From Micromonospora sp. FIMYZ51 (GTDB lineage: Bacteria > Actinomycetota > Actinomycetes > Mycobacteriales > Micromonosporaceae), in contig NZ_CP134706.1 in assembly GCF_038246755.1 (NCBI RefSeq), forward strand, positions 1,550,001-1,614,000: a stretch of 64,000 nucleotides of DNA. Direction: 5' to 3'. Each line of letters begins with the position of its first letter. Position 1 is the stretch's first letter. Position numbers and translations under genes: made by a program. This document shows positions 1 through 64,000 of this stretch, piece by piece. The notes beneath the pieces were generated by a model, which was given only the letters and a program-made list of their open reading frames with translations, was not told the DNA's origin and made no database searches.

Positions 1-187
1 GGACCAGACCGAGCAGGGTCAGCCCGGACGGCTCGACACTCGCCGTCTTGAGCTGCTCGGCGGTCAGGCCGGTGCACTTGAGCAGCAGGGTCTGCCGGTG
101 GTAGTCGAGCCACCCCGCCAGCATGGTGCGCTCGTCACCGACGTACGGCTCGGGGGTTCGGGTGATCTCCGGTGCTCTCCAGGTCAT
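1..187 (-). CDS. DinB-like DUF664 protein, N-terminal part only
   Basis: The gene runs off the left edge, so only about the first 62 residues are seen. They begin MTWRAPEITRTPEPYVGDER and continue through W-L-D-Y-H-R-Q-T to an S-G-L-T-L-L-G-L-V segment. This matches my memory of the N-terminus of the DUF664 / DinB four-helix family (mycothiol-dependent transferase superfamily) common in actinomycetes. The ATG at 185-187 was chosen because it starts the recognisable motif. The metal-binding histidines would lie beyond the window, so catalytic competence cannot be judged. Substrate is unknown. The next gene on the same strand, the MFS exporter, ends 63 bp upstream, so co-transcription is possible. 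Confidence 0.7.
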   Translation of the reverse strand, partial: MTWRAPEITRTPEPYVGDERTMLAGWLDYHRQTLLLKCTGLTAEQLKTASVEPSGLTLLGLV

Positions 188-250
188 CCGGCCATCGTGC
201 GGCCCAGGTCCGACAGCGGCGAGCGAATTTCCGCCTGTGGCGGCCCGGCG

Positions 251-1867
251 TCAGCCGCGTACGCCGGTGCGGATCACGGCGGTCGCGCCGCCGGTGGCCA
301 CCGTCGACTCCTGCTCGACTTCGTCGGCGAGCGGGCCGCCGGTGTGCCGCAGCAGGGGTACCTCCTTGATGAAAAGGACGGCGACCAGGGCGATCAGCCC
401 GAACGGCGCGGCGGCGAGGAAGATGTCCCCGGCCCCGTGCCCGTACGCGGACTCCACCACGGCCCGGATCGGTGCGGGCAGCGTGTGTACGTCCGGCAGG
501 GTGCCGCCGCTGCCGGCCGAGGCCGGTACGCCAAGCGCGGCCAACCCGTCGGCGAGGTACCGGCTGACGTTGTGGCCGAGCAGGGCACCCAGCGCGCTGA
601 CCCCGACCGCGCCACCGAGGCTGCGGAAGAAGGCCACCACCGAACTGGCCGCGCCGAGTTCGTGCGTGCCGACGGTGTTCTGCACGGCGAGCACCAGGTT
701 CTGCATGGTCATCCCGACGCCGGTGCCGATCAACGCCATGAAGATGCTGACCTGCCAGTACGGGGTGTCCGCCCGCAGCGTGCCCATCAGTGCGAAACCG
801 ACGGTGAGCAGGGCCGAACCGGCGACCAGGTACCGCTTCCAGCGGCCGGTGTTGGTGATGATCCGGCCCACGGCGGTGGAGGCCACCAGCAGGCCGAGGA
901 TCATCGGCAGGGTCATCAGGCCGGACATGGTGGGGCTGACCCCACGGCTGATCTGGAAGTACTGGCCGAGGAAGACCGAGGCGCCGAACATGCCGACGCC
1001 GACCGCGATGCTGGCCACCACCGAGAGGGTGATGGTGCGGTTGCGGAACAGTCGCGGTGGGATCAGCGGCTCGGTGACCCGGGTCTCCACCCGGACCGCG
1101 GCGGCACCGAGCAGCAGCGCGCCGGGCACCATGACCGCGGTCTGCCAGGAGAGCCAGTCGTACTGGCTGCCGGCGAGCGAGACCCAGATCAGCAGCAGCG
1201 ACACGGCACCGGTGATCAGCGTGGCGCCCCACCAGTCGATCTTCACCTTCCGCTTGACCACCGGCAGGTTGAGGGTCTTCTGGAGCACGATCAGAGCGAG
1301 CAGCGCGAACGGCACCCCGACGTAGAAGCACCAGCGCCAGCCGAGCCAGGAGGTGTCCACGATGATGCCGCCGATCAACGGCCCGCCGATGGTGCCCACG
1401 GCCATCACCGCGCCGAGGTAGCCGCTGTACCTGCCGCGTTCCCGCGGCGCGATCATCGTCGCCATGATGACCTGGGCCAACGCGGCGAGGCCGCCGGCAC
1501 CCACGCCCTGGAGCACCCGGCAGGCGATCAGTTGCCCGGTGGACTGCGAGAGCCCGGCCAGCACGGAGCCGAGCACGAAGATCGCCAGGGCCACCTGGAC
1601 CAGCACCTTCTTGCTGGTGAGGTCGGCGAGCTTGCCCCAGAGCGGGGTGGTCGCGGTGGTCGCCAGCAGCGTCGAGGTGACCACCCAGGTGTACGCGGAC
1701 TGGGTGCCGTGCAGTTCGGTGATGATCCTCGGTAGCGCGTTCGCGACGACGGTGCCGGAGAGGATCGCGACGAACATGCCCAGGAGTAGGCCGGAGAGCG
1801 CCTCCAGGATCTGCCGGTGGGTCATCTGGACGGGGATCCCTCGGGCGGGGGCGCTCGCCTGAGTCAT
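251..1867 (-). CDS. DHA2-family (EmrB/QacA type) MFS drug exporter
   Basis: This is a 538-residue integral membrane protein with about 14 hydrophobic segments, the layout of the proton-coupled DHA2 multidrug exporters. Visible family motifs are the loop 2-3 motif GKLADLTSKK near residue 80, the R-V-L-Q-G-V-G-A-G segment of helix 4 and the motif C-like G-P-L-I-G-G in helix 5. The ATG at 1865-1867 is preceded by a good GGAAGG ribosome site; the frame stays open further upstream but that part is arginine/histidine-rich and lies in a promoter and repeat region. A MarR-family gene sits upstream on the same strand and two palindromes lie just upstream of this start, so MarR repression with induction by a toxic substrate is the natural inference. 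The substrate is unknown. Confidence 0.9.
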   Translation of the reverse strand: MTQASAPARGIPVQMTHRQILEALSGLLLGMFVAILSGTVVANALPRIITELHGTQSAYTWVVTSTLLATTATTPLWGKLADLTSKKVLVQVALAIFVLGSVLAGLSQSTGQLIACRVLQGVGAGGLAALAQVIMATMIAPRERGRYSGYLGAVMAVGTIGGPLIGGIIVDTSWLGWRWCFYVGVPFALLALIVLQKTLNLPVVKRKVKIDWWGATLITGAVSLLLIWVSLAGSQYDWLSWQTAVMVPGALLLGAAAVRVETRVTEPLIPPRLFRNRTITLSVVASIAVGVGMFGASVFLGQYFQISRGVSPTMSGLMTLPMILGLLVASTAVGRIITNTGRWKRYLVAGSALLTVGFALMGTLRADTPYWQVSIFMALIGTGVGMTMQNLVLAVQNTVGTHELGAASSVVAFFRSLGGAVGVSALGALLGHNVSRYLADGLAALGVPASAGSGGTLPDVHTLPAPIRAVVESAYGHGAGDIFLAAAPFGLIALVAVLFIKEVPLLRHTGGPLADEVEQESTVATGGATAVIRTGVRG

Positions 1868-1896
1868 AGCGGTGCCTTCCAAGCGCAGTGAAAAGT

Positions 1897-1937
1897 GTTG
1901 CCGCAGGCAACCGTATGGCTTGGTTGCCTCAAGCAAC
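1897..1937 (-). promoter_or_regulatory. Paired palindromic operators upstream of the MFS exporter
   Basis: Two 15-bp perfect-arm palindromes of the form GTTGC-n5-GCAAC lie at 1897-1911 (GTTGCCGCAGGCAAC) and 1923-1937 (GTTGCCTCAAGCAAC), with centres 26 bp apart. They sit 30-70 bp upstream of the exporter start, where a promoter is expected. MarR dimers bind palindromes of this size, so these are the likely sites for the regulator encoded at 2219-2659. Confidence 0.6.
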
Positions 1938-2020
1938 AACTTCTCGTGAGGAAGGTCTATTCCGGGGTTCCGGGCCGGATGTCCGGTCCGAGTGCCGCCG
2001 CGACCAGTGTCGACGGTGTG

Positions 2021-2134
2021 GTGGTCGTGGCGGTAGCGGTCCGGGCGGCGTCGGTCCTGGCGGTAGCGGTCCGAGCGGTGGTCGTGGCGGTAGCGGTCCG
2101 GGTGGCGTCGGTCCTGGCGGTTCCGCATCCGGTG
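2021..2134. repeat. 57-bp tandem duplication in the MarR-MFS intergenic region
   Basis: Two consecutive 57-bp copies start at 2021 and 2078, each opening GTGGTCGTGGCGGTAGCGGT, with smaller internal GGTCCTGGCGGT repeats; degenerate copies continue to about 2160. The 351-bp stretch 1868-2218 holds no convincing gene: it contains this repeat, the operators at 1897-1937 and presumably the exporter promoter. Confidence 0.75.
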
Positions 2135-2218
2135 GTGTGCGTCCTGGCGGCTTCGTCTCCTGGTGGCTTCGTGCGGCCCGACCACCGAGCCGAGCAGGTA
2201 GATCCTGGTGGCGTCGGG

Positions 2219-2659
2219 TCAGCCCCAGGCGTCGTTGAACCGACGCATCAGGCGGGCGAGATCCTCGATGTCCTGTGCCGGCCAGCTCTCCAGCGTGCGT
2301 CGGATCTGACCGAGCCGGGAGGCGCGGGCCGCGTCGAACCGGCGCTGGCCCTCCTCGGTCAGGCTGAGCTGCGCGGCGCGCCGGTCGCTCGGGTCCGGAT
2401 CCCGCCGGACCAGGCCGAGGGTCTCCAGGCTGTGAATCTGCCGACTCAACGTGCCCTTGCCGACGCCGAGCCGGGCGGCCAGGTCGGTGAGCCGGATTGA
2501 GCCGGACCGCCGCAGCCAGAGCAACAGCCCGTACGCGTTCGGTTCCAGATTGGGATGCACCTCGCTGGCGATCTCCCAGGAGATGGCCCGGCCCCGACGC
2601 AGCAGCGCGGCCAGCTCGTGCTCCACCGCGCGCAGGCTCTCCGGCAGCTGCTCGTCCAC
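2219..2659 (-). CDS. MarR-family transcriptional regulator
   Basis: A 146-residue protein of normal MarR length. A winged helix-turn-helix spans about residues 53-105: L-T-D-L-A-A-R-L-G-V-G-K-G-T-L-S-R-Q-I is the recognition region and the wing carries the family D-P-S-D-R-R-A-A-Q-L motif. Flanking helices (1-35 and 115-146) would form the dimer interface. The start is GTG (2657-2659) with only a weak ribosome site, so an internal start cannot be excluded. It precedes the exporter on the same strand with 351 bp between them. It is expected to bind the GTTGC-n5-GCAAC palindromes upstream of the exporter and to release them on ligand binding; that is inference. Confidence 0.9.
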   Translation of the reverse strand: MDEQLPESLRAVEHELAALLRRGRAISWEIASEVHPNLEPNAYGLLLWLRRSGSIRLTDLAARLGVGKGTLSRQIHSLETLGLVRRDPDPSDRRAAQLSLTEEGQRRFDAARASRLGQIRRTLESWPAQDIEDLARLMRRFNDAWG

Positions 2660-2747
2660 CCGACGAGAGTACGAAGCGCGCAGAGCCGCCCGCTGGCCGG
2701 TCGCCCGTCCGACTCCGACGAGTCTGGGTAGCCCCGCTCAGGCGCGA

Positions 2748-2804
2748 GTTAACAAGGGGCCCTTTTACTACACGAGGCGTTAATAAGGGGCCCTTCCTTA
2801 CACC
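2748..2804 (+). repeat. GGGGCCC palindromic element, copy A (double unit)
   Basis: Two units, at 2748-2770 and 2779-2804, follow the pattern GTTAAnAAGGGGCCCTT and end CCTTACACC. The right end touches the stop codon of the PhoD-like gene (2805-2807, minus strand). The 32 bases 2781-2812 recur exactly at 37071-37102. In the PhoD transcript the palindrome could fold as a short terminator-like hairpin. Confidence 0.85.
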
Positions 2805-4508
2805 TCAGCTGGTGAGGCGGTGGCGGGCTACTTCGCGGAGGTGACCGTCGCTGGTGGTGCCCTCGATGATCACTTCGGCGGTGCGGGCGGCGTGGGTGAG
2901 GGTGGCCACCGCGTTGCCGAAGTACGGGCCGGCCAGTTTGCGCCACCTGAACAGCGGCCGGGGTACCCCGGCGGAGCGCGCGAGGGCCCGGGTCGCCCCG
3001 ACCGGGCCCGGTGCCCAGCCGAGTCGCATCAGCGGTCGCATGCCGGCCGGTACCTGGTTGTGAAACGGCGAGCAGGTGAGCTGGTGCACCGGGGTGCGTA
3101 CGGCGGGATCGGCGAAGCGGACCCGGGCCACGTACGAGTGGTGCACGTCCCCGGAGAGCACGTTTATCGACGCCGGTGGCGGGTACGCCGGACCGGCGCC
3201 CTTGCGGTCGTCGGGGGTGCCCGGTGTGCCGCTGCCGATGCGGGCGAAGAGTTCGCCGAGGCCCTCGAAGGAGCGGCGGAAGGCACCCCAGTGCTCCAGG
3301 TCGAGGCCGCGCCGCAGCCGCTCGGACAGGGTGGCGACCCACGACCGGGACGAGTCGGCCAGCTTCTCGTTCCACGCCTCGACGTGGTGGATGCCGGGCG
3401 GCAGCAGCCAGGGCAGCGACGAGCCGACCACCAGGTGGTCGTAATCGCCGTGCGCGCGGTCGACGAACCAGGACCACTCGCCGGCCGGCAACATCGCCCG
3501 CCGGCCGGGCTGCAACACCCGACTGCACCGGCTGTCCAGCATCACCAGCCGGGTGCGGCCCAGGTCGAGCGCGTAGCTGAACTGGTACTGCACCGCGCGC
3601 CACCGCTCGGTGTCGTGCGCCAGGTCGGCCTCGGTGTCGACCCGTTCGCCGAACTCGCGCAGCACCTCGGTGGCGTCCTCGGCCGCGCGTACCTTGCCGA
3701 AGACCGGGTCGGCGGTGATCTCGTCGGGGTCGAGGTTGCCCAGGTGCTGGTAGACCCAGTAGGAGGCCAGCCCGCTGGCGATCCGCTCGGCCCACCAGGG
3801 CTGCTGGCGCATGTCGGCCCGCCACGAGGCCGAGGTGTTCCAGTCGTCGATGATCTCGTGGTCGTCGAAGATCATCACGCTCGGCACGGTGGAGAGCAGC
3901 CACCTGATCTCCGGGTCACCCCAGGACTCCAGGTAGAGCTTGGTGTACTCGTCGAAACTGACCACCTGGTCGCTGGGCGCGTCAGCCGGCCGCCGCCGGC
4001 GCCGCCGCAGCAGCCGCTTCACGGTGGGCGAGGTCTCGTCGGCGTAGACCTGATCCCCGAGCATCACCAGCAGGTCCGGCAGGGCGGCCGGGTCGGGGTC
4101 GGCCAGGATCCGCCGGGCGTACGCGTCGAGCGCGTCCGGCGGCAATTTGCGGGTGGTGGCGTGCTGGGTGGTCTCCCGGCAGGAGCCGAAGAGCAACCGG
4201 ACGGGCTGGTCCCGGTCGTCGGCGGCGCGGGTCCGGATCACGCTTGGCGGGTAGCGGCCGTCGGGCAGCGGCCAGACCACCTCGTCGTCGATGAGCACCT
4301 CGTAGGTCGTGGCGCTGTCCGGGGTGAGCCCCGCCACCACCACCAGCGCGTAGTGGTGGCCGTACGCGGAGAAGGTGGGGGCCGTGCCGCTGGCGCCGCC
4401 GGCCGTGCGGACGGTGACCACCGCCGGTGCCGTCGTCTCGACCCACACGGTGGCCCGCGCGCCGACCACCCGGCGCAGCAGGGGGCCGATGAGCAGCTCG
4501 GCGGGCAT
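2805..4508 (-). CDS. PhoD-like alkaline phosphatase / phosphodiesterase
   Basis: A 567-residue metallophosphatase of the PhoD type. An N-terminal fibronectin-like strand region (about 1-95) is followed by the catalytic fold: R-L-L-F-G-S-C-R near 104-111, GDQVYAD at 151-157, FDDHEIIDDWN at 214-224 and LSGDVHHSY near the C-terminus. These supply the metal ligands of the family. No signal peptide or twin-arginine motif is seen, so unlike classical secreted PhoD it is probably cytoplasmic. The ATG at 4506-4508 follows a GGAGG ribosome site. It is divergent from ftsY with 144 bp between starts. The substrate (phosphomonoester or phosphodiester) cannot be told from sequence. The 3' end abuts a repeat element. 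Confidence 0.88.
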   Translation of the reverse strand: MPAELLIGPLLRRVVGARATVWVETTAPAVVTVRTAGGASGTAPTFSAYGHHYALVVVAGLTPDSATTYEVLIDDEVVWPLPDGRYPPSVIRTRAADDRDQPVRLLFGSCRETTQHATTRKLPPDALDAYARRILADPDPAALPDLLVMLGDQVYADETSPTVKRLLRRRRRRPADAPSDQVVSFDEYTKLYLESWGDPEIRWLLSTVPSVMIFDDHEIIDDWNTSASWRADMRQQPWWAERIASGLASYWVYQHLGNLDPDEITADPVFGKVRAAEDATEVLREFGERVDTEADLAHDTERWRAVQYQFSYALDLGRTRLVMLDSRCSRVLQPGRRAMLPAGEWSWFVDRAHGDYDHLVVGSSLPWLLPPGIHHVEAWNEKLADSSRSWVATLSERLRRGLDLEHWGAFRRSFEGLGELFARIGSGTPGTPDDRKGAGPAYPPPASINVLSGDVHHSYVARVRFADPAVRTPVHQLTCSPFHNQVPAGMRPLMRLGWAPGPVGATRALARSAGVPRPLFRWRKLAGPYFGNAVATLTHAARTAEVIIEGTTSDGHLREVARHRLTS

Positions 4509-4652
4509 CCGGAACCTCCAGGTGAGAGAGCTTCATCCTCCACTACCCGGCCGACGGTCGCACCACCGCTGGCTGTGGTCGAAACTACTGCCGCCTGGCG
4601 TGGCGGGAGCGGTGGCTGAGACGTGCTCGCCGGCATCTGACAGGATTTCGGC

Positions 4653-5843
4653 ATGATGGATTACCTCCTCATCGCTCTCGCCCTGCTCGGCGTGCTGATC
4701 CTCGGCGGCATCGGGCTGGTCGTGCCGAGGTTGCGTCGGCGGGCGGAACCGCCGCTGCCGCGCACCGAGGTCGACACCCGGGCGGAGGAGGAGCTCGCCG
4801 GACCGCCGGTGCAGGCGCCGGAGAGCGAGCTGTCCACCGGCATCCTGGTCGAGCCGCCGCCGGTCATCGAGGCACCGGCACCGACCGTCGAGGTACCCGA
4901 GCCCACCGCCGGCCGGCTGGTGCGGCTGCGGTCCCGGCTGTCCCGCTCGCAGAACGCCCTCGGCAAGGGGCTGCTCGGCCTGCTCAGCCGCGACCGGCTG
5001 GACGAGGACGTCTGGGAGGAGATCGAGGACAGCCTGATCACCGCCGACGTGGGGATCGACGCCACCCGCGAGATCGTCGACCGGCTGCGCGAGCGGACCC
5101 GGGTGCTGGGCACCCGCTCGGCCGCCGAGCTACGCGCCCTGCTCGCCGCCGAGCTGGTGAACGCGCTCGACCCGGCACTGGACCGCTCGCTGCGTACCGC
5201 GCCCAAGGAGGGGGTGCCGGCGGTGCTGCTTGTGGTCGGGGTCAACGGCGCCGGCAAGACCACCACCTGCGGCAAGATCGCCCGGGTGCTCATCGCCGAC
5301 GGTCGCAGCGTGCTGCTCGGTGCGGCCGACACCTTCCGCGCCGCCGCCGCCGACCAGCTGGAGACCTGGGCCGGGCGGGTCGGTGCGGAGACCGTCCGCG
5401 GCCCGGAGGGTGCCGACCCGGCAAGCGTCGCGTTCGACGCGGTCCGGCGCGGCATCGACACCGGCGTGGACACCGTGCTCGTCGACACCGCCGGTCGCCT
5501 TCAGAACAAGGTCGGCCTGATGGACGAGCTGGGCAAGGTCAAGCGGGTGGTGGAGAAGCACGGCCCGATCGACGAGACACTGCTGATCCTCGACGCGACC
5601 ACCGGGCAGAACGGTCTGGAGCAGGCCCGCGTCTTCACCGAGGTGGTGAACGTCACCGGCGTGGTGCTCACCAAGCTCGACGGCACCGCCAAGGGCGGCA
5701 TCGTGATCGCCGTGCAGCGCAAGCTCGGCATCCCGGTGAAGCTGGTCGGCCTCGGCGAGGGCCCGGACGACCTGGCGCCGTTCGATCCCGCGCAGTTCGT
5801 CGACGCGCTGCTGGGTACCGAAGCCCCCGGTCCGACCGCGTAA
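4653..5843 (+). CDS. ftsY: Signal recognition particle receptor FtsY
   Basis: A 396-residue SRP GTPase receptor that docks ribosome-SRP complexes at the membrane. It starts with one hydrophobic helix (residues 3-24) and an acidic, proline-rich linker to about 85, as in actinobacterial FtsY. The N domain follows, then the G domain: GVNGAGKTTT (P-loop, about 197-206), D-T-F-R-A-A-A, DTAGRLQ and TKLDGTAKGG. Two ATG codons are adjacent (4653 and 4656); either could initiate. It pairs functionally with ffh at 15022. A phosphotransferase-like gene follows 81 bp downstream. Length and motifs are normal. Confidence 0.97.
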   Translation: MMDYLLIALALLGVLILGGIGLVVPRLRRRAEPPLPRTEVDTRAEEELAGPPVQAPESELSTGILVEPPPVIEAPAPTVEVPEPTAGRLVRLRSRLSRSQNALGKGLLGLLSRDRLDEDVWEEIEDSLITADVGIDATREIVDRLRERTRVLGTRSAAELRALLAAELVNALDPALDRSLRTAPKEGVPAVLLVVGVNGAGKTTTCGKIARVLIADGRSVLLGAADTFRAAAADQLETWAGRVGAETVRGPEGADPASVAFDAVRRGIDTGVDTVLVDTAGRLQNKVGLMDELGKVKRVVEKHGPIDETLLILDATTGQNGLEQARVFTEVVNVTGVVLTKLDGTAKGGIVIAVQRKLGIPVKLVGLGEGPDDLAPFDPAQFVDALLGTEAPGPTA

Positions 5844-5924
5844 CCTCGGGTGACCAGAGAAGACCGCGCGTACGCGGGTTGGCGCGATCCGAGCCACCCG
5901 TCGCAGCGCCTCGGGAGACCGTAC

Positions 5925-6713
5925 GTGACTTCGCAGGAGATCCCCCTGCACGGCGGGAACGTGAGCACCGTCGTCCGGGTGGGCGACACGGTCCGGCGCA
6001 ACGCCGGACCGTGGACGCCGTCGGTGCACGCCCTGCTGCGACACCTGGAGTACGTCGGGTTCACCGGCGCGCCCCGGGCGCTCGGCATGGACGAGCGCAA
6101 CCGCGAGGTGCTGTCGTACCTGGAGGGGGAGTGCGGGGAGTACCCGCTGGCCCCGCACTGGGTGACCGACGAGGCGCTGGTCACCGTCGCCACCATGCTC
6201 CGGATGTTCCACGACGCCCAGTACGGCTTCGCGCCGCCGCCCGGCGCGGTGTGGCGCTCGTTCGGCCCGCCGCCGCCGGACACCGAGGTCATCTGCCACC
6301 ACGACGCCGCGCCGCACAACGTGATCTGGCGGCCGGACGGCACCCTCGGGTTGATCGATTTCGACCTGGCCTCACCCGGGGCGCGGATCTACGACGTGGC
6401 GTACGCGGCCTGGACCTGGGTGCCGATCTTCTCCGACCGGGACTCGATCACCCTGGGCTGGAAGCACCCGGACCGCCCGCGTCGGCTGCGGCTCTTCGCC
6501 GAAGCGTACGGGTTGATCCCGCGCGACCGGCACCGGCTGATCCGGACCATTCGGAAACGGATCGTGGACCACGTCGAGGGCATCCGCCGGATGGCCGCCG
6601 CCGGTGAGCCCGCCTTCGTCCGGATCGTGCACAAGGGCCACCTGCGCCGGCCCATGCGGGACCTGCGGCTGCTCGACTACGAACGCCAGATCCTTGAGGA
6701 CGCCCTGCGCTGA
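5925..6713 (+). CDS. Aminoglycoside-phosphotransferase-fold protein
   Basis: A 262-residue protein of the APH / choline kinase-like fold. The catalytic loop is seen as C-H-H-D-A-A-P-H-N-V-I-W and the magnesium-binding segment as L-I-D-F-D-L-A-S. The GTG at 5925 was preferred over an in-frame GTG at 5850 because GGGAGA lies at correct spacing before it and the following T-S-Q-E-I-P-L-H-G-G-N matches where I expect the family to begin. The nucleotide-binding lobe is short. Its substrate is unknown: it may be a resistance kinase or a housekeeping small-molecule kinase. Location just after ftsY suggests a stable chromosomal role rather than acquired resistance. Confidence 0.8.
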   Translation: MTSQEIPLHGGNVSTVVRVGDTVRRNAGPWTPSVHALLRHLEYVGFTGAPRALGMDERNREVLSYLEGECGEYPLAPHWVTDEALVTVATMLRMFHDAQYGFAPPPGAVWRSFGPPPPDTEVICHHDAAPHNVIWRPDGTLGLIDFDLASPGARIYDVAYAAWTWVPIFSDRDSITLGWKHPDRPRRLRLFAEAYGLIPRDRHRLIRTIRKRIVDHVEGIRRMAAAGEPAFVRIVHKGHLRRPMRDLRLLDYERQILEDALR

Positions 6714-6728
6714 TCCCCCACGGGGATC
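6712..6728 (+). terminator. Short hairpin after the phosphotransferase gene
   Basis: GATCCCC-CAC-GGGGATC forms a 7-bp stem with a 3-nt loop overlapping the stop codon. No T-run follows, so termination is only plausible. Confidence 0.4.
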
Positions 6729-6808
6729 GACCGGCATTCCGTCGGGGTATCGACCGGCACCGACCGGCTGATCCGCCCCCGTCCATGTCACCGAGGCGAG
6801 CAACGTTC

Positions 6809-6845
6809 TTCACACGTCCGAAACAACCCGTCACGATCCGGAAAC
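6809..6845 (+). promoter_or_regulatory. GlnR box upstream of amt
   Basis: The pattern TTCAC-n6-GAAAC-n5-GTCAC-n6-GAAAC is visible, close to the actinobacterial GlnR consensus of two GTnAC-n6-GAAAC sites in tandem. The second site (GTCAC at 6830, GAAAC at 6841) is perfect. It lies 112 bp upstream of the amt start. GlnR is known to activate amtB operons under nitrogen limitation in Streptomyces, so this predicts nitrogen control of amt-glnK-glnD. Confidence 0.78.
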
Positions 6846-6956
6846 CAGCCGGGGACCCTGGGTGAAACAGCCGGCTACCAGGCTTCCGCGCAACCGGCGT
6901 ACGGGCGATGCTGCGCGATGCCGGGAGGGAGGGAAAACAACCCGAGAGGAGGCAGC

Positions 6957-8649
<1,693 letters not shown>

Positions 8650-8660
8650 GAACACCGTCG

Positions 8661-11055
8661 ATGACCTCGTTGACCGAGCGGGCAGCCGCAGAACCCAATG
8701 GCGACGCGGACCTGCTGGTCAACGAGGTCGTCGGAATACCAGCCGGTACCGGTGCCAGCGCGCGCCGGGCCCGGGCGGACGCGTACGACGCCTGGCTGGC
8801 CCGGCTGATGCCGGACCGGCCGGGCGTCGCGCTGCTCGCGGTCGGCGGGCTGGGGCGGCGGCAGTGCGCGCCCTACGGCGACCTCGACCTGGTGCTGGTG
8901 CACGCCGGGCTGCCCGGGGTCGACGAACTCGCCGCCCAGCTGTGGTACCCGATCTGGGACGCCGGGCTGCGGCTGGACCACTCGGTGCGTACCGTCGCCG
9001 AGGCACTCTCGGTCGCCCAGGACGACGTCAAGGTGGCCCTCGGGCTGCTCGACGCCCGGCTCGTCGCGGGCGACCCCGAACTGGCGGAAACGCTGATCCG
9101 CAGCGCCACCGACCACTGGCGGCGCACCGCCGTACGCCAACTGGCTCCGCTGCGGGAGAGCACCGCCGCCCGCTGGCAGGCCCACGGCGAGCTGGCGTTC
9201 CTGCTCGAAGGCGACCTCAAGGAGGCGGCCGGCGGCCTGCGCGACGTCGGCATCCTGCGCGCCATCGCGATCGCCGGGATCACCGACGCGCTGCGTCCCG
9301 CCGTGCACGCCGCGCACCTGCGCCTGCTGGACACCCGCGACGCACTGCACCAGCAGGTCGGCCGGCGGGTCGACCGGCTGCTCGCCCAGGAACGCGCCGG
9401 GGTGGCCGCGCTGCTCGGCCTCCGCCACACCGCACCCGGCGGGCCGGACGCGGAACTGGGTGAAACGGACACGGACCGGGGAGAACCGGACGCGGACCCG
9501 CCTCGCCCCCGGCGACCCGAGCCCGACGCGGCGCGGCGACCCGAGGAGGGCGACGGCGACGCCCTGCTGCGCCGGGTGGCCGGCGACGCCCGGACCGTAA
9601 GCCATGCCCTGGACGATGCCTTCCGCGCCGCCGACCGGCTCCGCTCCGGCCGCCGCCGGGGCGCCGACGGACGACCGCTGCGCCGGCCGGTCGCCCGGGA
9701 CGTGGTCGAGCACGACGGCGAACTGGTGCTGGCCCGGACCGCCATCGGTGCCCGCCCCGATCCCAGCCTCTCGCTGCGGGTGGCCGCCGCCGCGGCCACC
9801 ACCGGGCTGCCGATCGCGCGGGCCACCTGCGAGTGGCTGGCCGTCTACTGCCCGCCGCTGCCGACGCCCTGGCCGGCCGAGGCGCGGTCCGCGCTGACCA
9901 CGCTGCTCGGCGCCGGCGCGGGCCTGCTCCCGGCCTGGGAGACCTGCGACCGGTACGGATTGATCGACGGCTGGCTGCCGGAGTGGACCCGGCTGCGTAG
10001 CCTGCCCCAGCACAACCCGGTGCACCGGTTCACCCTCGACCGGCATCTGGTGCAGACCGCCTTCGAAGCCAGCCGGCACACCCGCGACGTGGACCGTCCC
10101 GACCTGCTGCTGCTCGGCGCCTTCCTGCACGACATCGGCAAGGGGCTACCCGGTGACCACTCCACGGTCGGCGCGCCGATCGCCGAGGAGATCGCCGCCC
10201 GGGTCGGCCTGCCCGCCGTCGAGGCGAAGCTGATCGGCACGCTCGTCCGGCTGCACCTGCTGCTGCCGGAGGTGGCGACCCGCCGGGATCTCGCCGACCC
10301 GGTCACCATCGCCCGGGTGGCCGAGGCGGTCGGCGACGCCACCACCCTCGACCTGCTGTACGCACTGGTCCGCGCCGATGCCGCCGCCACCGGCCCGGCC
10401 GCCTGGTCGGACTGGAAGGGTCGGCTGGTCGCCGAACTGGTCGCCCGGGTCCGCACCACGCTGGACACCGGCGCCGTACCCGAGCCGCCGGCACCGGACC
10501 CGACGTTGGTGGCGGGGCCGCTGCCGGTCGTACACCTGACCGGGGACCGGGTGGCGGTGGCCGCAGCCGACCGGCGTGGCCTGCTCGCGACGGTGGCCGG
10601 TTGCCTGGCCCTGCATCGCCTGGAGGTGGTCGCCGCCGACGCCTCGACGGTGGACGGGCGGGCGTTGGTGGAGTGCCGGGTGCAGCCGCGCTACGGGTTG
10701 GCCCCGGACCCGGTGGCGCTCAGCGCGGACCTGCGCCGCGCGGTCGGCGGCGACGTGTCGGTGACCCAGCGACTGCGCGGCCGGGCGCTGGCCGCCCGGG
10801 GCCGGCGCCCAGCCGAGGGTGGTCTGGCACCGCGACGCCGCCACCGACGCGGTGCTGCTGGAACTGCGGGCGGCCGACGCCGCCGGCCTGCTCTACCGGG
10901 TGACCAGCGCGCTGGACGCGGCCGGCGCCCAGGTCCGCGCCGCCCGGATCGCCACCCTCGGCGGCGACGTGGTGGACGCCTTCTACCTGGTCGGCGGCTG
11001 GCCGGCCGCCGACGAGCGCACCCGGATCGAAGCCGCCATCCTCGCCGCCGTGTAG
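8661..11055 (+). CDS. glnD: PII uridylyl/adenylyltransferase GlnD, frameshifted near its 3' end
   Basis: Bifunctional enzyme that modifies and demodifies GlnK. The nucleotidyltransferase motif ends G-D-L-D-L with Asp74 and Asp76; the HD domain has L-H-D-I-G-K with His490/Asp491; an ACT domain follows at about 630-690. Residues about 254-300 are a Pro/Asp/Arg-rich low-complexity insert. Near 10790-10815 (CCCGGGGCCGGCGCCCAG) the reading frame is lost: the original frame continues as arginine-rich nonsense to 11078, while the true second ACT domain, starting V-V-W-H-R-D-A and ending I-L-A-A-V, lies one frame over and stops at 11055. Removing one base from the GC run restores a normal protein. 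Either a real frameshift or a consensus error; the span given is the restored gene. Confidence 0.88.
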
Positions 11056-11080
11056 GTGTCAGGAAGGGCCCTTGTTAACG
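11056..11080 (-). repeat. GGGGCCC palindromic element, copy B (single unit)
   Basis: Read on the minus strand the unit is GTTAACAAGGGCCCTTCCTG followed by ACAC, directly touching the glnD stop codon at 11053-11055. It is a single unit with one G fewer in the core than the other copies. It lies exactly at the junction between glnD and the inserted ABC/two-component cluster. Confidence 0.75.
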
Positions 11081-11207
11081 CCCACCGCAGGCAGCCGAAC
11101 GAGGGCCGGCGTACGCGTGGCGAACGGTGAGCGTACGCGTCGGGACGTAGCTGCGTTGCCGCTCGCGGGGTGATGTGCCCCGGTGCACGTGACGGCAGGC
11201 TCGGGGC

Positions 11208-12099
<892 letters not shown>

Positions 12100-12110
<11 letters not shown>

Positions 12111-12921
12111 TTGGTCCGCCGAAATCGTCAAGCTCGTCCGCCGGCCGGCCTTCTGGCTGTTGATCGGCATCGCGCTCGTGATCTCCCTGACCTTCACCTA
12201 CCTGCTGCCGTACGCGGCCATCGTCGGCGGGACGGGCGGCCCGAACAGCGATCGGACGCTGCCGATGCTCCTGCCGGACCAGTTGGTCGGCAACAGCATC
12301 GGTGGGCTGCCGATCTTTCTCGGCGCGATCGTGTTGATCATCGGCGTGCTCGTCGTCGGCGGCGAGTATGGCTGGGGCACCTGGAAGACCATCCTCACCC
12401 AGGGCCCGACCCGGTTGGAGGTGTACGCAGGCAAGCTGTTCACCCTGGCCGCCGCCGCGCTCGTCGTGGTGCTCGCCGTCTTCGCCGTGGGTGCGGCGGC
12501 CAGTTCGCTGGTCGCGGTCGCCGAGTCGCAGCCCGTGCGCTGGCCGTCCGGCGGCGACCTGCTGGCCGGAGTAGGTGCGGGGTGGCTCGTGGCCGTGACC
12601 TGGGCCATGCTCGGTGGAGTGCTGGCGGTCGCGATGCGGTCGGTGGCGTTGCCCGTCGGTCTCGGGCTGGTCTGGCTGCTCGCGGTGCAGAACCTGCTCG
12701 CCGGGGTGGCCGCGCCGTTGCTGGACTGGGTGGCCGAGTTGCAGAAGGGGCTGCCCGGGCCCAACGCCGGCTCGCTGGTGGCGGCACTCGGCGCGCCCAG
12801 CGACACGCCGGGGGTCGCGGCGACGGTCGGTGCCGGGCAGGCGACATTGGTCCTGGCCGGCTACCTCGTTGCGTTCGTGCTGCTCGGCGGGCTGCTGTTG
12901 CAGCGGCGAGACATCGCCTAG
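12100..12921 (+). CDS. ABC transporter permease
   Basis: A 273-residue membrane protein with about six hydrophobic segments (near 18-40, 70-95, 118-140, 160-185, 188-210 and 250-268) and the E-Y-G-W-G-T-W-K cytoplasmic motif characteristic of ABC-2 type permeases. The start ATG at 12100 lies inside the end of the ATPase gene, which sets their coupling. It is expected to dimerise and pair with the ATPase at 11208. The kinase gene follows after 22 bp, so the four genes probably form one transcription unit. Confidence 0.9.
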
Positions 12922-12943
12922 CCAGGCGGAGACGAAAGGCTCG

Positions 12944-14179
12944 ATGATGCGTAACCGGACCGGTTGGCGACGCGATCTGGTGGACGTGATCCTCGCCCTG
13001 GCGCTGGTCGCGCTCGGGCTGGTCGGCACCGCGCCGGCCGGGGCGAACCAGGGCGTGCCCGTCGGGCCGGCCGGGTACCCGCTGGTGGTGGTGGCCGCGC
13101 TGGCCCTGACGCTGCGCCGGCGCTGGCCGTTGCTCACGTTGGCGATCGTGACCGGGGCGGTCCTGTCCTACCTGCTGCTCGGCAACCCGTATGGGCCGAT
13201 CCTGGTGTCGCTGCTCGTCGCGGTGCACACGGTCGCGGCGCATCTGCCGACGCGGGACGCGATGGTGGGCTGCGGCGTGGCACTCGTCGCCCTGCTCATC
13301 GGGATCTTCGTGGGCCGGGGCGCGCCCGGTTGGCCGGGGCTGATGCCCGTCGCGGCCTGGGTGGTGGTGCCGTTCGCGGTCGGCACGGTGGTCCGACTCG
13401 GGCGGGAGACCGCGGCTCGGACGCGCCTGGAGGAGGTCCGGCGGCTGGCCGACACCGAACGGCTGCGAGTGGCCCGCGAGGTGCACGACGTGGTCGGCCA
13501 CGGACTCGCGGCGATCCACATGCAGGCGCAGATCGCGCTGCATCTGCTCGACCGGAAGCCGGAGCAGGCGGAAATCGCGTTGACCGCGATCAGCCGGACC
13601 AGCAAGGAGGCGCTGGACGAACTGCGGGTCACGCTGCGCGTCGTCAGGCGCAACGAGCGGACCGGGCAGGACGGACGAGAGGAGCGGGACGAGGTCGCCG
13701 TTGAGCGGTCTGGAATGCCCGGCCTGGCCCGGTTGCCGTACCTGCGCGACCGGCTGGCCGGTGCCGGCCTGCCGGTGACCGTCGAGACCGTCGGCGAGCC
13801 GCGTCCGCTCCCCGTCGCCATCGACCTCGCGGCCTACCGGGTGGTGCAGGAGGCGCTGACCAACGTGCTGCGCCACGCCGGTCCGGCGACCGCCACCGTC
13901 CGGGTCGACTACCAGCCGGACCGGCTCGTCGTGGTGGTGTCCGACACCGGCCGGGGAGCGGCATCGGACGCGGTCACCGGACACGGTTTAGGGCTCGCCG
14001 GCATGCGGGAGCGGGTCGCCGCGCTCGGCGGAACCTTCCAGGCCGGTGCGCGGAGTCAGACCGGCACGAACAACCAGACCGGCGCGACCAGCCGGACCGA
14101 CGCCGCGAGTCAGGCCGGTGCGGCGAGCGGCGGCGGGTTCCGGGTGTGCGCGACACTGCCCGTGGAGGGAGCCGGATGA
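12944..14179 (+). CDS. Two-component sensor histidine kinase (HisKA_3, NarL-type partner)
   Basis: A 411-residue kinase. Four to five transmembrane helices occupy residues 11-150 with almost no extracellular loop, so the signal is probably sensed within the membrane or through the ABC permease (intramembrane-sensing style). The phosphoacceptor is His181 in R-E-V-H-D-V-V-G-H-G. The ATPase domain follows, with Q-E-A-L-T-N-V-L-R-H, D-T-G-R-G and G-H-G-L-G-L-A-G-M. Residues about 368-397 form a Gln/Thr/Ser/Ala-rich low-complexity insert close to the C-terminus. Leu349 is encoded by a rare TTA codon (13988-13990), which in actinomycetes can tie translation to the bldA tRNA. Its stop overlaps the regulator start (ATGA). 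Confidence 0.93.
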   Translation: MMRNRTGWRRDLVDVILALALVALGLVGTAPAGANQGVPVGPAGYPLVVVAALALTLRRRWPLLTLAIVTGAVLSYLLLGNPYGPILVSLLVAVHTVAAHLPTRDAMVGCGVALVALLIGIFVGRGAPGWPGLMPVAAWVVVPFAVGTVVRLGRETAARTRLEEVRRLADTERLRVAREVHDVVGHGLAAIHMQAQIALHLLDRKPEQAEIALTAISRTSKEALDELRVTLRVVRRNERTGQDGREERDEVAVERSGMPGLARLPYLRDRLAGAGLPVTVETVGEPRPLPVAIDLAAYRVVQEALTNVLRHAGPATATVRVDYQPDRLVVVVSDTGRGAASDAVTGHGLGLAGMRERVAALGGTFQAGARSQTGTNNQTGATSRTDAASQAGAASGGGFRVCATLPVEGAG

Positions 14180-14832
14180 TCAGTGTGTTGCTCGCCGACG
14201 ACCAGGACCTGATCCGGATCGGTCTGCGTGCCCTGTTGGAGAGCGAGGACGGCGTCACGGTCGCGGGCGAGGCTGCCGACGGGCTCGGTGCGCTGGAACT
14301 GGCCCGGCGGGTACGCCCCGACGTGGTACTGATGGACGTCCGGATGCCGGGGATCGACGGCATCGAGGCGACCCGGCGGATCGTCGCCGATCCGGAGCTG
14401 ACCGGTACCCGGGTCGTCGTGCTGACCACCTTCGAGTTGGACGAGTACGTCTTCGACGCGTTGCGGTACGGGGCCAGTGGTTTCCTCACCAAGGACACCC
14501 CGCCGGCCGAACTGCTGCGGGCGATCCGGCTGGTCGCCGAGGGGGAGGCGCTGCTGTCGCCCTCGGTGACCAGGCGGGTGGTTCGGGAGTTCGCCCACCG
14601 CCCGGCTCGGGTGTCCCGCCCGCACCCCCGGCTGAACACCCTCACCGAGCGGGAACGGGAGGTGCTGGGGTTGGTCGGGGAGGGGCTGAGCAACGGTGAG
14701 ATCGCCGAGCGGTTGGTGCTCAGCCCGGCCACCGCGCGTACCCACGTCAGCCGGGCCATGGTCAAACTCGGCGCGCGGGACCGGGCCCAACTGGTGGTCT
14801 TCGCGTACCAGTCGGGGGTGGTCGAGCCGTGA
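14176..14832 (+). CDS. Two-component response regulator, LuxR/NarL type
   Basis: A 218-residue regulator. The receiver domain has the acidic pair D8-D9, phosphoacceptor Asp54 (V-L-M-D-V-R-M-P-G) and Lys106 (F-L-T-K-D). The C-terminal LuxR helix-turn-helix covers about 152-208, with L-T-E-R-E-R-E-V-L and L-S-P-A-T-A-R-T-H-V. It overlaps the kinase stop by 4 bp (ATGA), so the two are cognate and coupled. It most likely controls the ABC genes upstream; no clear operator was recognised. Confidence 0.95.
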   Translation: MISVLLADDQDLIRIGLRALLESEDGVTVAGEAADGLGALELARRVRPDVVLMDVRMPGIDGIEATRRIVADPELTGTRVVVLTTFELDEYVFDALRYGASGFLTKDTPPAELLRAIRLVAEGEALLSPSVTRRVVREFAHRPARVSRPHPRLNTLTEREREVLGLVGEGLSNGEIAERLVLSPATARTHVSRAMVKLGARDRAQLVVFAYQSGVVEP

Positions 14833-15021
14833 CCGCGGTCTGACCGCCGAGGTGGAGATCTCGACCGGCTGGCGCTTTCGTCATGATCCACCCGTCGTGG
14901 GCGGCGGTGAGGTGGCTGGCGCGGAGCATGGCTGTGGGTGGCGGGCTACCCTAGCGGTGACTGGACACCTCTGTCCGGTCGCGTTCGTGCTCGCCGGGAC
15001 ACTGACAATCGGGATGTTCGC

Positions 15022-16593
15022 GTGTTTGACACCTTGAGTGACCGCCTCTCCGGGATCTTCACCAAGCTCCGCGGCAAGGGACGCCTCACCGACGCCGACA
15101 TCGACGCGACGGCGCGCGAGATCCGCCTCGCGTTGCTTGAGGCCGACGTCGCGCTCCCGGTCGTCAAGGGCTTCATCGGCAACGTCAAGGAGCGGGCCCG
15201 CAGCGCGGAGGTCTCCCAGGCGCTCAACCCGGCCCAGCAGATCATCAAGATCGTCAACGAGGAGCTGATCGCTGTCCTCGGTGGCGAGGGACGCCGGCTC
15301 CAGTTCGCCAAGCAGCCGCCGACCGTGATCATGCTCGCCGGCCTCCAGGGCTCCGGCAAGACCACGCTCGCCGGCAAGCTGGCCCGCTGGCTCAAGGCCC
15401 AGGGGCACCAGCCGCTGCTGGTCGCCGCCGACCTCCAGCGTCCCAACGCCGTCGGGCAGCTCCAGGTGCTCGGTGGTCGGGCCGGCGTCGAGGTGTACGC
15501 CCCGGAGCCCGGCAACGGCGTCGGCGACCCGGTGCAGGTGGCGAAGTCCTCGATCGAGCACGCCCGTCGGGCCGCCCGTGACGTGGTCATCGTCGACACC
15601 GCTGGCCGGCTCGGTATCGACGCCGAGATGATGCAGCAGGCGGCCGACATCCGGGACGCGGTCGCACCGGACGAGGTCATCTTCGTCATCGACGCGATGG
15701 TCGGCCAGGACGCGGTGCGTACCGCCGAGGCGTTCCGGGACGGCGTCGGCATCACCGGTGTGGTGCTCTCCAAGCTCGACGGCGACGCCCGGGGCGGCGC
15801 GGCGCTGTCGGTCCGCGAGGTGACCGGCCAGCCGATCCTCTTCGCCTCCACCGGCGAGAAGCTGGAGGACTTCGATGTCTTCCACCCCGACCGGATGGCC
15901 AGCCGGATCCTCGGCATGGGCGACGTCCTCACTCTGATCGAGCAGGCCGAGGCGGCCTTCGACACCGATCAGAAGGAGAAGATGACCGCCAAGCTGATGG
16001 GCGGCGAGCAGTTCACCCTGGAGGACTTCCTCGACCAGCTCATCGCGGTACGCCGGATGGGCCCGATCGCCAACGTGCTGGCCATGATGCCGGGCATGGG
16101 GCAGGTCAAGGACCAGCTCGCCGAGCTGGACGACAAGCACTTCGACCGGATCACCGCGATCATCCGGTCGATGACCCCGGCCGAGCGCAGCAACCCGAAG
16201 ATCATCAACGGTTCCCGGCGGGCCCGGATCGCCAACGGCTCCGGGGTCACCGTGATGGACGTCAACCAGCTGCTCAACCGCTTCAACGACGCGCAGAAGA
16301 TGATGAAGCAGATGGGCGGCATGATGGGCCTGCCGGGCGGCGGTCGGCGCAAGGCCACCAAGAGCCCGAAGAACAAGCGTAAGGGCACCAAGGGCGGTGG
16401 CCGGCCGCGCAGCGGTGCGGGCACCCGGGCGGCGCAGGGCGGGCTGCCGGGCGGCTTCCCCGGTGACATGCCGCAGCTGCCGCCGGGGATGAACCCGGAC
16501 GATCTGGCGGCCGGTCAGGGCCTTCCGCCGGGCTTCAAGCTGCCGAAGATCGACTTCAACAAGTTCGGCAAGGGCGGCCAGCCGCCGCGCTGA
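15022..16593 (+). CDS. ffh: Signal recognition particle protein Ffh
   Basis: A 523-residue SRP54 GTPase that binds signal sequences and 4.5S RNA. N domain at 1-90, G domain with GLQGSGKTT (about 106-114), DTAGRLG, S-K-L-D-G-D-A-R-G-G; methionine-rich M domain about 300-430. After the M domain an unusually long Gly/Pro/Lys-rich tail (about 455-523) ends F-N-K-F-G-K-G-G. GTG at 15022 gives V-F-D-T-L-S-D-R-L, the family start. It lies directly downstream of the inserted two-component cluster, so it must have its own promoter in the 189-bp gap 14833-15021, where no clear promoter could be assigned. The SRP RNA gene was not found nearby. Confidence 0.97.
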   Translation: MFDTLSDRLSGIFTKLRGKGRLTDADIDATAREIRLALLEADVALPVVKGFIGNVKERARSAEVSQALNPAQQIIKIVNEELIAVLGGEGRRLQFAKQPPTVIMLAGLQGSGKTTLAGKLARWLKAQGHQPLLVAADLQRPNAVGQLQVLGGRAGVEVYAPEPGNGVGDPVQVAKSSIEHARRAARDVVIVDTAGRLGIDAEMMQQAADIRDAVAPDEVIFVIDAMVGQDAVRTAEAFRDGVGITGVVLSKLDGDARGGAALSVREVTGQPILFASTGEKLEDFDVFHPDRMASRILGMGDVLTLIEQAEAAFDTDQKEKMTAKLMGGEQFTLEDFLDQLIAVRRMGPIANVLAMMPGMGQVKDQLAELDDKHFDRITAIIRSMTPAERSNPKIINGSRRARIANGSGVTVMDVNQLLNRFNDAQKMMKQMGGMMGLPGGGRRKATKSPKNKRKGTKGGGRPRSGAGTRAAQGGLPGGFPGDMPQLPPGMNPDDLAAGQGLPPGFKLPKIDFNKFGKGGQPPR

Positions 16594-16659
16594 GCGTGTC
16601 GGTGACGGCGGGTGACTTCATCATCGCCTAGGGTGATGTCGCCCCTGGAAGGAGGAGTC

Positions 16660-17238
16660 ATGACCGTGGCGCCCATCCTGCCCGAGCGGTCGGAGTGGAC
16701 GGTTGACGACCTCGGCGACCTGCCGAAGGACCTTCCGTACGAACTGATCAACGGAAGGTTGATCGTGCCGTCCCCCACCGCGCTCCATCAAGACCTCTGT
16801 GTCCGACTGCTGCTCGCGCTCGAAGTCAACTGCCCGGCGGAATACCTGGTAAGCATCGACCTGTCGATGCGGGTGGACCGCCGCAACGAGCTTCGGCCCG
16901 ACGTGGTCGCCATCCGGCGTGAGCACGCCGACCGCTCGCCCGTACCGGTCGAGGACGCCCTGCTGGCCGTCGAGGTCGTCTCGCCCTCCTCGACCTTCCG
17001 TGACCTCTACGACAAGGCCCGGGTCTACGCCCGCGCCGGAGTGCGCACCTACTGGGTGGTCGACCCGCTGCACGACAAGATGACCCTTACCGAGTACGTG
17101 CGCGGCCCGTCCGGCGAGTACGAGGTGGCCACCCACACCGACGACCTGTTCGTCACCGAGCGACCGTGGAAGGTGTCGGTCGACCTGCCGGCGTTTACCG
17201 CCCGGCGGGCGGGGCTTCTCGCCAACGACGGGCAGTGA
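16660..17238 (+). CDS. Uma2-family (DUF820) PD-(D/E)XK nuclease-like protein
   Basis: A 192-residue Uma2 protein. Family features: Y-E-L-I-N-G-R-L near residue 28, E-L-R-P-D-V-V (catalytic Asp), then L-A-V-E-V-V-S-P-S-S (the E-x-K-like core) and K-A-R-V-Y-A-R-A-G-V. ATG 16660 follows a strong GGAAGGAGG site. Uma2 proteins have a restriction-endonuclease fold and are abundant in actinomycetes and cyanobacteria, but their biological role is not established. It is not obviously part of an operon with ffh or the amidohydrolase, although all point the same way. Confidence 0.85.
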   Translation: MTVAPILPERSEWTVDDLGDLPKDLPYELINGRLIVPSPTALHQDLCVRLLLALEVNCPAEYLVSIDLSMRVDRRNELRPDVVAIRREHADRSPVPVEDALLAVEVVSPSSTFRDLYDKARVYARAGVRTYWVVDPLHDKMTLTEYVRGPSGEYEVATHTDDLFVTERPWKVSVDLPAFTARRAGLLANDGQ

Positions 17239-17256
17239 TCGGGTAGGACTGTGCGC

Positions 17257-18336
17257 ATGGCTCTGCATGTGCGCGGTGTGCTCCTGCCCGACGACGAGGT
17301 CCGGGATCTGTGGTTGGTCGGCGACCGGGTCACCTTCGACCCGGTGCCCGGCGCGGAGACGGTCGCCGAGCGCGGCTTCGTCCTGCCCGGCCTGGTCGAC
17401 GCGCACTGCCACATCGGCATCGCCCGAGGTGGTGCGCCGATCACCTCGCTGGATCAGGCCCGCACGCTGGCCCGTACCGATCGGGACGCGGGGGTGCTGG
17501 CGATCCGGGACGCCGGCTCGCCGTACCCGTATCCGGAGCTGGAGGACGAGCCCGACCTGCCCCGGCTGGCCCGCGCCGGCCGGCACATCGCGCCGCCGAA
17601 GCGGTACCTGCGCGACATCGGTGTGGAGGTCGGTGCGGCCGAGGTGGCGGCGACCGTGGCGGAGCAGGCCGCCGCCGGCAACGGCTGGGTGAAGCTGGTC
17701 GGTGACTGGATCGACCGGGGCGTCGGTGACCTGGCCCCGGCCTGGGACGCCGACACGATGACCGCCGCCGTGGCCGCCGCGCACGCCGCCGGGGTACGCG
17801 CCGCCGTGCACACCTTCAGCGAGTCGGCGGTGGAGATCATGGTGCGGGCCGGGGTGGACTCGGTCGAGCACGGCACCGGGCTGAGCCTCGACCTGATCGA
17901 CCTGATGGCCCGGCAGGGCACCGCGCTGATCCCCACGATGATCAACATTCGTACCTTCGGCCACATCGCCGACCAGGCCCGACCCAAGTTCCCCGGGTAC
18001 GCCGACCACATGCTCGCCCTGCGTGACCGCTTCCCGCAGGTGGTCCGGGCCGCGTACGAGGCCGGGGTGCCGATCTACGTCGGCACCGACGCGGGCGGGG
18101 GAATCGACCACGGCATGGCCGCCGAGGAGATGCTGCTGCTGCACGACGAGGCCGGCCTGGCCGCCGAGGACGTGCTCGCCGCCGCCTCCTGGGGTGCCCG
18201 CGCCTGGCTCGGCTTCCCCGGTCTGGTCGAGGGCGGTCTCGCCGACCTCGTCGTCTACTCCGACGACCCGCGTCGGGACCTGCGGGCGGTACGCGAGCCG
18301 GCCCGCATCGTCCTGCGCGGACGGGTCATCCGCTGA
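17257..18336 (+). CDS. Amidohydrolase-superfamily protein
   Basis: A 359-residue metal-dependent hydrolase of the imidazolonepropionase/prolidase-like amidohydrolase group. Visible are the N-terminal metal ligands V-D-A-H-C-H (His50, His52), a candidate bridging lysine in G-W-V-K-L-V-G-D, histidines in V-H-T-F and V-E-H-G-T, and the late Asp in G-T-D-A-G-G-G. The C-terminal strand segment is typical of this superfamily. ATG 17257 is favoured over GTG 17251 because GTAGGA is well spaced before it. The substrate is unknown. Its last 11 bp overlap the 3' end of the convergent gene at 18326. Confidence 0.87.
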   Translation: MALHVRGVLLPDDEVRDLWLVGDRVTFDPVPGAETVAERGFVLPGLVDAHCHIGIARGGAPITSLDQARTLARTDRDAGVLAIRDAGSPYPYPELEDEPDLPRLARAGRHIAPPKRYLRDIGVEVGAAEVAATVAEQAAAGNGWVKLVGDWIDRGVGDLAPAWDADTMTAAVAAAHAAGVRAAVHTFSESAVEIMVRAGVDSVEHGTGLSLDLIDLMARQGTALIPTMINIRTFGHIADQARPKFPGYADHMLALRDRFPQVVRAAYEAGVPIYVGTDAGGGIDHGMAAEEMLLLHDEAGLAAEDVLAAASWGARAWLGFPGLVEGGLADLVVYSDDPRRDLRAVREPARIVLRGRVIR

Positions 18337-18868
18337 CCTGTCGCACGTCGAGCTGGTACTGCGCTTCGACCTGGAACCCGTGACCGTCGGTGCCGCCGAA
18401 GCTGAGCTGGTGCATGCCGGGCGAAGGTGGTGGCACCAGGCTCCACAGTCCCCAGCAGGAGACCTGCATCGGCCACGGCCAGTCGGTGACGACGTTGTTG
18501 AAGAAGCCCCGAACCGGGAAGGAGGCGGGTGAGCCCACCGGGTACAGCGGCAGCTGCGCGCCGTCGAGCTGAGCGAATCCGCTGGCCTCTGCCCACGGCT
18601 CGGCCGGCTCTGCGGTGCGGCCAACCTCCCACCAGCAGAAGGCCGGGAAGAACAGCGTTCGCCCGGCCGGCACCACGCACTGCCGGGTCACCGCGCCGCC
18701 GAACGTGCCGGCCAGGAACCAGACGTCGTCGGGCTGGTGACGCCCAGCGTCCCGACCGGTGCGGTCCTTGATGGGGTTGTTCGGCTGCCGGTGGGCGGCC
18801 ACCCAGCGCACCCAGCGGGCGGCCAGCTCGGCCAGATCCCAACGCAAGTCCGGGTTGGCGGAGAACAT
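18326..18868 (-). CDS. Conserved-looking protein of unknown function
   Basis: A 180-residue protein I do not recognise by name. It is rich in Trp and Phe, has no signal peptide, and carries a distinctive core V-W-F-L-A-G-T-F-G-G, then R-Q-C-V-V-P-A-G-R-T-L-F-F-P, which reads as a conserved structural motif rather than a chance frame. A later F-F-N-N-V-V-T-D-W-P-W segment and a C-terminal beta-rich end follow. Codon use matches the neighbours. Start ATG at 18866-18868. It is convergent with the amidohydrolase (11-bp overlap) and divergent from proS, with a 70-bp inverted repeat in the intergenic space. Confidence 0.72.
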   Translation of the reverse strand: MFSANPDLRWDLAELAARWVRWVAAHRQPNNPIKDRTGRDAGRHQPDDVWFLAGTFGGAVTRQCVVPAGRTLFFPAFCWWEVGRTAEPAEPWAEASGFAQLDGAQLPLYPVGSPASFPVRGFFNNVVTDWPWPMQVSCWGLWSLVPPPSPGMHQLSFGGTDGHGFQVEAQYQLDVRQVSG

Positions 18869-18933
18869 GGCGGCCGATGCTAGTGGTACCGCGCCCGGTC
18901 GCGCTGCCCCGCCGTGCCCGCTGCCCACCCCCG

Positions 18934-19003
18934 CGATCTTGCACTTTTCGTCGCCGTAAACCAGCCCATACATGACTTTTCGGCGACCGAAACTGCAAGA
19001 TCG
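18934..19003. repeat. 70-bp imperfect inverted repeat upstream of proS
   Basis: Arms at 18934-18956 and 18981-19003 match at 20 of 23 positions; each begins CGATCTTGCA and ends TCGCCG. The 24-bp spacer repeats ACTTTTCG. This could be a MITE-like element or a regulatory hairpin in the divergent interval between the unknown gene and proS. Confidence 0.75.
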
Positions 19004-19069
19004 GCGCGGTGGAGGGGCGGGCGGGGCGGGCAGGGGTGGGGGAGGGGAGTGGGCATAGGATGTGCGGTC

Positions 19070-20476
19070 ATGGCGCGTGTGCTCACTCCCCGGGCGGAAG
19101 ACTTTCCCCGCTGGTACCAGGACCTGATCGCCAAGGCGAAGCTGGCCGACAACGGGCCGGTGCGGGGGACCATGGTGATCCGACCGGCTGGCTACGCCAT
19201 CTGGGAGCGGATGCAGGCCGAGATGGACGCCCGGATCAAGGCGGCCGGGGCGGAGAACGCGTACTTCCCGCTCTTCATCCCGGAGAGCTACCTCAAGCGT
19301 GAGGCCGAGCACGTCGAGGGCTTTTCGCCGGAGCTGGCGGTGGTCACCCACGGCGGCGGCAAGCAGCTCGCCGAGCCGGTGGTGGTCCGCCCCACCAGCG
19401 AGACGGTGATCGGCGAGTTCATGGCCAAGTGGATCGACTCGTACCGGGACCTGCCGCTGCTGCTCAACCAGTGGGCCAACGTGGTCCGCTGGGAGCTGCG
19501 CCCGCGGGTCTTCCTGCGGACCAGCGAGTTCCTCTGGCAGGAGGGGCACACCGCGCACGCCACCCGTGAGGATGCCCGGGCCTACGCCCGCCGGATCCTG
19601 CACGAGGCGTACGAGGACCTGATGGTCAACGTGCTCGGCATTCCGGTGGTGGTCGGGCTCAAGACCGCCCGGGAGCGGTTCGCCGGGGCGACCGCCACCT
19701 ACACCTGCGAAGGCATGATGGGTGACGGCAAGGCGCTCCAGCTCGGCACCAGCCACGAGCTGGGGCAGAACTTCGCCAAGGCGTTCGACATCAGCTACTC
19801 CTCCGCCGAGGGCGGCCGGGAGCACGCCTGGACCACCTCCTGGGGCACCTCGACCCGGATGCTCGGTGGCCTGATCATGTGCCACGGCGACGACAACGGC
19901 CTGCGGGTGCCGCCGAAGCTGGCGCCGGTCCAGGCGTACGTGATGGTGGTCAAGGACGGCGAGGGTGTGGGCGAGGCGGCGGCCAAGCTGCGCGACGCGC
20001 TGCGCGACGCCGGCGTCCGGGTGGCCCTCGACGACCGCACCGACACCCCGTTCGGCCGCCGGGCCGTCGATGCCGAGCTGCGCGGCTATCCGGTACGCGT
20101 CGAGGTCGGTCCGCGTGACCTGGCCGCCGGCAACGCGGTAGTGGTCCGGCGTACCGACGGCTCGAAGGCCCCCACGCCGGTGGCCGACGTGGTGGGCGCA
20201 GTGCTGGCCGCCGTCGACGCCGACCAGCGGGCGCTGCACGACCAGGCGCTCGCCTTCCGCGACTCGCGCACGGTCGACGTGGCGACCCTGGACGAGGCGA
20301 TCGAGGCGGCGGCCACCGGCTGGGCCCGGGTGCCGTGGCCGGCCGTCGGTGTCGAGGGCGAGGCGAAGGCCAACGGGCAGGGCGTCACCGTCCGCTGCCT
20401 GCTGCGCGCCGACGGCTCCGTGCCGGACACCGAGGACGAGCCCGACCTGATCGCCATCCTCGCCCGCGCCTACTGA
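19070..20476 (+). CDS. proS: Prolyl-tRNA synthetase, archaeal/eukaryal-type (short form)
   Basis: A 468-residue class II synthetase charging tRNA-Pro. It lacks the large editing insertion of the bacterial form and carries the short-type layout: an N-terminal catalytic core with motif 1 around A-Y-F-P-L-F-I-P-E-S, R-P-T-S-E-T (motif 2 region), F-L-W-Q-E-G-H-T-A-H, and motif 3 G-G-L-I-M-C-H-G-D-D-N-G; then the anticodon-binding domain and a C-terminal zinc-like/tail domain ending in Y (A-R-A-Y). ATG 19070 gives M-A-R-V-L-T-P-R-A-E, the expected start, although its ribosome site is distant. The 3' end abuts repeat element C. Confidence 0.95.
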   Translation: MARVLTPRAEDFPRWYQDLIAKAKLADNGPVRGTMVIRPAGYAIWERMQAEMDARIKAAGAENAYFPLFIPESYLKREAEHVEGFSPELAVVTHGGGKQLAEPVVVRPTSETVIGEFMAKWIDSYRDLPLLLNQWANVVRWELRPRVFLRTSEFLWQEGHTAHATREDARAYARRILHEAYEDLMVNVLGIPVVVGLKTARERFAGATATYTCEGMMGDGKALQLGTSHELGQNFAKAFDISYSSAEGGREHAWTTSWGTSTRMLGGLIMCHGDDNGLRVPPKLAPVQAYVMVVKDGEGVGEAAAKLRDALRDAGVRVALDDRTDTPFGRRAVDAELRGYPVRVEVGPRDLAAGNAVVVRRTDGSKAPTPVADVVGAVLAAVDADQRALHDQALAFRDSRTVDVATLDEAIEAAATGWARVPWPAVGVEGEAKANGQGVTVRCLLRADGSVPDTEDEPDLIAILARAY

Positions 20477-20477
20477 C

Positions 20478-20535
20478 GTGCAAGGAAGGGCCCCCTGTTA
20501 ACGCCTCCGGTATAGGAAGGGCCCCTTTCTAACAG
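20478..20535 (-). repeat. GGGGCCC palindromic element, copy C (double unit)
   Basis: Two units at 20482-20503 and 20513-20535, read on the minus strand as GTTAGAAAGGGGCCCTTCC and GTTAACAGGGGGCCCTTCC, joined by a GGAGGC linker. The end reading CTTGCAC lies one base from the proS stop codon (20474-20476). It fills the gap between proS and the DUF402 gene. Confidence 0.85.
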
Positions 20536-20555
20536 TTCATCGATAGGGTCGGAGC

Positions 20556-21203
20556 GTGAGATTCGAGCCAGGTCGGTTGGTTGTGCACCGGAACGTGCGG
20601 CGGGGGCGGATCGGCTGGGTCCGGCCGGCCCGGGTGGTCAGCGACGACGAGCGCGGCCTGCTGCTCTGGGTGGCCGAGGGGTCGCCGGTCGCCGGTGAGG
20701 TGACCGAGGCCGGGCTGGGCATGCGAGCCGTGCCCTTCGCCGAGTGGATCACGTCGAGCTACCGCCTCGCCGAGGGCCGGTGGAACGGGCCACCGTTGCT
20801 GAAGTTCCTGCCCACCGGCGCGGCCCACTCCGTCTGGTGGTTCCGGGACGCGCAGGGGCGCTTCGCTGGCTGGTACGTCAACCTGGAGGAGTCCGGCGTC
20901 CGGTGGGACGACGGACGGCTGGCCGGGGTCGACATCGTGGACCAGGACCTCGACGTGTGGGTCCGGCCGGACCGTACCTGGGAGTGGAAGGACGAGGAGG
21001 AGTTCGTCGAGCGGCTGGCCTTCCCGGAGCACTACTGGGTGCCCGACGAGGCCGCTGTCCGGGCCGAGGGCAAGCGGGTGATCGCCCTGGCGGAGGCCGG
21101 CGAGTTCCCGTTCGACGGCACCTGGTGCGATTTCGTCCCACCGGCGCAGTGGCGCACCCCCGGGCGCCTGCCGGATGGCTGGGACCGGCCCCCCGCGCGC
21201 TGA
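20556..21203 (+). CDS. DUF402-domain protein (FomD/Ntdp-like)
   Basis: A 215-residue DUF402 protein. The hallmark run W-Y-V-N-L-E followed by V-D-I-V-D-Q-D-L-D-V-W-V and W-E-W-K-D-E-E-E-F is seen; in the family these acidic residues bind two metals. Characterised members are nucleoside di/triphosphate phosphatases or FomD-like CMP-ester hydrolases. Here the substrate is unknown. The start is GTG 20556, right after repeat element C, with a modest AGGG/GGAG ribosome site. The C-terminal helix carries F-P-F-D-G-T-W-C-D-F. It is followed by the rpsP promoter region. Confidence 0.85.
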   Translation: MRFEPGRLVVHRNVRRGRIGWVRPARVVSDDERGLLLWVAEGSPVAGEVTEAGLGMRAVPFAEWITSSYRLAEGRWNGPPLLKFLPTGAAHSVWWFRDAQGRFAGWYVNLEESGVRWDDGRLAGVDIVDQDLDVWVRPDRTWEWKDEEEFVERLAFPEHYWVPDEAAVRAEGKRVIALAEAGEFPFDGTWCDFVPPAQWRTPGRLPDGWDRPPAR

Positions 21204-21466
21204 CGTCGCCCGAGCCCTCCGGCGGATGTGTCCTCGGTCACGTTCGGCTCGTGTCGGATGAACCGCGCCGGTCCGGTGTGAGAGATCCCGGGTGGATCTG
21301 GCAGAATGGCTGGCTGGTATCCGGCGCGTGTCCGGCGCCCTCTAACCCGGGCACGTCGCCAGTCCACCCGAGCTGTCTCCGGCCCAACCCCACTGTGCCG
21401 GTTGGCGCTCACCCGTGCACACCGCCCGCATTGGGCCGGTGAGATCGCAACAGGAGCGAAACAACC

Positions 21467-21925
21467 GTGGCCGTAAAGATCCGGCTCCTGCGGATGGGCA
21501 AGATCCGCAACCCGCAGTACCGCATCGTCGTCGCCGACTCGCGCACCAAGCGCGACGGCCGGGCGATCGAGTTCGTCGGGATCTACCAGCCGAAGGAAGA
21601 CCCTTCGGTGATCGAGGTCAAGTCGGAGCGGGTCCAGTACTGGCTGTCCGTCGGCGCCCAGCCGAGCGAGGCGGTGCAGCGGCTGCTGGAGCTGACCGGT
21701 GACTGGCAGAAGTTCAAGGGCCTGCCGGCTCCGCCGCCGCTGAAGGTGGCGCCCGAGCGGGCCGACCGCAAGGCCGCCTACGAGGCCGAGGCGAAGGCCG
21801 CCGCCGGCGTGGCCGACACCCCGGCCAAGCCGGCGAAGAAGGCCGCCAAGGCCGAGGCCGAGGCGCCGAAGGCTGAGGCGCCGAAGGCCGAGGAGCCGGC
21901 CGCGAACTCCGGTGAGCAGGCCTGA
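21467..21925 (+). CDS. rpsP: 30S ribosomal protein S16
   Basis: 152 residues; the conserved S16 core is residues 1-90 ([19 protein letters not shown]). Beyond it is a 50-residue Ala/Lys/Glu/Pro tail with K-A-E-A-P repeats, common in actinomycetes. GTG start at 21467 with AGGAG upstream. First gene of the rpsP-khpA-rimM-trmD cluster. The 263-bp gap before it (21204-21466) must hold the operon promoter; a GGCAGAAT-containing stretch near 21300 is a candidate -10 region but unproven. Confidence 0.97.
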
Positions 21926-21926
21926 C

Positions 21927-22160
21927 ATGGCGCTGCGGCCGGCGTTGGAGCATCTGGTCAAGGGGATCGTCGATCACCCCGACGACGTACGCGTCCGGAT
22001 GGTCGACTCCCGGCGGGGCAAGCGGCTGGAGGTCCGCGTACACCCCGAGGACCTGGGCACCGTGATCGGACGGTCCGGCCGGACCGCCAAGGCGCTGCGC
22101 CAGGTGATCGGCTCCATCGGTGGACGCGGCGTACGCGTCGACATCGTCGACTCGTACTGA
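21927..22160 (+). CDS. khpA: KH-domain RNA-binding protein KhpA
   Basis: A 77-residue single KH domain with the G-x-x-G loop I-G-R-S-G-R-T-A-K. KhpA-type proteins bind RNA and influence cell division and ribosome biogenesis in Gram-positives. It begins one base after the rpsP stop and its own stop shares a base with the rimM start (TGATG), so translation is coupled along the operon. The C-terminus is V-D-I-V-D-S-Y. Confidence 0.93.
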   Translation: MALRPALEHLVKGIVDHPDDVRVRMVDSRRGKRLEVRVHPEDLGTVIGRSGRTAKALRQVIGSIGGRGVRVDIVDSY

Positions 22161-22780
22161 TGCTGCTCATCGTCGGCAGGATCGGCAAGCCGCACGGCAT
22201 CCGCGGTGAGGTCACCGTGGAGGTACGTACCGACGAGCCCGATGCGCGGTTCGCTCCCGGCATGGTGTTGCGCACCATGCCGGGGGTGACCGCCGGGCGT
22301 GGCGCGCCACCCCCGGCCGCCGGCCGTGGCGCGTTGTCCTCGACCGCCGGTGGTGATGTGCCGTCCTCGGCCGCTGGCCCCGGCGTGCCGTTCGAGGTGC
22401 CCGACGAGCTGACCGTGGAGGCCGCCCGCTGGCACCAGGGCCGGCTGCTTGTCGCCTTCGAAGGGGTGCTGGATCGCGACGTCGCGGAGGCGCTGCGCGG
22501 CACCCTGGTCGTGGTGGACAGCGCCGAGGTCGCCCCGCCGACCGACCCGGAGGAGTTCCACGACCACCAGTTGGTCGGCTTGGCCGTGGTCACCCCGGAC
22601 GGCGAACGTCTCGGCGAGGTGGCCCGGATCGACCACGCCCCCGCCTCCGACCTGCTGGTGCTGCGTCGCCCCGAGGGACGGACCGCACTGATTCCGTTCG
22701 TCAAGGCGATCGTCCCCGAGGTCGATCTCGCAAATGGCCGGGTGGTGGTCGACCCACCGGGCGGCCTGCTCGACCTCTGA
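22160..22780 (+). CDS. rimM: Ribosome maturation factor RimM, with low-complexity insert
   Basis: A 206-residue 16S rRNA processing factor that assists 30S head assembly and binds S19. The N-terminal RimM domain has [14 protein letters not shown] and the C-terminal PRC-barrel has [11 protein letters not shown] and A-L-I-P-F-V-K. Residues about 41-78 are an Ala/Gly/Pro/Ser-rich insert with repeated A-G-R-G-A blocks within the N-terminal domain, making the protein about 30 residues longer than usual. The start overlaps the khpA stop. Confidence 0.95.
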
Positions 22781-22796
22781 GCGCGGAGCACCCCTG

Positions 22797-23570
22797 ATGC
22801 GCGTCGACATCGTGTCGATCTTCCCGGAGTACTTCGCTCCACTGGACCTGTCGCTGGTCGGCAAGGCTCGGGCCAACGGCACGCTGCGGCTGGTCGTGCA
22901 CGATCTGCGCAGCTGGACCCATGACGTGCACCGCACCGTCGACGACACCCCGTACGGCGGCGGGCCCGGCATGGTGATGCGGCCCGAGCCGTGGGGCGAG
23001 GCGCTGGATGCCCTGGCCCCGCCCGAGTTGACCCCGCCCCGGCTGCTGGTGCCCTCGCCGGCCGGCGTTCCGTTCAGCCAGGCGCTGGCCCAGGAACTGG
23101 CCGCCGAGCCGCACCTGCTCTTCGCCTGCGGCCGGTACGAGGGCATCGACCAGCGGGTGCTCGACCACGCCGCCACCCGGATGCGGGTGACCGAGGTCAG
23201 CCTCGGCGACTACGTGCTCTTCGGCGGCGAGGTGGCGGTGCTGGTGATCCTGGAGGCGGTGACCCGGCTGCTGCCCGGGGTGCTCGGCAACGCGGGCTCG
23301 CTGGACGAGGAGTCGCACGCGCACGGGCTGCTGGAGGCGCCGATGTACACCAAGCCGGCGACCTGGCGTGGGCTGGACGTGCCCGAGGTGCTCCGCTCCG
23401 GCGATCATGGCCGGATCGCCCGCTGGCGCCGGGACCAGGCGCTGGAGCGTACCGGCCACCGGCGGCCCGACATGCTGGCCGCGCTCGACCCGGCAAGCCT
23501 GGACAAACGGGACGTGGCGGCGTTGGACCGGGGCGGATTTCAGGTGCCCGGAGCGGATGTGGCAGAGTAG
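22797..23570 (+). CDS. trmD: tRNA (guanine37-N1)-methyltransferase
   Basis: A 257-residue SPOUT methyltransferase that makes m1G37 in tRNA, preventing +1 frameshifting. Trefoil-knot motifs: [11 protein letters not shown] near residues 43-53, [21 protein letters not shown], and Y-T-K-P near the linker to the C-terminal domain. ATG 22797 lies 16 bp after rimM. Length is normal. It is the last tightly linked gene before the rplS leader. Confidence 0.97.
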
Positions 23571-23579
23571 AGGGGTTGC

Positions 23580-23608
23580 CGCAGTCGTCTGCGCCGCAGA
23601 CGGCTGCG
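23580..23608 (+). promoter_or_regulatory. Hairpin in the trmD-rplS intergenic leader
   Basis: CGCAGTCGTCTGCG and CGCAGACGGCTGCG are near-perfect inverted arms (13 of 14). It starts 10 bp after trmD and lies 107 bp upstream of rplS. It may attenuate readthrough or act as an L19 autoregulatory leader; neither is shown. Confidence 0.5.
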
Positions 23609-23714
23609 AGGATCTCCGACCGGGGTCGGCCGTCGCCAGCCACCACCCGGGGATCAGTATCACCCATCCGCGCGCCGAATGACGGTGCGCCGTGAGCCTT
23701 ACGAGGACGCAGCG

Positions 23715-24071
23715 ATGAACATCCTGGACGCCCTTGACGCCCAGTCGAAGCGCACCGACCTGCCCGCCTTCCGCGCCGGTGACACCGTCAAGGTGCACGC
23801 CCGGGTCGTCGAGGGCAGCCGGTCCCGGGTCCAGATCTTCCAGGGCGTCGTCATTCGTCGCCAGGGCGCCGGGCTGCGCGAGACCTTCACCGTCCGCAAG
23901 CTCAGCTTCGGTGTCGGCGTCGAGCGGACCTACCCGATCAACAGCCCGGGCATCGACCGGATCGAGGTCGTGACCCGCGGTGACGTCCGCCGCGCCAAGC
24001 TCTACTACCTGCGTGAGCTGCGGGGCAAGAAGGCCAAGATCAAGGAGCTGCGCGAGAAGCAGCCCAGCTGA
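23715..24071 (+). CDS. rplS: 50S ribosomal protein L19
   Basis: 118 residues with the L19 signatures [17 protein letters not shown], and [13 protein letters not shown] 23715 gives M-N-I-L-D-A-L-D. A hairpin lies in its leader and a strong terminator follows at 24187, so it can be expressed apart from both neighbours. Confidence 0.97.
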
Positions 24072-24186
24072 CCTCGCTCTGCGCCACGCCGCCCGAGCTG
24101 CGCGTATGCCGTACTGGCCAGATCGCACTACCCTGGTCGTACGGGCGCAGCGCGCGGTGATCCGCCTTGCGTGGCGGGTGACCTCC

Positions 24187-24228
24187 ACTACCGCCCGGGG
24201 AGTCTCGACGAGACTGCCGGGCGGTAGT
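24187..24228 (+). terminator. Strong intrinsic terminator after rplS
   Basis: ACTACCGCCCGG (24187) pairs with CCGGGCGGTAGT (24217-24228), and inside it AGTCTC pairs with GAGACT. The stem is followed by CGTTTCTG. It separates the ribosomal operon from lepB. Confidence 0.78.
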
Positions 24229-24253
24229 CGTTTCTGCGGACCGGGGAGTGGGC

Positions 24254-25141
24254 GTGGTACGGACGCTTGACGACGGCGGTGCGGTCGATCCGTGGCGCCG
24301 ACGCACCCGTCGAAGCAAGCCGCAGATGCCGTTGTGGCAGGAACTGCCGCTGCTCCTGATCGTGGCCTTCTGCCTCGCGGTGCTGATCCGCACGTTCCTG
24401 CTGCAAGCCTTCTTCATCCCGTCCGGGTCGATGGAGGACACCCTGCTCGTCGGCGACCGGGTCATCGTCAACAAGGTCGTCTACACCATGCGGGACCCGG
24501 AGCGCGGCGAGGTGGTGGTCTTCCGCGGCACGGACCAGTGGGTCCCGCAGGTCGACGCGCAACCGCCGACGGGTTTCGCGGACAAGCTCGGTCGCACCAT
24601 CGGCGACCTGGTCGGCTACAGCCGCCCCGGCGAGAAGGACTTCATCAAGCGGGTCATCGCGCTGCCCGGCGACCGGGTCAGCTGCTGCGACGACCAGGGG
24701 CGGGTGCTGGTCAACGGCACCCCGCTTGACGAGTCGTCGTACGTCCTGCGGGACTCGCCGCTGGACCTGCCACCGAACCCGGAGGAGTGCCGGTCGCGGC
24801 GGTTCGAGGAGATCGTCATCCCGCCCGGCCAGATCTTCGTGCTCGGTGACCATCGGCTGGTCTCGCAGGACGCGCGCTGCCAGGGCCCGGTGCCCATCGA
24901 CAACGTGGTGGGGCGGGCGTTCGCCGTGGTCTGGCCCTCCAGCCGCTGGCATTCCCTGCCGATCCCCGACACGTTCCGCACCGTCGCTCCGCCGGCCACC
25001 GCCACCGCTGGCGCTGCCCCGCCGGTACGCCCCACCCCCGCCGGAGGTGTCGTCCTGCTTCTCCCGATTGCAGCCACACTATCCGTTCTCGCGCGTTCCA
25101 GGCGCTGGTCCGGATCCGGGCAACGTAGGCTCCTCCCGTGA
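24254..25141 (+). CDS. lepB: Type I signal peptidase (first of two)
   Basis: 295 residues. One membrane anchor (about 31-50), then the serine/lysine protease: Ser59 in I-P-S-G-S-M and Lys132 in D-F-I-K-R-V-I-A-L-P-G-D. The box V-L-G-D-H-R is present. Unlike its neighbour it has a second hydrophobic segment at the C-terminus (about 260-278) after a Pro/Ala-rich linker. GTG 24254 sits at good distance from GGGGAG; GTG 24248 would add two residues. The GTGA overlap couples it to the second signal peptidase. It cleaves signal peptides of Sec/Tat-exported proteins at the outer face of the membrane. Confidence 0.95.
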   Translation: MVRTLDDGGAVDPWRRRTRRSKPQMPLWQELPLLLIVAFCLAVLIRTFLLQAFFIPSGSMEDTLLVGDRVIVNKVVYTMRDPERGEVVVFRGTDQWVPQVDAQPPTGFADKLGRTIGDLVGYSRPGEKDFIKRVIALPGDRVSCCDDQGRVLVNGTPLDESSYVLRDSPLDLPPNPEECRSRRFEEIVIPPGQIFVLGDHRLVSQDARCQGPVPIDNVVGRAFAVVWPSSRWHSLPIPDTFRTVAPPATATAGAAPPVRPTPAGGVVLLLPIAATLSVLARSRRWSGSGQRRLLP

Positions 25142-25773
25142 TTGACGAGCAGACCGACAAGTCGCGCCACTCCTTCTGGAAGGAACTACCCATCCTGCTC
25201 GGGGTGGCGATCCTGGTCGCGGTGCTGGTGCGCGCCTTCGTACTACAGACCTTCTTCATTCCCTCGCCGTCCATGGAGAACACTCTCAAGATCGACGATC
25301 GGGTGCTGGTCAACAAGTTGGTCTACAACTTCCGGTCGCCGCACCGGGGTGAAGTGATCGTCTTCAAGGCACCCATGGAGTGGAGCGGCAACCCGGCGGG
25401 GGAGGACTTCATCAAACGGGTGATCGGCGTCGGCGGTGACCGGGTGGTCTGCTGCGACGAGCAGGACCGACTGGTGATCAACGGCGTGCCGCTGGACGAG
25501 CCGTACATCTTCTCCTTCGACGGCCAGCGGGACAAGCCGGCGGACCAGGAGTTCGACGTGGTCGTGCCGCCGGGCCGGCTCTGGGTCATGGGTGACCACC
25601 GCTCGGCCTCGGGCGACTCGCTTGAGCACTACCAGCAGTCGGGGGAGAACATCACCTCGGCGACCATCCCGGAGTCGGAGGTGGTGGGCCGCGCCTTCAC
25701 GATCTTCTGGCCGGTCAACCGAGCCACCCTGCTGAGCGTGCCCGAGCAGTTCGAGGCGATTCCCACGCCCTGA
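25138..25773 (+). CDS. lepB: Type I signal peptidase (second of two)
   Basis: 211 residues. Membrane anchor about 17-36, catalytic Ser45 in I-P-S-P-S-M and Lys93 in D-F-I-K-R-V-I-G-V-G-G-D; box E motif V-M-G-D-H-R-S-A-S-G-D-S. It lacks the C-terminal hydrophobic segment of the preceding copy. The two share the C-C-D pair after the lysine box, indicating a tandem duplication. Multiple signal peptidases in a row are usual in Streptomyces and relatives. GTG start overlaps the previous stop (GTGA). Confidence 0.95.
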   Translation: MIDEQTDKSRHSFWKELPILLGVAILVAVLVRAFVLQTFFIPSPSMENTLKIDDRVLVNKLVYNFRSPHRGEVIVFKAPMEWSGNPAGEDFIKRVIGVGGDRVVCCDEQDRLVINGVPLDEPYIFSFDGQRDKPADQEFDVVVPPGRLWVMGDHRSASGDSLEHYQQSGENITSATIPESEVVGRAFTIFWPVNRATLLSVPEQFEAIPTP

Positions 25774-25827
25774 TCTCAGGCCACCCGGGGCGTGGGCGTT
25801 GTCGGCGGTGTCTGGCAGGCTGGTGCG

Positions 25828-26316
25828 GTGACGGTCCACACCCCGAGGCGCGCCGCCCGCGTGCTCCTGGTCGACGCGGCCGGTCGGTTGCTGCTCTTCC
25901 GTGGCTTCGACCCGGCTCGTCCCGAGGGTGGACGCTGGTGGTTCACCCCGGGTGGGGGCCTGGACCCGGGCGAGACGTACGCCGAGTGCGCCGCCCGCGA
26001 ACTGGCTGAGGAGACCGGATTGCGACTGACGGTGGCCGAGCTCGGCGAGCCGGTCCACGCCGACGTGACGGAGTTTTCCTTCGCCGGGGTGTCATACCGG
26101 CAGGAACAGCAGTTCTTCCTGGTCCGGGTGGCCAGCCACGAGGTCGACACGGCCGGGTTCAGCGAGGTGGAGCGGGGCAGCGTAGACGGTCATCGCTGGT
26201 GGTCGGCGCAGGAGTTGGCCACGACCGGCGAGCGCTGTTACCCGAGCGATCTGGCAGCGGTGCTTGCCGATGCGTTGACCGGTCCGGCGCAGCGTACGGG
26301 AGGTCCGGCGTGCTGA
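25828..26316 (+). CDS. NUDIX hydrolase
   Basis: 162 residues. The NUDIX box is intact: G at the start of G-G-L-D-P-G-E-T, then R-E-L-A-E-E-T-G-L. The preceding W-W-F-T-P-G-G-G and following Q-Q-F-F-L-V segments fit the fold. GTG 25828 is preferred because GGCAGGC precedes it; an in-frame GTG at 25792 adds 12 residues without similarity. It hydrolyses a nucleoside diphosphate linked to some moiety, not identifiable here. Its stop overlaps the rnhB start (GTGCTGA), so they are coupled. Confidence 0.9.
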   Translation: MTVHTPRRAARVLLVDAAGRLLLFRGFDPARPEGGRWWFTPGGGLDPGETYAECAARELAEETGLRLTVAELGEPVHADVTEFSFAGVSYRQEQQFFLVRVASHEVDTAGFSEVERGSVDGHRWWSAQELATTGERCYPSDLAAVLADALTGPAQRTGGPAC

Positions 26317-27122
26317 CTCCGCCGCGTACCGTGATCCGCCGCGAGGCCGGGCTCTATGCGCTGGAGCGGGCCCTGCAACGGCGTGGTTTCCGGTTCGTCG
26401 CCGGTGCCGACGAGGCTGGTCGGGGTGCCTGCGCCGGGCCGCTTGTGGCCGCCGCCGCGGTGCTGCCGGAGGGACGGCGTGGCGAGATCGACGGTCTGGC
26501 CGACTCCAAGCTGCTCACCGCGGCCAGCCGGGAACGGGTGTACGACGAGGTCGTGGCGCGTGCGTTGGCGTACGCGGTGGTGGTCATCCCGGCCGACGAG
26601 GTCGATGCCCGGGGGCTGCACGTGTGCAACCTGGCGGCGATGCGCCGAGCCCTGGCGTCGCTCACCGTCCGGCCGGAGTACGTACTCACCGACGGCTTCG
26701 GTGTCGACGGCCTGGAGGTGCCCGGTTTGGCGGTGTGGAAGGGCGACCGGGTGGCGGCCTGCGTGGCGGCGGCGAGCGTGCTGGCCAAGGTGACCCGGGA
26801 CCGGATCATGGTGGAGCTGGACGCCGCCTATCCCGGCTACGGCTTCGCCGAGCACAAGGGGTACATCACCGCCGAGCACACCGCGGCACTGCGTGATCGC
26901 GGTCCGTGTCGGGAGCACCGGTTCTCCTATGTCAACGTCGCCGCCGTCACCGGCCTCGACAGCCGTCCGCCGCGCTCGCGCCGACCGCTGGGCGCAAGCC
27001 GGGACGAGCCGATGGAGCGTTCAGGCGTCGTAGGAGGTACCGTCGGCGTGGCGTTGGGCGAGCAGCCTCGGCCCTCGGCGCCAGTGGGGGAAGATGTGGT
27101 CATGGAAGGCGGAGTGGGATGA
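26310..27122 (+). CDS. rnhB: Ribonuclease HII
   Basis: 270 residues. Removes RNA from RNA-DNA hybrids and single ribonucleotides from DNA. Acidic active-site residues sit in A-G-A-D-E-A-G-R-G (Asp34-Glu35), L-A-D-S-K-L-L and L-T-D-G-F; V-L-A-K-V-T-R-D is the last catalytic segment. The conserved domain ends around residue 215; the last 50 residues are a Pro/Arg/Gly-rich extension of no known role. GTG start behind GGGAGG. It overlaps DUF2469 by ATGA. Confidence 0.95.
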   Translation: MLTPPRTVIRREAGLYALERALQRRGFRFVAGADEAGRGACAGPLVAAAAVLPEGRRGEIDGLADSKLLTAASRERVYDEVVARALAYAVVVIPADEVDARGLHVCNLAAMRRALASLTVRPEYVLTDGFGVDGLEVPGLAVWKGDRVAACVAAASVLAKVTRDRIMVELDAAYPGYGFAEHKGYITAEHTAALRDRGPCREHRFSYVNVAAVTGLDSRPPRSRRPLGASRDEPMERSGVVGGTVGVALGEQPRPSAPVGEDVVMEGGVG

Positions 27123-27442
27123 GCGCGGAAGATCTCGAGAAGTACGAGACCGAGATGGAGCTCCAGCTCTACCGGGAGTACCGCGACATCGTCCGCCAGT
27201 TCTCCTACGTGGTGGAGACCGAGCGGCGGTTCTACCTGGCCAATCAGGTCGACCTGCACGTGCGCAACTCCGACGGCGAGGTCTACTTCGAGGTCGAGAT
27301 GCACGACGCCTGGGTGTGGGACATGTACCGCCCTGCCCGGTTTGTCAAAAATGTCCGAGTGATGACCTTCAAGGACGTCAACGTCGAGGAACTGGAAAAG
27401 CCGGACATCTCGCTACCCGCCGACTCCGGTTTCGGCGGCTGA
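27119..27442 (+). CDS. DUF2469 protein
   Basis: 107 residues, beginning M-S-A-E-D-L-E-K-Y-E-T-E and containing Q-F-S-Y-V-V-E-T-E-R-R-F-Y-L-A-N and F-V-K-N-V-R-V. DUF2469 is an actinobacterial family that sits next to rnhB (for example Rv2901c in Mycobacterium); its function is not known. It overlaps rnhB by 4 bp, so it is presumably co-expressed. It is the last gene before the block that appears inverted. Confidence 0.93.
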   Translation: MSAEDLEKYETEMELQLYREYRDIVRQFSYVVETERRFYLANQVDLHVRNSDGEVYFEVEMHDAWVWDMYRPARFVKNVRVMTFKDVNVEELEKPDISLPADSGFGG

Positions 27443-27563
27443 TCCTCGGCCGCCCTCCGGGTGCGGCACCTCGGCGGCCCCCCACCCGCCGTGCTGCGTC
27501 CACAATGCTGCCCGTCGGCGTGCGTCGGTAGATCCGACCGGCCGGCGGCCGTGCTGCGGCCCT

Positions 27564-27582
27564 GCTCGCTTCGGCGAGAGCG
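27564..27582. terminator. Small hairpin between convergent genes
   Basis: CTCGC-TTCG-GCGAG forms a stable 5-bp UUCG-type stem-loop in the 141-bp space between DUF2469 and the convergent methyltransferase. No T-run; the role as bidirectional terminator is only plausible. Confidence 0.4.
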
Positions 27583-27583
27583 G

Positions 27584-28210
27584 TCAGATGAATTCGAACA
27601 TCGACACTCCGGCCGGTAGCGGTCGCGGTGTGCCGAGAAACCGGTGCACGCCCACGCCGACCTGCTCCGCCGGGGTGGTCACCGCGACTGGCTCGAAGCC
27701 TTCCTCGGCGAACCAGTCGCAGATCGTCGGAACCAGGTCGGGTTCCTCACGGTGCCGGGTCCAGAAGACGACGCCACCGGTGGCGCAGAGCGATGCGCAG
27801 TGGCCCACCACCGCCCGCACGTCGGCGTCGGAGATGTTGCCGAAGACACCGCAGACCAACACCAGATCGGCCGGTGCCAGCCCGGCGTACGCGTCGGTGC
27901 GTGCCGCGTCGGCGAGCACCACCTCGACGCCGGACAGCCCGGCCGCGGCAGCCGCTGCACGGGCCAGGTCGGCGTTTCGTGGGTCGAGCTCGACCAGCCG
28001 CGCCGTCACATCGCCGCCGCGCGGGTGGGTCGCCAGCACCGGAATCAGGTCGCGTCCCTGTCCCGCGCAGAGACTGACTGCCCGCAGTGGCCCGGGTGGC
28101 GCCTGATCCAGCTCGGCGGCGATCCGGGTGCGCAGTTCCGCCAACCTGTGCGACAGCGCGGACGCCGGATCTGCGTAGTGGTCGTGCCAGGTGTACCAGT
28201 CGCGGGTCAT
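27584..28210 (-). CDS. SAM-dependent methyltransferase, class I
   Basis: 208 residues. Motif I is degenerate: V-S-L-C-A-G-Q-G-R-D; the acidic end of strand 2 is L-V-E-L-D-P-R-N, and L-V-L-V-C-G-V-F-G-N follows. The N-terminus M-T-R-D-W-Y-T-W-H-D-H-Y suggests a family where a substrate-binding W/H cluster precedes the Rossmann fold. ATG 28208-28210 chosen because the upstream frame lacks coding character. Substrate unknown. It is divergent from the M23 peptidase gene, with paired TGTCCACAG boxes between. Confidence 0.82.
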   Translation of the reverse strand: MTRDWYTWHDHYADPASALSHRLAELRTRIAAELDQAPPGPLRAVSLCAGQGRDLIPVLATHPRGGDVTARLVELDPRNADLARAAAAAAGLSGVEVVLADAARTDAYAGLAPADLVLVCGVFGNISDADVRAVVGHCASLCATGGVVFWTRHREEPDLVPTICDWFAEEGFEPVAVTTPAEQVGVGVHRFLGTPRPLPAGVSMFEFI

Positions 28211-28261
28211 GCGCCCGAGCCTAGAAGAATCGCCATAACAGATCACCTCGATTTGCGCGGA

Positions 28262-28290
28262 CTGTCCACAGAGCGCTCCGCTGTCCACAG
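28262..28290 (+). promoter_or_regulatory. Paired CTGTCCACAG boxes
   Basis: CTGTCCACAG occurs at 28262-28271 and 28281-28290, a 19-bp period, in the divergent promoter of the methyltransferase and M23 genes. It resembles the actinobacterial DnaA box TTGTCCACA. The same arrangement is seen at 35713-35742. Confidence 0.55.
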
Positions 28291-28341
28291 TTCAGTCGGG
28301 TGGGGTGGCGGCAGACATGGCGGTCGATGAGGCTGGCGGGC

Positions 28342-29247
28342 ATGTCGACCTGCTCCCGCTCGCGTCGCGCCGCTGCCGGATCGCGTGGTGTTCCCGGCCC
28401 ACCCGATCCGCTCCGGCTGCGCCACGTTGTCGTGCGCGGCCTTGCTCTGGCCCTGCTCATGTCGCTTGTCGCGCCGGCCGTCGCGGCGGCGCAGTTGGTG
28501 CCGCCGCAGTCGACCGCGCCGTCGGCGGTGCGGTCGACGGAGCCGCCGGCGGTGCGGTCGGCGGTGCGGTCGGCGGTGCCGACGGGCGAATTGGCGCGGG
28601 TTGCCGGTCCGTTCCGCTGGCCGGTGGATGGCGCACCACAGCCGGTACGCCGATTCGATCCCCCGCCCCGCCCCTGGCTTTCCGGTCACCGGGGAGTCGA
28701 CCTGCTCGCCGCGACCGGCGCGACGATCCGGGCGGCCGGCGCCGGTACGGTCCTGTTCGCCGGCCCGGTCGCCGGCCGACCGGTGATCACTGTGGGCCAC
28801 GCCGACGGATTTCGGACCACCTACGAGCCGGTCCAGCCCTCGGTCCCGGTCGGCGCGGCGGTGTCGGCCGGGTCCGTCCTGGGCCGCCTGCTAGCCGGCC
28901 ATCCGGGCTGCCCGGAGGTCGCCTGCCTGCACTGGGGACTGCGTCGCGAGTCTGACTACCACGACCCGCTGGCCCTGCTCGGCCTCGGTCGCGCCCGCCT
29001 GTTGCCGCTCGGCGAGATCCCCGCCGACCCGGCCCTGCCGCTCACCGTTGGGCGAGTAGGGCGGGCAGCCGCGCCGCGAGCCGTTCGTACTCCTCGGGCG
29101 AGTTGTACACCTGCCCGCAGAGCCGTAGCCAACCGCGCGCGTTCCAGGTCATCACCGCGACCTGGGTGGCGAGCCGCTCGGCGATCCGAGCTCGCAGTGC
29201 CCGCGCCGCGTCGATGCTTGTCGCCAGGCCCGCCGGCAACGGAATGA
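28342..29247 (+). CDS. Secreted M23-family peptidase-like protein
   Basis: 301 residues with this start. An N-terminal hydrophobic stretch ending V-A-P-A-V-A-A-A looks like a signal peptide; several starts upstream (28300, 28327) are possible. A repetitive A-V-R-S/P-P-A linker follows, then the LytM fold: H-R-G-V-D-L (His/Asp zinc ligands) and the late A-C-L-H-W-G-L, where the usual H-x-H is C-x-H. That loss of a ligand suggests altered or absent catalysis. The recognisable domain ends near 29030; the frame continues through arginine-rich sequence antisense to the next gene to 29247, a tail of about 70 residues that is probably not conserved. Orthologues of this location (Rv2891 type) face rpsB. 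Confidence 0.78.
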   Translation: MSTCSRSRRAAAGSRGVPGPPDPLRLRHVVVRGLALALLMSLVAPAVAAAQLVPPQSTAPSAVRSTEPPAVRSAVRSAVPTGELARVAGPFRWPVDGAPQPVRRFDPPPRPWLSGHRGVDLLAATGATIRAAGAGTVLFAGPVAGRPVITVGHADGFRTTYEPVQPSVPVGAAVSAGSVLGRLLAGHPGCPEVACLHWGLRRESDYHDPLALLGLGRARLLPLGEIPADPALPLTVGRVGRAAAPRAVRTPRASCTPARRAVANRARSRSSPRPGWRAARRSELAVPAPRRCLSPGPPATE

Positions 29248-30220
29248 TCCGCATGGCGACCGTGGGTCCGCCGGGGTCCGGCAGATCGGCCGGTGGCACC
29301 CCGAGCGCGTCCCCCACCACCCGCTGACCGTACGCGGCCAGGGCCGCATTGTGCGCGCGTACCCGGTCGACGCCGAGGCTGCGCAGCGCGTACAGCCCCA
29401 CCGGGGCACTGAGCCAGGCGGTGTAGTCCGCCGTCGCCTGCCACTCCATCCGACCGGGAAAGCCCGCCTCCTGCTCCCAGGAAACCACCAACGGCTCGAT
29501 CCGCTCCCGCCACGGTCCGGCGACCACAAGTACGGCGGTGCCCCGTGCGGCGTACCCCCACTTGTGCAGGTTGCCCACCCAGAAGTCGGCGCCGATGCTC
29601 TGCACCGTCGCCGGCAGCATGCCCGGCGCGTGCGCGGCGTCGACAAGCACCGACACCCCGTGCTCCCGGGCCACCCCGACGATGGCGGCAGTCGGGAGCA
29701 ACCAGGCGGTGGCCGAGGTGAGCTGATCCACGATGAGCAGCCGGGTGCGCCCGGGCCGCAGGCCGGCGCGCACGATCTGCACGACCTCCTCGGCCGGGGC
29801 GCCGAGCGGCAGCCGCAGCACCCGGTGGGTCGCTCCGGTGCGGCGGCACTCCCGCTGGACGGAGAACCCGACCGCGCCGTAGCCGTGGTCGGTGGTGAGC
29901 ACCTCGTCACCGGGACGTAGTCCGAGCGACTGGAGCACCACCGCCACCCCGGTCGTCGCGTTCGTGGTCAGCGCTGTGCCGTCGGGGTCGGCACCGAGAA
30001 AACCGGCCAGGTGCCGGCGGGTGTGGGTGATCCGGTCGACCAGCCCCTGGGTGAAGAAGCGCAGCGGGTCGGCTTCCATCTCGTCGCGCAACCGCTGCTG
30101 GGCCCGCTGTACCACGATCGGCACCGCGCCGAACGAACCGTGGTTGAGATGGCTCACCGCCGGATCGAGGGAGAAGAGCAGCCGGGCGCCTGCGATCGGT
30201 TCGGGCGCCGCGATGCTCAC
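29042..30220 (-). CDS. Class V aminotransferase-fold PLP enzyme (epimerase-like)
   Basis: 392 residues. Fold-type I PLP enzyme resembling isopenicillin-N epimerase/cysteine-desulfurase-like proteins: H-L-N-H-G-S-F-G at the N-terminus, T-T-N-A-T-T-G (phosphate-binding), V-D-A-A-H-A-P-G (Asp contacting the pyridine nitrogen) and the Schiff-base lysine in G-N-L-H-K-W. Length is typical. ATG at 30218-30220. Its 3' end overlaps the tail of the M23 frame by 206 bp on the opposite strand. The substrate cannot be assigned; no biosynthetic cluster surrounds it. Confidence 0.88.
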   Translation of the reverse strand: MSIAAPEPIAGARLLFSLDPAVSHLNHGSFGAVPIVVQRAQQRLRDEMEADPLRFFTQGLVDRITHTRRHLAGFLGADPDGTALTTNATTGVAVVLQSLGLRPGDEVLTTDHGYGAVGFSVQRECRRTGATHRVLRLPLGAPAEEVVQIVRAGLRPGRTRLLIVDQLTSATAWLLPTAAIVGVAREHGVSVLVDAAHAPGMLPATVQSIGADFWVGNLHKWGYAARGTAVLVVAGPWRERIEPLVVSWEQEAGFPGRMEWQATADYTAWLSAPVGLYALRSLGVDRVRAHNAALAAYGQRVVGDALGVPPADLPDPGGPTVAMRIIPLPAGLATSIDAARALRARIAERLATQVAVMTWNARGWLRLCGQVYNSPEEYERLAARLPALLAQR

Positions 30221-30283
30221 CGGATGATCGTAACGCCGTCGCTGATCCCCTCGGGTCTGTCAGCGTCAATCGCTGCGGCCGAA

Positions 30284-30360
30284 GGTGGCGGCGCGGCGGT
30301 CAGGCACGGGGATGGCGGCGCGGCGGTCAGGCACGGGGATGGCGGCGCGGCGGTCAGGTC
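30284..30360. repeat. 27-bp tandem repeat after xerC
   Basis: About 2.8 copies of a 27-bp unit (containing GGCGCGGCGGTCAGGCACGG) start at about 30284, 30311 and 30338; the last runs into the xerC stop codon. The 138-bp gap between xerC and the aminotransferase consists largely of this repeat. Confidence 0.8.
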
Positions 30361-31495
30361 AGGCGCGGGGGTGCGCCTGCTGGTAGGCGGCCCGCAGCCG
30401 GTCCATCGAGACATGGGTGTAGACCTGCGTGCTGGCCAGCGACGAGTGCCCGAGCAACTCCTGCACCGCCCGCAGGTCCGCGCCGCCTTCGAGCAGGTGG
30501 GTGGCGGCCGAGTGGCGTAGCGCGTGCGGGCTGACCCGGGGCAGGCCGGCAGCGTCCGCGTACCCGCCGACGATCCGGCGGGCGGTCGTCGGATGCAGCC
30601 GACCGCCTCGGGCACCGAGCAGCAGGGCATCGCGCGATCCCGGGACCGCCAACACCGGCCGCCCTCGCCGCAGCCAGTCGTCGATCGTCCGCTGGGCCGG
30701 CAGGCCGTACGGCACCGACCGTTCCCGTCCGCCCTTGCCGCGTACCCGTACCACCCGCCGCCCGTGGTCGATGTCCGCCACGTCGATCCCGCATGCCTCG
30801 CTGACGCGTACGCCGGTGCCGTAGAGCAGTTCCAACAGTGCCCGGTCGCGCAGCAGCACGGCCTCGGCGGTGTCGCTCCCGGCGGAGTCGGTCCCGGCCC
30901 GGCCGGTGCCCTCGGGTGGTTGCGGGCCGTCGGTGCCCTCGTCTGGTTCCGGGCCGCCGGTGGCGTCGGGTGGTCCGGTTCGGAGGGTGGCGTCGGGTGG
31001 CCTGGTTTGGTCGGCGGCGTCGGGTGGCTCGGGGCGGTCGGTCGGGGCGCGGGCCGGTGCCTCGACGAGCAGCGCGGCCTGGTCGGCGCGGAGCACGGTG
31101 GGCAGCGTGCGCTGTGGACGGGGACTGGCCAGCGTGGCGGCGACATCGGCGGGCAGCAGTCCGCTGCGGTGGGCCCAGGCGCTGAACGTCCGCGCCGTGG
31201 CCGCCCGTCGGGCCAGCGATGCGCGGGCTGCGCCCGTGGTGCGCTGCCTCGCCAACCAACTGCGTACCGTGTCGAGGCTCAGCTGCGACACCTGCGTGCA
31301 GCCCATCCGCTGGGCATGGTCCAGCAGGGACACCAGATCGCCGACGTACGCGCGCACGGTGTGTGCCGAGCGGTTGCGTACTCCGGCGAGGTGGCGGGCG
31401 AACTCGTCCACCACGTCCCGCAACGGTTCCGGCAGCGCCGCATGCATGGCCTGCGTGCTGCGGGCGTTCCGGTTCTGCCCATCCGTACCGTGCAC
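30359..31495 (-). CDS. xerC: Tyrosine recombinase XerC with a long linker insert
   Basis: 378 residues, about 65 longer than usual. The N-terminal SAM-like core-binding domain is 18-135. The catalytic domain has Arg230 (T-G-V-R-V-S-E), Lys254 (R-G-K-G-G), His324/Arg327 (H-A-L-R-H), His350 (G-H-S-S) and nucleophile Tyr359 (Q-V-Y-T-H), so it should be active. Residues about 147-210, between the domains, are a Pro/Asp/Thr/Gly repeat-rich insert encoded by degenerate DNA repeats. It resolves chromosome dimers at dif with XerD. GTG start at 31495; ATG 31447 is possible. It sits 9 bp after the MBL gene. Confidence 0.92.
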   Translation of the reverse strand: MHGTDGQNRNARSTQAMHAALPEPLRDVVDEFARHLAGVRNRSAHTVRAYVGDLVSLLDHAQRMGCTQVSQLSLDTVRSWLARQRTTGAARASLARRAATARTFSAWAHRSGLLPADVAATLASPRPQRTLPTVLRADQAALLVEAPARAPTDRPEPPDAADQTRPPDATLRTGPPDATGGPEPDEGTDGPQPPEGTGRAGTDSAGSDTAEAVLLRDRALLELLYGTGVRVSEACGIDVADIDHGRRVVRVRGKGGRERSVPYGLPAQRTIDDWLRRGRPVLAVPGSRDALLLGARGGRLHPTTARRIVGGYADAAGLPRVSPHALRHSAATHLLEGGADLRAVQELLGHSSLASTQVYTHVSMDRLRAAYQQAHPRA

Positions 31496-31504
31496 GAGTC
31501 CAGC

Positions 31505-32368
31505 CTACGGCTGGCCGTGGCTGCCGGTCCCGCTGCGGATGTCACCGCCGCGTGACGTCGTGTGGCCGAAGAGCGGTCGTGTCTCACCGCGCCGGAGAGT
31601 CTGGATCGCGGGGCGCAGGCCCTGCTCGGCGGCCGTGGCGAGGAAGTCCCGCAGGGGCGAGCGGAACACCCGGTAGTCGTCGTAATGGATCGGCAGCGTG
31701 ACCTGCGGCTTGACCAGGCGCATCAGGTCGACTCCCTGCCGGTCGTCCATGGTGACGAGGAAACCGAGGATGCGAGTGCCGCCCAGGTGAAGAAGCATCG
31801 CGTCGATGTCGGGAAAACGCTCGGGTATCTCGGCCAGGCTCGGGTGATAGAGCGTGTCGCCGGTGACGTAGAGGCGCAACAGCCGTTGCCCGTCGCGTTC
31901 CAGATCGATGATCGAGCCCATCACCGCCGGCAGCAGCCGATCGAGCAGACCGGGACCGTGATGGCCGGGCACGGCGGTGATGGACAGCCGCTCCCTGCCG
32001 TGGTGCAGCTCCCGCCGCTCCCAGGTGTCCAGACCGTCGGCGGCAGCGAAACCCCACCGCCTGAGTCGACGCTGCGCCTGTGTGGTGGTGAAGATGGGCA
32101 GGGACTTGGGCAACCCGTCTCGGGCGATCCGGTCGAAGTGGTCGCCGTGCATGTGGGACAGGACAATCGCGTCGAGGTCGGGCAGCTCCGCAAGTTGCAT
32201 CGCGGGATCGGTGAGCCGGCGCGAGGACAGGCCATAACCGAGGTACGCGCGCTGCCCGGCGTGCAGGAAGTTGGGATCGGTGAGCAGGGTGAACCCGCCG
32301 AGCCGCAGCACGGTGGTCGCCGTCCCCACGAAGGTCACCTGGCCGATCGGATCGAACCCGGATGGCAT
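31505..32368 (-). CDS. UlaG-like metallo-beta-lactamase-fold hydrolase
   Basis: 287 residues. The MBL zinc motif is H-M-H-G-D-H-F-D; later ligands are seen in V-P-G-H-H-G, V-T-G-D-T and L-P-I-H-Y-D-D-Y. The N-terminus G-Q-V-T-F-V-G-T-A-T-T-V-L and L-L-T-D-P-N-F are typical of the UlaG/YcbL-related family that acts on sugar-phosphate lactones or phosphodiesters, but the substrate is unknown. ATG 32366-32368 follows GGGAG. It lies between dprA and xerC on the same strand, a place where Mycobacterium has an unrelated gene, so it is a lineage-specific insertion. Confidence 0.87.
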   Translation of the reverse strand: MPSGFDPIGQVTFVGTATTVLRLGGFTLLTDPNFLHAGQRAYLGYGLSSRRLTDPAMQLAELPDLDAIVLSHMHGDHFDRIARDGLPKSLPIFTTTQAQRRLRRWGFAAADGLDTWERRELHHGRERLSITAVPGHHGPGLLDRLLPAVMGSIIDLERDGQRLLRLYVTGDTLYHPSLAEIPERFPDIDAMLLHLGGTRILGFLVTMDDRQGVDLMRLVKPQVTLPIHYDDYRVFRSPLRDFLATAAEQGLRPAIQTLRRGETRPLFGHTTSRGGDIRSGTGSHGQP

Positions 32369-32547
32369 CTTCGTCTCCCAACCCCTCGCGTCGGCCGATC
32401 CCCGGATCGCCCGCCTGGCCTTACCCGCGCAGGGCCATGCCAAACGGGCTCCGTCACGCACCCGGCCTGGTCGCCGATGTCGGGTCGCCCTCGGCCCGGC
32501 CGGGTGCGCCTCAGCTGTGCCTGGTCGCCCGCCTCAGCTGGGCCGGG

Positions 32548-32633
32548 TCGTCCGGCCGGGCCCGGCTCAGTTGGGCCGAATCGTCCGGCCGGGCCCGGCT
32601 CAGTTGGGCCGGGTCGTCCGGCCGGGCCCGGCT
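32548..32633. repeat. 33-bp tandem repeat at the 3' end of dprA
   Basis: A 33-bp unit starting TCGTCCGGCCGGGCCCGGCT is present at 32548 and 32581 and partly at 32614. The dprA stop codon at 32600-32602 lies inside the second unit, so the last 11 residues of DprA come from the repeat. The rest of the 231-bp gap to the MBL gene shows nothing else recognisable. Confidence 0.82.
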
Positions 32634-33787
32634 GCCAGGAGGTAGCCGTCGGATCCGCGTACCACCAGGGCCAGTTCCTCCAGCATGGACATCGTGCGCA
32701 GCACGGTCCGGACCGGCAGGCCGGCCCGCGCGGCGAGGGTGTCCACGTCGACCCTGCCGCGCGGGGGCATCGCCTCCACAATCGCCCTCGCATCGTCGTC
32801 GAGCAGGTCGGTGGGCCGATCCGGGCCGCGCGGCACCGGGGCGAATTCCCCGATCCGGCCGACCTCCTCGAGTACCTGGTCGAGGCCGGTCACCAGCCGC
32901 GTCGCCGGCTCCTCGCGCAGCAACTCGTGGGCACCGACGGACATCGCCGAGGTGACCGGACCGGGCACCACCATCGCCGGTCGGCGCAGGGCGATGGCCC
33001 GCCGGGTGGTCTGGGTCGCCCCGCTGCGGGCCGCCGCCTCGACCAGCACCGTGCCCTTCGTGCCGGCTGCGATCACCCGGTTGCGGATGAGGAACCGTGG
33101 GCGCAGGGGCTCTGCACCCGGGGGCCACTCGCTTACCAGCAGGCCGGTGTCGGCGATCCGGTCGAACATCGCCGTGTTGCCCATCGGGTAGGGACGGTCC
33201 AGGCCGCAGGCGAGCACGGCCACGGTCCGACCACCGGCGTTCAGGGCACCACGATGCGCGGCAGCGTCGATGCCGAAGGCACCACCGGAGACCACCGTCC
33301 AGTCGCGATCAGCCAGGCCGTAGCCCAGGCCCGTCGCGACATGCGCGCCGTACGCCGTGGCGGCCCGCGCACCCACCACCGCCACGGACCGGTCCAGGAT
33401 CTCGGCCAGCGGCCACGGGCCGCGTACCCAGAAGCAGAGCGGCGGTGCGGTCTCCCGGTCGACCCGGCGGCGCGCGTCGGGCAGGTGCAGCGTGCGAAGT
33501 TGCTCCACGGTCATGGGCCACTCCTCGTCGCCAGGGATGACGACGCGGGCACCCAGCCGATCGCTGCGCTCCAGCGCCTCGGCCGCCACCAGCCGGGCGT
33601 CCCCGGCTCTACTGCGTGCCGCCACACTGTCGCGCAGTCCTTCCTGCGGCGCCCCGCCGTCGAGCAACAGGTCAAGTGCCCGCACCGGGCCGAGTTCGTC
33701 GACCAACCCGTACACCGACCGGGTGCCGGGCTCCGTCAGCCAGGTCAACGCCACCCGGGCCAGCACCGACTGCTCGCGCGTACTCAT
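32600..33787 (-). CDS. dprA: DNA processing protein DprA
   Basis: 395 residues. Loads RecA onto single-stranded DNA in transformation. The Rossmann-like core has V-A-V-V-G-A-R-A-A-T, S-G-G-A-F-G-I-D-A-A-A-H and the R-F-L-I-R-N-R-V-I-A nucleic-acid motif. The N-terminal part carries a helical domain; a winged-helix C-terminal domain is about 315-385. The final residues (G-R-T-T-R-P-N) are encoded by the 33-bp repeat. It overlaps comM by ATGA. The comM-dprA pair is widely conserved even in bacteria not known to be transformable. Confidence 0.95.
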   Translation of the reverse strand: MSTREQSVLARVALTWLTEPGTRSVYGLVDELGPVRALDLLLDGGAPQEGLRDSVAARSRAGDARLVAAEALERSDRLGARVVIPGDEEWPMTVEQLRTLHLPDARRRVDRETAPPLCFWVRGPWPLAEILDRSVAVVGARAATAYGAHVATGLGYGLADRDWTVVSGGAFGIDAAAHRGALNAGGRTVAVLACGLDRPYPMGNTAMFDRIADTGLLVSEWPPGAEPLRPRFLIRNRVIAAGTKGTVLVEAAARSGATQTTRRAIALRRPAMVVPGPVTSAMSVGAHELLREEPATRLVTGLDQVLEEVGRIGEFAPVPRGPDRPTDLLDDDARAIVEAMPPRGRVDVDTLAARAGLPVRTVLRTMSMLEELALVVRGSDGYLLAAGPGRTTRPN

Positions 33788-35301
33788 GTGCCCTCTCCCG
33801 TTCTCAGCTGAATGGCCTCGGCGACGTCGCCCCGGTCGGGGCGGGCCCGTCCGTCCAGGTCAGCGATCGTCCAGGCGAGCCGGATGACCCGGTCGAATCC
33901 GCGCGCGGAGAGCGATCCGGCGTCGAGCCGTGAGCGCAGCTCGGCAGTGTCCCGGGCCGGTAGCCGCCATGGTGACCGGCGCAGGTGCGGGCCGGGTATC
34001 TCGGCGTTGAGCCGGTGCCCTGAGGTGGCCCACCGGATGGCCGCCGCCGTGCGCGCGGCGGCCACCCGTGCGGCGACGACCGTGGAGGACTCGATCGCGG
34101 CGGATTCCATCAGCTCGGCCGCGCGCACCGGTGGCAGTCGGACCTGAAGATCGATCCGGTCGAGCAGCGGGCCGGAAAGCCGACCGAGGTAACGGCGCCG
34201 GGCCAGCGGGGGACACTCGCAGCGGTCGTCGCCGGCCGGGTTGGCGCAGGGGCAGGGATTGGCCGCGATCACCAGCTGGGCCCGGGCAGGATATTCGGCG
34301 CCGCCCCGGCTGCGGGCCAACAGCACCCGGCCGTTCTCCAACGGCTGCCGCAGCGCCTCCAGAGCCGCCTTGCTGAATTCGGGCGCCTCGTCGAGAAAGA
34401 GCACCCCGCGATGGGCGAGGGAGACCGCTCCGGGGCGAGCCAGACCCGCGCCACCGCCGACGATTGACGGCGCGCTCGCGCTGTGGTGTGGGGCCTGGAA
34501 CGGAGGTCGGCGGAGCAACCCGCCACCCGCCGGCAGCAGCCCGGCGATCGAGTGCAGCGCGGTCACCTCCAGCGCGTCGTCGTCGTCCAGCTCCGGCAGG
34601 ATCGACGGCAGGCGCTCGGCGAGCATGGTCTTTCCGGCTCCGGGCGGCCCGATCAGCGCCAGATGGTGCCCACCGGCGGCGGCGATTTCCAGGGCCCGCC
34701 GACCGAGCCACTGGCCGGCGACCTCGGCCAGATCGGGGCCACCGTCGACCGGGGGTGGCGCACCGGTCGGCGGTTCGATCAGCGGGTCGCCGTCGCGGAC
34801 GAAGCCGACAAGTCGGTGCAGGTTGTCCACTCCCCGCACCCGTAGCCCGGGCACGACCGCAGCCTCGGCGGCGTTGCCGGTCGGGACGATCACCCGCTGG
34901 ACGCCGGCCTTGGCGGCTGCGGCCACCATCGGCAGTACGCCCCGAACCGGCCGCACCGTCCCGTCCAGGCCCAACTCGCCGAGGATCACCACGCCGTCCA
35001 GCGGCGCCAACGGCAGCTCACCGGAACCGCCGAGCAATGCCACCGCGATCGCCAGGTCGAACGCCGACCCGAACTTGGGCAGGGTGGCGGGCAGCAGGTT
35101 GAGGGTTATCCGTCGGTTCGGCCAGCGCTGCCCGGAGTTGACCACCGCCGCGCGGACCCGGTCCCGGGCCTCGTGCAGGGCGGTGTCGGGTAGCCCGGAT
35201 ATGGCCACGCCGGGCAGGCCGGGCGCGAGATCCGCCTCCACCTCCACCAGGTGACCGGTCATCCCGACCAGCCCGACGCAGAGCACCCGCGCGTAGCTCA
35301 T
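33784..35301 (-). CDS. comM: YifB/ComM family AAA+ Mg-chelatase-like ATPase
   Basis: 505 residues. N-terminal Lon-like ChlI domain (residues 1-170), then the AAA+ module: Walker A G-P-P-G-A-G-K-T, Walker B V-L-F-L-D-E-A-P-E-F, and a four-cysteine insertion (N-P-C-P-C-A ... D-D-R-C-E-C) that may bind metal, followed by the C-terminal helical lid. ComM is a hexameric branch-migration helicase acting in transformation. ATG 35299-35301 shares a base with the yraN stop. Length is normal; a start at 35412 would add an Arg-rich segment that overlaps yraN and is not coding in character. Confidence 0.95.
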   Translation of the reverse strand: MSYARVLCVGLVGMTGHLVEVEADLAPGLPGVAISGLPDTALHEARDRVRAAVVNSGQRWPNRRITLNLLPATLPKFGSAFDLAIAVALLGGSGELPLAPLDGVVILGELGLDGTVRPVRGVLPMVAAAAKAGVQRVIVPTGNAAEAAVVPGLRVRGVDNLHRLVGFVRDGDPLIEPPTGAPPPVDGGPDLAEVAGQWLGRRALEIAAAGGHHLALIGPPGAGKTMLAERLPSILPELDDDDALEVTALHSIAGLLPAGGGLLRRPPFQAPHHSASAPSIVGGGAGLARPGAVSLAHRGVLFLDEAPEFSKAALEALRQPLENGRVLLARSRGGAEYPARAQLVIAANPCPCANPAGDDRCECPPLARRRYLGRLSGPLLDRIDLQVRLPPVRAAELMESAAIESSTVVAARVAAARTAAAIRWATSGHRLNAEIPGPHLRRSPWRLPARDTAELRSRLDAGSLSARGFDRVIRLAWTIADLDGRARPDRGDVAEAIQLRTGEGT

Positions 35302-35660
35302 CAGAACGCCCCTCTGAGGTGCTCGACGCGGGCCCGGCCGGTGCCGGGCACCAGGACCGAGATGACGTCGAAGCGAATCTCGTCGGCGCTGGTGCCGGTA
35401 GCGGAGAGCCATTCAGCCGCGAGACGGCGCAGGCGGTGGACCTTGCTCCGGATCACCGCCTCGGCGGGGGTGCCGAAGTCCCCGGTGCGGCGCGTCTTCA
35501 CCTCGCAGAAGGCCAGCACCGGGCCGTCCCAGGCGATGATGTCTATCTCTCCGGACGAGCAACGCCAGTTCTGTGCCACCGGGCGCAGCCCCGCCTCGAT
35601 GAGGTGTCGGACGGCGCACCGCTCGCCGTACCCGCCGACGGCCTGGTTCCGCTTGGTCAT
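35301..35660 (-). CDS. yraN: YraN/UPF0102 family endonuclease-like protein
   Basis: 119 residues with the PD-(D/E)XK-type core G-E-I-D-I-I-A-W-D and F-C-E-V-K-T-R. UPF0102 proteins are linked to DNA processing but not characterised in actinomycetes. ATG 35658-35660 gives M-T-K-R-N-Q-A-V-G-G-Y-G-E. It heads the yraN-comM-dprA operon with single-base overlap to comM. The paired TGTCCACAG boxes at 35713-35742 lie just upstream. Confidence 0.92.
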   Translation of the reverse strand: MTKRNQAVGGYGERCAVRHLIEAGLRPVAQNWRCSSGEIDIIAWDGPVLAFCEVKTRRTGDFGTPAEAVIRSKVHRLRRLAAEWLSATGTSADEIRFDVISVLVPGTGRARVEHLRGAF

Positions 35661-35712
35661 GACCGGCACCTTGCTCGCGCCGGCCGTTTCTCGGCGACCC
35701 CGTTCGGTCAAC

Positions 35713-35742
35713 CTGTGGACAACCGAGGGTGCTGTGGACAAG
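35713..35742 (-). promoter_or_regulatory. Paired TTGTCCACAG boxes upstream of yraN
   Basis: On the minus strand TTGTCCACAG occurs twice, at 35713-35722 and 35732-35741, with a 19-bp period. Both contain a perfect TTGTCCACA, the actinobacterial DnaA-box consensus. They sit about 53-82 bp upstream of the yraN start, in the interval shared with the divergent membrane-protein gene. Confidence 0.6.
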
Positions 35743-35881
35743 CGGACGATCTTGCCCCTGATGTGTTATGGCGATCAAATTCGGTTCTTACTCTCCGTAC
35801 CGGGTCGAAAGGGCTGCACCGCCTCTGGCCAGCGCAGGGGCCGGATGGCGCTTGGCTGATCGGTCGCATACGGTGCCGGGC

Positions 35882-36934
35882 GTGGACGGACGACGAAGCT
35901 TTGCCGACGATCAGGAATCGCGCTGGTACCCGGGTGACCGCAGTGGCTACAGCGACCCGGACTGGCGCGGTGCGGCGGAGGCGCGCTACCGCGACGACGA
36001 GTCGCGGAGCGCCACCGAGCCGGTGATCGGGCCCGACCCCGGTGTTACCTCCAGTCCGAGTGCCGCCACCGACTCCCGGGTCGGGTCCGACTCGTGGGCC
36101 GCATTCGACTCGCGGGCCGATGACGACGACAGGTACGGCTCGGCGCGTCGCTTCGGCAGCGCGGACCCGCTGGGGGACGCGCCGGCAGAAACCGAGCGGT
36201 ACCGGGCATCACGGATGCGGCGTCCCGAATGGGTGGATCCGGAGGTTTCCGGCGAGTTGCCGGCCGATCGTCCCGGTCGCCGCGCCGCCCCCGAGCCGCA
36301 CCCGACCGAGGCGGATCCGCTGGCGACGGAGACCACCCGGTCCACCCTGCTCGCTGGTTACCCGATCGTCGAGGCAAGGCGGGTTCCGGAGCCGGCGAAT
36401 CCCCCGGAACGGGTTCCGGAGCCGTCGAACCTGGTGGACCGGGCGGTGGAGCCGGCGAACCCGGTGGACCGGGCAGTGGAGCCGGCGAACCCGCTGGAAC
36501 AGCCGACCGGCCCGATGCCGTCGGTTGCCCCCCGGGCCGACCTGCCGGTGGGGGAGACCGGACCGCAGGCCGTCACGGGCGAGGCCGGGTACCCCACGAT
36601 CGGTACGCAGGCGAGCCTGCCGGCCGGCGACCGTGTCTACCGCAGTCGGCGGCCGGTTCTCGCCGTACTGTGTGCCGTGCTGGTCGTGATCTTCGAGGTG
36701 CCGGCGCTCCTGGTGCTGCTGCACGGGGTGACCGCGGATCCGGTGTCCGCCGCCGACGTGCTGGCGGGCACGTTCCTGGCCTGCGGCCTGCCGATCTTCG
36801 CGGCCGGCCTGTACGGGCTGCGGACCACCGGATTCTCGCTGACCGACGGGGCGCGCGGCTGGCTGCGTCCGCCGACCGCGTACCTGACCGTCGGACTGGC
36901 GCTCTTCCTGGCTGCCGCCCTCGCCGCCGGCTGA
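35882..36934 (+). CDS. Membrane protein with long disordered cytoplasmic N-terminus
   Basis: 350 residues from GTG 35882 ([12 protein letters not shown]); an in-frame ATG at 35768 would add 38 residues within the promoter zone. Residues 1-255 are hydrophilic, Asp/Arg/Ser/Pro-rich and predicted disordered, with a repeat [15 protein letters not shown] near 170-205. Three transmembrane helices follow at about 257-284, 290-315 and 330-349. I do not recognise a named family. It is divergent from yraN. Codon use fits the neighbours. Confidence 0.75.
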
Positions 36935-37037
36935 GTGAACCTCGCCCCGGTGCCTGCCGGCCGGGTGCCGATCCGATCCGGTGCGTGCGGACCGGGTGCC
37001 GATGCGGTGCGTGCGGGCTGCGCGTGTGCCCGGCCGT

Positions 37038-37102
37038 GTTAATAGGGGGCCCTTCCTCTACAGCAGGCGTTAATAAGGGGCCCTTCCTTACACCTCAGCT
37101 GG
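37038..37102 (+). repeat. GGGGCCC palindromic element, copy D (double unit)
   Basis: Units at 37038-37060 and 37069-37094 follow the same pattern as copy A. From 37071 to 37102 it is identical to 2781-2812, including bases that in copy A form the stop codon and last codon of PhoD. It lies 104 bp after the membrane-protein gene and its right end points to rpsB, not to a stop codon. Confidence 0.85.
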
Positions 37103-37240
37103 GGGCGCGTACACTGGTCGACTGGCGACCGCCTCGTGCGGTCGACCTCGCGTGCCCTCCTCACGAGTCGTCGTGCGGCGGCGGCCTCCCTGGTCTCGAT
37201 CTTGGTCGGGCCCACCATGGCCGGTGACCGGGCACCAGGC

Positions 37241-37261
37241 CGCCCGGCCGCCGGCCGGGCG
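37241..37261 (+). promoter_or_regulatory. rpsB leader hairpin
   Basis: CGCCCGGCC-GCC-GGCCGGGCG is a perfect 9-bp stem with a 3-nt loop, 15 bp upstream of the rpsB ribosome site (AAGGAG). Its place suggests translational control or S2 feedback, unproven. Confidence 0.5.
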
Positions 37262-37291
37262 GGACAACCAGGGATCCAAGGAGTACGAACC

Positions 37292-38179
37292 ATGGCCGTC
37301 GTGACCATGCGTCAGTTGCTGGAGAGCGGTGTTCACTTCGGGCACCAGACCCGGCGCTGGAACCCGAAGATGAAGCGCTTCATCTTCACCGAGCGTAACG
37401 GCATCTACATCATCGACCTGCGCCAGACTCTCGACTACATCGAGAAGGCGTACGAGTTCGTGCGCAACACGGTGGCTGAGGGCGGCAGCATCCTCTTCGT
37501 CGGTACCAAGAAGCAGGCCCAGGAGGCGATCGCCGAGCAGGCGACCCGGGTCGGCCAGCCGTACGTCAACCACCGCTGGCTCGGTGGCATGCTTACCAAC
37601 TTCCAGACGGTGTACAAGCGGCTCCAGCGGATGAAGGAGCTGGAGGCGCTGGGTGACCTGAGCGGCACCGCCGCCGGTTACACCAAGAAGGAGACCCTTC
37701 AGCTGTCCCGCGAGAAGACCAAGCTCACCAAGACCCTCGGTGGTCTGCGGGACATGCAGAAGCTTCCGGCCGCGGTCTGGATCGTCGACACCAAGAAGGA
37801 GCACATCGCGGTCGACGAGGCCCGCAAGCTGGGCATCCCGGTGATCGCCGTGCTCGACACCAACTGCGACCCGGATGAGGTCGACTTCCCGATCCCGGGT
37901 AACGACGACGCGATCCGCTCGGCTGAGCTGCTGACCAAGGTCGTCGCCGCCGCCGTCGCCGACGGCCTGATCACCCGCTCCGGCCGTCGCCGGGGCGGCG
38001 ACGAGAAGCCGGAGGCGGGTGTCGCCACCGACGAGCCGCTGGCCGAGTGGGAGCGCGAACTGCTCGAGGAGCCCAAGAAGGCCGACGAGCAGCCGGCAGC
38101 CGAGCAGCAGCCGGCAACGGAGCAGCAGCCGGCCGAGCAGCAGCCGGCCGAGCAGCCGGCCGCCGTCTCCGGGCAGTGA
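37292..38179 (+). CDS. rpsB: 30S ribosomal protein S2
   Basis: 295 residues. S2 core 1-235 with [29 protein letters not shown] and [12 protein letters not shown]. The C-terminal 50 residues are acidic then Gln/Pro/Ala repeats (A-E-Q-Q-P units). ATG 37292 follows AAGGAG. It heads the rpsB-tsf unit; a hairpin precedes it and a 17-bp inverted repeat follows it. Confidence 0.97.
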
Positions 38180-38186
38180 CCCCGCC

Positions 38187-38223
38187 GCCGCTCGGCCACC
38201 GTCAGCGACGGTGGCCGAGCGGC
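38187..38223 (+). terminator. Perfect 17-bp inverted repeat between rpsB and tsf
   Basis: GCCGCTCGGCCACCGTC, loop AGC, then its exact complement. No T-run follows. Placed 7 bp after rpsB, it is probably an attenuator or mRNA stabiliser that adjusts the ratio of S2 to EF-Ts. Confidence 0.7.
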
Positions 38224-38305
38224 CAGGCCGGGCAGGAACTTCCCGGATCCGGGTAACCGGCACCTCAGACCATCCCACCGCAATCTCAACACCGAAGAGA
38301 GAGCC

Positions 38306-39133
38306 ATGTCCCAGATCACCGCGGCGGACGTCAAGAAGCTCCGCGACCTGACCGGCGCCGGCATGATGGACAGCAAGAAGGCCCTGACCGAGGCCGAGGG
38401 CGACTTCGACAAGGCCGTCGAGATCCTGCGTGTCAAGGGCGCCAAGGACGTCGGCAAGCGCGCCGGTCGTACCGCCGCCAACGGCCTGATCGCCCACTCC
38501 GGCCAGGCCCTGCTCGAGCTCAACTGCGAGACCGACTTCGTCGCGAAGAACGACGCCTTCATCGCGCTGGCCCAGCAGCTGGTGGAGCACGGCGAGCGTT
38601 CCGGCGTGAGCACCGCCGAGGAACTGCTGGCCAGCGAGATCGACGGCCGTCCGGTCGCCGACCTGGTCCAGGAGCAGTCCGCGAAGATCGGTGAGAAGCT
38701 GGTGCTGAACCGCTTCGCCAAGCTGGACGGCACCGTTGCGGTCTACCTGCACCGCAAGGCCCAGGACCTGCCCCCGGCGGTCGGCGTGCTGGTGCAGTAC
38801 AGCGGCAAGACCGACGAGGCGGGCGACGCCGACGCGCGCGGCGCGGCCATGCAGATCGCCGCGATGCGTCCGCAGTACCTCACCCGTGACGAGGTGCCGG
38901 CCGAGGTCGTCGAGTCCGAGCGGCGCATCGCCGAGCAGACCGCCCGCGAGGAGAACAAGCCGGAGGCGGCGCTGCCGAAGATCGTCGAGGGTCGGGTGAA
39001 CTCCTTCTTCAAGGACTTCGTCCTGCTGGAGCAGTCGTCGGTCACCGACAACAAGAAGACGGTGAAGCAGGTGCTGGCGGAGGCCGGCATCGAGGTCACC
39101 CGCTTCGTGCGGTTCGAGGTCGGCCAGGCCTGA
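38306..39133 (+). CDS. tsf: Translation elongation factor Ts
   Basis: 275 residues. Guanine-nucleotide exchange factor for EF-Tu. N-terminal UBA-like domain with [14 protein letters not shown], followed by [12 protein letters not shown] (the core contact with EF-Tu) and the dimerisation domain. ATG 38306 with GAGAGAG before it. A long terminator-like hairpin lies downstream. Confidence 0.97.
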
Positions 39134-39178
39134 CGCCGCCGACCGGGCGCGCTGCGCCCGTGGGCTGAGCAACGACAC

Positions 39179-39226
39179 GACGAGGAGGCCGCCGGTGTAC
39201 GCGACAGACACCGCGGCCTCCTCGTC
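39179..39226 (+). terminator. Terminator-like hairpin after tsf
   Basis: A 19-bp stem with one bulged base: GACGAGGAGGCCGC at 39179 pairs with GCGGCCTCCTCGTC ending at 39226, with an inner CGGTGT/ACACCG stem and a 9-nt loop. It separates tsf from pyrH. Confidence 0.78.
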
Positions 39227-39286
39227 CCATAAGGTCTGCAAGGGCAGGTACGCACCCGGGCGCACCGGTGGGGGAAGGACGGGCGG

Positions 39287-40054
39287 ATGACGCAGGTTGT
39301 GAGGGACCGGACGGTGGCGGCGGGCGATCCGACGGCACCGCCGCCGGGCCGGGCACGGCGGGTGGTGCTGAAGCTCTCCGGCGAGGTGTTCGGCGGCGGC
39401 GCGATCGGTGTCGACCCGGATGTCGTCCAGGCCATCGCCCGTCAGATCGCCACCGTGGTGCGCCGCGGGGTGCAGGTTTCCGTGGTGGTCGGCGGCGGCA
39501 ACTTCTTCCGTGGCGCGGAGCTACAGAAGCGGGGCATGGACCGGGCACGGGCGGACTACATGGGCATGCTCGGCACGGTGATGAACTGCCTCGCCCTCCA
39601 GGACTTCCTGGAGAAGGAGGGCATCGAGACCCGGGTGCAGAGCGCCATCACCATGGCCCAGGTCGCCGAGCCGTACATTCCGCTGCGGGCGATCCGGCAC
39701 CTGGAGAAGGGCCGCGTGGTCATTTTCGGTGCCGGCGCGGGGATGCCGTACTTCTCCACCGACACGGTGGCCGCCCAGCGCGCGTTGGAGATTCACGCGG
39801 ACGTGGTGCTGATGAGCAAGAACGGCGTGGACGGTGTCTACACGGCCGATCCCCGGGTCGACCCGACCGCCAGCAAGTTCGACTCGATCACCTTCTCCGA
39901 GGTGCTGCGCCGCAACCTTCGGGTCGCCGACGCGGCAGCCTTCAGCCTCTGCATGGAGAACGGCCTGCCGATGCTGGTCTTCGGCGCGCAGGGCGAGGAC
40001 ACCATCGTCCGGGCGGTGGGCGGCGAGCAGATCGGCACGCTGATCACCACCTGA
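39287..40054 (+). CDS. pyrH: UMP kinase
   Basis: 255 residues. Amino-acid-kinase fold: V-V-L-K-L-S-G-E near residue 26, [19 protein letters not shown], then [10 protein letters not shown] and [12 protein letters not shown]. Converts UMP to UDP. An N-terminal extension of about 20 residues precedes the core. ATG 39287 with GGAAGGA at good distance. frr follows 74 bp downstream. Confidence 0.97.
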
Positions 40055-40128
40055 GCCGACCGCCGACCTCGGCGGTCCCGGCGACCTGACAAGCCCACGA
40101 CAAGCACAAGAAGGAGGCGAGGAGAGCG

Positions 40129-40686
40129 GTGATCGACGACACCCTCCTCGAGGCCGAGGAGAAGATGGAGCGTGCGGTCGAGCACGCCAAGGAGGAGTTC
40201 GGGGCCATTCGCACCGGTCGCGCCACTCCAGCCATGTTCTCCAAGATCATCATCGATTACTACGGCAGTCCCACGCCGCTGACCCAGATGGCGTCGGTGG
40301 CCGTCCCGGAGCCGCGGATGGCCATCATCAAGCCGTACGACAACTCGCAGATCAACGCCATGGAGAAGGCGATCCGCGACTCGGACCTCGGGGTCAACCC
40401 GAACAACGAGGGCAACCAGTTGCGCATCCTGCTTCCGCAGATGACCGAGGAGCGCCGCCGCGACATGATCAAGGTCGCCCGCCACAAGGGCGAGGAGGCC
40501 AAGGTCGCGATCCGCAACATCCGGCGCAAGGGCAAGGAAGAGCTGGACCGGCTGGTGAAGGACGGCGAGGTCGGCGAGGACGACGGTCGCCGCGCCGAGC
40601 GGGAGCTGGACGACCTGACCCAGCGCTACGTCTCCCACGTCGACGAGCTGGTCAAGCACAAGGAAGCCGAACTCCTGGAGGTCTGA
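40129..40686 (+). CDS. frr: Ribosome recycling factor
   Basis: 185 residues, normal length. Coiled three-helix domain I with R-T-G-R-A-T-P near residue 30 and the domain II hinge Y-G-S-P-T-P-L; C-terminal E-E-L-D-R-L and D-D-L-T-Q-R-Y helices. GTG 40129 preceded by AAGGAGG. Splits post-termination ribosomes with EF-G. A 55-bp inverted repeat follows. Confidence 0.97.
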
Positions 40687-40720
40687 CCCCTCCGGCCGCG
40701 CGTACCGACGCTCCGCGAGC

Positions 40721-40775
40721 TTGACCATGAAGTTGTCGTCGCCGTGGTGTGTCGTGGCGACAACTTCATGGTCGA
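40721..40775. repeat. 55-bp inverted repeat after frr
   Basis: Perfect 16-bp arms, GACCATGAAGTTGTCG at 40723-40738 and its complement at 40758-40773, with a 19-bp spacer. It could be a terminator for frr or a MITE-like element; there is no T-run and its AT-richer arms stand out from the surroundings. Confidence 0.75.
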
Positions 40776-40990
40776 CGCGGCGCGGGTCGTGAACGGCGGC
40801 CGGGGCTGCTGGGTCCGGTCCGGCGGGGAGGTGCAGTAGGCTCGGCACGATTCCCGGCGACCCGGCGGTGAACGGCGGGAATCGGCCAGCCGACGGGCCG
40901 GCAAAGCAGACGGAGCGCCTCGCGCGGGTAGGGGATGGTAGTGGCTGTGCGTCAAGCGGTGGACCTCGTACCACTCTCGTCTGGTGCGTG

Positions 40991-42244
40991 ATGTCCCACC
41001 TCGACCCCTACGGTGGCGCCGAGGCTCGCGGCGTGGATCGGCCGGAGCGTCAGGCGTCGCTGCCCTGGCCGGAGCCGGAGCTCGCACCGGGTCCGTGGGG
41101 CCGCGACCCACGCCCCGCCACCGAGCTGCACGCCGATCCGCGTAGCCAGCCGCGCCCGGGCGGGATGAACGGACGCCGGGATCTGGACCACGACGAGGCG
41201 CCGACCGCGCAGCTCGCGCCGGTACGCGCGGGTGGGGGTCTCGAACATGAGGAGGCACCCACCGCACAGTTCGCGCCGGTGCGTGCCGGGGTGGGACCGG
41301 ATCAGGAGGAGGCGCCGGTGCGCGCTGCCGACGAGCCGGGGCCCGACGAGCAGCCGACGCCGGGCAAGCGTCACCGTGGTCGGCGCCGTGCCGGTGCCGG
41401 CCGGCCGGTAGGCCAGCAGAAGTCGTCCGGTCGGGCCGGACGCAATCTCCCCGCGGCCATCTCGGTCGGGGTGTGCCTGGCCGCTGCGGTCCTGCTGCCA
41501 CTGTTCCTCTACACGCCGGCCTTCCTGCTGGTGCTCGCCGCCGCCTTCGGCATCGGCATCTGGGAGATGTCCCGCGCGGTGCGGCGCAGCGGCGCCCAGG
41601 TGCCGCTGGTGCCGCTGATCGCCGGTGGGGTGCTCACGGTCACCATGGCCTGGTTCGCCGGCCCGGACGCGCTGCTGCTCGGGCTGCTCGTGACGGTCGC
41701 CGGCACGATGGTCTGGCGGCTCGGTGACGGCATCGCCAACTTCCGACGGGACATTACCGCCGCCACGCTGATCGCGGTGTACGTCCCCTTCCTCGGCGGC
41801 TTCGCCGCCCTGCTCGCCTCGTCCCCGGGCGACGGGGACCTGCGGGTGCTGGTGACCCTCGTCGCCGTGGTGTTCTCCGACACCGGCGGGTACGCGGCCG
41901 GAGCCAACTTCGGCAAGCACCCGATGGCGCCGACGATCAGCCCGAAGAAGTCGTGGGAGGGGTTCGCCGGTTCGGTGAGCGCGGCGGCCTTGGGCAGCGC
42001 CCTGCTGCTCTGGCTGCTGTTCGACGTGGCCCCCTGGTGGGGTGCGGTCTTCGGGATGGCGATCTCGGTCGCCGCGGTCCTCGGTGATCTGGCCGAGTCC
42101 ATGATCAAGCGTGATCTCGGCGTGAAGGACATGAGTAATCTGCTGCCCGGTCACGGTGGCCTGATGGACCGGCTCGACTCGGTTCTGTTCGCCGTACCCA
42201 CCGCGTACCTGCTGCTCGTGGTCTTCGTGCCGGCGGTGAGCTGA
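40991..42244 (+). CDS. cdsA: Phosphatidate cytidylyltransferase (CDP-DAG synthase)
   Basis: 417 residues. Makes CDP-diacylglycerol from phosphatidate and CTP in the membrane. About eight hydrophobic segments from residue 150 on; the family signature is seen as [20 protein letters not shown] and the C-terminal [16 protein letters not shown]. Residues 1-150 are a hydrophilic extension with two and a half repeats of [13 protein letters not shown], common in actinomycetes. ATG 40991 gives M-S-H-L-D-P-Y-G. Confidence 0.95.
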
Positions 42245-42348
42245 GGCATGGATCACGCTGGCGCGGCCGGCTCGCGGGGACGGTGGGATCGGATTCGCCG
42301 GTCGCGGACGGGTACGTTCCGTGTCCGGCGTGCCAGACTGGACGAGCC

Positions 42349-43500
42349 ATGACGAGTCTGCCCCTGATTCCGGTCGACCCGGACGCGCCCGGCGCGCGCC
42401 GGGCGGCAATGCCCCCACAACACCTCGCCGATCTCGACCTGGCCGGCCGGAAAGCCCTGGTCACCGGGCTGGGTGAGCCGGCGTTCCGGGCCCGGCAGAT
42501 CTCCACCCACTACTTCGGTCGGCTGGTTCGCGACCCGGCCCGGATGACCGACCTGCCGGCGGCCTCCCGGGAGCGGCTGGCCGACCAGCTGCTGCCCCGA
42601 CTGCTCACCCCGGTACGGGAGCTGGCCTGCGACGACGGGGCGACGCGCAAGGCGCTCTGGCGACTGCACGACGGTTCGATGGTGGAGAGCGTGCTGATGG
42701 GCTACCCGGACCGGGTCACCGTCTGCATCTCCAGCCAGGCCGGGTGCGGGATGGCCTGCCCGTTCTGTGCGACCGGTCAGGCAGGGCTGACCCGTAACCT
42801 CTCCACCGCCGAGATCGTGGACCAAGCGGTCTACCTGGCCGGCGTAGCCGCCTCCGGCGTGGTGGCCGGGTCCCCGCCGAGGCTGTCACACGTGGTCTTC
42901 ATGGGCATGGGGGAGCCGCTGGCGAACTACAACCGGGTGCTGGCGGCGATCCGTCGGCTGGTCACACCGGCACCGGAGGGGCTCGGTCTGTCGCAGCGAC
43001 ACATCACCGTTTCCACGGTCGGGCTGGTGCCGGCCATCCACCGACTGGCCAGCGAAGACCTCTCGGTGACCCTTGCGTTGTCGCTGCACGCGCCCGATGA
43101 TGAGCTGCGCGACGAACTCGTGCCGGTCAACCAGCGCTGGAAGGTGTCCGAGGTGCTGGACGCGGCGTGGGCCTACGCGGCCCGCACGGGGCGTCGCGTG
43201 TCGATCGAATACGCGATGATCAAGGACGTGAACGACCAGCCGTGGCGAGCCGATCTGCTCGGGCGGCTACTGGCCGGCAAGCTGGCCCACGTGAACCTGA
43301 TCCCGCTCAACCCGACTCCGGGCAGTCGTTGGGACGCCAGCCCGAAGCCGGTCGAGCGGGAGTTCGTCCGGCGGTTGCGCGACGCCGGGGTGTCCACGAC
43401 GGTGCGGGACACCCGAGGCCGCGAAATCGACGGAGCATGTGGGCAGCTGGCCGCCGCGGAGGACAGAGGCACCGACCCGGCCGGGGAGTTGTCGGCGTGA
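42349..43500 (+). CDS. rlmN: 23S rRNA/tRNA adenine-C2 methyltransferase RlmN
   Basis: 383 residues. Radical-SAM enzyme: cluster cysteines in C-G-M-A-C-P-F-C, S-x-x-G-L segments, and a late catalytic cysteine in G-A-C-G-Q-L. Adds a methyl to A2503 of 23S rRNA and A37 of tRNA. Alignment of core positions such as [11 protein letters not shown] supports function. ATG 42349 with GGACGAG before. The DivIVA gene starts 31 bp downstream. Confidence 0.96.
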
Positions 43501-43531
43501 CCGGGCGTGGCGAACGAGACCAGGAGACATA

Positions 43532-44762
43532 GTGGCGAGTCAGGGTCAGCGTTTCCGGCGTAAGGCGCTCCGCCGGGGATACAAGGTTGACGAGGTGGAC
43601 GCCTTCCTGGACCGGGTCGAGGCGACCCTCGCCGGCCAGCCGGTCGGAGCCCCGGTGGCCTCCCAGGAGGTCCACGACGTTGTCTTCCGGGTTCGTTTCA
43701 ACGGTTATGACGAGTGGCAGGTCGACCTGCACCTCGACCGGGTCGAACGGCAGCTGGCCGAGTTGGAGGAGCGGGGCGCGGGCCGCCCCGGCGCAGACTC
43801 GCGACTGGGCCCGCCCGACCGGATGGGTCCGCCCGACCGGATGGGTCCGCCCGGGCGCGAGGACCGTGGCATGTCGCCGGTGCCGCAGCCGCCGATGCCG
43901 CCCCGGTCGATGCCGGCGCAGGCCGGTCCTCCGTACGGTCGCTACGACGAGCCGACCGGCGCCTTCGCCGGCGGTTACGACGCACCCCGGGGCGGCTACG
44001 ACGCGCCGCGTGGCCCCGCCGGCCCGATGGGGCCGCCCGGCGCTCCGGTGGGCCACGGCGGTCCGCCGTCGCGCGGCCTGCCCGCCGGTCCCGGTGGTTA
44101 CGGTCCCCGGACGGTCCCGGTGGTTACGGTCCCCGGACGGTCCCGGTGGGTACGGTCCGCCGGAGCGGTCCGGCGGGTACGGTCCGCCGGAGCGGTCCGG
44201 CGGTTACGGGCCGCCGGACGGACCGGGTGGCTATGGCCCTCCGGACGGTCCCGGTGGTTACGGACCGCCGGACGGGCCGGGCGGTTACGGTCCCCCCGAT
44301 GAGCAGCGCTTCGATGGCTTCGAGGCGGGCCGGCGTGGCCGCGCCGACATGACTGCCGAGATCCGGCTGCCGGACCGGCGCGGTCCGGCGGGGCCGCCCG
44401 GCATGCCGCAGCAGGCGCTCGGCGGATCGTCGATGGCCGGGCCGCCGATGGCGGGTCCGCCGGCGATGACCGGGCCGTCCGTGGGTGGACCGCCGATGGC
44501 CGGCCCGCCCGGCAGCGACCTCTACCGGGTGGACCAGATCCGCCGCAGTTTCCAGGTACGCCGGTTCGGCAGTGGGTACGACCCGGACCAGGTGGACCGC
44601 TTCTTCGAGAGCCTGCTCGGCGGGATGGCCGGACGTAACCCGATGCCGGTCAACCCGAAGGACCTGGACACCCTGCGGTTCGGGCTGGTGCAGGGCGGTT
44701 ACTTCGAGGCCGAGGTCGACGCCGCCCTGAAGAACGTCCAGGACATCCTGTTCGGCCGCTGA
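43532..44762 (+). CDS. DivIVA-domain protein, frameshifted in its repeat region
   Basis: The gene encodes three DivI1A-type motifs: K-A-L-R-R-G-Y-K-V-D-E-V-D-A-F and G-Y-D-E-W-Q-V-D-L-H-L at the N-terminus, and F-G-S-G-Y-D-P-D-Q-V-D-R-F near the C-terminus, separated by about 220 residues rich in G-P-P-D, G-G-Y-G-P and M-A-G-P-P. As read, the first frame ends at 44302 in arginine-rich nonsense, whereas the C-terminal part is open in another frame to 44762. The change lies at 44105-44140, where two successive repeat units each contain GGTCCCCGGAC instead of the GGTCCCCCGGAC needed. Adding one C to each restores a protein of about 410 residues. Likely a polar-growth or septum-associated scaffold. 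Homopolymer error is a serious alternative. Confidence 0.82.
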
Positions 44763-44802
44763 GCGGCCCGGCGTCTGGCCGCCGCAGGACGACAATGTGC
44801 GA

Positions 44803-44832
44803 GGGCCCGCTCCCGAAATCGGGGGCGGGCCC
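44803..44832. terminator. Bidirectional terminator between DivIVA-domain gene and DUF2631
   Basis: GGGCCCGCTCCCG pairs with CGGGGGCGGGCCC around an AAAT loop (13-bp stem with one G-T pair). It lies between convergent genes; flanking TGCGAG and GCTCGCA extend the symmetry. Confidence 0.8.
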
Positions 44833-44867
44833 TGCTCGCACGTACCGGACGACGGTGCTCGGCTGGA

Positions 44868-45089
44868 TCAGGATCGCAGCCCGTTGCGGCGGAGCACCAC
44901 GTCGCCGATCACGATGAGCAGCAGGAGCACGGCCACGCCGATCAGCCAAAGGTCCTCGACCCTGCCCTCGTGGTTGCCGCAGAGCATCGCCAGCATCGCG
45001 AGCGCGGTGAGGACCGCGCCGATCCGCCCGGCCTTGCGGTGCCCAGGCTTGTGCTGGTCTGGCGACGTTACCGGCTCGCTTCCTGCCAC
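44868..45089 (-). CDS. DUF2631 small membrane protein
   Basis: 73 residues with two transmembrane helices joined by G-N-H-E-G-R-V-E, which I recall as the signature of actinobacterial DUF2631 (Rv2876-like). The family lies near cdsA/rlmN in Mycobacterium as here, which supports the call. GTG start (45087-45089) with GGAAGGA upstream. Function unknown. It is divergent from the MBL-Rieske gene; the 259-bp gap presumably holds both promoters and shows only a short CTACCGG/CCGGTAG inverted repeat near 45264-45338. Confidence 0.85.
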   Translation of the reverse strand: MAGSEPVTSPDQHKPGHRKAGRIGAVLTALAMLAMLCGNHEGRVEDLWLIGVAVLLLLIVIGDVVLRRNGLRS

Positions 45090-45348
45090 TGTCGGTCCTT
45101 CCCTCGCGATCGGATCTCCGGTTAGTCTGGCACGCCCCGTACCGGCCCTGGCGCAGGGTCCGGCCGATCAAGGAAAAGCGATGCCAGCCGGCGGGGTTCA
45201 CCGCTGCCGGTCGAGCCCCTGACCACCCGGGCCGATCGACCTGTTCAGGCGGGCCGGAGGGGACTACCGGCGTCGCGGAACGGCGACCACACTGCCTCCG
45301 GTAGCGTTCTGGCGTACGCCTTGATTGTCTTGATGAGGGGGAACTGCG

Positions 45349-46932
45349 GTGCGAGTGACCGGTACCGGGCACGCGAGCATGCGGATCGACACGGCTGCGG
45401 GCAGCATCCTCTGCGACCCGTGGGTCAACCCGGCCTACTTCGCCTCCTGGTTCCCGTTCCCGGACAACTCCCAGCTCGACTGGGAGGCGCTCGGTGACGT
45501 CGACTACCTGTACGTCTCCCACCTGCACCGGGACCACTTCGACGCGGCGCACCTGAAGCGGTACGTGTCGAAGAAGGCCACCGTGCTGCTGCCCGAGTTC
45601 CCCACCTCGGAGATGGAGGACGAGTTCCGCGAGCTGGGCTTCACGAAGTTCCTGAAGACCCGCAACGAGGAGGTCGTCGAGCTGGACGGCGGCCTGAAGA
45701 TCATGATCCAGGCGTTGACCAGCCCGACCGACGGCCCGATCGGCGACTCCTCGCTCTGGGTGGAGTACGACGGCGTCCGCCTGCTCAACCAGAACGACGC
45801 CCGCCCGACCGACCTGAGCGTCTTCGCCGAGTTGGGCCACGTGCACGCGCACATGCTCCAGTTCTCCGGCGCGATCTGGTACCCGATGGTCTACGAGCTG
45901 CCGCAGGCGGCGAAGACCGCGTTCGGCAAGCAGAAGCGCGATCGGCAGTTCGACCGTACCTGGCGCTACATCGACGACCTGAAGGCCGACCACGTCTTCC
46001 CGATCGCCGGCCCGCCCTGCTTCCTCGACGACGAGTTGTGGCAGTTCAACGACATCTTCGGCGACGAGGGGAACATCTTCCCCGATCAGTCGGTCTTCCT
46101 GGCCGAGTACGCCAAGGTCGGTGGGACCAACGGCATCGTGCTGCTGCCCGGCAGCGTCGCCGAGGTCACCACCTCCGGGGCGACGACGACCCACCCGCAG
46201 CCGGTGGCGGAGTTCTTCGCCAACAAGGTCGCGCATCTGGAGGAGATGCGCGAGCGCAAGCGGCCGATCATTGAGGCGGAGAAGGCATCCTGGCGGCACC
46301 CTGAGATCGACGTGCTGAAGGAGCTGAAGCAGCGGATCGAGCCACTGCTCGACGAGTCGATCTACCTGGCCAAGGGGGTCGGCGGTCCGGTCCGCTTCGA
46401 CCTGGTCGGTTACGACGGCGAGAGCATCGAGTCGATCGTGGTGGACTTCCCGGGCAAGCAGGTGCGGTCGTACGCCGACGAGAAGGTGCGCTACCGGTTC
46501 CGGACCGAGCGGGCGCTTGTCGAACACCTGCTGCACATCGGTGAGGTGGACTGGGTCAACTCGCTCTTCCTCTCCTGCCGCTTCTCGGCGGCCCGGATCG
46601 GCCAGTACAACGAGTTCGTGTACGCCTTTTTCAAGTGCCTTTCCACCGAGCGCCTCCAGTACGCCGAGGGCTGGTACGACGAGCACGAGCGGGCGGTCGA
46701 CGCCGAGGACATCACCATCGGCGACTGGACGGTGCAGCGACGCTGCCCACACCTGAAGGCGGATCTGAGCCGGTTCGGCATCGTCGAGGGGGACCAGCTC
46801 ACCTGCCAGCTGCACGGCTGGCGCTTCGACCTGCCCAGCGGGCGCTGCCTGACCAGTGTCGGCCACAAGATCCGCGCACACCGCGTCGGCGAGGAAACCC
46901 CCGTCCCGGAGACCGTCGACCGGTCGAGCTGA
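45349..46932 (+). CDS. Metallo-beta-lactamase-fold protein fused to a C-terminal Rieske domain
   Basis: 527 residues. The N-terminal UlaG-like MBL domain has S-H-L-H-R-D-H-F-D (His58, His60, Asp62, His63) and a long middle region. The C-terminal Rieske [2Fe-2S] domain is complete: Cys466-x-His468 and Cys486-x2-His489 (C-P-H-L ... C-Q-L-H-G-W). This combination recalls CMP-N-acetylneuraminate hydroxylase, except that there the Rieske domain is N-terminal. No membrane segments. GTG start behind GAGGGGG. It is convergent with an FAD oxidoreductase, a possible electron-transfer or pathway partner (inference). Substrate unknown; it could be a monooxygenase rather than a hydrolase. Confidence 0.85.
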   Translation: MRVTGTGHASMRIDTAAGSILCDPWVNPAYFASWFPFPDNSQLDWEALGDVDYLYVSHLHRDHFDAAHLKRYVSKKATVLLPEFPTSEMEDEFRELGFTKFLKTRNEEVVELDGGLKIMIQALTSPTDGPIGDSSLWVEYDGVRLLNQNDARPTDLSVFAELGHVHAHMLQFSGAIWYPMVYELPQAAKTAFGKQKRDRQFDRTWRYIDDLKADHVFPIAGPPCFLDDELWQFNDIFGDEGNIFPDQSVFLAEYAKVGGTNGIVLLPGSVAEVTTSGATTTHPQPVAEFFANKVAHLEEMRERKRPIIEAEKASWRHPEIDVLKELKQRIEPLLDESIYLAKGVGGPVRFDLVGYDGESIESIVVDFPGKQVRSYADEKVRYRFRTERALVEHLLHIGEVDWVNSLFLSCRFSAARIGQYNEFVYAFFKCLSTERLQYAEGWYDEHERAVDAEDITIGDWTVQRRCPHLKADLSRFGIVEGDQLTCQLHGWRFDLPSGRCLTSVGHKIRAHRVGEETPVPETVDRSS

Positions 46933-46941
46933 GCTCTGGCT

Positions 46942-46994
46942 GTTAAGAAGGGGCCCTTCCTATACACGAGGCGTTAATAGGGGGCCCTTCCTTA
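46942..46994 (+). repeat. GGGGCCC palindromic element, copy E (double unit)
   Basis: Units begin at 46942 (GTTAAGAAGGGGCCCTTCC) and 46973 (GTTAATAGGGGGCCCTTCC), joined by ACACGAGGC as in copy A. It lies between convergent genes. The minus-strand FAD gene reads into it and takes its stop codon (46960-46962) and last 10-11 residues from it. Confidence 0.85.
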
Positions 46995-48582
46995 GGTCCT
47001 GAAGGATGCGGCGGGCGGCGTTGTGGCCGGCGGCGCCGATGACGCTGCCCGCCGGGTGGCAGCCGGCGCTGCCCGCGTACACGCCGTCGATGCCGGTGGC
47101 GTACGGCATCCGGTCGGTGAACGAGACGGTGTTGTCGACGTGGTGGATGTGCCCGCCGGTGATGCCGAAGTGCGCCTCGATGCCGGGTGGCGGCAGTGGC
47201 ACGGCGTCGGCGATCAGGTCGCCGGTGCCCGGGGCGTACCGTTCGCAGATCGCCACCAGCTGCTCGACGTAGCCGGGCAGCGCCGCGTCCCAGCTGGTGT
47301 CGGCGAGTTCGTAGGGCACCGACTGGACGAACAGCGCCGACGAGTGGTGCCCGGCCGGGTCGGCCAGCGACGGGTCGACGGTGGTGTGCAGGTACCACTC
47401 GATTGTGGGCTCCGCCGGCAGCCGCCCGGCACGGACGTCGGCCCACATCGCCCGCAGCGCCGCCATCGGTGACTCGGCACCGCCGCCGGTAAGCGACGCC
47501 GAGCCGGGCAGCAGGTGGATGGTCGAGCCGAACGGGCTCGGTGCGCCCGCCGGCAGGCAGGAGAAGCGGGGCAGCCCGCGCAGCGCCAGGTTGAGTTTGA
47601 GGGTGGTGCCGGTTCGCCGGACCGCCGCCATCCGCCCGGTGAGCGTGGTCGGCAGCGCGCCGTCGGGCAGCAGCTCGATCAGCCGGTACGGGTCACAGGC
47701 GCCGAGCACCACCTCGGCGGCGACCTCGCGCCCGTCGGACAACACGACGCCGGAGGCCGCGCCGCCGTCGAGGGTGATCGCGGTGACCCGCGCGCCGGTG
47801 ACGATCCGGGCGCCGGCGGCACGGGCCGCGTCGGCGAAGGTGCGCGACACCGTGCCCATGCCGCCTTCGGCGATCATCCAGGTGCCGCCCGAGCCGGGCA
47901 GCCGGCACATGTTGTGCACCAGGAAGTTGTGCCCGGTGCCCGGGTCGTCCGGCCCGGCGTTGAGCCCGGACAGCCCGTCGGTGACGGCGTACATGCTGAC
48001 CAGCAGCTCGGAGCGGAACTCGAAGCGGGCCAGGTAGTCGGCGACCGAGCCGTGTACCAGGTCGACGAAGACCTCACGCAGCGCGGGCCGCAGGTAACGG
48101 TCGGCGGTCTGCTCCACCGGCAGCGGCTCGGCCAGCCAGGCCGGGGCGAGGTCCTCGCGCAGCTCGGCCAGCTCGGCCTGCATCGCGTCGTCGGCCGCCA
48201 CGTCGGCCGGGGAGAAGAACTCGGCCAGTTGCGCGCGGGTGGCCGCGGTGTCGGTGCCGAACAGCAGGTACGGCGATCCGACGCCGCCCGGGGTGGGCAG
48301 GAAGTAGTGCGGGTCGCGGCGCAGCACCGGGATGCGTACGTCGAGCGTGGCGAGCAGTTCCGGGGGCATCAGCCCGAGCAGGTACGAGCCGGTCGAGTGA
48401 CGCAGCTCGGGCACCTTGGGGAACGGGTTCTCGGTGCGGGTGGCCCCGCCGATCACGTCGGCCGCCTCCAGCACCAGCACGTCCAGCCCGGCCCGAGCCA
48501 GCAGGATCGCCGAGACCAACCCGTTGTGTCCCGAGCCGATCACCACCACGTCGGCCCGGCCCGGCAACTCAGCACCCGTCAT
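46960..48582 (-). CDS. FAD-dependent oxidoreductase (phytoene-desaturase/PYROXD2-like)
   Basis: 540 residues. Dinucleotide-binding motif V-V-V-I-G-S-G-H-N-G-L (residues 13-22) then L-E-A-A-D-V-I-G-G-A-T; C-terminal FAD contact segment G-V-Y-A-G-S-A-G-C-H-P-A-G-S-V-I-G-A-A-G-H with N-A-A. The family includes carotenoid desaturases and related proteins of unknown substrate. No carotenoid genes are nearby. The final residues, [10 protein letters not shown], and the stop come from repeat element E, so the native C-terminus probably ended near R-I-L-Q-D-L. Convergent with the MBL-Rieske gene. Confidence 0.9.
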   Translation of the reverse strand: MTGAELPGRADVVVIGSGHNGLVSAILLARAGLDVLVLEAADVIGGATRTENPFPKVPELRHSTGSYLLGLMPPELLATLDVRIPVLRRDPHYFLPTPGGVGSPYLLFGTDTAATRAQLAEFFSPADVAADDAMQAELAELREDLAPAWLAEPLPVEQTADRYLRPALREVFVDLVHGSVADYLARFEFRSELLVSMYAVTDGLSGLNAGPDDPGTGHNFLVHNMCRLPGSGGTWMIAEGGMGTVSRTFADAARAAGARIVTGARVTAITLDGGAASGVVLSDGREVAAEVVLGACDPYRLIELLPDGALPTTLTGRMAAVRRTGTTLKLNLALRGLPRFSCLPAGAPSPFGSTIHLLPGSASLTGGGAESPMAALRAMWADVRAGRLPAEPTIEWYLHTTVDPSLADPAGHHSSALFVQSVPYELADTSWDAALPGYVEQLVAICERYAPGTGDLIADAVPLPPPGIEAHFGITGGHIHHVDNTVSFTDRMPYATGIDGVYAGSAGCHPAGSVIGAAGHNAARRILQDLRKGPLLTPRV

Positions 48583-48626
48583 CTCCGCACCCTAACCCGC
48601 GGCCGGCCCGGTCAACCCGGTTCGAG

Positions 48627-48665
48627 GCGGCCGGCCACAAACGCCGGGGCGTCGTGGCCGGCCGC
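48627..48665 (-). terminator. Hairpin after the small membrane protein gene
   Basis: GCGGCCGGCCAC pairs exactly with GTGGCCGGCCGC, and the loop holds a second ACGCC/GGCGT stem. It lies 8 bp beyond the stop of the minus-strand gene at 48673 and before the FAD gene start. Confidence 0.75.
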
Positions 48666-48672
48666 TTGTCGG

Positions 48673-49158
48673 TCAGGCGTTGCCCGAGGATGCCGGCGGG
48701 CCGGCGTCGAGCTGACGGGAGACGGCCAGCAGGGCGTAGCCGACCAACGCGAGGATCACCCCGAGGCCCATCGCCATGGCGGCGACGCCGAAGGACACCA
48801 CCGAGGTGAACAGGGACGCGCGCAGGAACGAGCCGGTCATCACGACCTGCCGGGTGGGGTCCTCGCGGTCGAGTTCGGCGTAGGTCTTGCCGCCGCTGGC
48901 CTCCAGCGAGTGCTTCTCGATGACCTCTGCCTCCGCGTACGCGGTGAACGGGCCCTTGATCGGCTTGCCGGCGAACCGGTCGGCGTCTTCGGAGACGGTG
49001 ATTCGTTCGTCGGCGAGCTGGCTCTGCACGACGAACCAGGTGGTCGCACCGGCGGCCAGCATGACCAGGCCAGCGACGATCACCAGGATCGACAGCAGTC
49101 GTACGGTGGAGCCGAGGGGCTTACGCGCAGGCACGGCGGGTGCGGAAGTGTCCGTCAT
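48673..49158 (-). CDS. Small two-helix membrane protein
   Basis: 161 residues with transmembrane segments at about 20-45 and 113-140 flanking an extracellular loop containing D-A-D-R-F-A-G-K-P-I-K-G-P-F-T and E-K-H-S-L-E-A-S-G-G-K-T-Y-A-E-L-D-R. ATG 49156-49158 follows GAGGAG. Such proteins are common but uncharacterised in Micromonosporaceae; the product name LigA is sometimes attached to them, which the sequence does not support. It lies 152 bp downstream of the YihY gene on the same strand. Confidence 0.78.
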   Translation of the reverse strand: MTDTSAPAVPARKPLGSTVRLLSILVIVAGLVMLAAGATTWFVVQSQLADERITVSEDADRFAGKPIKGPFTAYAEAEVIEKHSLEASGGKTYAELDREDPTRQVVMTGSFLRASLFTSVVSFGVAAMAMGLGVILALVGYALLAVSRQLDAGPPASSGNA

Positions 49159-49310
49159 CCAACTACTCCTCTTGGGGTGCGTCGTCGACATGTGTGCAGC
49201 CGCACGGAGGGGTTCCGTGCGCAAGGGACCAGTATCGACGGGCCGGGGCGGTGGCGCAGTACCGAGGCGGACGGCCGCGCGAGCGACCACACCGGCTCCG
49301 GCGGTGCCGG

Positions 49311-50162
49311 CTAGGCGGTGACCGGGTCGGTGCGGCGCGCACGACGGTCACGCCAACCGGCGAGCGCGAGGGTGGCCGAGTAGCCGGCCAACACGATCAC
49401 GTGGAAGAGGTAGAGCCAGAGGAGGACGGCCACCGCACCACCCACCTCGGTCAGGCCACCGAAGGGCACCCCGAGGTCGAGCGGGAGCGAGGCGAACAGG
49501 ACGAAGCCGTGCAGGAATCCGGAGAGGTTCGCCGCGGTGAACGAGCCGACGCCGAGTGCCGAGAGCCAGTCCGGCGAGGCCGGGCCCACCACCCGGAACA
49601 CCCAGAGCAGCACCGGGGTGAGCACCAGCCACACCGCCAGGAAGGAGAGCACCACCCCGAGCACGCCCACCCAGCCGCCGCGGCTGACCAGCCCGGTGGT
49701 GGTCGGTAGGGCCAGCAGGATCGCCAGCAGCAGGGCCGGGGCGGGGGCGAGCAGCGGCAGCAGCAGCAACCGCCCCCGCCAGCCGACCAGGTGCTCGTCG
49801 CTGCGGGGTGCCGCAACCGACACGAACGCCCGACGCAGCCCTTCGCCGTACAGCGACGCCGGCAGCACGGCGGCCAGCGCCAGCCACGGCGTCAGGTCGA
49901 CCCCGGCCTCGACCAGGGCGGCCACCGCCGCGGGCGCGCCGATCGCGTCCGGCAGGGCGGTGATGGCGTACCCGGCGAGCCGGTGGACCCGCTCCGCGCC
50001 GGCCACCAGGGTGGTCAGCCAGATCGCCAGCAGGGCCACCGGCACCACGGCGATCGCCCCGTAGAACGTGATCGCGGCGGCGTGCAGCGACAGATCCCGA
50101 CCGCGTACCGGCCGAAAGGCGGCTCGGATGATCCGCCTCGTTCGTTGCCACGCACCACTCAT
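49311..50162 (-). CDS. YihY/BrkB-family membrane protein
   Basis: 283 residues with about six transmembrane helices and the family entry F-R-P-V-R-G-R-D-L-S-L-H-A-A-A-I-T-F-Y-G-A-I-A. Later features are P-A-S-L-Y-G-E-G-L-R-R-A-F and a central P-A-P-A-L-L-L-A-I-L-L-A-L-P. The family has no settled function (earlier thought to be RNase BN). ATG 50160-50162 begins M-S-G-A-W-Q-R-T-R-R; 11 more residues are possible. It is divergent from the M14 peptidase gene. Confidence 0.88.
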   Translation of the reverse strand: MSGAWQRTRRIIRAAFRPVRGRDLSLHAAAITFYGAIAVVPVALLAIWLTTLVAGAERVHRLAGYAITALPDAIGAPAAVAALVEAGVDLTPWLALAAVLPASLYGEGLRRAFVSVAAPRSDEHLVGWRGRLLLLPLLAPAPALLLAILLALPTTTGLVSRGGWVGVLGVVLSFLAVWLVLTPVLLWVFRVVGPASPDWLSALGVGSFTAANLSGFLHGFVLFASLPLDLGVPFGGLTEVGGAVAVLLWLYLFHVIVLAGYSATLALAGWRDRRARRTDPVTA

Positions 50163-50368
50163 CCAGCTTCTGTTCCCCGTCGTCCGCCCTGGCAACCGTG
50201 CCCCGGCTCACCGGGCCCGACCGGGCCACCGGGCGAGTGGCCGCCTGGTCGGCACAGTACGCAGGCTATCGACTTGCACTGTCCTGGCTGGTAGAACAGC
50301 CAATCATCGTCGCCTTGGCGATCAAGAGTCGCCACCTGGCGCCCTGTCCCTCGAAGCGAGGTACCTGC

Positions 50369-52948
50369 GTGACCCTACGACGATCAGTGTTAGCCCTACT
50401 TGCCGGCGTACTCCTGTTCGGACCGGCACCCGCCGCCGTCGCGGCGCCGGCCGACCCGGACAGCGCCGATTCGGCCGCCGCGTCGCCGCGAGGGCCATCC
50501 GACACCGACCTACCCTTCGGCGTCGGGCCCGGCCAGCGAGGCCGCTCCGCCGATGCCCCCGGCCGGCAGCCCAGCCAGCCGGTGCCGTCGGCGAAGCTGC
50601 CGGGCAAGCCACGGAACGATGTCATCGCCGACGCGCCGGTGGAGCTGACCGACGCGTCGATCGCGTACAACCTCATTCCGTACCACGACATCCCGCCCGC
50701 CCTGCGCGACCTTCAGCGCAGCGACCGGATCAGCGTCGAGGTCATCGGGCAATCCGTGCTCGGCCGCGACCTGCACCTGGTGGTGGCGACCGCGCCGATG
50801 AGCGACGCCAAGTGGAAGAGCTGGCAGCAGCTGTCGGACCTGCGGTTCAGCGATCCGCACGCGGCCCGGGCCACGCTCGCTGCCGGCGGGTACGCCGACT
50901 GGCGCACCCCGCTGTTCATCAACAACAACATCCACGGCAACGAGTGGGAAGGCACCGACGCCAGCCTCCAGGTGTTGCAGGAGCTGGCCTTCTCCACCGA
51001 TCCGGCGGTCGTGGACATGCTCAACAAGCACGTGATCGCCTTCGTGATCACCAACAACCCGGACGGTCGGGTGGCGGCGACCCGGGCCAACGCCAACGGC
51101 TTCGACATGAACCGGGACTACATCACGGCGTCCCAGCCCGAGGTCCGTGCCGTGCGTGCGCAGCTGGTCCGCTACAGCCCACTTACCATGTTGGACATCC
51201 ACGGGTACGTGTCCTGCACGCTTATCGAGCCGACCACCGGCCCGCACGGTGACAACTACGAGTACGACCTCTACATCAAGCACGCGCTGCGCAACGCGCT
51301 GGCCATGGAGCAGGCCGTTCTCGCCACCGGCGAGAACCGCGCCAGCTGCCAGAACCAGGACGGCACCCGGCGCAACGACATCCCGTTCCGGGACCGGACC
51401 CAGGGCTGGGACGACTGGCCGCCGATCTTCACGCCGATGTACTCGATGTACCACGGCACCATCGGTCACACCGTCGAGGTGCCGCTCAACCCGCGCGGCA
51501 ACCTGACCGTGACGGAACGGCACGAGCGGACCCGGATCAACACCGCAGTCGCGGTGGCGTCGATCAAGGGGAACCTCGGCTACGCCACCGAGAACCGGGC
51601 GGAGTTGCTCGCCAACCAGCTCGAATGGTTCCGGCGGGGCGTCGACGGCGAGTCGACCCGACCGATCGGCGACCCGCTGGCGATCTCGCTGGCCCGTGGG
51701 GACAACGCCAAGACGCACCTTCAGGACTTCGCCCGGGCGTACGTCATCCCAGCCGGCACGGACCAGCGCAGCACCACCTCGGCGGCCCGGCTGGTGCAGT
51801 TCATGCTCGACAACGACCTGAAGGTCCACCGTGCCTGGCGGCCGGTCAAGCTGGGCGGCACGCATTACGAGGCCGGCACCTACGTCGTGGACATGCGGCA
51901 GCCCAAGCGGGGCCTGGCCAGCGCCCTGCTCGAAGTAGGGCGGGACGTGACAAACGACTTCGACGCGATGTACGACATCTCGGCCTGGAGCCACGGTCAC
52001 CTCTGGGGCGCGACGGTGCAGCGGGTCAGCGCGGACGTCAGCCTGGACAGCCAGGCGCTGCGGCCGGTGACCGAGGCCCGGGCCACCGGTGTCGTGGCGC
52101 CGGGCAGGCAGGCGAACTACGGCCTGGTCGCCGACTCGGTGGCGGGCATCCAGGCCGTCAACCGGTTGCTCGCCGACGGGGTGCCGGTGTCCCGCACGGC
52201 CGACGGCATCTTCGTGGTGCCGGGCGACGTGCCCGTCGTGCGGCCCATCGCCGAGGCGTACGGGGTCGAGTTCACCAAGCTCACCCCGCCGCAGGTACGC
52301 ACCGCCACGCCGGTGTCGAGGACCCGGCTCGGTGTCGCGGCCAACGCGGGTGAGATCTTCGCGCTGCGGCAGATGGGCTTCGACCCGATCTCCGTGACGC
52401 ACACCGCGTTCAACAACCGCACCCTGTCCTTCGCCGATTTCGACGCCTTCTTCGTCTCGACGACGGCGTTCAACCCGCTGAGTCTGGACGCCACGCAGCG
52501 CGCCGCGTTCGACCGGTGGCTGGCGGACGGGGGCACCGTGGTGGGACGCGGTGCGAGCGGGAAGCAGTTCAACGACCGGGCCGGGCTGCTCGACGTGACG
52601 ATCGCGGCGGGTCGTGCCGACGCGAACGGCATCGTCAAGGTGGTGAACACGCCAGGCTCGCCGATCACCGCTGACGCGCTGCCCACCGCGTTCGTCGACG
52701 CGCCGCAGTACTTCACCCGAGTCGGTGACGGCGTACGCGTCGACCAGCGCCTGGCCGGCGAGGACTTCTTCCTCGCGGGCCACTGGGGTGGCCAGGAGGC
52801 CGCCGCCGGACACGCGGTGGTGGTCAGCGGCGAGGCGAAGGGCGCGAAGGTGACCCTGTTCGGCACCGAGCCGCTCTTCCGCGCCCACCCCGAGGGCCTG
52901 TACCCGCAGGTCGCCGCCGCGCTGTGGTGGACCGGGTCGGGAGCCTGA
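50369..52948 (+). CDS. Secreted M14-family zinc carboxypeptidase, large
   Basis: 859 residues. Signal peptide at 1-26 (R-R-S-V-L-A-L-L-A-G ... A-V-A-A). M14 domain about 95-390: zinc ligands His189 and Glu192 in I-H-G-N-E-W-E, later His in L-D-I-H-G-Y, and catalytic Glu in H-T-V-E-V-P-L. A C-terminal half of about 450 residues without obvious catalytic motifs follows, beta-rich, perhaps a binding or type-1 glutamine-amidotransferase-like domain. Leu8 is a TTA codon (50390-50392), a possible bldA control point placed in the signal peptide. GTG start with GCGAGG before it. It acts outside the cell, probably on peptides or cell-wall material. Confidence 0.9.
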   Translation: MTLRRSVLALLAGVLLFGPAPAAVAAPADPDSADSAAASPRGPSDTDLPFGVGPGQRGRSADAPGRQPSQPVPSAKLPGKPRNDVIADAPVELTDASIAYNLIPYHDIPPALRDLQRSDRISVEVIGQSVLGRDLHLVVATAPMSDAKWKSWQQLSDLRFSDPHAARATLAAGGYADWRTPLFINNNIHGNEWEGTDASLQVLQELAFSTDPAVVDMLNKHVIAFVITNNPDGRVAATRANANGFDMNRDYITASQPEVRAVRAQLVRYSPLTMLDIHGYVSCTLIEPTTGPHGDNYEYDLYIKHALRNALAMEQAVLATGENRASCQNQDGTRRNDIPFRDRTQGWDDWPPIFTPMYSMYHGTIGHTVEVPLNPRGNLTVTERHERTRINTAVAVASIKGNLGYATENRAELLANQLEWFRRGVDGESTRPIGDPLAISLARGDNAKTHLQDFARAYVIPAGTDQRSTTSAARLVQFMLDNDLKVHRAWRPVKLGGTHYEAGTYVVDMRQPKRGLASALLEVGRDVTNDFDAMYDISAWSHGHLWGATVQRVSADVSLDSQALRPVTEARATGVVAPGRQANYGLVADSVAGIQAVNRLLADGVPVSRTADGIFVVPGDVPVVRPIAEAYGVEFTKLTPPQVRTATPVSRTRLGVAANAGEIFALRQMGFDPISVTHTAFNNRTLSFADFDAFFVSTTAFNPLSLDATQRAAFDRWLADGGTVVGRGASGKQFNDRAGLLDVTIAAGRADANGIVKVVNTPGSPITADALPTAFVDAPQYFTRVGDGVRVDQRLAGEDFFLAGHWGGQEAAAGHAVVVSGEAKGAKVTLFGTEPLFRAHPEGLYPQVAAALWWTGSGA

Positions 52949-52964
52949 GCGCCGGGTAGCACCT

Positions 52965-53007
52965 GGCGACGGGCCTGGGCAGGGAAGCACTGCTCAGGCC
53001 CGTCGCC
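52965..53007. terminator. Bidirectional terminator between M14 and DNRLRE genes
   Basis: GGCGACGGGCCTGGGCAG (52965-52982) pairs with its complement at 52990-53007 with one mismatch and a 7-nt loop. It sits between convergent genes. Confidence 0.82.
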
Positions 53008-53036
53008 GGGTCAGCCCGTCGTCGGGGCGGGGTGGT

Positions 53037-56000
53037 TCAGCCGAAGGCGTGGTAGAGCCGCCAGTTGGCGGAGAGGACGACCTTCTTCGACTGTCCGGTG
53101 TTGGTCTTGGTCGGGTGGTAGATGTGCATGTTCCCGTTCGACTCGTAACGGACCCACATGTCGGGGATCCCGTCGCGGTTGACGTCGGGGATGCTGACGA
53201 CGACGCCGATACTCGCCTCGGTCCAGTTCGTGCCGTAGGAGACGTCGCCGTCGCGACTGTTGGCGGCGAGTTTCAGCGAGTTCAGGTCGACGCTGCCGGC
53301 GACCGCGCCCGGCCGGCCGTGCCGGATGTACATGGTGCCGGCGTCCAGGTTGCGCCAGAGCAGGTCGGGCGTGCCGTCCAGATCGATGTCGATGATGTTG
53401 ATCACGTCGCGGCGGGCCCAGGCGTCGTGGTTCATCAGGGTCGCCTCCGTGAAGGCGGCCCCGGTGTAGCCGGACAGTACCCAGAACTCCGCGCCGGAGC
53501 GCAGCGCCAGGTCGGGCCGCTTGTCGCCGGTGATGTCGCCGAGCGCCTTGATCTGCGTCCAGGTCGACGGGTTCGGCGCGTTGGCCGGCAGCATGATGCG
53601 TAGCCGCTTGTCGACGTTGAAGCTGCCGTACCCGTCGCCGGGGTAGAGCCAGAATCCGCCGTCGGGCGTACGGGCGAACAGGTCGGTGATGCCGTCGCCC
53701 GGGTACGCGTCGGAGTGCTTGGTGATCAACGCGGCCTTGCCGGTGGTCGGGTTCCACCAGTGACCGGGCGGGTTCAGGGTGCCGGCGTTGTCGTACGAGG
53801 CGTACACCCAGCCGTACAGCTCACCGTTGTCGGGCCCGGTCCCTTCCGCCGGGCGGTCGCCCGCGTAGCTGCGCAGATTCCCGTTGTTGTCCACGAGGAT
53901 CAGGTCCGGAACTCCGTCACCGGTGACGTCGCCGGGGCCGTCGCCGGAGGCGCGGGGCGGCACGTAGAACGAGTAGTCGGTCCGGGCGCTGCGGTTGCCG
54001 ACCGCGTCGTAGGCGTACACCTGAAGGGTGGTGGGGCCGGCGTGCCGCGGCCTCAGGTTGGGCACCGTGGCCACGCCGTTGGTGGCATTCACGGACTCGG
54101 TGGCGATGCTCTCGAAGGAGTAGGTGAACCGGACCGCCCCGGTGGCGCTGAACCGGATGGCCCCGGTCCCGCCGAAGTCCACGGTCGCCCAGGTGGCGCC
54201 ATCCTCGGTGGCCTCCAGCCAGACATCGCTGCTCACGTCCGGAGCCGGTGGCGCCGTGGCGTCGATCTTGACCCGGCACGGTTCGCTACCCGGCGGGAAG
54301 TAGCTCGACACGGCGCCGACCTCGTCCTCGGCCCGTACGTCCCACGAGTAGGTGGCCTGGTCCTCCAGCTCCGCGGCGGGGATGGTCAGGCTGGCCAGGC
54401 CGGTGCTGTCGGGGGTGCGCAGGGTGCCCGACGGCACGGTGGCACCGGTCTTCCAGAAGCGGAACCGCAGCGACTTCAGGTTGCCGTCCTTGTCGACCGC
54501 CTTGGCGGAGATGACCAGGTTGGTCCGGGCCACCGTGACGCTGCCGGGTGCGGCCACGCAGTTCCCACCGGGGGAGGTCTTGCCGTTCGTCGGCTCCCCC
54601 GGCGGCTGGTTGTAGGTGACCGACAGCTCTGACTTGCTGATCTGGAACTTGCGCCAGGTGAGGGTGTCGGATTCGCTTGTGGCCCGCATGCCCAGGGTGA
54701 CGTTCGAGGCACCGGCGTTGGCGGCGGCCTGGGCTGCCTTCTGGACGTTGAAGGAGGCGTAGTCCTCGTTGCAGTTGGTGTTGTAGCCGTACGCGAAGGA
54801 CTTCTTGTCCTGCGAGACCTGCCACGTCGGCTGCTTGTTCCAGGTGGTGCCGGAGGAGATGGCGGCGGTCTGCCACAGCTCCATCTGGCGGGCCGTGCAG
54901 TTCCAGGAGTGGTTGTTGTACACCTTGAAACTGGCCGAGCTGACGTCGGCGCCCTTCATGGTGGTGCTGAACCCCATCCGCCAGAAGGAGCGGGCGGTCA
55001 GCGGCGTCTGCTGCTCGTAGCCCACCCGGGCGTCGGTGGTGCCCGAGTTGAAGTTGGTGCCGTTCCAGGTGTTCGTGTTCGGGTGCTGCTTGTAGACGGT
55101 GGCCCAGGCCTGGCGGCCACTCTTCAGCGTCGGATCGAGGAAGACCGGGAAGAGGGTCTCGTCGTCGGTGAGCAGGCCGGTCGCGGCGGCGTCCAGGTGC
55201 AGCCGCGCGTTGCCGGTGCCCGTGCCGTCGAGCCGGGTCGGGATCTGCGCGTGCCGCGCGCCCGGTTCGCTGCCGGCGAGGCCGGAGAGCCGCAGCACGT
55301 CGGCGGGGGTGTCCACGGCGGTACGCGGCCCGGCCTCGGGAGCCTCCGGGTCGCGGCCGGCGGAGTCCCAGGCGAACGGGGTGGGAATCGTGCCGACCTC
55401 GGTGCCGCTGGCCGGGTCCAGCGCCTGTACGCCACCGGTGGTCGCGTCGCGACGGAAGTGCAGCGTCTCGGAGCGCAGCCCGTACTCCAGGGCCTGGACG
55501 GCCGGCGCGGCGGCGGCGGCCCGGTTCTTGACGATCAGGAGCTGGGCGACGGCGCCGTCGTCACGGACCACCACCAGCAGGTCCACGCCGGCCAGCACCT
55601 CGGGGTAGAGCGCGCGGGGGCCGTCCAGCACCGGCTGCGGCAGCGGACCGGGCCAGGTGTACGCGATGGTGTGGCCGTCGAGTTCCAGCTCGGCGAGCAC
55701 GGTCTCGCCGGCACCCCCGCTACCGCCGGTGCCGCCGCTGCCGCCGCTGCCGCCGCTGTCTCCGGTATCGCCGGGGGTGCCGCCGAAGAGGCGCACCGGT
55801 GCCGGCGGATTGACCGGGCGGATGTGGAGTCCGTCGTGGCCGTCGGTGACGTGGGTAAGCGTGTTGTCGACAGGTACCCAGCGGCCCGCGTCGTCCCGTA
55901 CCCGCTGTGGGGTGGCGTGGATCGTGGTGCGCAGCTGGCCGGTGGGCAGGGCCCAGGTCATCGTGGTGGCCGTGGTGGCGGTCTCCACGAGCACCTCGTT

Positions 56001-56198
56001 GCCGGTGCGGCGGGCTTCGTCGCGGGCCATGATCTCGTCGCGTGGGGCAGGCGGCGGGGCGGCGACGACCGCCTGCCGTGGTTCGGCTCCGGGCCACCCT
56101 GGCAGCAGGGCGGCGGTGAGTGCGGCCAACAGGACGCCGGTGAGGGTCAGCCTGGTGCGAGTACGCACAAGCGGGCTGATCAGGCGAGGCACGGTCAC
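53037..56198 (-). CDS. Secreted DNRLRE and FG-GAP repeat protein
   Basis: 1,053 residues. N-terminal signal/anchor (about 12-35), a Gly/Ser-rich spacer (139-163), then a DNRLRE domain (about 345-500; W-A-T-V-Y-K, S-F-W-R-M-G-F, N-N-H-S-W-N-C), a fibronectin-like segment (about 520-740) and at least five FG-GAP/VCBS blocks from about 755 on, recognised by D-V-T-G-D-G-V-P-D, D-I-T-G-D-K-R-P-D, D-I-D-L-D-G-T-P-D and D-V-N-R-D-G-I-P-D; these bind calcium and form a beta-propeller. GTG start at 56196-56198. It is divergent from the RHS gene with a shared intergenic region. DNRLRE is found at the N-terminus of WapA-like toxins, suggesting the two genes act together. Confidence 0.9.
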   Translation of the reverse strand: MTVPRLISPLVRTRTRLTLTGVLLAALTAALLPGWPGAEPRQAVVAAPPPAPRDEIMARDEARRTGNEVLVETATTATTMTWALPTGQLRTTIHATPQRVRDDAGRWVPVDNTLTHVTDGHDGLHIRPVNPPAPVRLFGGTPGDTGDSGGSGGSGGTGGSGGAGETVLAELELDGHTIAYTWPGPLPQPVLDGPRALYPEVLAGVDLLVVVRDDGAVAQLLIVKNRAAAAAPAVQALEYGLRSETLHFRRDATTGGVQALDPASGTEVGTIPTPFAWDSAGRDPEAPEAGPRTAVDTPADVLRLSGLAGSEPGARHAQIPTRLDGTGTGNARLHLDAAATGLLTDDETLFPVFLDPTLKSGRQAWATVYKQHPNTNTWNGTNFNSGTTDARVGYEQQTPLTARSFWRMGFSTTMKGADVSSASFKVYNNHSWNCTARQMELWQTAAISSGTTWNKQPTWQVSQDKKSFAYGYNTNCNEDYASFNVQKAAQAAANAGASNVTLGMRATSESDTLTWRKFQISKSELSVTYNQPPGEPTNGKTSPGGNCVAAPGSVTVARTNLVISAKAVDKDGNLKSLRFRFWKTGATVPSGTLRTPDSTGLASLTIPAAELEDQATYSWDVRAEDEVGAVSSYFPPGSEPCRVKIDATAPPAPDVSSDVWLEATEDGATWATVDFGGTGAIRFSATGAVRFTYSFESIATESVNATNGVATVPNLRPRHAGPTTLQVYAYDAVGNRSARTDYSFYVPPRASGDGPGDVTGDGVPDLILVDNNGNLRSYAGDRPAEGTGPDNGELYGWVYASYDNAGTLNPPGHWWNPTTGKAALITKHSDAYPGDGITDLFARTPDGGFWLYPGDGYGSFNVDKRLRIMLPANAPNPSTWTQIKALGDITGDKRPDLALRSGAEFWVLSGYTGAAFTEATLMNHDAWARRDVINIIDIDLDGTPDLLWRNLDAGTMYIRHGRPGAVAGSVDLNSLKLAANSRDGDVSYGTNWTEASIGVVVSIPDVNRDGIPDMWVRYESNGNMHIYHPTKTNTGQSKKVVLSANWRLYHAFG

Positions 56199-56646
56199 GG
56201 CGGGCTACTCCCGTGGGGCCGGGCGGACAGGGATAGGCGCGGAAACAGCCCCTCCGGCGGGCCGCGGGGCAGAAACGCGGGCACACGATCGCATGCCGAC
56301 AGGGCGCCCCGTCCATCCCGTCAATGTGATGAATTCGTGACCTTCACTCGGCGAACAACGCGCAGAATGCCGAGATTGCAGCTCATGTATGACGATTTGT
56401 CGATGTAACTTGTCCGGCCGTGGCCTGAACGCGCGTTTTGGTGATCTTCGTGTTGATCGATGATCCACTGTGGCGAAAGTTGAGTGACGAGGATCACTTG
56501 AACTTTGTTGAGATCACTTTCGGTGACCTTGAGTTGTGGTCGGCGCTGCCGGACAGTGCTCACGCACGTGCCGAACCGGCGCGTGCTACTCGCGGTTTTC
56601 CGCACCTTCCTCTTTCGTCTTCGCGCCTGGGTGGGAGTCGACGCGC
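56199..56646. promoter_or_regulatory. Divergent, AT-richer promoter region between the two large secreted genes
   Basis: 448 bp without a gene; its middle (56325-56540) is visibly richer in A/T than anything else in the window. GATCACTT is repeated at 56492 and 56512, exactly 20 bp apart, and GTGATCTT at 56441 is near the inverted form. These could be operator sites for a shared regulator. No -10/-35 pair can be fixed with confidence. Confidence 0.5.
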
Positions 56647-59600
56647 ATGCGTGGTACCGGTTTGCTGGCCCGGCGGTGGGTGCGCCCCACCCGTACGGCG
56701 TTCGTTCTGACGCTGTCCACGGTCATGGCGGTGACGAGCCTGCCCGCCGCCGCGTTCGCGATCCCCGCGCCCGGCATGAGCCGGGTGGACATCGACCTGC
56801 CGGATATCCCGGAGGTCGACCAGGTCGACCCGAACGAGCAGGCGGTCACGGACCTGCTCACCGACGAGCCGGAGCCGGTCGAGCCCTACGAGCCGGCGGC
56901 CGTCGACGCATGGCAGCAGGGCACCGGGAGCGTGGACCTGACCGGGCTGGCGCCCGGCGAGGCCCTCCCGGTCGACGACCTGCCGGTCGCCCTCGGCGTG
57001 CCGGAGGGCGGCGACGCGGCGGCCCTCGCCGGCACCTGGACCGTCGACCTGGCCGCCCCCGAGGCGTCCCAGGACGCCGGTGTGTCCGGGTTGATCATGA
57101 AGGTCACCCCGCCGGCCACCGCCGACCCGGCCGCCGAGGTCGCGCTGAACGTGGACTACACGGACTTCGCCGACCTGTACGGCCCGCAGGCCGCCGACCG
57201 GTTCGGCGTCATGCTCCTGCCGGACTGTGTCTTCGACGACCCGGACGGCGGAGACTGCGCCGTCATCGAAGACGACCCGGAGCCCCAGACGCTCGGCGCT
57301 CAGGCGGTGCCGAGTGAGGTGGAGTTGGTCCCGGTCACCGGTGCCGGTGCCCGCTCCGCCCGCGTCGCCGGAGTGGACGAGGACGCCCCGGCCCGCCGGG
57401 TGGTCACCAGCACCGTGCCGGTCGGCCCGCTGTTCGGCGTCGAGCCCGGCACCGCCGGTCGGTCCGGGGTGGACGCCCAGGCGACCAGCGCGGGCGGCAA
57501 CGTGGTCGGCGTGCTGGACACCGGCGCGTCGGCGTCCGGCGACTTCACCGCCACTCCGCTGCTCTTCTCGGGCTCCTGGGCGGCGGGCTCCTCGTCCGGC
57601 GCGTTCACCTACTCGTACCAGGTGCAGGTGCCCGAGACCGCCGGTGGCCTGATGCCGAAGGTGGCGCTGGGCTACTCGTCGCAGTCGGTGGACGGGCGCA
57701 CCTCGGCCACGAACAACCAGGCCTCCTGGATCGGCGACGGCTGGGACTACGCGGCCGGCGCGATCACCCGCACCTACGCCAACTGCCGCCAGGACTCCAA
57801 GAAGGCGGGTTCGAACAACAAGGAGCACCGCACCGCAGATCTGTGCTGGGGCTCCGAGAACGCCACCCTCTCGCTCGGCGGAATGACCACCGAGCTGGTC
57901 CGCGACGACATCACCGGCACCTGGACCACCGCCAACGGTGACGGGTCAAAGGTCGAGCTGCGCAAGGACGCGACGCTCGCCAACGGTGACAAGGACGGCG
58001 AGTACTGGGTCGTCACCACGAAGGACGGCACCCGGTACCACTTCGGCCGGCACCGCCTGCCCGGCTGGTCCAGCGGCGACCCGGTCACCAACTCGGTCCT
58101 CACGGTGCCGGTGTACGGCAACCACGACGGCGAGGACTGCTACAAGGCGAACAACTGGGCCGGCTCGGTCTGCACCCAGGCGTGGCGGTGGTCGCTCGAC
58201 TACGTCGAGGACATCCACGGCAACGCGATGAGCCTGTGGTGGGCCAAGGAGAAGAACCGCTACGCCCAGAACTTCAACTTCCAGAAGTCGGTCGAGTACG
58301 ACCGCGGCGGCTACCTGCTCCGCATCGACTACGGACAGCGCAGCAACAACATCTACTCCACCCCGCCGCTGGCCCAGGTGACGTTCGACGTCAAGGAACG
58401 CTGCTTCGCGGAGGGCTCGCTCACCTGCTCCGAGTCGAACTTCAACAGCAAGATCCCGGACGACTACCGGATCTGGTACGACACCCCGGCGGACCTCGGG
58501 TGCATCGCGGGCCGCAAGTGCTGGAACGCCGGGCCCTCCTTCTTCACCCGCAAGCGGCTGGAGACCATCACCACGTACGCGCAGCGGCGCAGCGGCTCCA
58601 CCGCGCTCCAGAAGGTCGACGAGTACCAGCTCGAACAGTCCTTCCCGGTGCTGCGGACCGGTCCCAACACCGCGCTCTGGCTGGAGTCCATCAGCCGGAC
58701 CGGTTACGGCGTCGGTGGCGACGCGGCCAAGCTCAACGCGGTGCGGTTCGAGCACAACGCCGAGGACATGCCCAACCGGGTCAAGAACGACAACCGGCCC
58801 GGCTTCTCCCGGCTGCGCATCGCCCGGGTCGTCAACGAGTACGGCGGCGAGACCGTCGTCACCTACAAGAAGCCCGAGGGTGAGTGCAAGACGGGTAGCG
58901 GCCTGCCCACCACGACCGCCGGGCTGAAGGGGAACCAACGGCTCTGTTACCCCAGCTACTGGCACCCGGACGCGACAAACGACGACACGATCGACTGGTT
59001 CCACAAGTACGTCGTCGAGTCGGTCGAGGAACTGCCGGCCATCGACGGTGCCATCTCCACGGTGACCAAGTACGCGTACGCCGGTGCCGGCTGGAAGCTC
59101 GCCGAGCAGGAGTTCACCAAGAAGTCCCGGCGTACCTACTCGCAGTTCGCCGGCTTCGCCAAGGTCACCGTCCTCACCGGGCCGGAAGAGCCGGAGCTGG
59201 GCAGCCAGCGGACCAAGTCCGTCACCCGCTACTTCCAGGGCCTGGACGACTCCGCATCGGTGCGGGACGCCGCCGGCACCGAGATCGCCAAGGACCGGGA
59301 GGCGTTCGCCGGCCGCGTCGCCGAGGAACTCAGCTACGCCAGCGCCAGCGACGCCGACAGCAAGTGGCTCACCCGTAACGTCACCTATCCGGCGGTCAAG
59401 GAACTTGCCTCAAGGGCCCGTGACGACGGCCTCAGCCCGCTGAAGGCGTGGCGGGTAACCGACACGCGGTCGAAGGCGTGGGCGCGGACCTCGGCCAGCG
59501 ACGCCGACGCTCGCGTGGTCGAGACGAGGACCACGTACGACGAGGACCACGGCCTGCCGACGAGGATCGAATCGCTCGGCGACGTGGACAAGAACGGCGA

Positions 59601-62600
59601 CGAGTCCTGCACCGACGTCGAGTACCTCCACCGCACCGACAAGAACATCATCGGCCTGACCAAGCAGATCCTGACCAGTCCGACGACCTGCCTGGCCGCC
59701 AACTTCACCAATCTGAGCACGCTCTCCTCCGCCGGTCGGGTCGCCTACGACGGCGCCGCGTACGGCACGGCTCTGGCCTCGACCACCCGCGGCCTGGCCA
59801 CCCAGACCTGGTCGCTGAAGGCGGACGGCTCCGGCTACCAGAGCGACGGCACCACCAGCTTCGACGCCATCGGTCGGGTGCTGAACCGTACCGACCCCGA
59901 CGGCAAGGTCTCCCGGATCACCTACACGCCCGCCACCGGGCAGGCGTACTCGGTGACGGAGGAGAACTCGCTGCAACACAAGCAGACCCGGGAACTGGAC
60001 CCCGGCCGCGCGGTCACCCTGAAGACCACCGATCCGAACAACCGGGTCAGCCATGCCGAGTACGACGCGCTCGGCCGTCTGGTCAAGGCGTGGGCCGCCG
60101 GCCGCACCCCATCGCCCACGGCCGTGCCGGACTTCCGCGCTGAGTACGCCCTGCCGGCAGTGGTCGACGATCCGGAGAACCCCGGCGAGAAGATCCGCAA
60201 GCCGCCGTACATCACCACCTTCACCCGTGGGCACGAGGGGCGTATCCAGACCTCGGTCACCATCTACGACGGGTTGGGCCGGGAGCGGCAGACCCAGGTG
60301 GAGGCCACCAACGGCGGTCGCCTGATCACCGACACGCTCTACAACTCCGCCGGTGAGATCTGGCAGACCAACAACGCCTACCTCGCCAACGGTTCGCCGA
60401 TCGGCCGGCTCTTCGTGCCGTACGAGGATCCGGAGAACCCGGGCAACGTCCCGAACGCCACGCTCTACACCTACGACGGCCTCGGCCGGGTGGTCAAGGA
60501 ACTGCCCGTGCTCAACGGTGCCGAACGGCCGGAGCGGGCCACCCGCTACGAGTACGGCTTCGAGCACTCGACGGTGATCAACCCGCAGGGCGCGGCCTCG
60601 TACCGCATCTGGACCGACGCCCTGGGCCGCACCACGAAGGTCGACACCTTCACCGACGCCGCCCGGACCCAGTTCACCACCATGCACTACGAGTACGACT
60701 CGCGTGGCCAACTGGTGCAGGCCAACCACTCGGCGAACCCGGTCCCGTGGACCTGGGCGTACGACCAGCGTGGCCGGCTGACCCGGAGCACCGACCCGGA
60801 CACCGGCGCCACCACCATGACGTACGACCACCGTGACCGGCCGTTGACCACCACCAACGCCCGTGGCGTGACGGTGTGGAACGGGTACGACGAACTGTCC
60901 CGCCCGACCCAGCAGCGGCTCGGCGGCAGCGGCGGCACCCTGCTGGCCGAGTACACCTACGACACGGTGCCCGGCGGCAAGGGCCTGCCGGCCACGTCGA
61001 CCCGGTACACCGACGGCCTGCCGTACACCCAGTCGGTCGGCGGCTACACCCAGGACTACCAGCCCACCTCGACCACGCTGACGCTGCCGGAGTCGATCGC
61101 CACCACGTGGGGGCTGAACCGGGAGTACCGCTACGACTACACCTACACCGACACCGGCCTGCCCGAGTCGACCACGCTGCCGGCGGTCGGTTCGCTGCCC
61201 AGCGAGAAGCTGCTGGTCCGCTACAGCTCCGACGGCCTGCCACTCTCGGTTTCCGGCAAGGACTGGTACGGCTCCGAGACGGTCTACTCGCCGTACGGCC
61301 AGGTGCTGCGCTCCACCCTGGGCGCGCACCCGTACCGGGTGTGGACCATGGCCGACTACGACGACGCCAGCGGCGAACTCAAGCGCCAGCAGGTGTTCCG
61401 CGAGGTCAAGGATTCTCACCTCGTCTCCAACCGCTCCTACTCGTACGACAACGCCGGCAACGTCACCGCGATCCGGGAGCACGCCAGCGCCATCGCGGAG
61501 CGGCAGTGCTTCACCTACGACCCGCTGGGCCAGCTCCGCAATGCCTGGACGGCAACGAGTCAGACGTCCTGCGACGCCGGTCCGGGCACCGCGGCCTCGC
61601 CCAACGCGATTGCCGGCCCCGACGGCACCGGCTACTGGCAGGAGTACGAGTACGACCTGCTCGGCAACCGCACCAAGCTGGTCGAGCGCGACCTGACCGG
61701 CCGGACCTCCACCGGCCCGATCGAGACCACCTACGGCTACGGCTACGGCATGGAGGGCGGCGGGGCGCAGCCGCGCATCCTGGACGCCGTCACCAAGACC
61801 TACACCACCCCGCAGGGCGCGGCGATCGTCGCCGAGGCGAAGCGACTGTACGAGCTGACCGGCGAGGCCAAGTCGGTCACCTCGACCAGCAACGGTGACC
61901 AGCAGGAACTCTCCTGGACCTACGACGGCCAGGTCGAGCGGATCACCGGAGCCGGCAGCAAGGGCCGCACCGCGTACGTGGGTCTGGCCAGCAAGTGTCT
62001 GGACCTGAGTTCCAGCCTGGCGGAGCCGAACCGGCCGATCCAGCTCTACACCTGCAACGCCACGATCGCGCAGAAGTGGGCGTTCGTCCCGACGCCGGGC
62101 CAGAACAACGGCAACCTCGGCACCCTGTCGATCTTCGACTCCTGGTGTGCCCAGCCGGCCGCAAACACCGCCGGGTCGGCGCTGCGCCTCCAGCGTTGCG
62201 ACAACTCGCCCGCTCAGCAGGTGGAGCGGCTCTCGACGGGGCAGTTGAAGCACGCCGCCTCCGGGCTCTGTCTGGCCGTGCAGAACGGCGCCATCGCCAA
62301 CTCCACGCCGATCGTGCTCGCCGCCTGCGCCGGTGGTGTACCGGCCCAGGTGTGGGAGGCGGAGGACGAGACCCGGCACATCTACGGGCCGGGTGGTACG
62401 CGGCTGCTGAAGGTGCAGGGCCAGCAGGCCACGCTCGACCTCGGCGAGGCCCAGGTCTCGGTGCAGCGCGGCGGGATGCTGCTCAACACGCAGCGCACCT
62501 ACGCCGCGCCGGGTGGTGCGGTGATGCGGTACGCGTACGGCAGCGGCACCTCGTCAAACCTGGTCGCCCTCGCCGGTGACCACCAGGGCAGCCCGTACGC

Positions 62601-64000
62601 GGAGGTGGCACTCTCCGGCGAGATGCTCATGCGGATCCGCAAGCAGGACCCGTTCGGCAACCAGCGGATCGCCAACTCGCCCGCCAACCTTCAGACCAAC
62701 CTCGGTTTCCTGGGTGCGGTACGCGACGACGCCTCGGGCTTCGTGCCGCTGGGTGCCCGGCTGTACGACCCGGAGGTGGGTCGGTTCCTCTCCGCGGACC
62801 CGGTCCTGGATCTCACGGACCCGGTGCAGAACAACGGCTACACGTACGCGCACAACAACCCGGTGACGCACTCGGACCCGACCGGTCTGTCGGTGTCGCT
62901 GACCCCGTCCGAGATGGCGGCGGCGCTGGCCGGTGCCGGTCTGTCGGCGGCGATGGTCGCCCAGGCGCAGGCCAACATGAACCGCTCCCTGGTGTCGGTG
63001 ATCCTCGAATCGGCGTGGTACGTGCTGAAGGAGTTCATCGGGATCAACGATGCGATCAACTGCTTCGGCGGTGACATGTGGGCGTGCGGCAGCCTGATCA
63101 TCGGTGCGATCCCGTGGGGCAAGATCGCCAAGATCCCGTCGGTGATCAAGGCGGTCAACCGGACCATCAGCGCGATCCAGGCGTGGCATGCCGCGAAGCG
63201 TGCCGCCGAGGCGGTGCTGGCGGCGGCGCGGGCGGCCGAGGCTGCGGCACTCAACGCCAAGAAGTTGGCGATCGAGCGGGCGAAGAAGGCTGCTCAGGCG
63301 GCCAAGAAGAAAGCCGCCGACAAGGCCAATACGACGAGCAATCGCGCGGCGAACACGTCGAAGAAGACGGGTAACCCGGAGCAGAAGCAGGCCCAGGCGA
63401 AGTCCAACCCGAAGGCGTCGACCGCCGCATCCAGCGGCGCCGGCGGCAAGGGCGGCGGCGGTGGCAAGGGCGGCGGCGGGGGTGACGCGAAGCCGGGCGG
63501 CAAGTCGGGTGCTTCGGAACGTAGCAGCGGCGGCACCAGTGGTGGCTCCTGCAAAACCTCGGGCAACAGCTTCGTCCCGGGTACCCGGGTGCTGATGGCC
63601 GACGGATCGACCAAGCCGATCGAGGATGTCGAGCCGGGTGACGAGGTGGTGGTCACCGATCCGGAGACCGGTCGTACCGAGGTAGACACGGTTACCGCGA
63701 CGGTCACCGGTGACGGCGTCAAGCAGCTGGTGAAGGTCACCATCGACACAGACGGTGCGGATGGTTCCGAGACTGCCGAGGTCATCGCGACCGACGGTCA
63801 CCCGTTCTGGGTGCCTGAGCTGGGCGAGTGGGTCGACGCTACCGACCTCGAGGCCGGGCAGTGGCTGCGGACCAGCGCTGGCACGTACGTCCAGATCAGC
63901 GCTGTCGACCGCTGGAGCGTCCCCCGCGCCACCGTCCACAACCTCACCGTCGCCAACACCCACACGTACTACATTGTCGCGGATGACTCATCGCTTCTCG
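56647..64000 (+). CDS. Giant RHS/YD-repeat polymorphic toxin shell with ricin-type lectin and HINT domain, 3' truncated
   Basis: Open frame from ATG 56647 to the right edge, 2,451 residues visible. Signal peptide about 1-39 (R-R-W-V-R-P-T-R-T ... A-A-A-F-A). About 40-1000: shell region (Y-S-Y-Q-V-Q-V-P, G-D-G-W-D-Y). YD repeats follow to about 1770. A ricin-type trefoil lies at about 1779-1903 (C-L-D-L-S-S, Q-K-W-A-F, C-L-A-V-Q-N-G). Then D-H-Q-G-S-P (1978) and the RHS core end G-A-R-L-Y-D-P-E-V-G-R-F-L-S-A-D-P (about 2046), an Ala/Lys-rich helical linker, a Gly-rich spacer, and a pretoxin-HINT domain starting near Cys2302 (S-F-V-P-G-T-R-V-L-M). The toxin itself is beyond the window. Divergent from the DNRLRE/FG-GAP gene. 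Confidence 0.93.
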   Translation, partial: MRGTGLLARRWVRPTRTAFVLTLSTVMAVTSLPAAAFAIPAPGMSRVDIDLPDIPEVDQVDPNEQAVTDLLTDEPEPVEPYEPAAVDAWQQGTGSVDLTGLAPGEALPVDDLPVALGVPEGGDAAALAGTWTVDLAAPEASQDAGVSGLIMKVTPPATADPAAEVALNVDYTDFADLYGPQAADRFGVMLLPDCVFDDPDGGDCAVIEDDPEPQTLGAQAVPSEVELVPVTGAGARSARVAGVDEDAPARRVVTSTVPVGPLFGVEPGTAGRSGVDAQATSAGGNVVGVLDTGASASGDFTATPLLFSGSWAAGSSSGAFTYSYQVQVPETAGGLMPKVALGYSSQSVDGRTSATNNQASWIGDGWDYAAGAITRTYANCRQDSKKAGSNNKEHRTADLCWGSENATLSLGGMTTELVRDDITGTWTTANGDGSKVELRKDATLANGDKDGEYWVVTTKDGTRYHFGRHRLPGWSSGDPVTNSVLTVPVYGNHDGEDCYKANNWAGSVCTQAWRWSLDYVEDIHGNAMSLWWAKEKNRYAQNFNFQKSVEYDRGGYLLRIDYGQRSNNIYSTPPLAQVTFDVKERCFAEGSLTCSESNFNSKIPDDYRIWYDTPADLGCIAGRKCWNAGPSFFTRKRLETITTYAQRRSGSTALQKVDEYQLEQSFPVLRTGPNTALWLESISRTGYGVGGDAAKLNAVRFEHNAEDMPNRVKNDNRPGFSRLRIARVVNEYGGETVVTYKKPEGECKTGSGLPTTTAGLKGNQRLCYPSYWHPDATNDDTIDWFHKYVVESVEELPAIDGAISTVTKYAYAGAGWKLAEQEFTKKSRRTYSQFAGFAKVTVLTGPEEPELGSQRTKSVTRYFQGLDDSASVRDAAGTEIAKDREAFAGRVAEELSYASASDADSKWLTRNVTYPAVKELASRARDDGLSPLKAWRVTDTRSKAWARTSASDADARVVETRTTYDEDHGLPTRIESLGDVDKNGDESCTDVEYLHRTDKNIIGLTKQILTSPTTCLAANFTNLSTLSSAGRVAYDGAAYGTALASTTRGLATQTWSLKADGSGYQSDGTTSFDAIGRVLNRTDPDGKVSRITYTPATGQAYSVTEENSLQHKQTRELDPGRAVTLKTTDPNNRVSHAEYDALGRLVKAWAAGRTPSPTAVPDFRAEYALPAVVDDPENPGEKIRKPPYITTFTRGHEGRIQTSVTIYDGLGRERQTQVEATNGGRLITDTLYNSAGEIWQTNNAYLANGSPIGRLFVPYEDPENPGNVPNATLYTYDGLGRVVKELPVLNGAERPERATRYEYGFEHSTVINPQGAASYRIWTDALGRTTKVDTFTDAARTQFTTMHYEYDSRGQLVQANHSANPVPWTWAYDQRGRLTRSTDPDTGATTMTYDHRDRPLTTTNARGVTVWNGYDELSRPTQQRLGGSGGTLLAEYTYDTVPGGKGLPATSTRYTDGLPYTQSVGGYTQDYQPTSTTLTLPESIATTWGLNREYRYDYTYTDTGLPESTTLPAVGSLPSEKLLVRYSSDGLPLSVSGKDWYGSETVYSPYGQVLRSTLGAHPYRVWTMADYDDASGELKRQQVFREVKDSHLVSNRSYSYDNAGNVTAIREHASAIAERQCFTYDPLGQLRNAWTATSQTSCDAGPGTAASPNAIAGPDGTGYWQEYEYDLLGNRTKLVERDLTGRTSTGPIETTYGYGYGMEGGGAQPRILDAVTKTYTTPQGAAIVAEAKRLYELTGEAKSVTSTSNGDQQELSWTYDGQVERITGAGSKGRTAYVGLASKCLDLSSSLAEPNRPIQLYTCNATIAQKWAFVPTPGQNNGNLGTLSIFDSWCAQPAANTAGSALRLQRCDNSPAQQVERLSTGQLKHAASGLCLAVQNGAIANSTPIVLAACAGGVPAQVWEAEDETRHIYGPGGTRLLKVQGQQATLDLGEAQVSVQRGGMLLNTQRTYAAPGGAVMRYAYGSGTSSNLVALAGDHQGSPYAEVALSGEMLMRIRKQDPFGNQRIANSPANLQTNLGFLGAVRDDASGFVPLGARLYDPEVGRFLSADPVLDLTDPVQNNGYTYAHNNPVTHSDPTGLSVSLTPSEMAAALAGAGLSAAMVAQAQANMNRSLVSVILESAWYVLKEFIGINDAINCFGGDMWACGSLIIGAIPWGKIAKIPSVIKAVNRTISAIQAWHAAKRAAEAVLAAARAAEAAALNAKKLAIERAKKAAQAAKKKAADKANTTSNRAANTSKKTGNPEQKQAQAKSNPKASTAASSGAGGKGGGGGKGGGGGDAKPGGKSGASERSSGGTSGGSCKTSGNSFVPGTRVLMADGSTKPIEDVEPGDEVVVTDPETGRTEVDTVTATVTGDGVKQLVKVTIDTDGADGSETAEVIATDGHPFWVPELGEWVDATDLEAGQWLRTSAGTYVQISAVDRWSVPRATVHNLTVANTHTYYIVADDSSLL

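Follow-up and report, generated by a model that had tools for sequence, protein, structure and literature searches.

REP/RAYT repeats and IS200/IS605-derived elements (REPtrons, PATEs) are hairpin-forming, non-autonomous sequences that lie outside genes. The foot of the REP hairpin carries a GTAG-like tetranucleotide, and insertions of the IS200/IS605 type show a replication-strand bias. Inverted DUS/USS act as transcription terminators, and the stems of usual terminators begin farther from the stop codon than those of the elements reported here. The MIRU of mycobacteria are short actinobacterial repeats at stop/start junctions. In E. coli, 446 of 4,072 predicted REPs are located within 15 nt of a stop codon, and REPs in this position reportedly make ribosomes stall and reduce translation (PMC12306157, which cites its ref. 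17 for the effect).

Like these stop-proximal REPs as PMC12306157 describes them, the repeats that we report from Micromonospora sp. FIMYZ51 and its relatives are dispersed palindromes in mRNA 3′ regions. They differ in position, most of the sampled copies being in contact with a stop codon, including it or lying shortly after it, in a single orientation. They also differ in structure: they are dimers of 31-bp period, able to fold into one hairpin, and the stop often comes from the element itself. With REP/RAYT, REPtrons and PATEs they share the hairpin, non-autonomy and the extragenic location, but the FIMYZ51 genome lacks a Y1 transposase (PF01797) and the copies have no replichore bias. Nor did we find a GTAG-like foot: the flank before the AAGG of the FIMYZ51 copies gives the logo G-G/A-T-G-T/C, and across 20 loci from two other genera no conservation of the flank is visible by eye. 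Like intrinsic terminators and inverted DUS/USS terminators, the repeats place a strong hairpin 3′ of the stop, but they lack a U-tract. MIRU, which are also near stops, are longer, tandem and placed at overlapping stop/start codons. No paper on this hairpin-repeat family was found in a limited search of the open-access literature.

The window, the 64,000-nt stretch of the FIMYZ51 genome that was analysed, contains five copies of a GGGGCCC palindrome, four of them dimers with 31-bp spacing and one a single unit, all where the sequence-only reading had placed them. The 20-bp unit pattern (≤3 mismatches) matched the window 8 times, vs 0 in 100 shuffles. Among 4227 Rfam models, none matched the window at gathering score, and none up to an E-value of 5 in 2650–2900. 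That reading had also noted that the end reading CCTT lies at a stop codon in four of the five, and this holds for the copies at 2748, 11056, 20478 and 46942; those at 2748, 11056 and 20478 start 0–5 nt past the stop of a gene that runs towards them. The first dimer (body of 52 bp, 31-bp period, 2748–2799, minus strand) has its CCTT end 5 nt from the stop (TGA, 2805–2807) of a PhoD-like phosphatase gene (2805–4508, minus strand), which it abuts, and its sense flank reads CTGAGGTGT immediately before AAGG. The single, degenerate unit (11059–11079, plus strand) lies directly 3′ of glnD (PII uridylyltransferase; 8661–11055, plus strand). This gene has a frame shift near codon 705, and its stop (TAG, 11053–11055), which abuts the unit, is the one that matches the orthologs. 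On the same strand, the 52-bp body at 20482–20533 is 3′ of a proS-like class-II aminoacyl-tRNA synthetase gene (19070–20476) and follows its stop (TGA, 20474–20476) by 5 nt. On the minus strand, the 52-bp body at 46942–46993 contains the stop of the gene that faces it, an FAD-dependent amine oxidase-like gene (46960–48582, minus strand). The remaining 52-bp body (37038–37089, minus strand) lies upstream of rpsB. Its CCTT end has no called gene running towards it, and the aligned site in M. andamanensis is without the element.

Across the whole FIMYZ51 genome we found 459 matches to GTTAANAAGGGGCCCTT (≤2 mismatches), vs 1 for the reversed control. We then used 1.66 Mb of the 7.05-Mb genome, in which 78 matches to one 17-mer (≤3 mismatches), less 18 overlapping matches on the opposite strand, define 60 elements. 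Exact dimers with a 31-bp period account for 56 of the 60, and of the 58 unit pairs, 57 are spaced by 31 bp and one by 29 bp. Only one element falls entirely within a called gene at a depth of more than 30 bp. Distances to stops were counted on gene calls from a simple, purpose-made gene finder. In 40 of 60 elements, a facing gene has its stop no more than 20 bp from the CCTT end, vs 7.9% of permissible points (binomial P = 7e-30), and in 10 of 60 no more than 20 bp from the opposite end. Thus, the tabulation proposed by the sequence-only reading found both enrichment at stops and an orientation bias far beyond chance. In a strict window of −10 to +2, which leaves out stops lying deeper within the element, 33 of 60 CCTT ends are at a facing stop vs 2.5% expected. 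In 19 of 60, including the window copy at 37038, the 60 bp before the junction and the 40 bp after it contain no called facing stop. In the 41 with a near facing stop, the stem base is 0–15 nt past the stop in 23 and 18 nt past it in one, and the stop overlaps the stem base in 17 (in one, glnD, via the shifted frame). All three frames are closed within the body in 31 of 56 elements vs 10% of shuffles, and in 9 of 16 framed rows the stop is no more than three amino acids from that of the M. andamanensis ortholog.

The family is patchily distributed. Among 61 Micromonospora genomes, 22 have 48–236 matches and 33 have none; we refer to the 22 with at least 48 matches as element-rich and to the other 39 as the rest. 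Matches also occur in six other genera of the same family, and subfamilies are specific to species and genera, which supports a dispersed repeat family with lineage-specific subfamilies. Of 20 loci from two other genera, 17 have a reading frame with coding composition that terminates at −13 to +20 relative to the element, and in 13 of these 20 it terminates at −13 to +2. At the proS locus, the element is at the same place or within 1–2 nt in 15 of the 28 species compared. The proS copy of genome G018 has 5.0 stem differences to the three typed copies of its own genome vs 8.2–11.7 to those of other genomes. Several element-free proS sites carry TGAGGTGC, and several read TGA-G-GTG. When 58 kb of genome G058 and 300 kb of M. 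lutea were compared with FIMYZ51, 5 of 6 and 7 of 7 elements, respectively, were at sites also occupied in FIMYZ51, one of these shared sites being occupied there by the single degenerate unit. In element-poor species, a covariance model run over 851 kb of 43 loci gave two weak matches (E-values of 0.01 and 0.016), one in M. andamanensis (L203) and one in M. solifontis (L105). At FIMYZ51 locus 0, what looked like a 50-bp replacement was rejected as an example of insertion, as a visual alignment matches the element-free sequence to the element, and this sequence may be an element that has decayed.

Read in the direction of the gene, the first unit is able to fold onto the second, giving a single hairpin with at most 18 bp. 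We counted Watson-Crick pairs per element in the register i + j = 51 and compared them with within-genome shuffles. In 200 elements from eight Micromonospora genomes there were 13.21 pairs vs 12.98 in shuffles (z = 4.9), and in 85 elements from three genomes of another genus 14.67 vs 14.12 (z = 6.9). The gain is small (0.2–0.5 pairs per element), but pairing between the units is supported across genomes. Single genomes gave z = 5.6 (G203), 3.6 (G060) and 3.0 (G154), and only 0.7 in FIMYZ51, 0.8 in G025 and 0.6 in G006. In a set of 84 rows chosen by their coordinates, pairing covers 81.7% of cells vs 80.9% when shuffled (reached in 2 of 500), and slid registers on these rows pair 49–68% of cells. 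In the second genus, pairs 7–44 and 13–38 were found both as G-C and as C-G. In the control of the covariation tool, the score did not peak at the true register (0.087, vs 0.119 at +1 and 0.090 at +3). G-U cells exceed A-C cells (354 to 120, and 89 to 16) but are not in excess of within-genome shuffles (z = −1.8), so the surplus is a property of the consensus, mainly of pairs 3–48 and 17–34. G-T pairs are likewise tolerated in single-stranded DNA, which counts against an RNA-level reading. Minimum free energies are lower for sense than for antisense (−25.8 vs −24.1, p = 2.6e-12) and nearly equal in the FIMYZ51 elements (−21.5 and −21.3). Extension of the stem into the flanks is weak in the FIMYZ51 copies and has no clear covariation.

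A strong hairpin on the sense strand at gene 3′ ends could indicate a portable transcription terminator or an RNA 3′-end protector that selection retains where transcription units end. Enrichment between convergent genes (odds ratio 2.4, p = 0.007) would fit this, but it was gone after a gap filter (1.3, p = 0.55). The stem starts nearer to the stop codon than terminator stems usually do, and a U-tract is absent, the 8 nt after the stem having on average 0.64 T and at most 2 (56 elements). A consensus terminator scan of window positions 1000–20900 called none of the three elements there. The orthologous comparison suggested by the sequence-only reading did yield element-free sites (6 of 13 aligned FIMYZ51 elements have an empty site in M. 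lutea), but replacement of a native hairpin was not significant: in 21 comparisons at 16 FIMYZ51 loci, the median z was −0.36 in element-free orthologs vs +0.28 after FIMYZ51 elements (p = 0.29), although the direction would fit replacement. At FIMYZ51 loci 5 and 7, the stop codon is followed first by the element and then by a strong hairpin, and at one locus the element is 3′ of a hairpin in both FIMYZ51 and G058. We consequently regard this explanation as unlikely, and the portable intrinsic terminator that the earlier reading offered was not borne out. Its other suggestion, a mobile palindromic unit that targets termination hairpins, holds as to the dispersed repeat family but not as to hairpin targeting as a rule, since the element precedes the hairpin at loci 5 and 7; the stop codon itself is the better anchor. 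The elements could also act at the DNA level, as a pair of adjacent sites, separated by three helical turns, that a dimeric DNA-binding protein occupies. Each unit is a pseudo-palindrome, the 31-bp spacing is near-constant, a core that changes genome-wide could have co-evolved with the protein, and within-unit pairing reaches z = 2.8 and 2.2 in the second genus. Between-unit pairing exceeds this in the second genus (6.9 vs at most 2.8) and in Micromonospora (4.9 vs −1.1 to 1.8, one within-unit register having no variance), and we consider protein sites improbable.

A selfish, non-autonomous MITE- or REP-like element is a real possibility, although we stop short of calling it probable. An enzyme would insert it beside stops or into a short GTG-like target, and the hairpin and stops would only keep it harmless. 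Similar copies that number tens to hundreds in some species but are missing from others, the species- and genus-specific subfamilies, the concerted change at proS in G018 and the empty M. lutea sites all favor such an element, as do the GTGY-like flank beside the body in FIMYZ51 copies and TGAGGTGC at the element-free proS sites. Three enzyme families were searched as mobilisers and none was retained. The Y1 transposase is in 2 of 22 element-rich genomes vs 15 of 39 other Micromonospora genomes. In surveys covering 48 of the 61 genomes, reverse transcriptase (RVT_1; 0 in FIMYZ51) is in 9 of 22 element-rich genomes vs 9 of 26 others, and IS110 in 21 of 22 vs 21 of 26, and thus neither tracks the family. 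FIMYZ51 has two IS110 copies, 99.6% alike, located away from the repeats. Also against a selfish element, no target-site duplication was seen by eye at the compared sites, where flanks have diverged, strands are balanced between replichores (left 12:14, right 20:14, Fisher p = 0.43, with the border placed at 3.4 Mb by eye from GC skew), and the sites shared with G058 and M. lutea are old.

The best reading, which we hold tentatively, is a REP-like, stop-codon-anchored mRNA hairpin that would act at the RNA level. Our confidence is lowered by the lack of significant covariation in the FIMYZ51 genome alone and by G-U cells that do not exceed shuffles. The family consists of dimers of near-palindromic units in a 52-bp body, in Micromonospora and related genera. 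In the transcript, unit 1 would pair with unit 2 across a 12-nt loop, and the predicted hairpin would begin at the stop codon or a few nucleotides past it, the element often contributing part or all of that codon. By likeness to the E. coli REP hairpins near stops, a terminating ribosome would have to open it, and this might tune translation termination or mRNA 3′-end stability. Copies may have spread through a mobilising activity, perhaps since lost; some lineages may then have retained or homogenised them, and others may have lost them. A further conjecture, which we think rather unlikely, is that a family-wide mobile element integrates at the stop codon itself in sense orientation (junctions T/AA, TG/A and TGA/), possibly via an mRNA or terminating-ribosome step, and that its RNA hairpin is afterwards taken into function in hundreds of mRNAs, evolving there by compensatory change.

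If the mRNA-hairpin reading is right, one short RNA module, at a constant position relative to the stop codon, marks many gene ends in a genus of antibiotic producers, and its role at stop codons can be tested by natural comparison, because relatives range from about 230 matches to none. It also raises the question of how a 52-bp repeat comes to be positioned in sense and no more than a few bases from stops. The lineage-specific stems provide a ready data set for the evolution of RNA structure. In G153, whose copies were left out of the pairing statistics, the same GCACC core occurs in both units in 25 of 33 copies among the matches listed, with three unpaired positions at the centre.

The GGGGCCC-type element is a stop-codon-anchored repeat of fixed orientation. 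All five copies named in the window by the sequence-only reading (2748-2804, 11056-11080, 20478-20535, 37038-37102 and 46942-46994) are present, and across the 7.05-Mb, single-contig Micromonospora sp. FIMYZ51 genome, in which the window spans 1,550,001-1,614,000, the pattern GTTAANAAGGGGCCCTT gave 459 matches with at most two mismatches, versus one for the reversed pattern. We sampled the window and 80 stretches of 20 kb distributed along the chromosome (1.664 Mb in all), with genes taken from a simple frame-composition gene finder. Removal of 18 of the 78 match groups, which overlapped a better match on the opposite strand, left 60 elements: 56 dimers, three single units and one triple. In 57 of 58 cases the units are 31 bp apart, and the common 52-bp body, read away from the preceding gene (the sense direction), is AAGGAAGGGCCCCTTnTTAACGCCTnnnGTAnAGGAAGGGCCCCTTnTTAAC. 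The chromosome part at 2.3-5.0 Mb makes up 24% of the sample but holds just 6 of the 60 elements (p 0.01), and no replichore strand bias of the elements was found. Two lie back to back at 2863-3002 of sampled stretch L015, each at its own gene's stop; close opposite-strand pairs are listed in other genera too.

In 40 of the 60 elements, the end reading AAGG in sense (CCTT on the other strand) has a facing stop, that of a gene running into the element, no more than 20 bp away; among permissible points on the two strands the share is 7.9% (P 7e-30). The opposite end has one this close in 10 of 60, and the fixed orientation at stop codons proposed from the window holds across the sample. Because the element itself carries stops, we also used a stricter range of -10 to +2, where 33 of 60 have a facing stop versus 2.5% of points. 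Recurrent offsets are +2 (11 elements; T precedes AAGG, and two TAA bases come from the element), -5 (eight), 0 (five; TGA directly before AAGG) and +20 (four; TAA within the element). A GTGY-like flank is common next to the body, also among the 19 elements that have no facing stop nearby, and availability of such words alone does not account for the preferred offsets. Each of the three frames contains a stop codon in 31 of 56 FIMYZ51 copies, compared with 10% in shuffles. At loci 0 and 2, and at M. lutea locus 4, an element-internal TAA serves as the stop, giving an element-encoded protein tail (e.g., QGRAPY, EGRAPC). One element (stretch L055) sits beside the 3′ end of a tRNA-Val gene.

We compared stop positions with orthologs in M. 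andamanensis, where a 17-mer search of 400 kb found no copy of the element and a covariance model found one weak remnant. Of 16 rows with a frame found by script, nine (loci 1, 2, 3, 4, 7, 10, 11, 16 and 18) end no more than 3 aa from the ortholog's stop; two further rows gave no frame. The FIMYZ51 protein is longer by 5 and 8 aa at loci 0 and 14, and the five remaining framed rows are 4 to 290 aa apart, some in an evidently wrong script-chosen frame. In the window, one frame of glnD (8661-11055) is open only to about codon 705 and the ortholog-matching C-terminus is in another, reflecting either a frame shift or a sequencing error. The ortholog-matching stop is TAG at 11053-11055, directly before the single-unit element; the +18 offset of this copy is due to the frame shift.

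Across genomes, units 1 and 2 tend to remain complementary and, read in sense, can pair into one hairpin. Copies of other species came from a census run with a degenerate pattern of 52 columns; the pattern fixes some stem columns, which therefore cannot vary. Among 200 elements from eight Micromonospora genomes (56 from FIMYZ51 and 144 typed from census listings, partly picked by eye), register i+j=51 between the units held 13.21 Watson-Crick pairs of 18, versus 12.98 when unit 2 was shuffled among elements within a genome (z 4.9, repeat 4.6). The remaining registers tried, including those within units, gave z of -2.0 to 1.8, one being without variance. By genome, z was 0.7 for FIMYZ51, 0.6 for G006, 0.8 for G025, 2.1 for G021, 2.2 for G022, 2.3 for G041 and 3.6 for G060; thus the signal stems from the other genomes. 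FIMYZ51, G060, G025 and G018, not picked for variety, together gave 3.2. In 84 rows taken by coordinate, an independent tool found 81.7% of cells paired versus 80.9% shuffled (2 of 500 shuffles as high), and six double-change pairs versus 3.9 (4 of 500 as high). Slid registers pair at 49-68%, and the covariation score at slides +1 (0.119) and +3 (0.090) exceeds that at slide 0 (0.087). A second genus has a different stem, AACGGTCCGTT in two of its genomes; there, 85 elements from three genomes gave z 6.9 for i+j=51 (5.6, 3.0 and 2.1 by genome) and at most 2.8 in other registers, with pairs 7-44 and 13-38 seen both as G-C and C-G. Both units share the same core in 25 of 33 listed copies of G153, a genome outside Micromonospora, which counts against a perfect stem.

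On the sense strand, G-U cells outnumber A-C cells by 354 to 120 in the Micromonospora set and by 89 to 16 in the second genus. Mean fold stability is -25.8 kcal/mol for sense and -24.1 for antisense (p 2.6e-12), and -21.5 versus -21.3 kcal/mol for FIMYZ51 copies alone. G-U cells show no excess over within-genome shuffles (z -1.8), and the surplus is therefore a property of the consensus. The sense bias favours the transcript of the gene preceding the element, and the element would then act at the RNA level; single-stranded DNA of the sense strand is a possible alternative.

The window sequence had also suggested a portable terminator or a mobile unit targeting termination hairpins, readings that are only partly borne out. 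Three results argue against an intrinsic terminator: no U-tract follows the stem in FIMYZ51 elements, the element was not called in the part of the window scanned for terminators, and displacement of native hairpins was not significant. A 3′-end role is untouched by these results. As to a mobiliser, Y1 transposase, the defining gene of RAYT/REP systems, is lacking in FIMYZ51 and in 20 of the 22 element-rich genomes, and across 48 Micromonospora genomes neither reverse transcriptase nor IS110 genes parallel the element family in their presence. No Rfam family matched in the window. We rate the family as belonging with REP-like hairpin repeats. Its nearest precedent is the E. coli REP lying no more than 15 nt from a stop codon, which PMC12306157, citing its reference 17, says stalls ribosomes and lowers translation. 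The likeliest function may be a brake on termination or a 3′-end stability element, a tentative choice to which we give slightly less than an even chance. The main rival holds that the repeat is purely selfish and is tolerated at stop codons; the two readings overlap, so their probabilities do not sum to one.

The family draws its interest from stop-codon anchoring together with a patchy distribution. With at most two mismatches, the degenerate pattern matched in 28 of 61 Micromonospora genomes (48-236 matches in 22, 14 in one, 1-4 in five and 0 in 33), and the reversed control gave none in any of the 61. Of 121 Micromonosporaceae genomes sampled, 27 had matches at up to three mismatches; these fall into 7 of the 44 genera, six of them besides Micromonospora. 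Copies could be compared for two of those six (g43 and g45), each with its own kind of stem. At 20 loci from these two (ten from G203, five each from G154 and G153), a frame of coding composition ends at -13 to +20 of the element start in 17, a count without a control set; in 13 of these 17 the stop lies between -13 and +2. Loci L247, L251 and L260 have no coding frame ending at the element. The observation is confirmed and reaches two other genera.

Orthologous sites are often shared. In 15 of 28 species, spanning both main clades of a proS tree, an element follows proS at a position identical or nearly identical to that in the window (20482-20533). In 58 kb of genome G058, five of six elements are at sites also occupied in FIMYZ51, as are all seven in 300 kb of M. 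lutea; at one of the shared sites FIMYZ51 has the glnD single unit. Of 13 FIMYZ51 elements aligned to M. lutea, on the other hand, six are missing there. Orthologous copies differ from those of FIMYZ51 at 5.2 (five pairs, G058) and 6.3 (six pairs, M. lutea) of 52 positions, versus 7.35 and 8.0 for non-orthologous cross-species copies; within genomes, copies differ at 7.2-7.3 (FIMYZ51), 7.3 (G058) and 6.5 (M. lutea). Intergenic DNA past the element is often unalignable between species. The G018 proS copy has 5.0 stem differences to three typed copies of its own genome and 8.2-11.7 to those of others. For four of six proS copies, the closest match was in their own library. Since proS copies resemble their own genome's copies, concerted change is also acting.

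Following glnB in G058 (L246, 8300-8370), the element is succeeded by other DNA where the other compared loci have glnD, so that the element may mark the junction of a rearrangement. Further hairpin repeats resembling TTGATCATGAGGTTA and TTGATCAAGAAGTTT, with inverted copies, surround proS in several Micromonospora species, downstream in L176, L179 and L171 and on the other side in L164, L167 and L171. An intergenic inverted-repeat sequence around GATCTTGCA and TGCAAGATC occurs at 15970-16089 of L226 and downstream of proS in G054. Two copies of a 1.48-kb IS110-type element, 99.6% alike, lie at 16090-17565 of L226 and 4889-6366 of L074, and FIMYZ51 has 10 matches of identical score.
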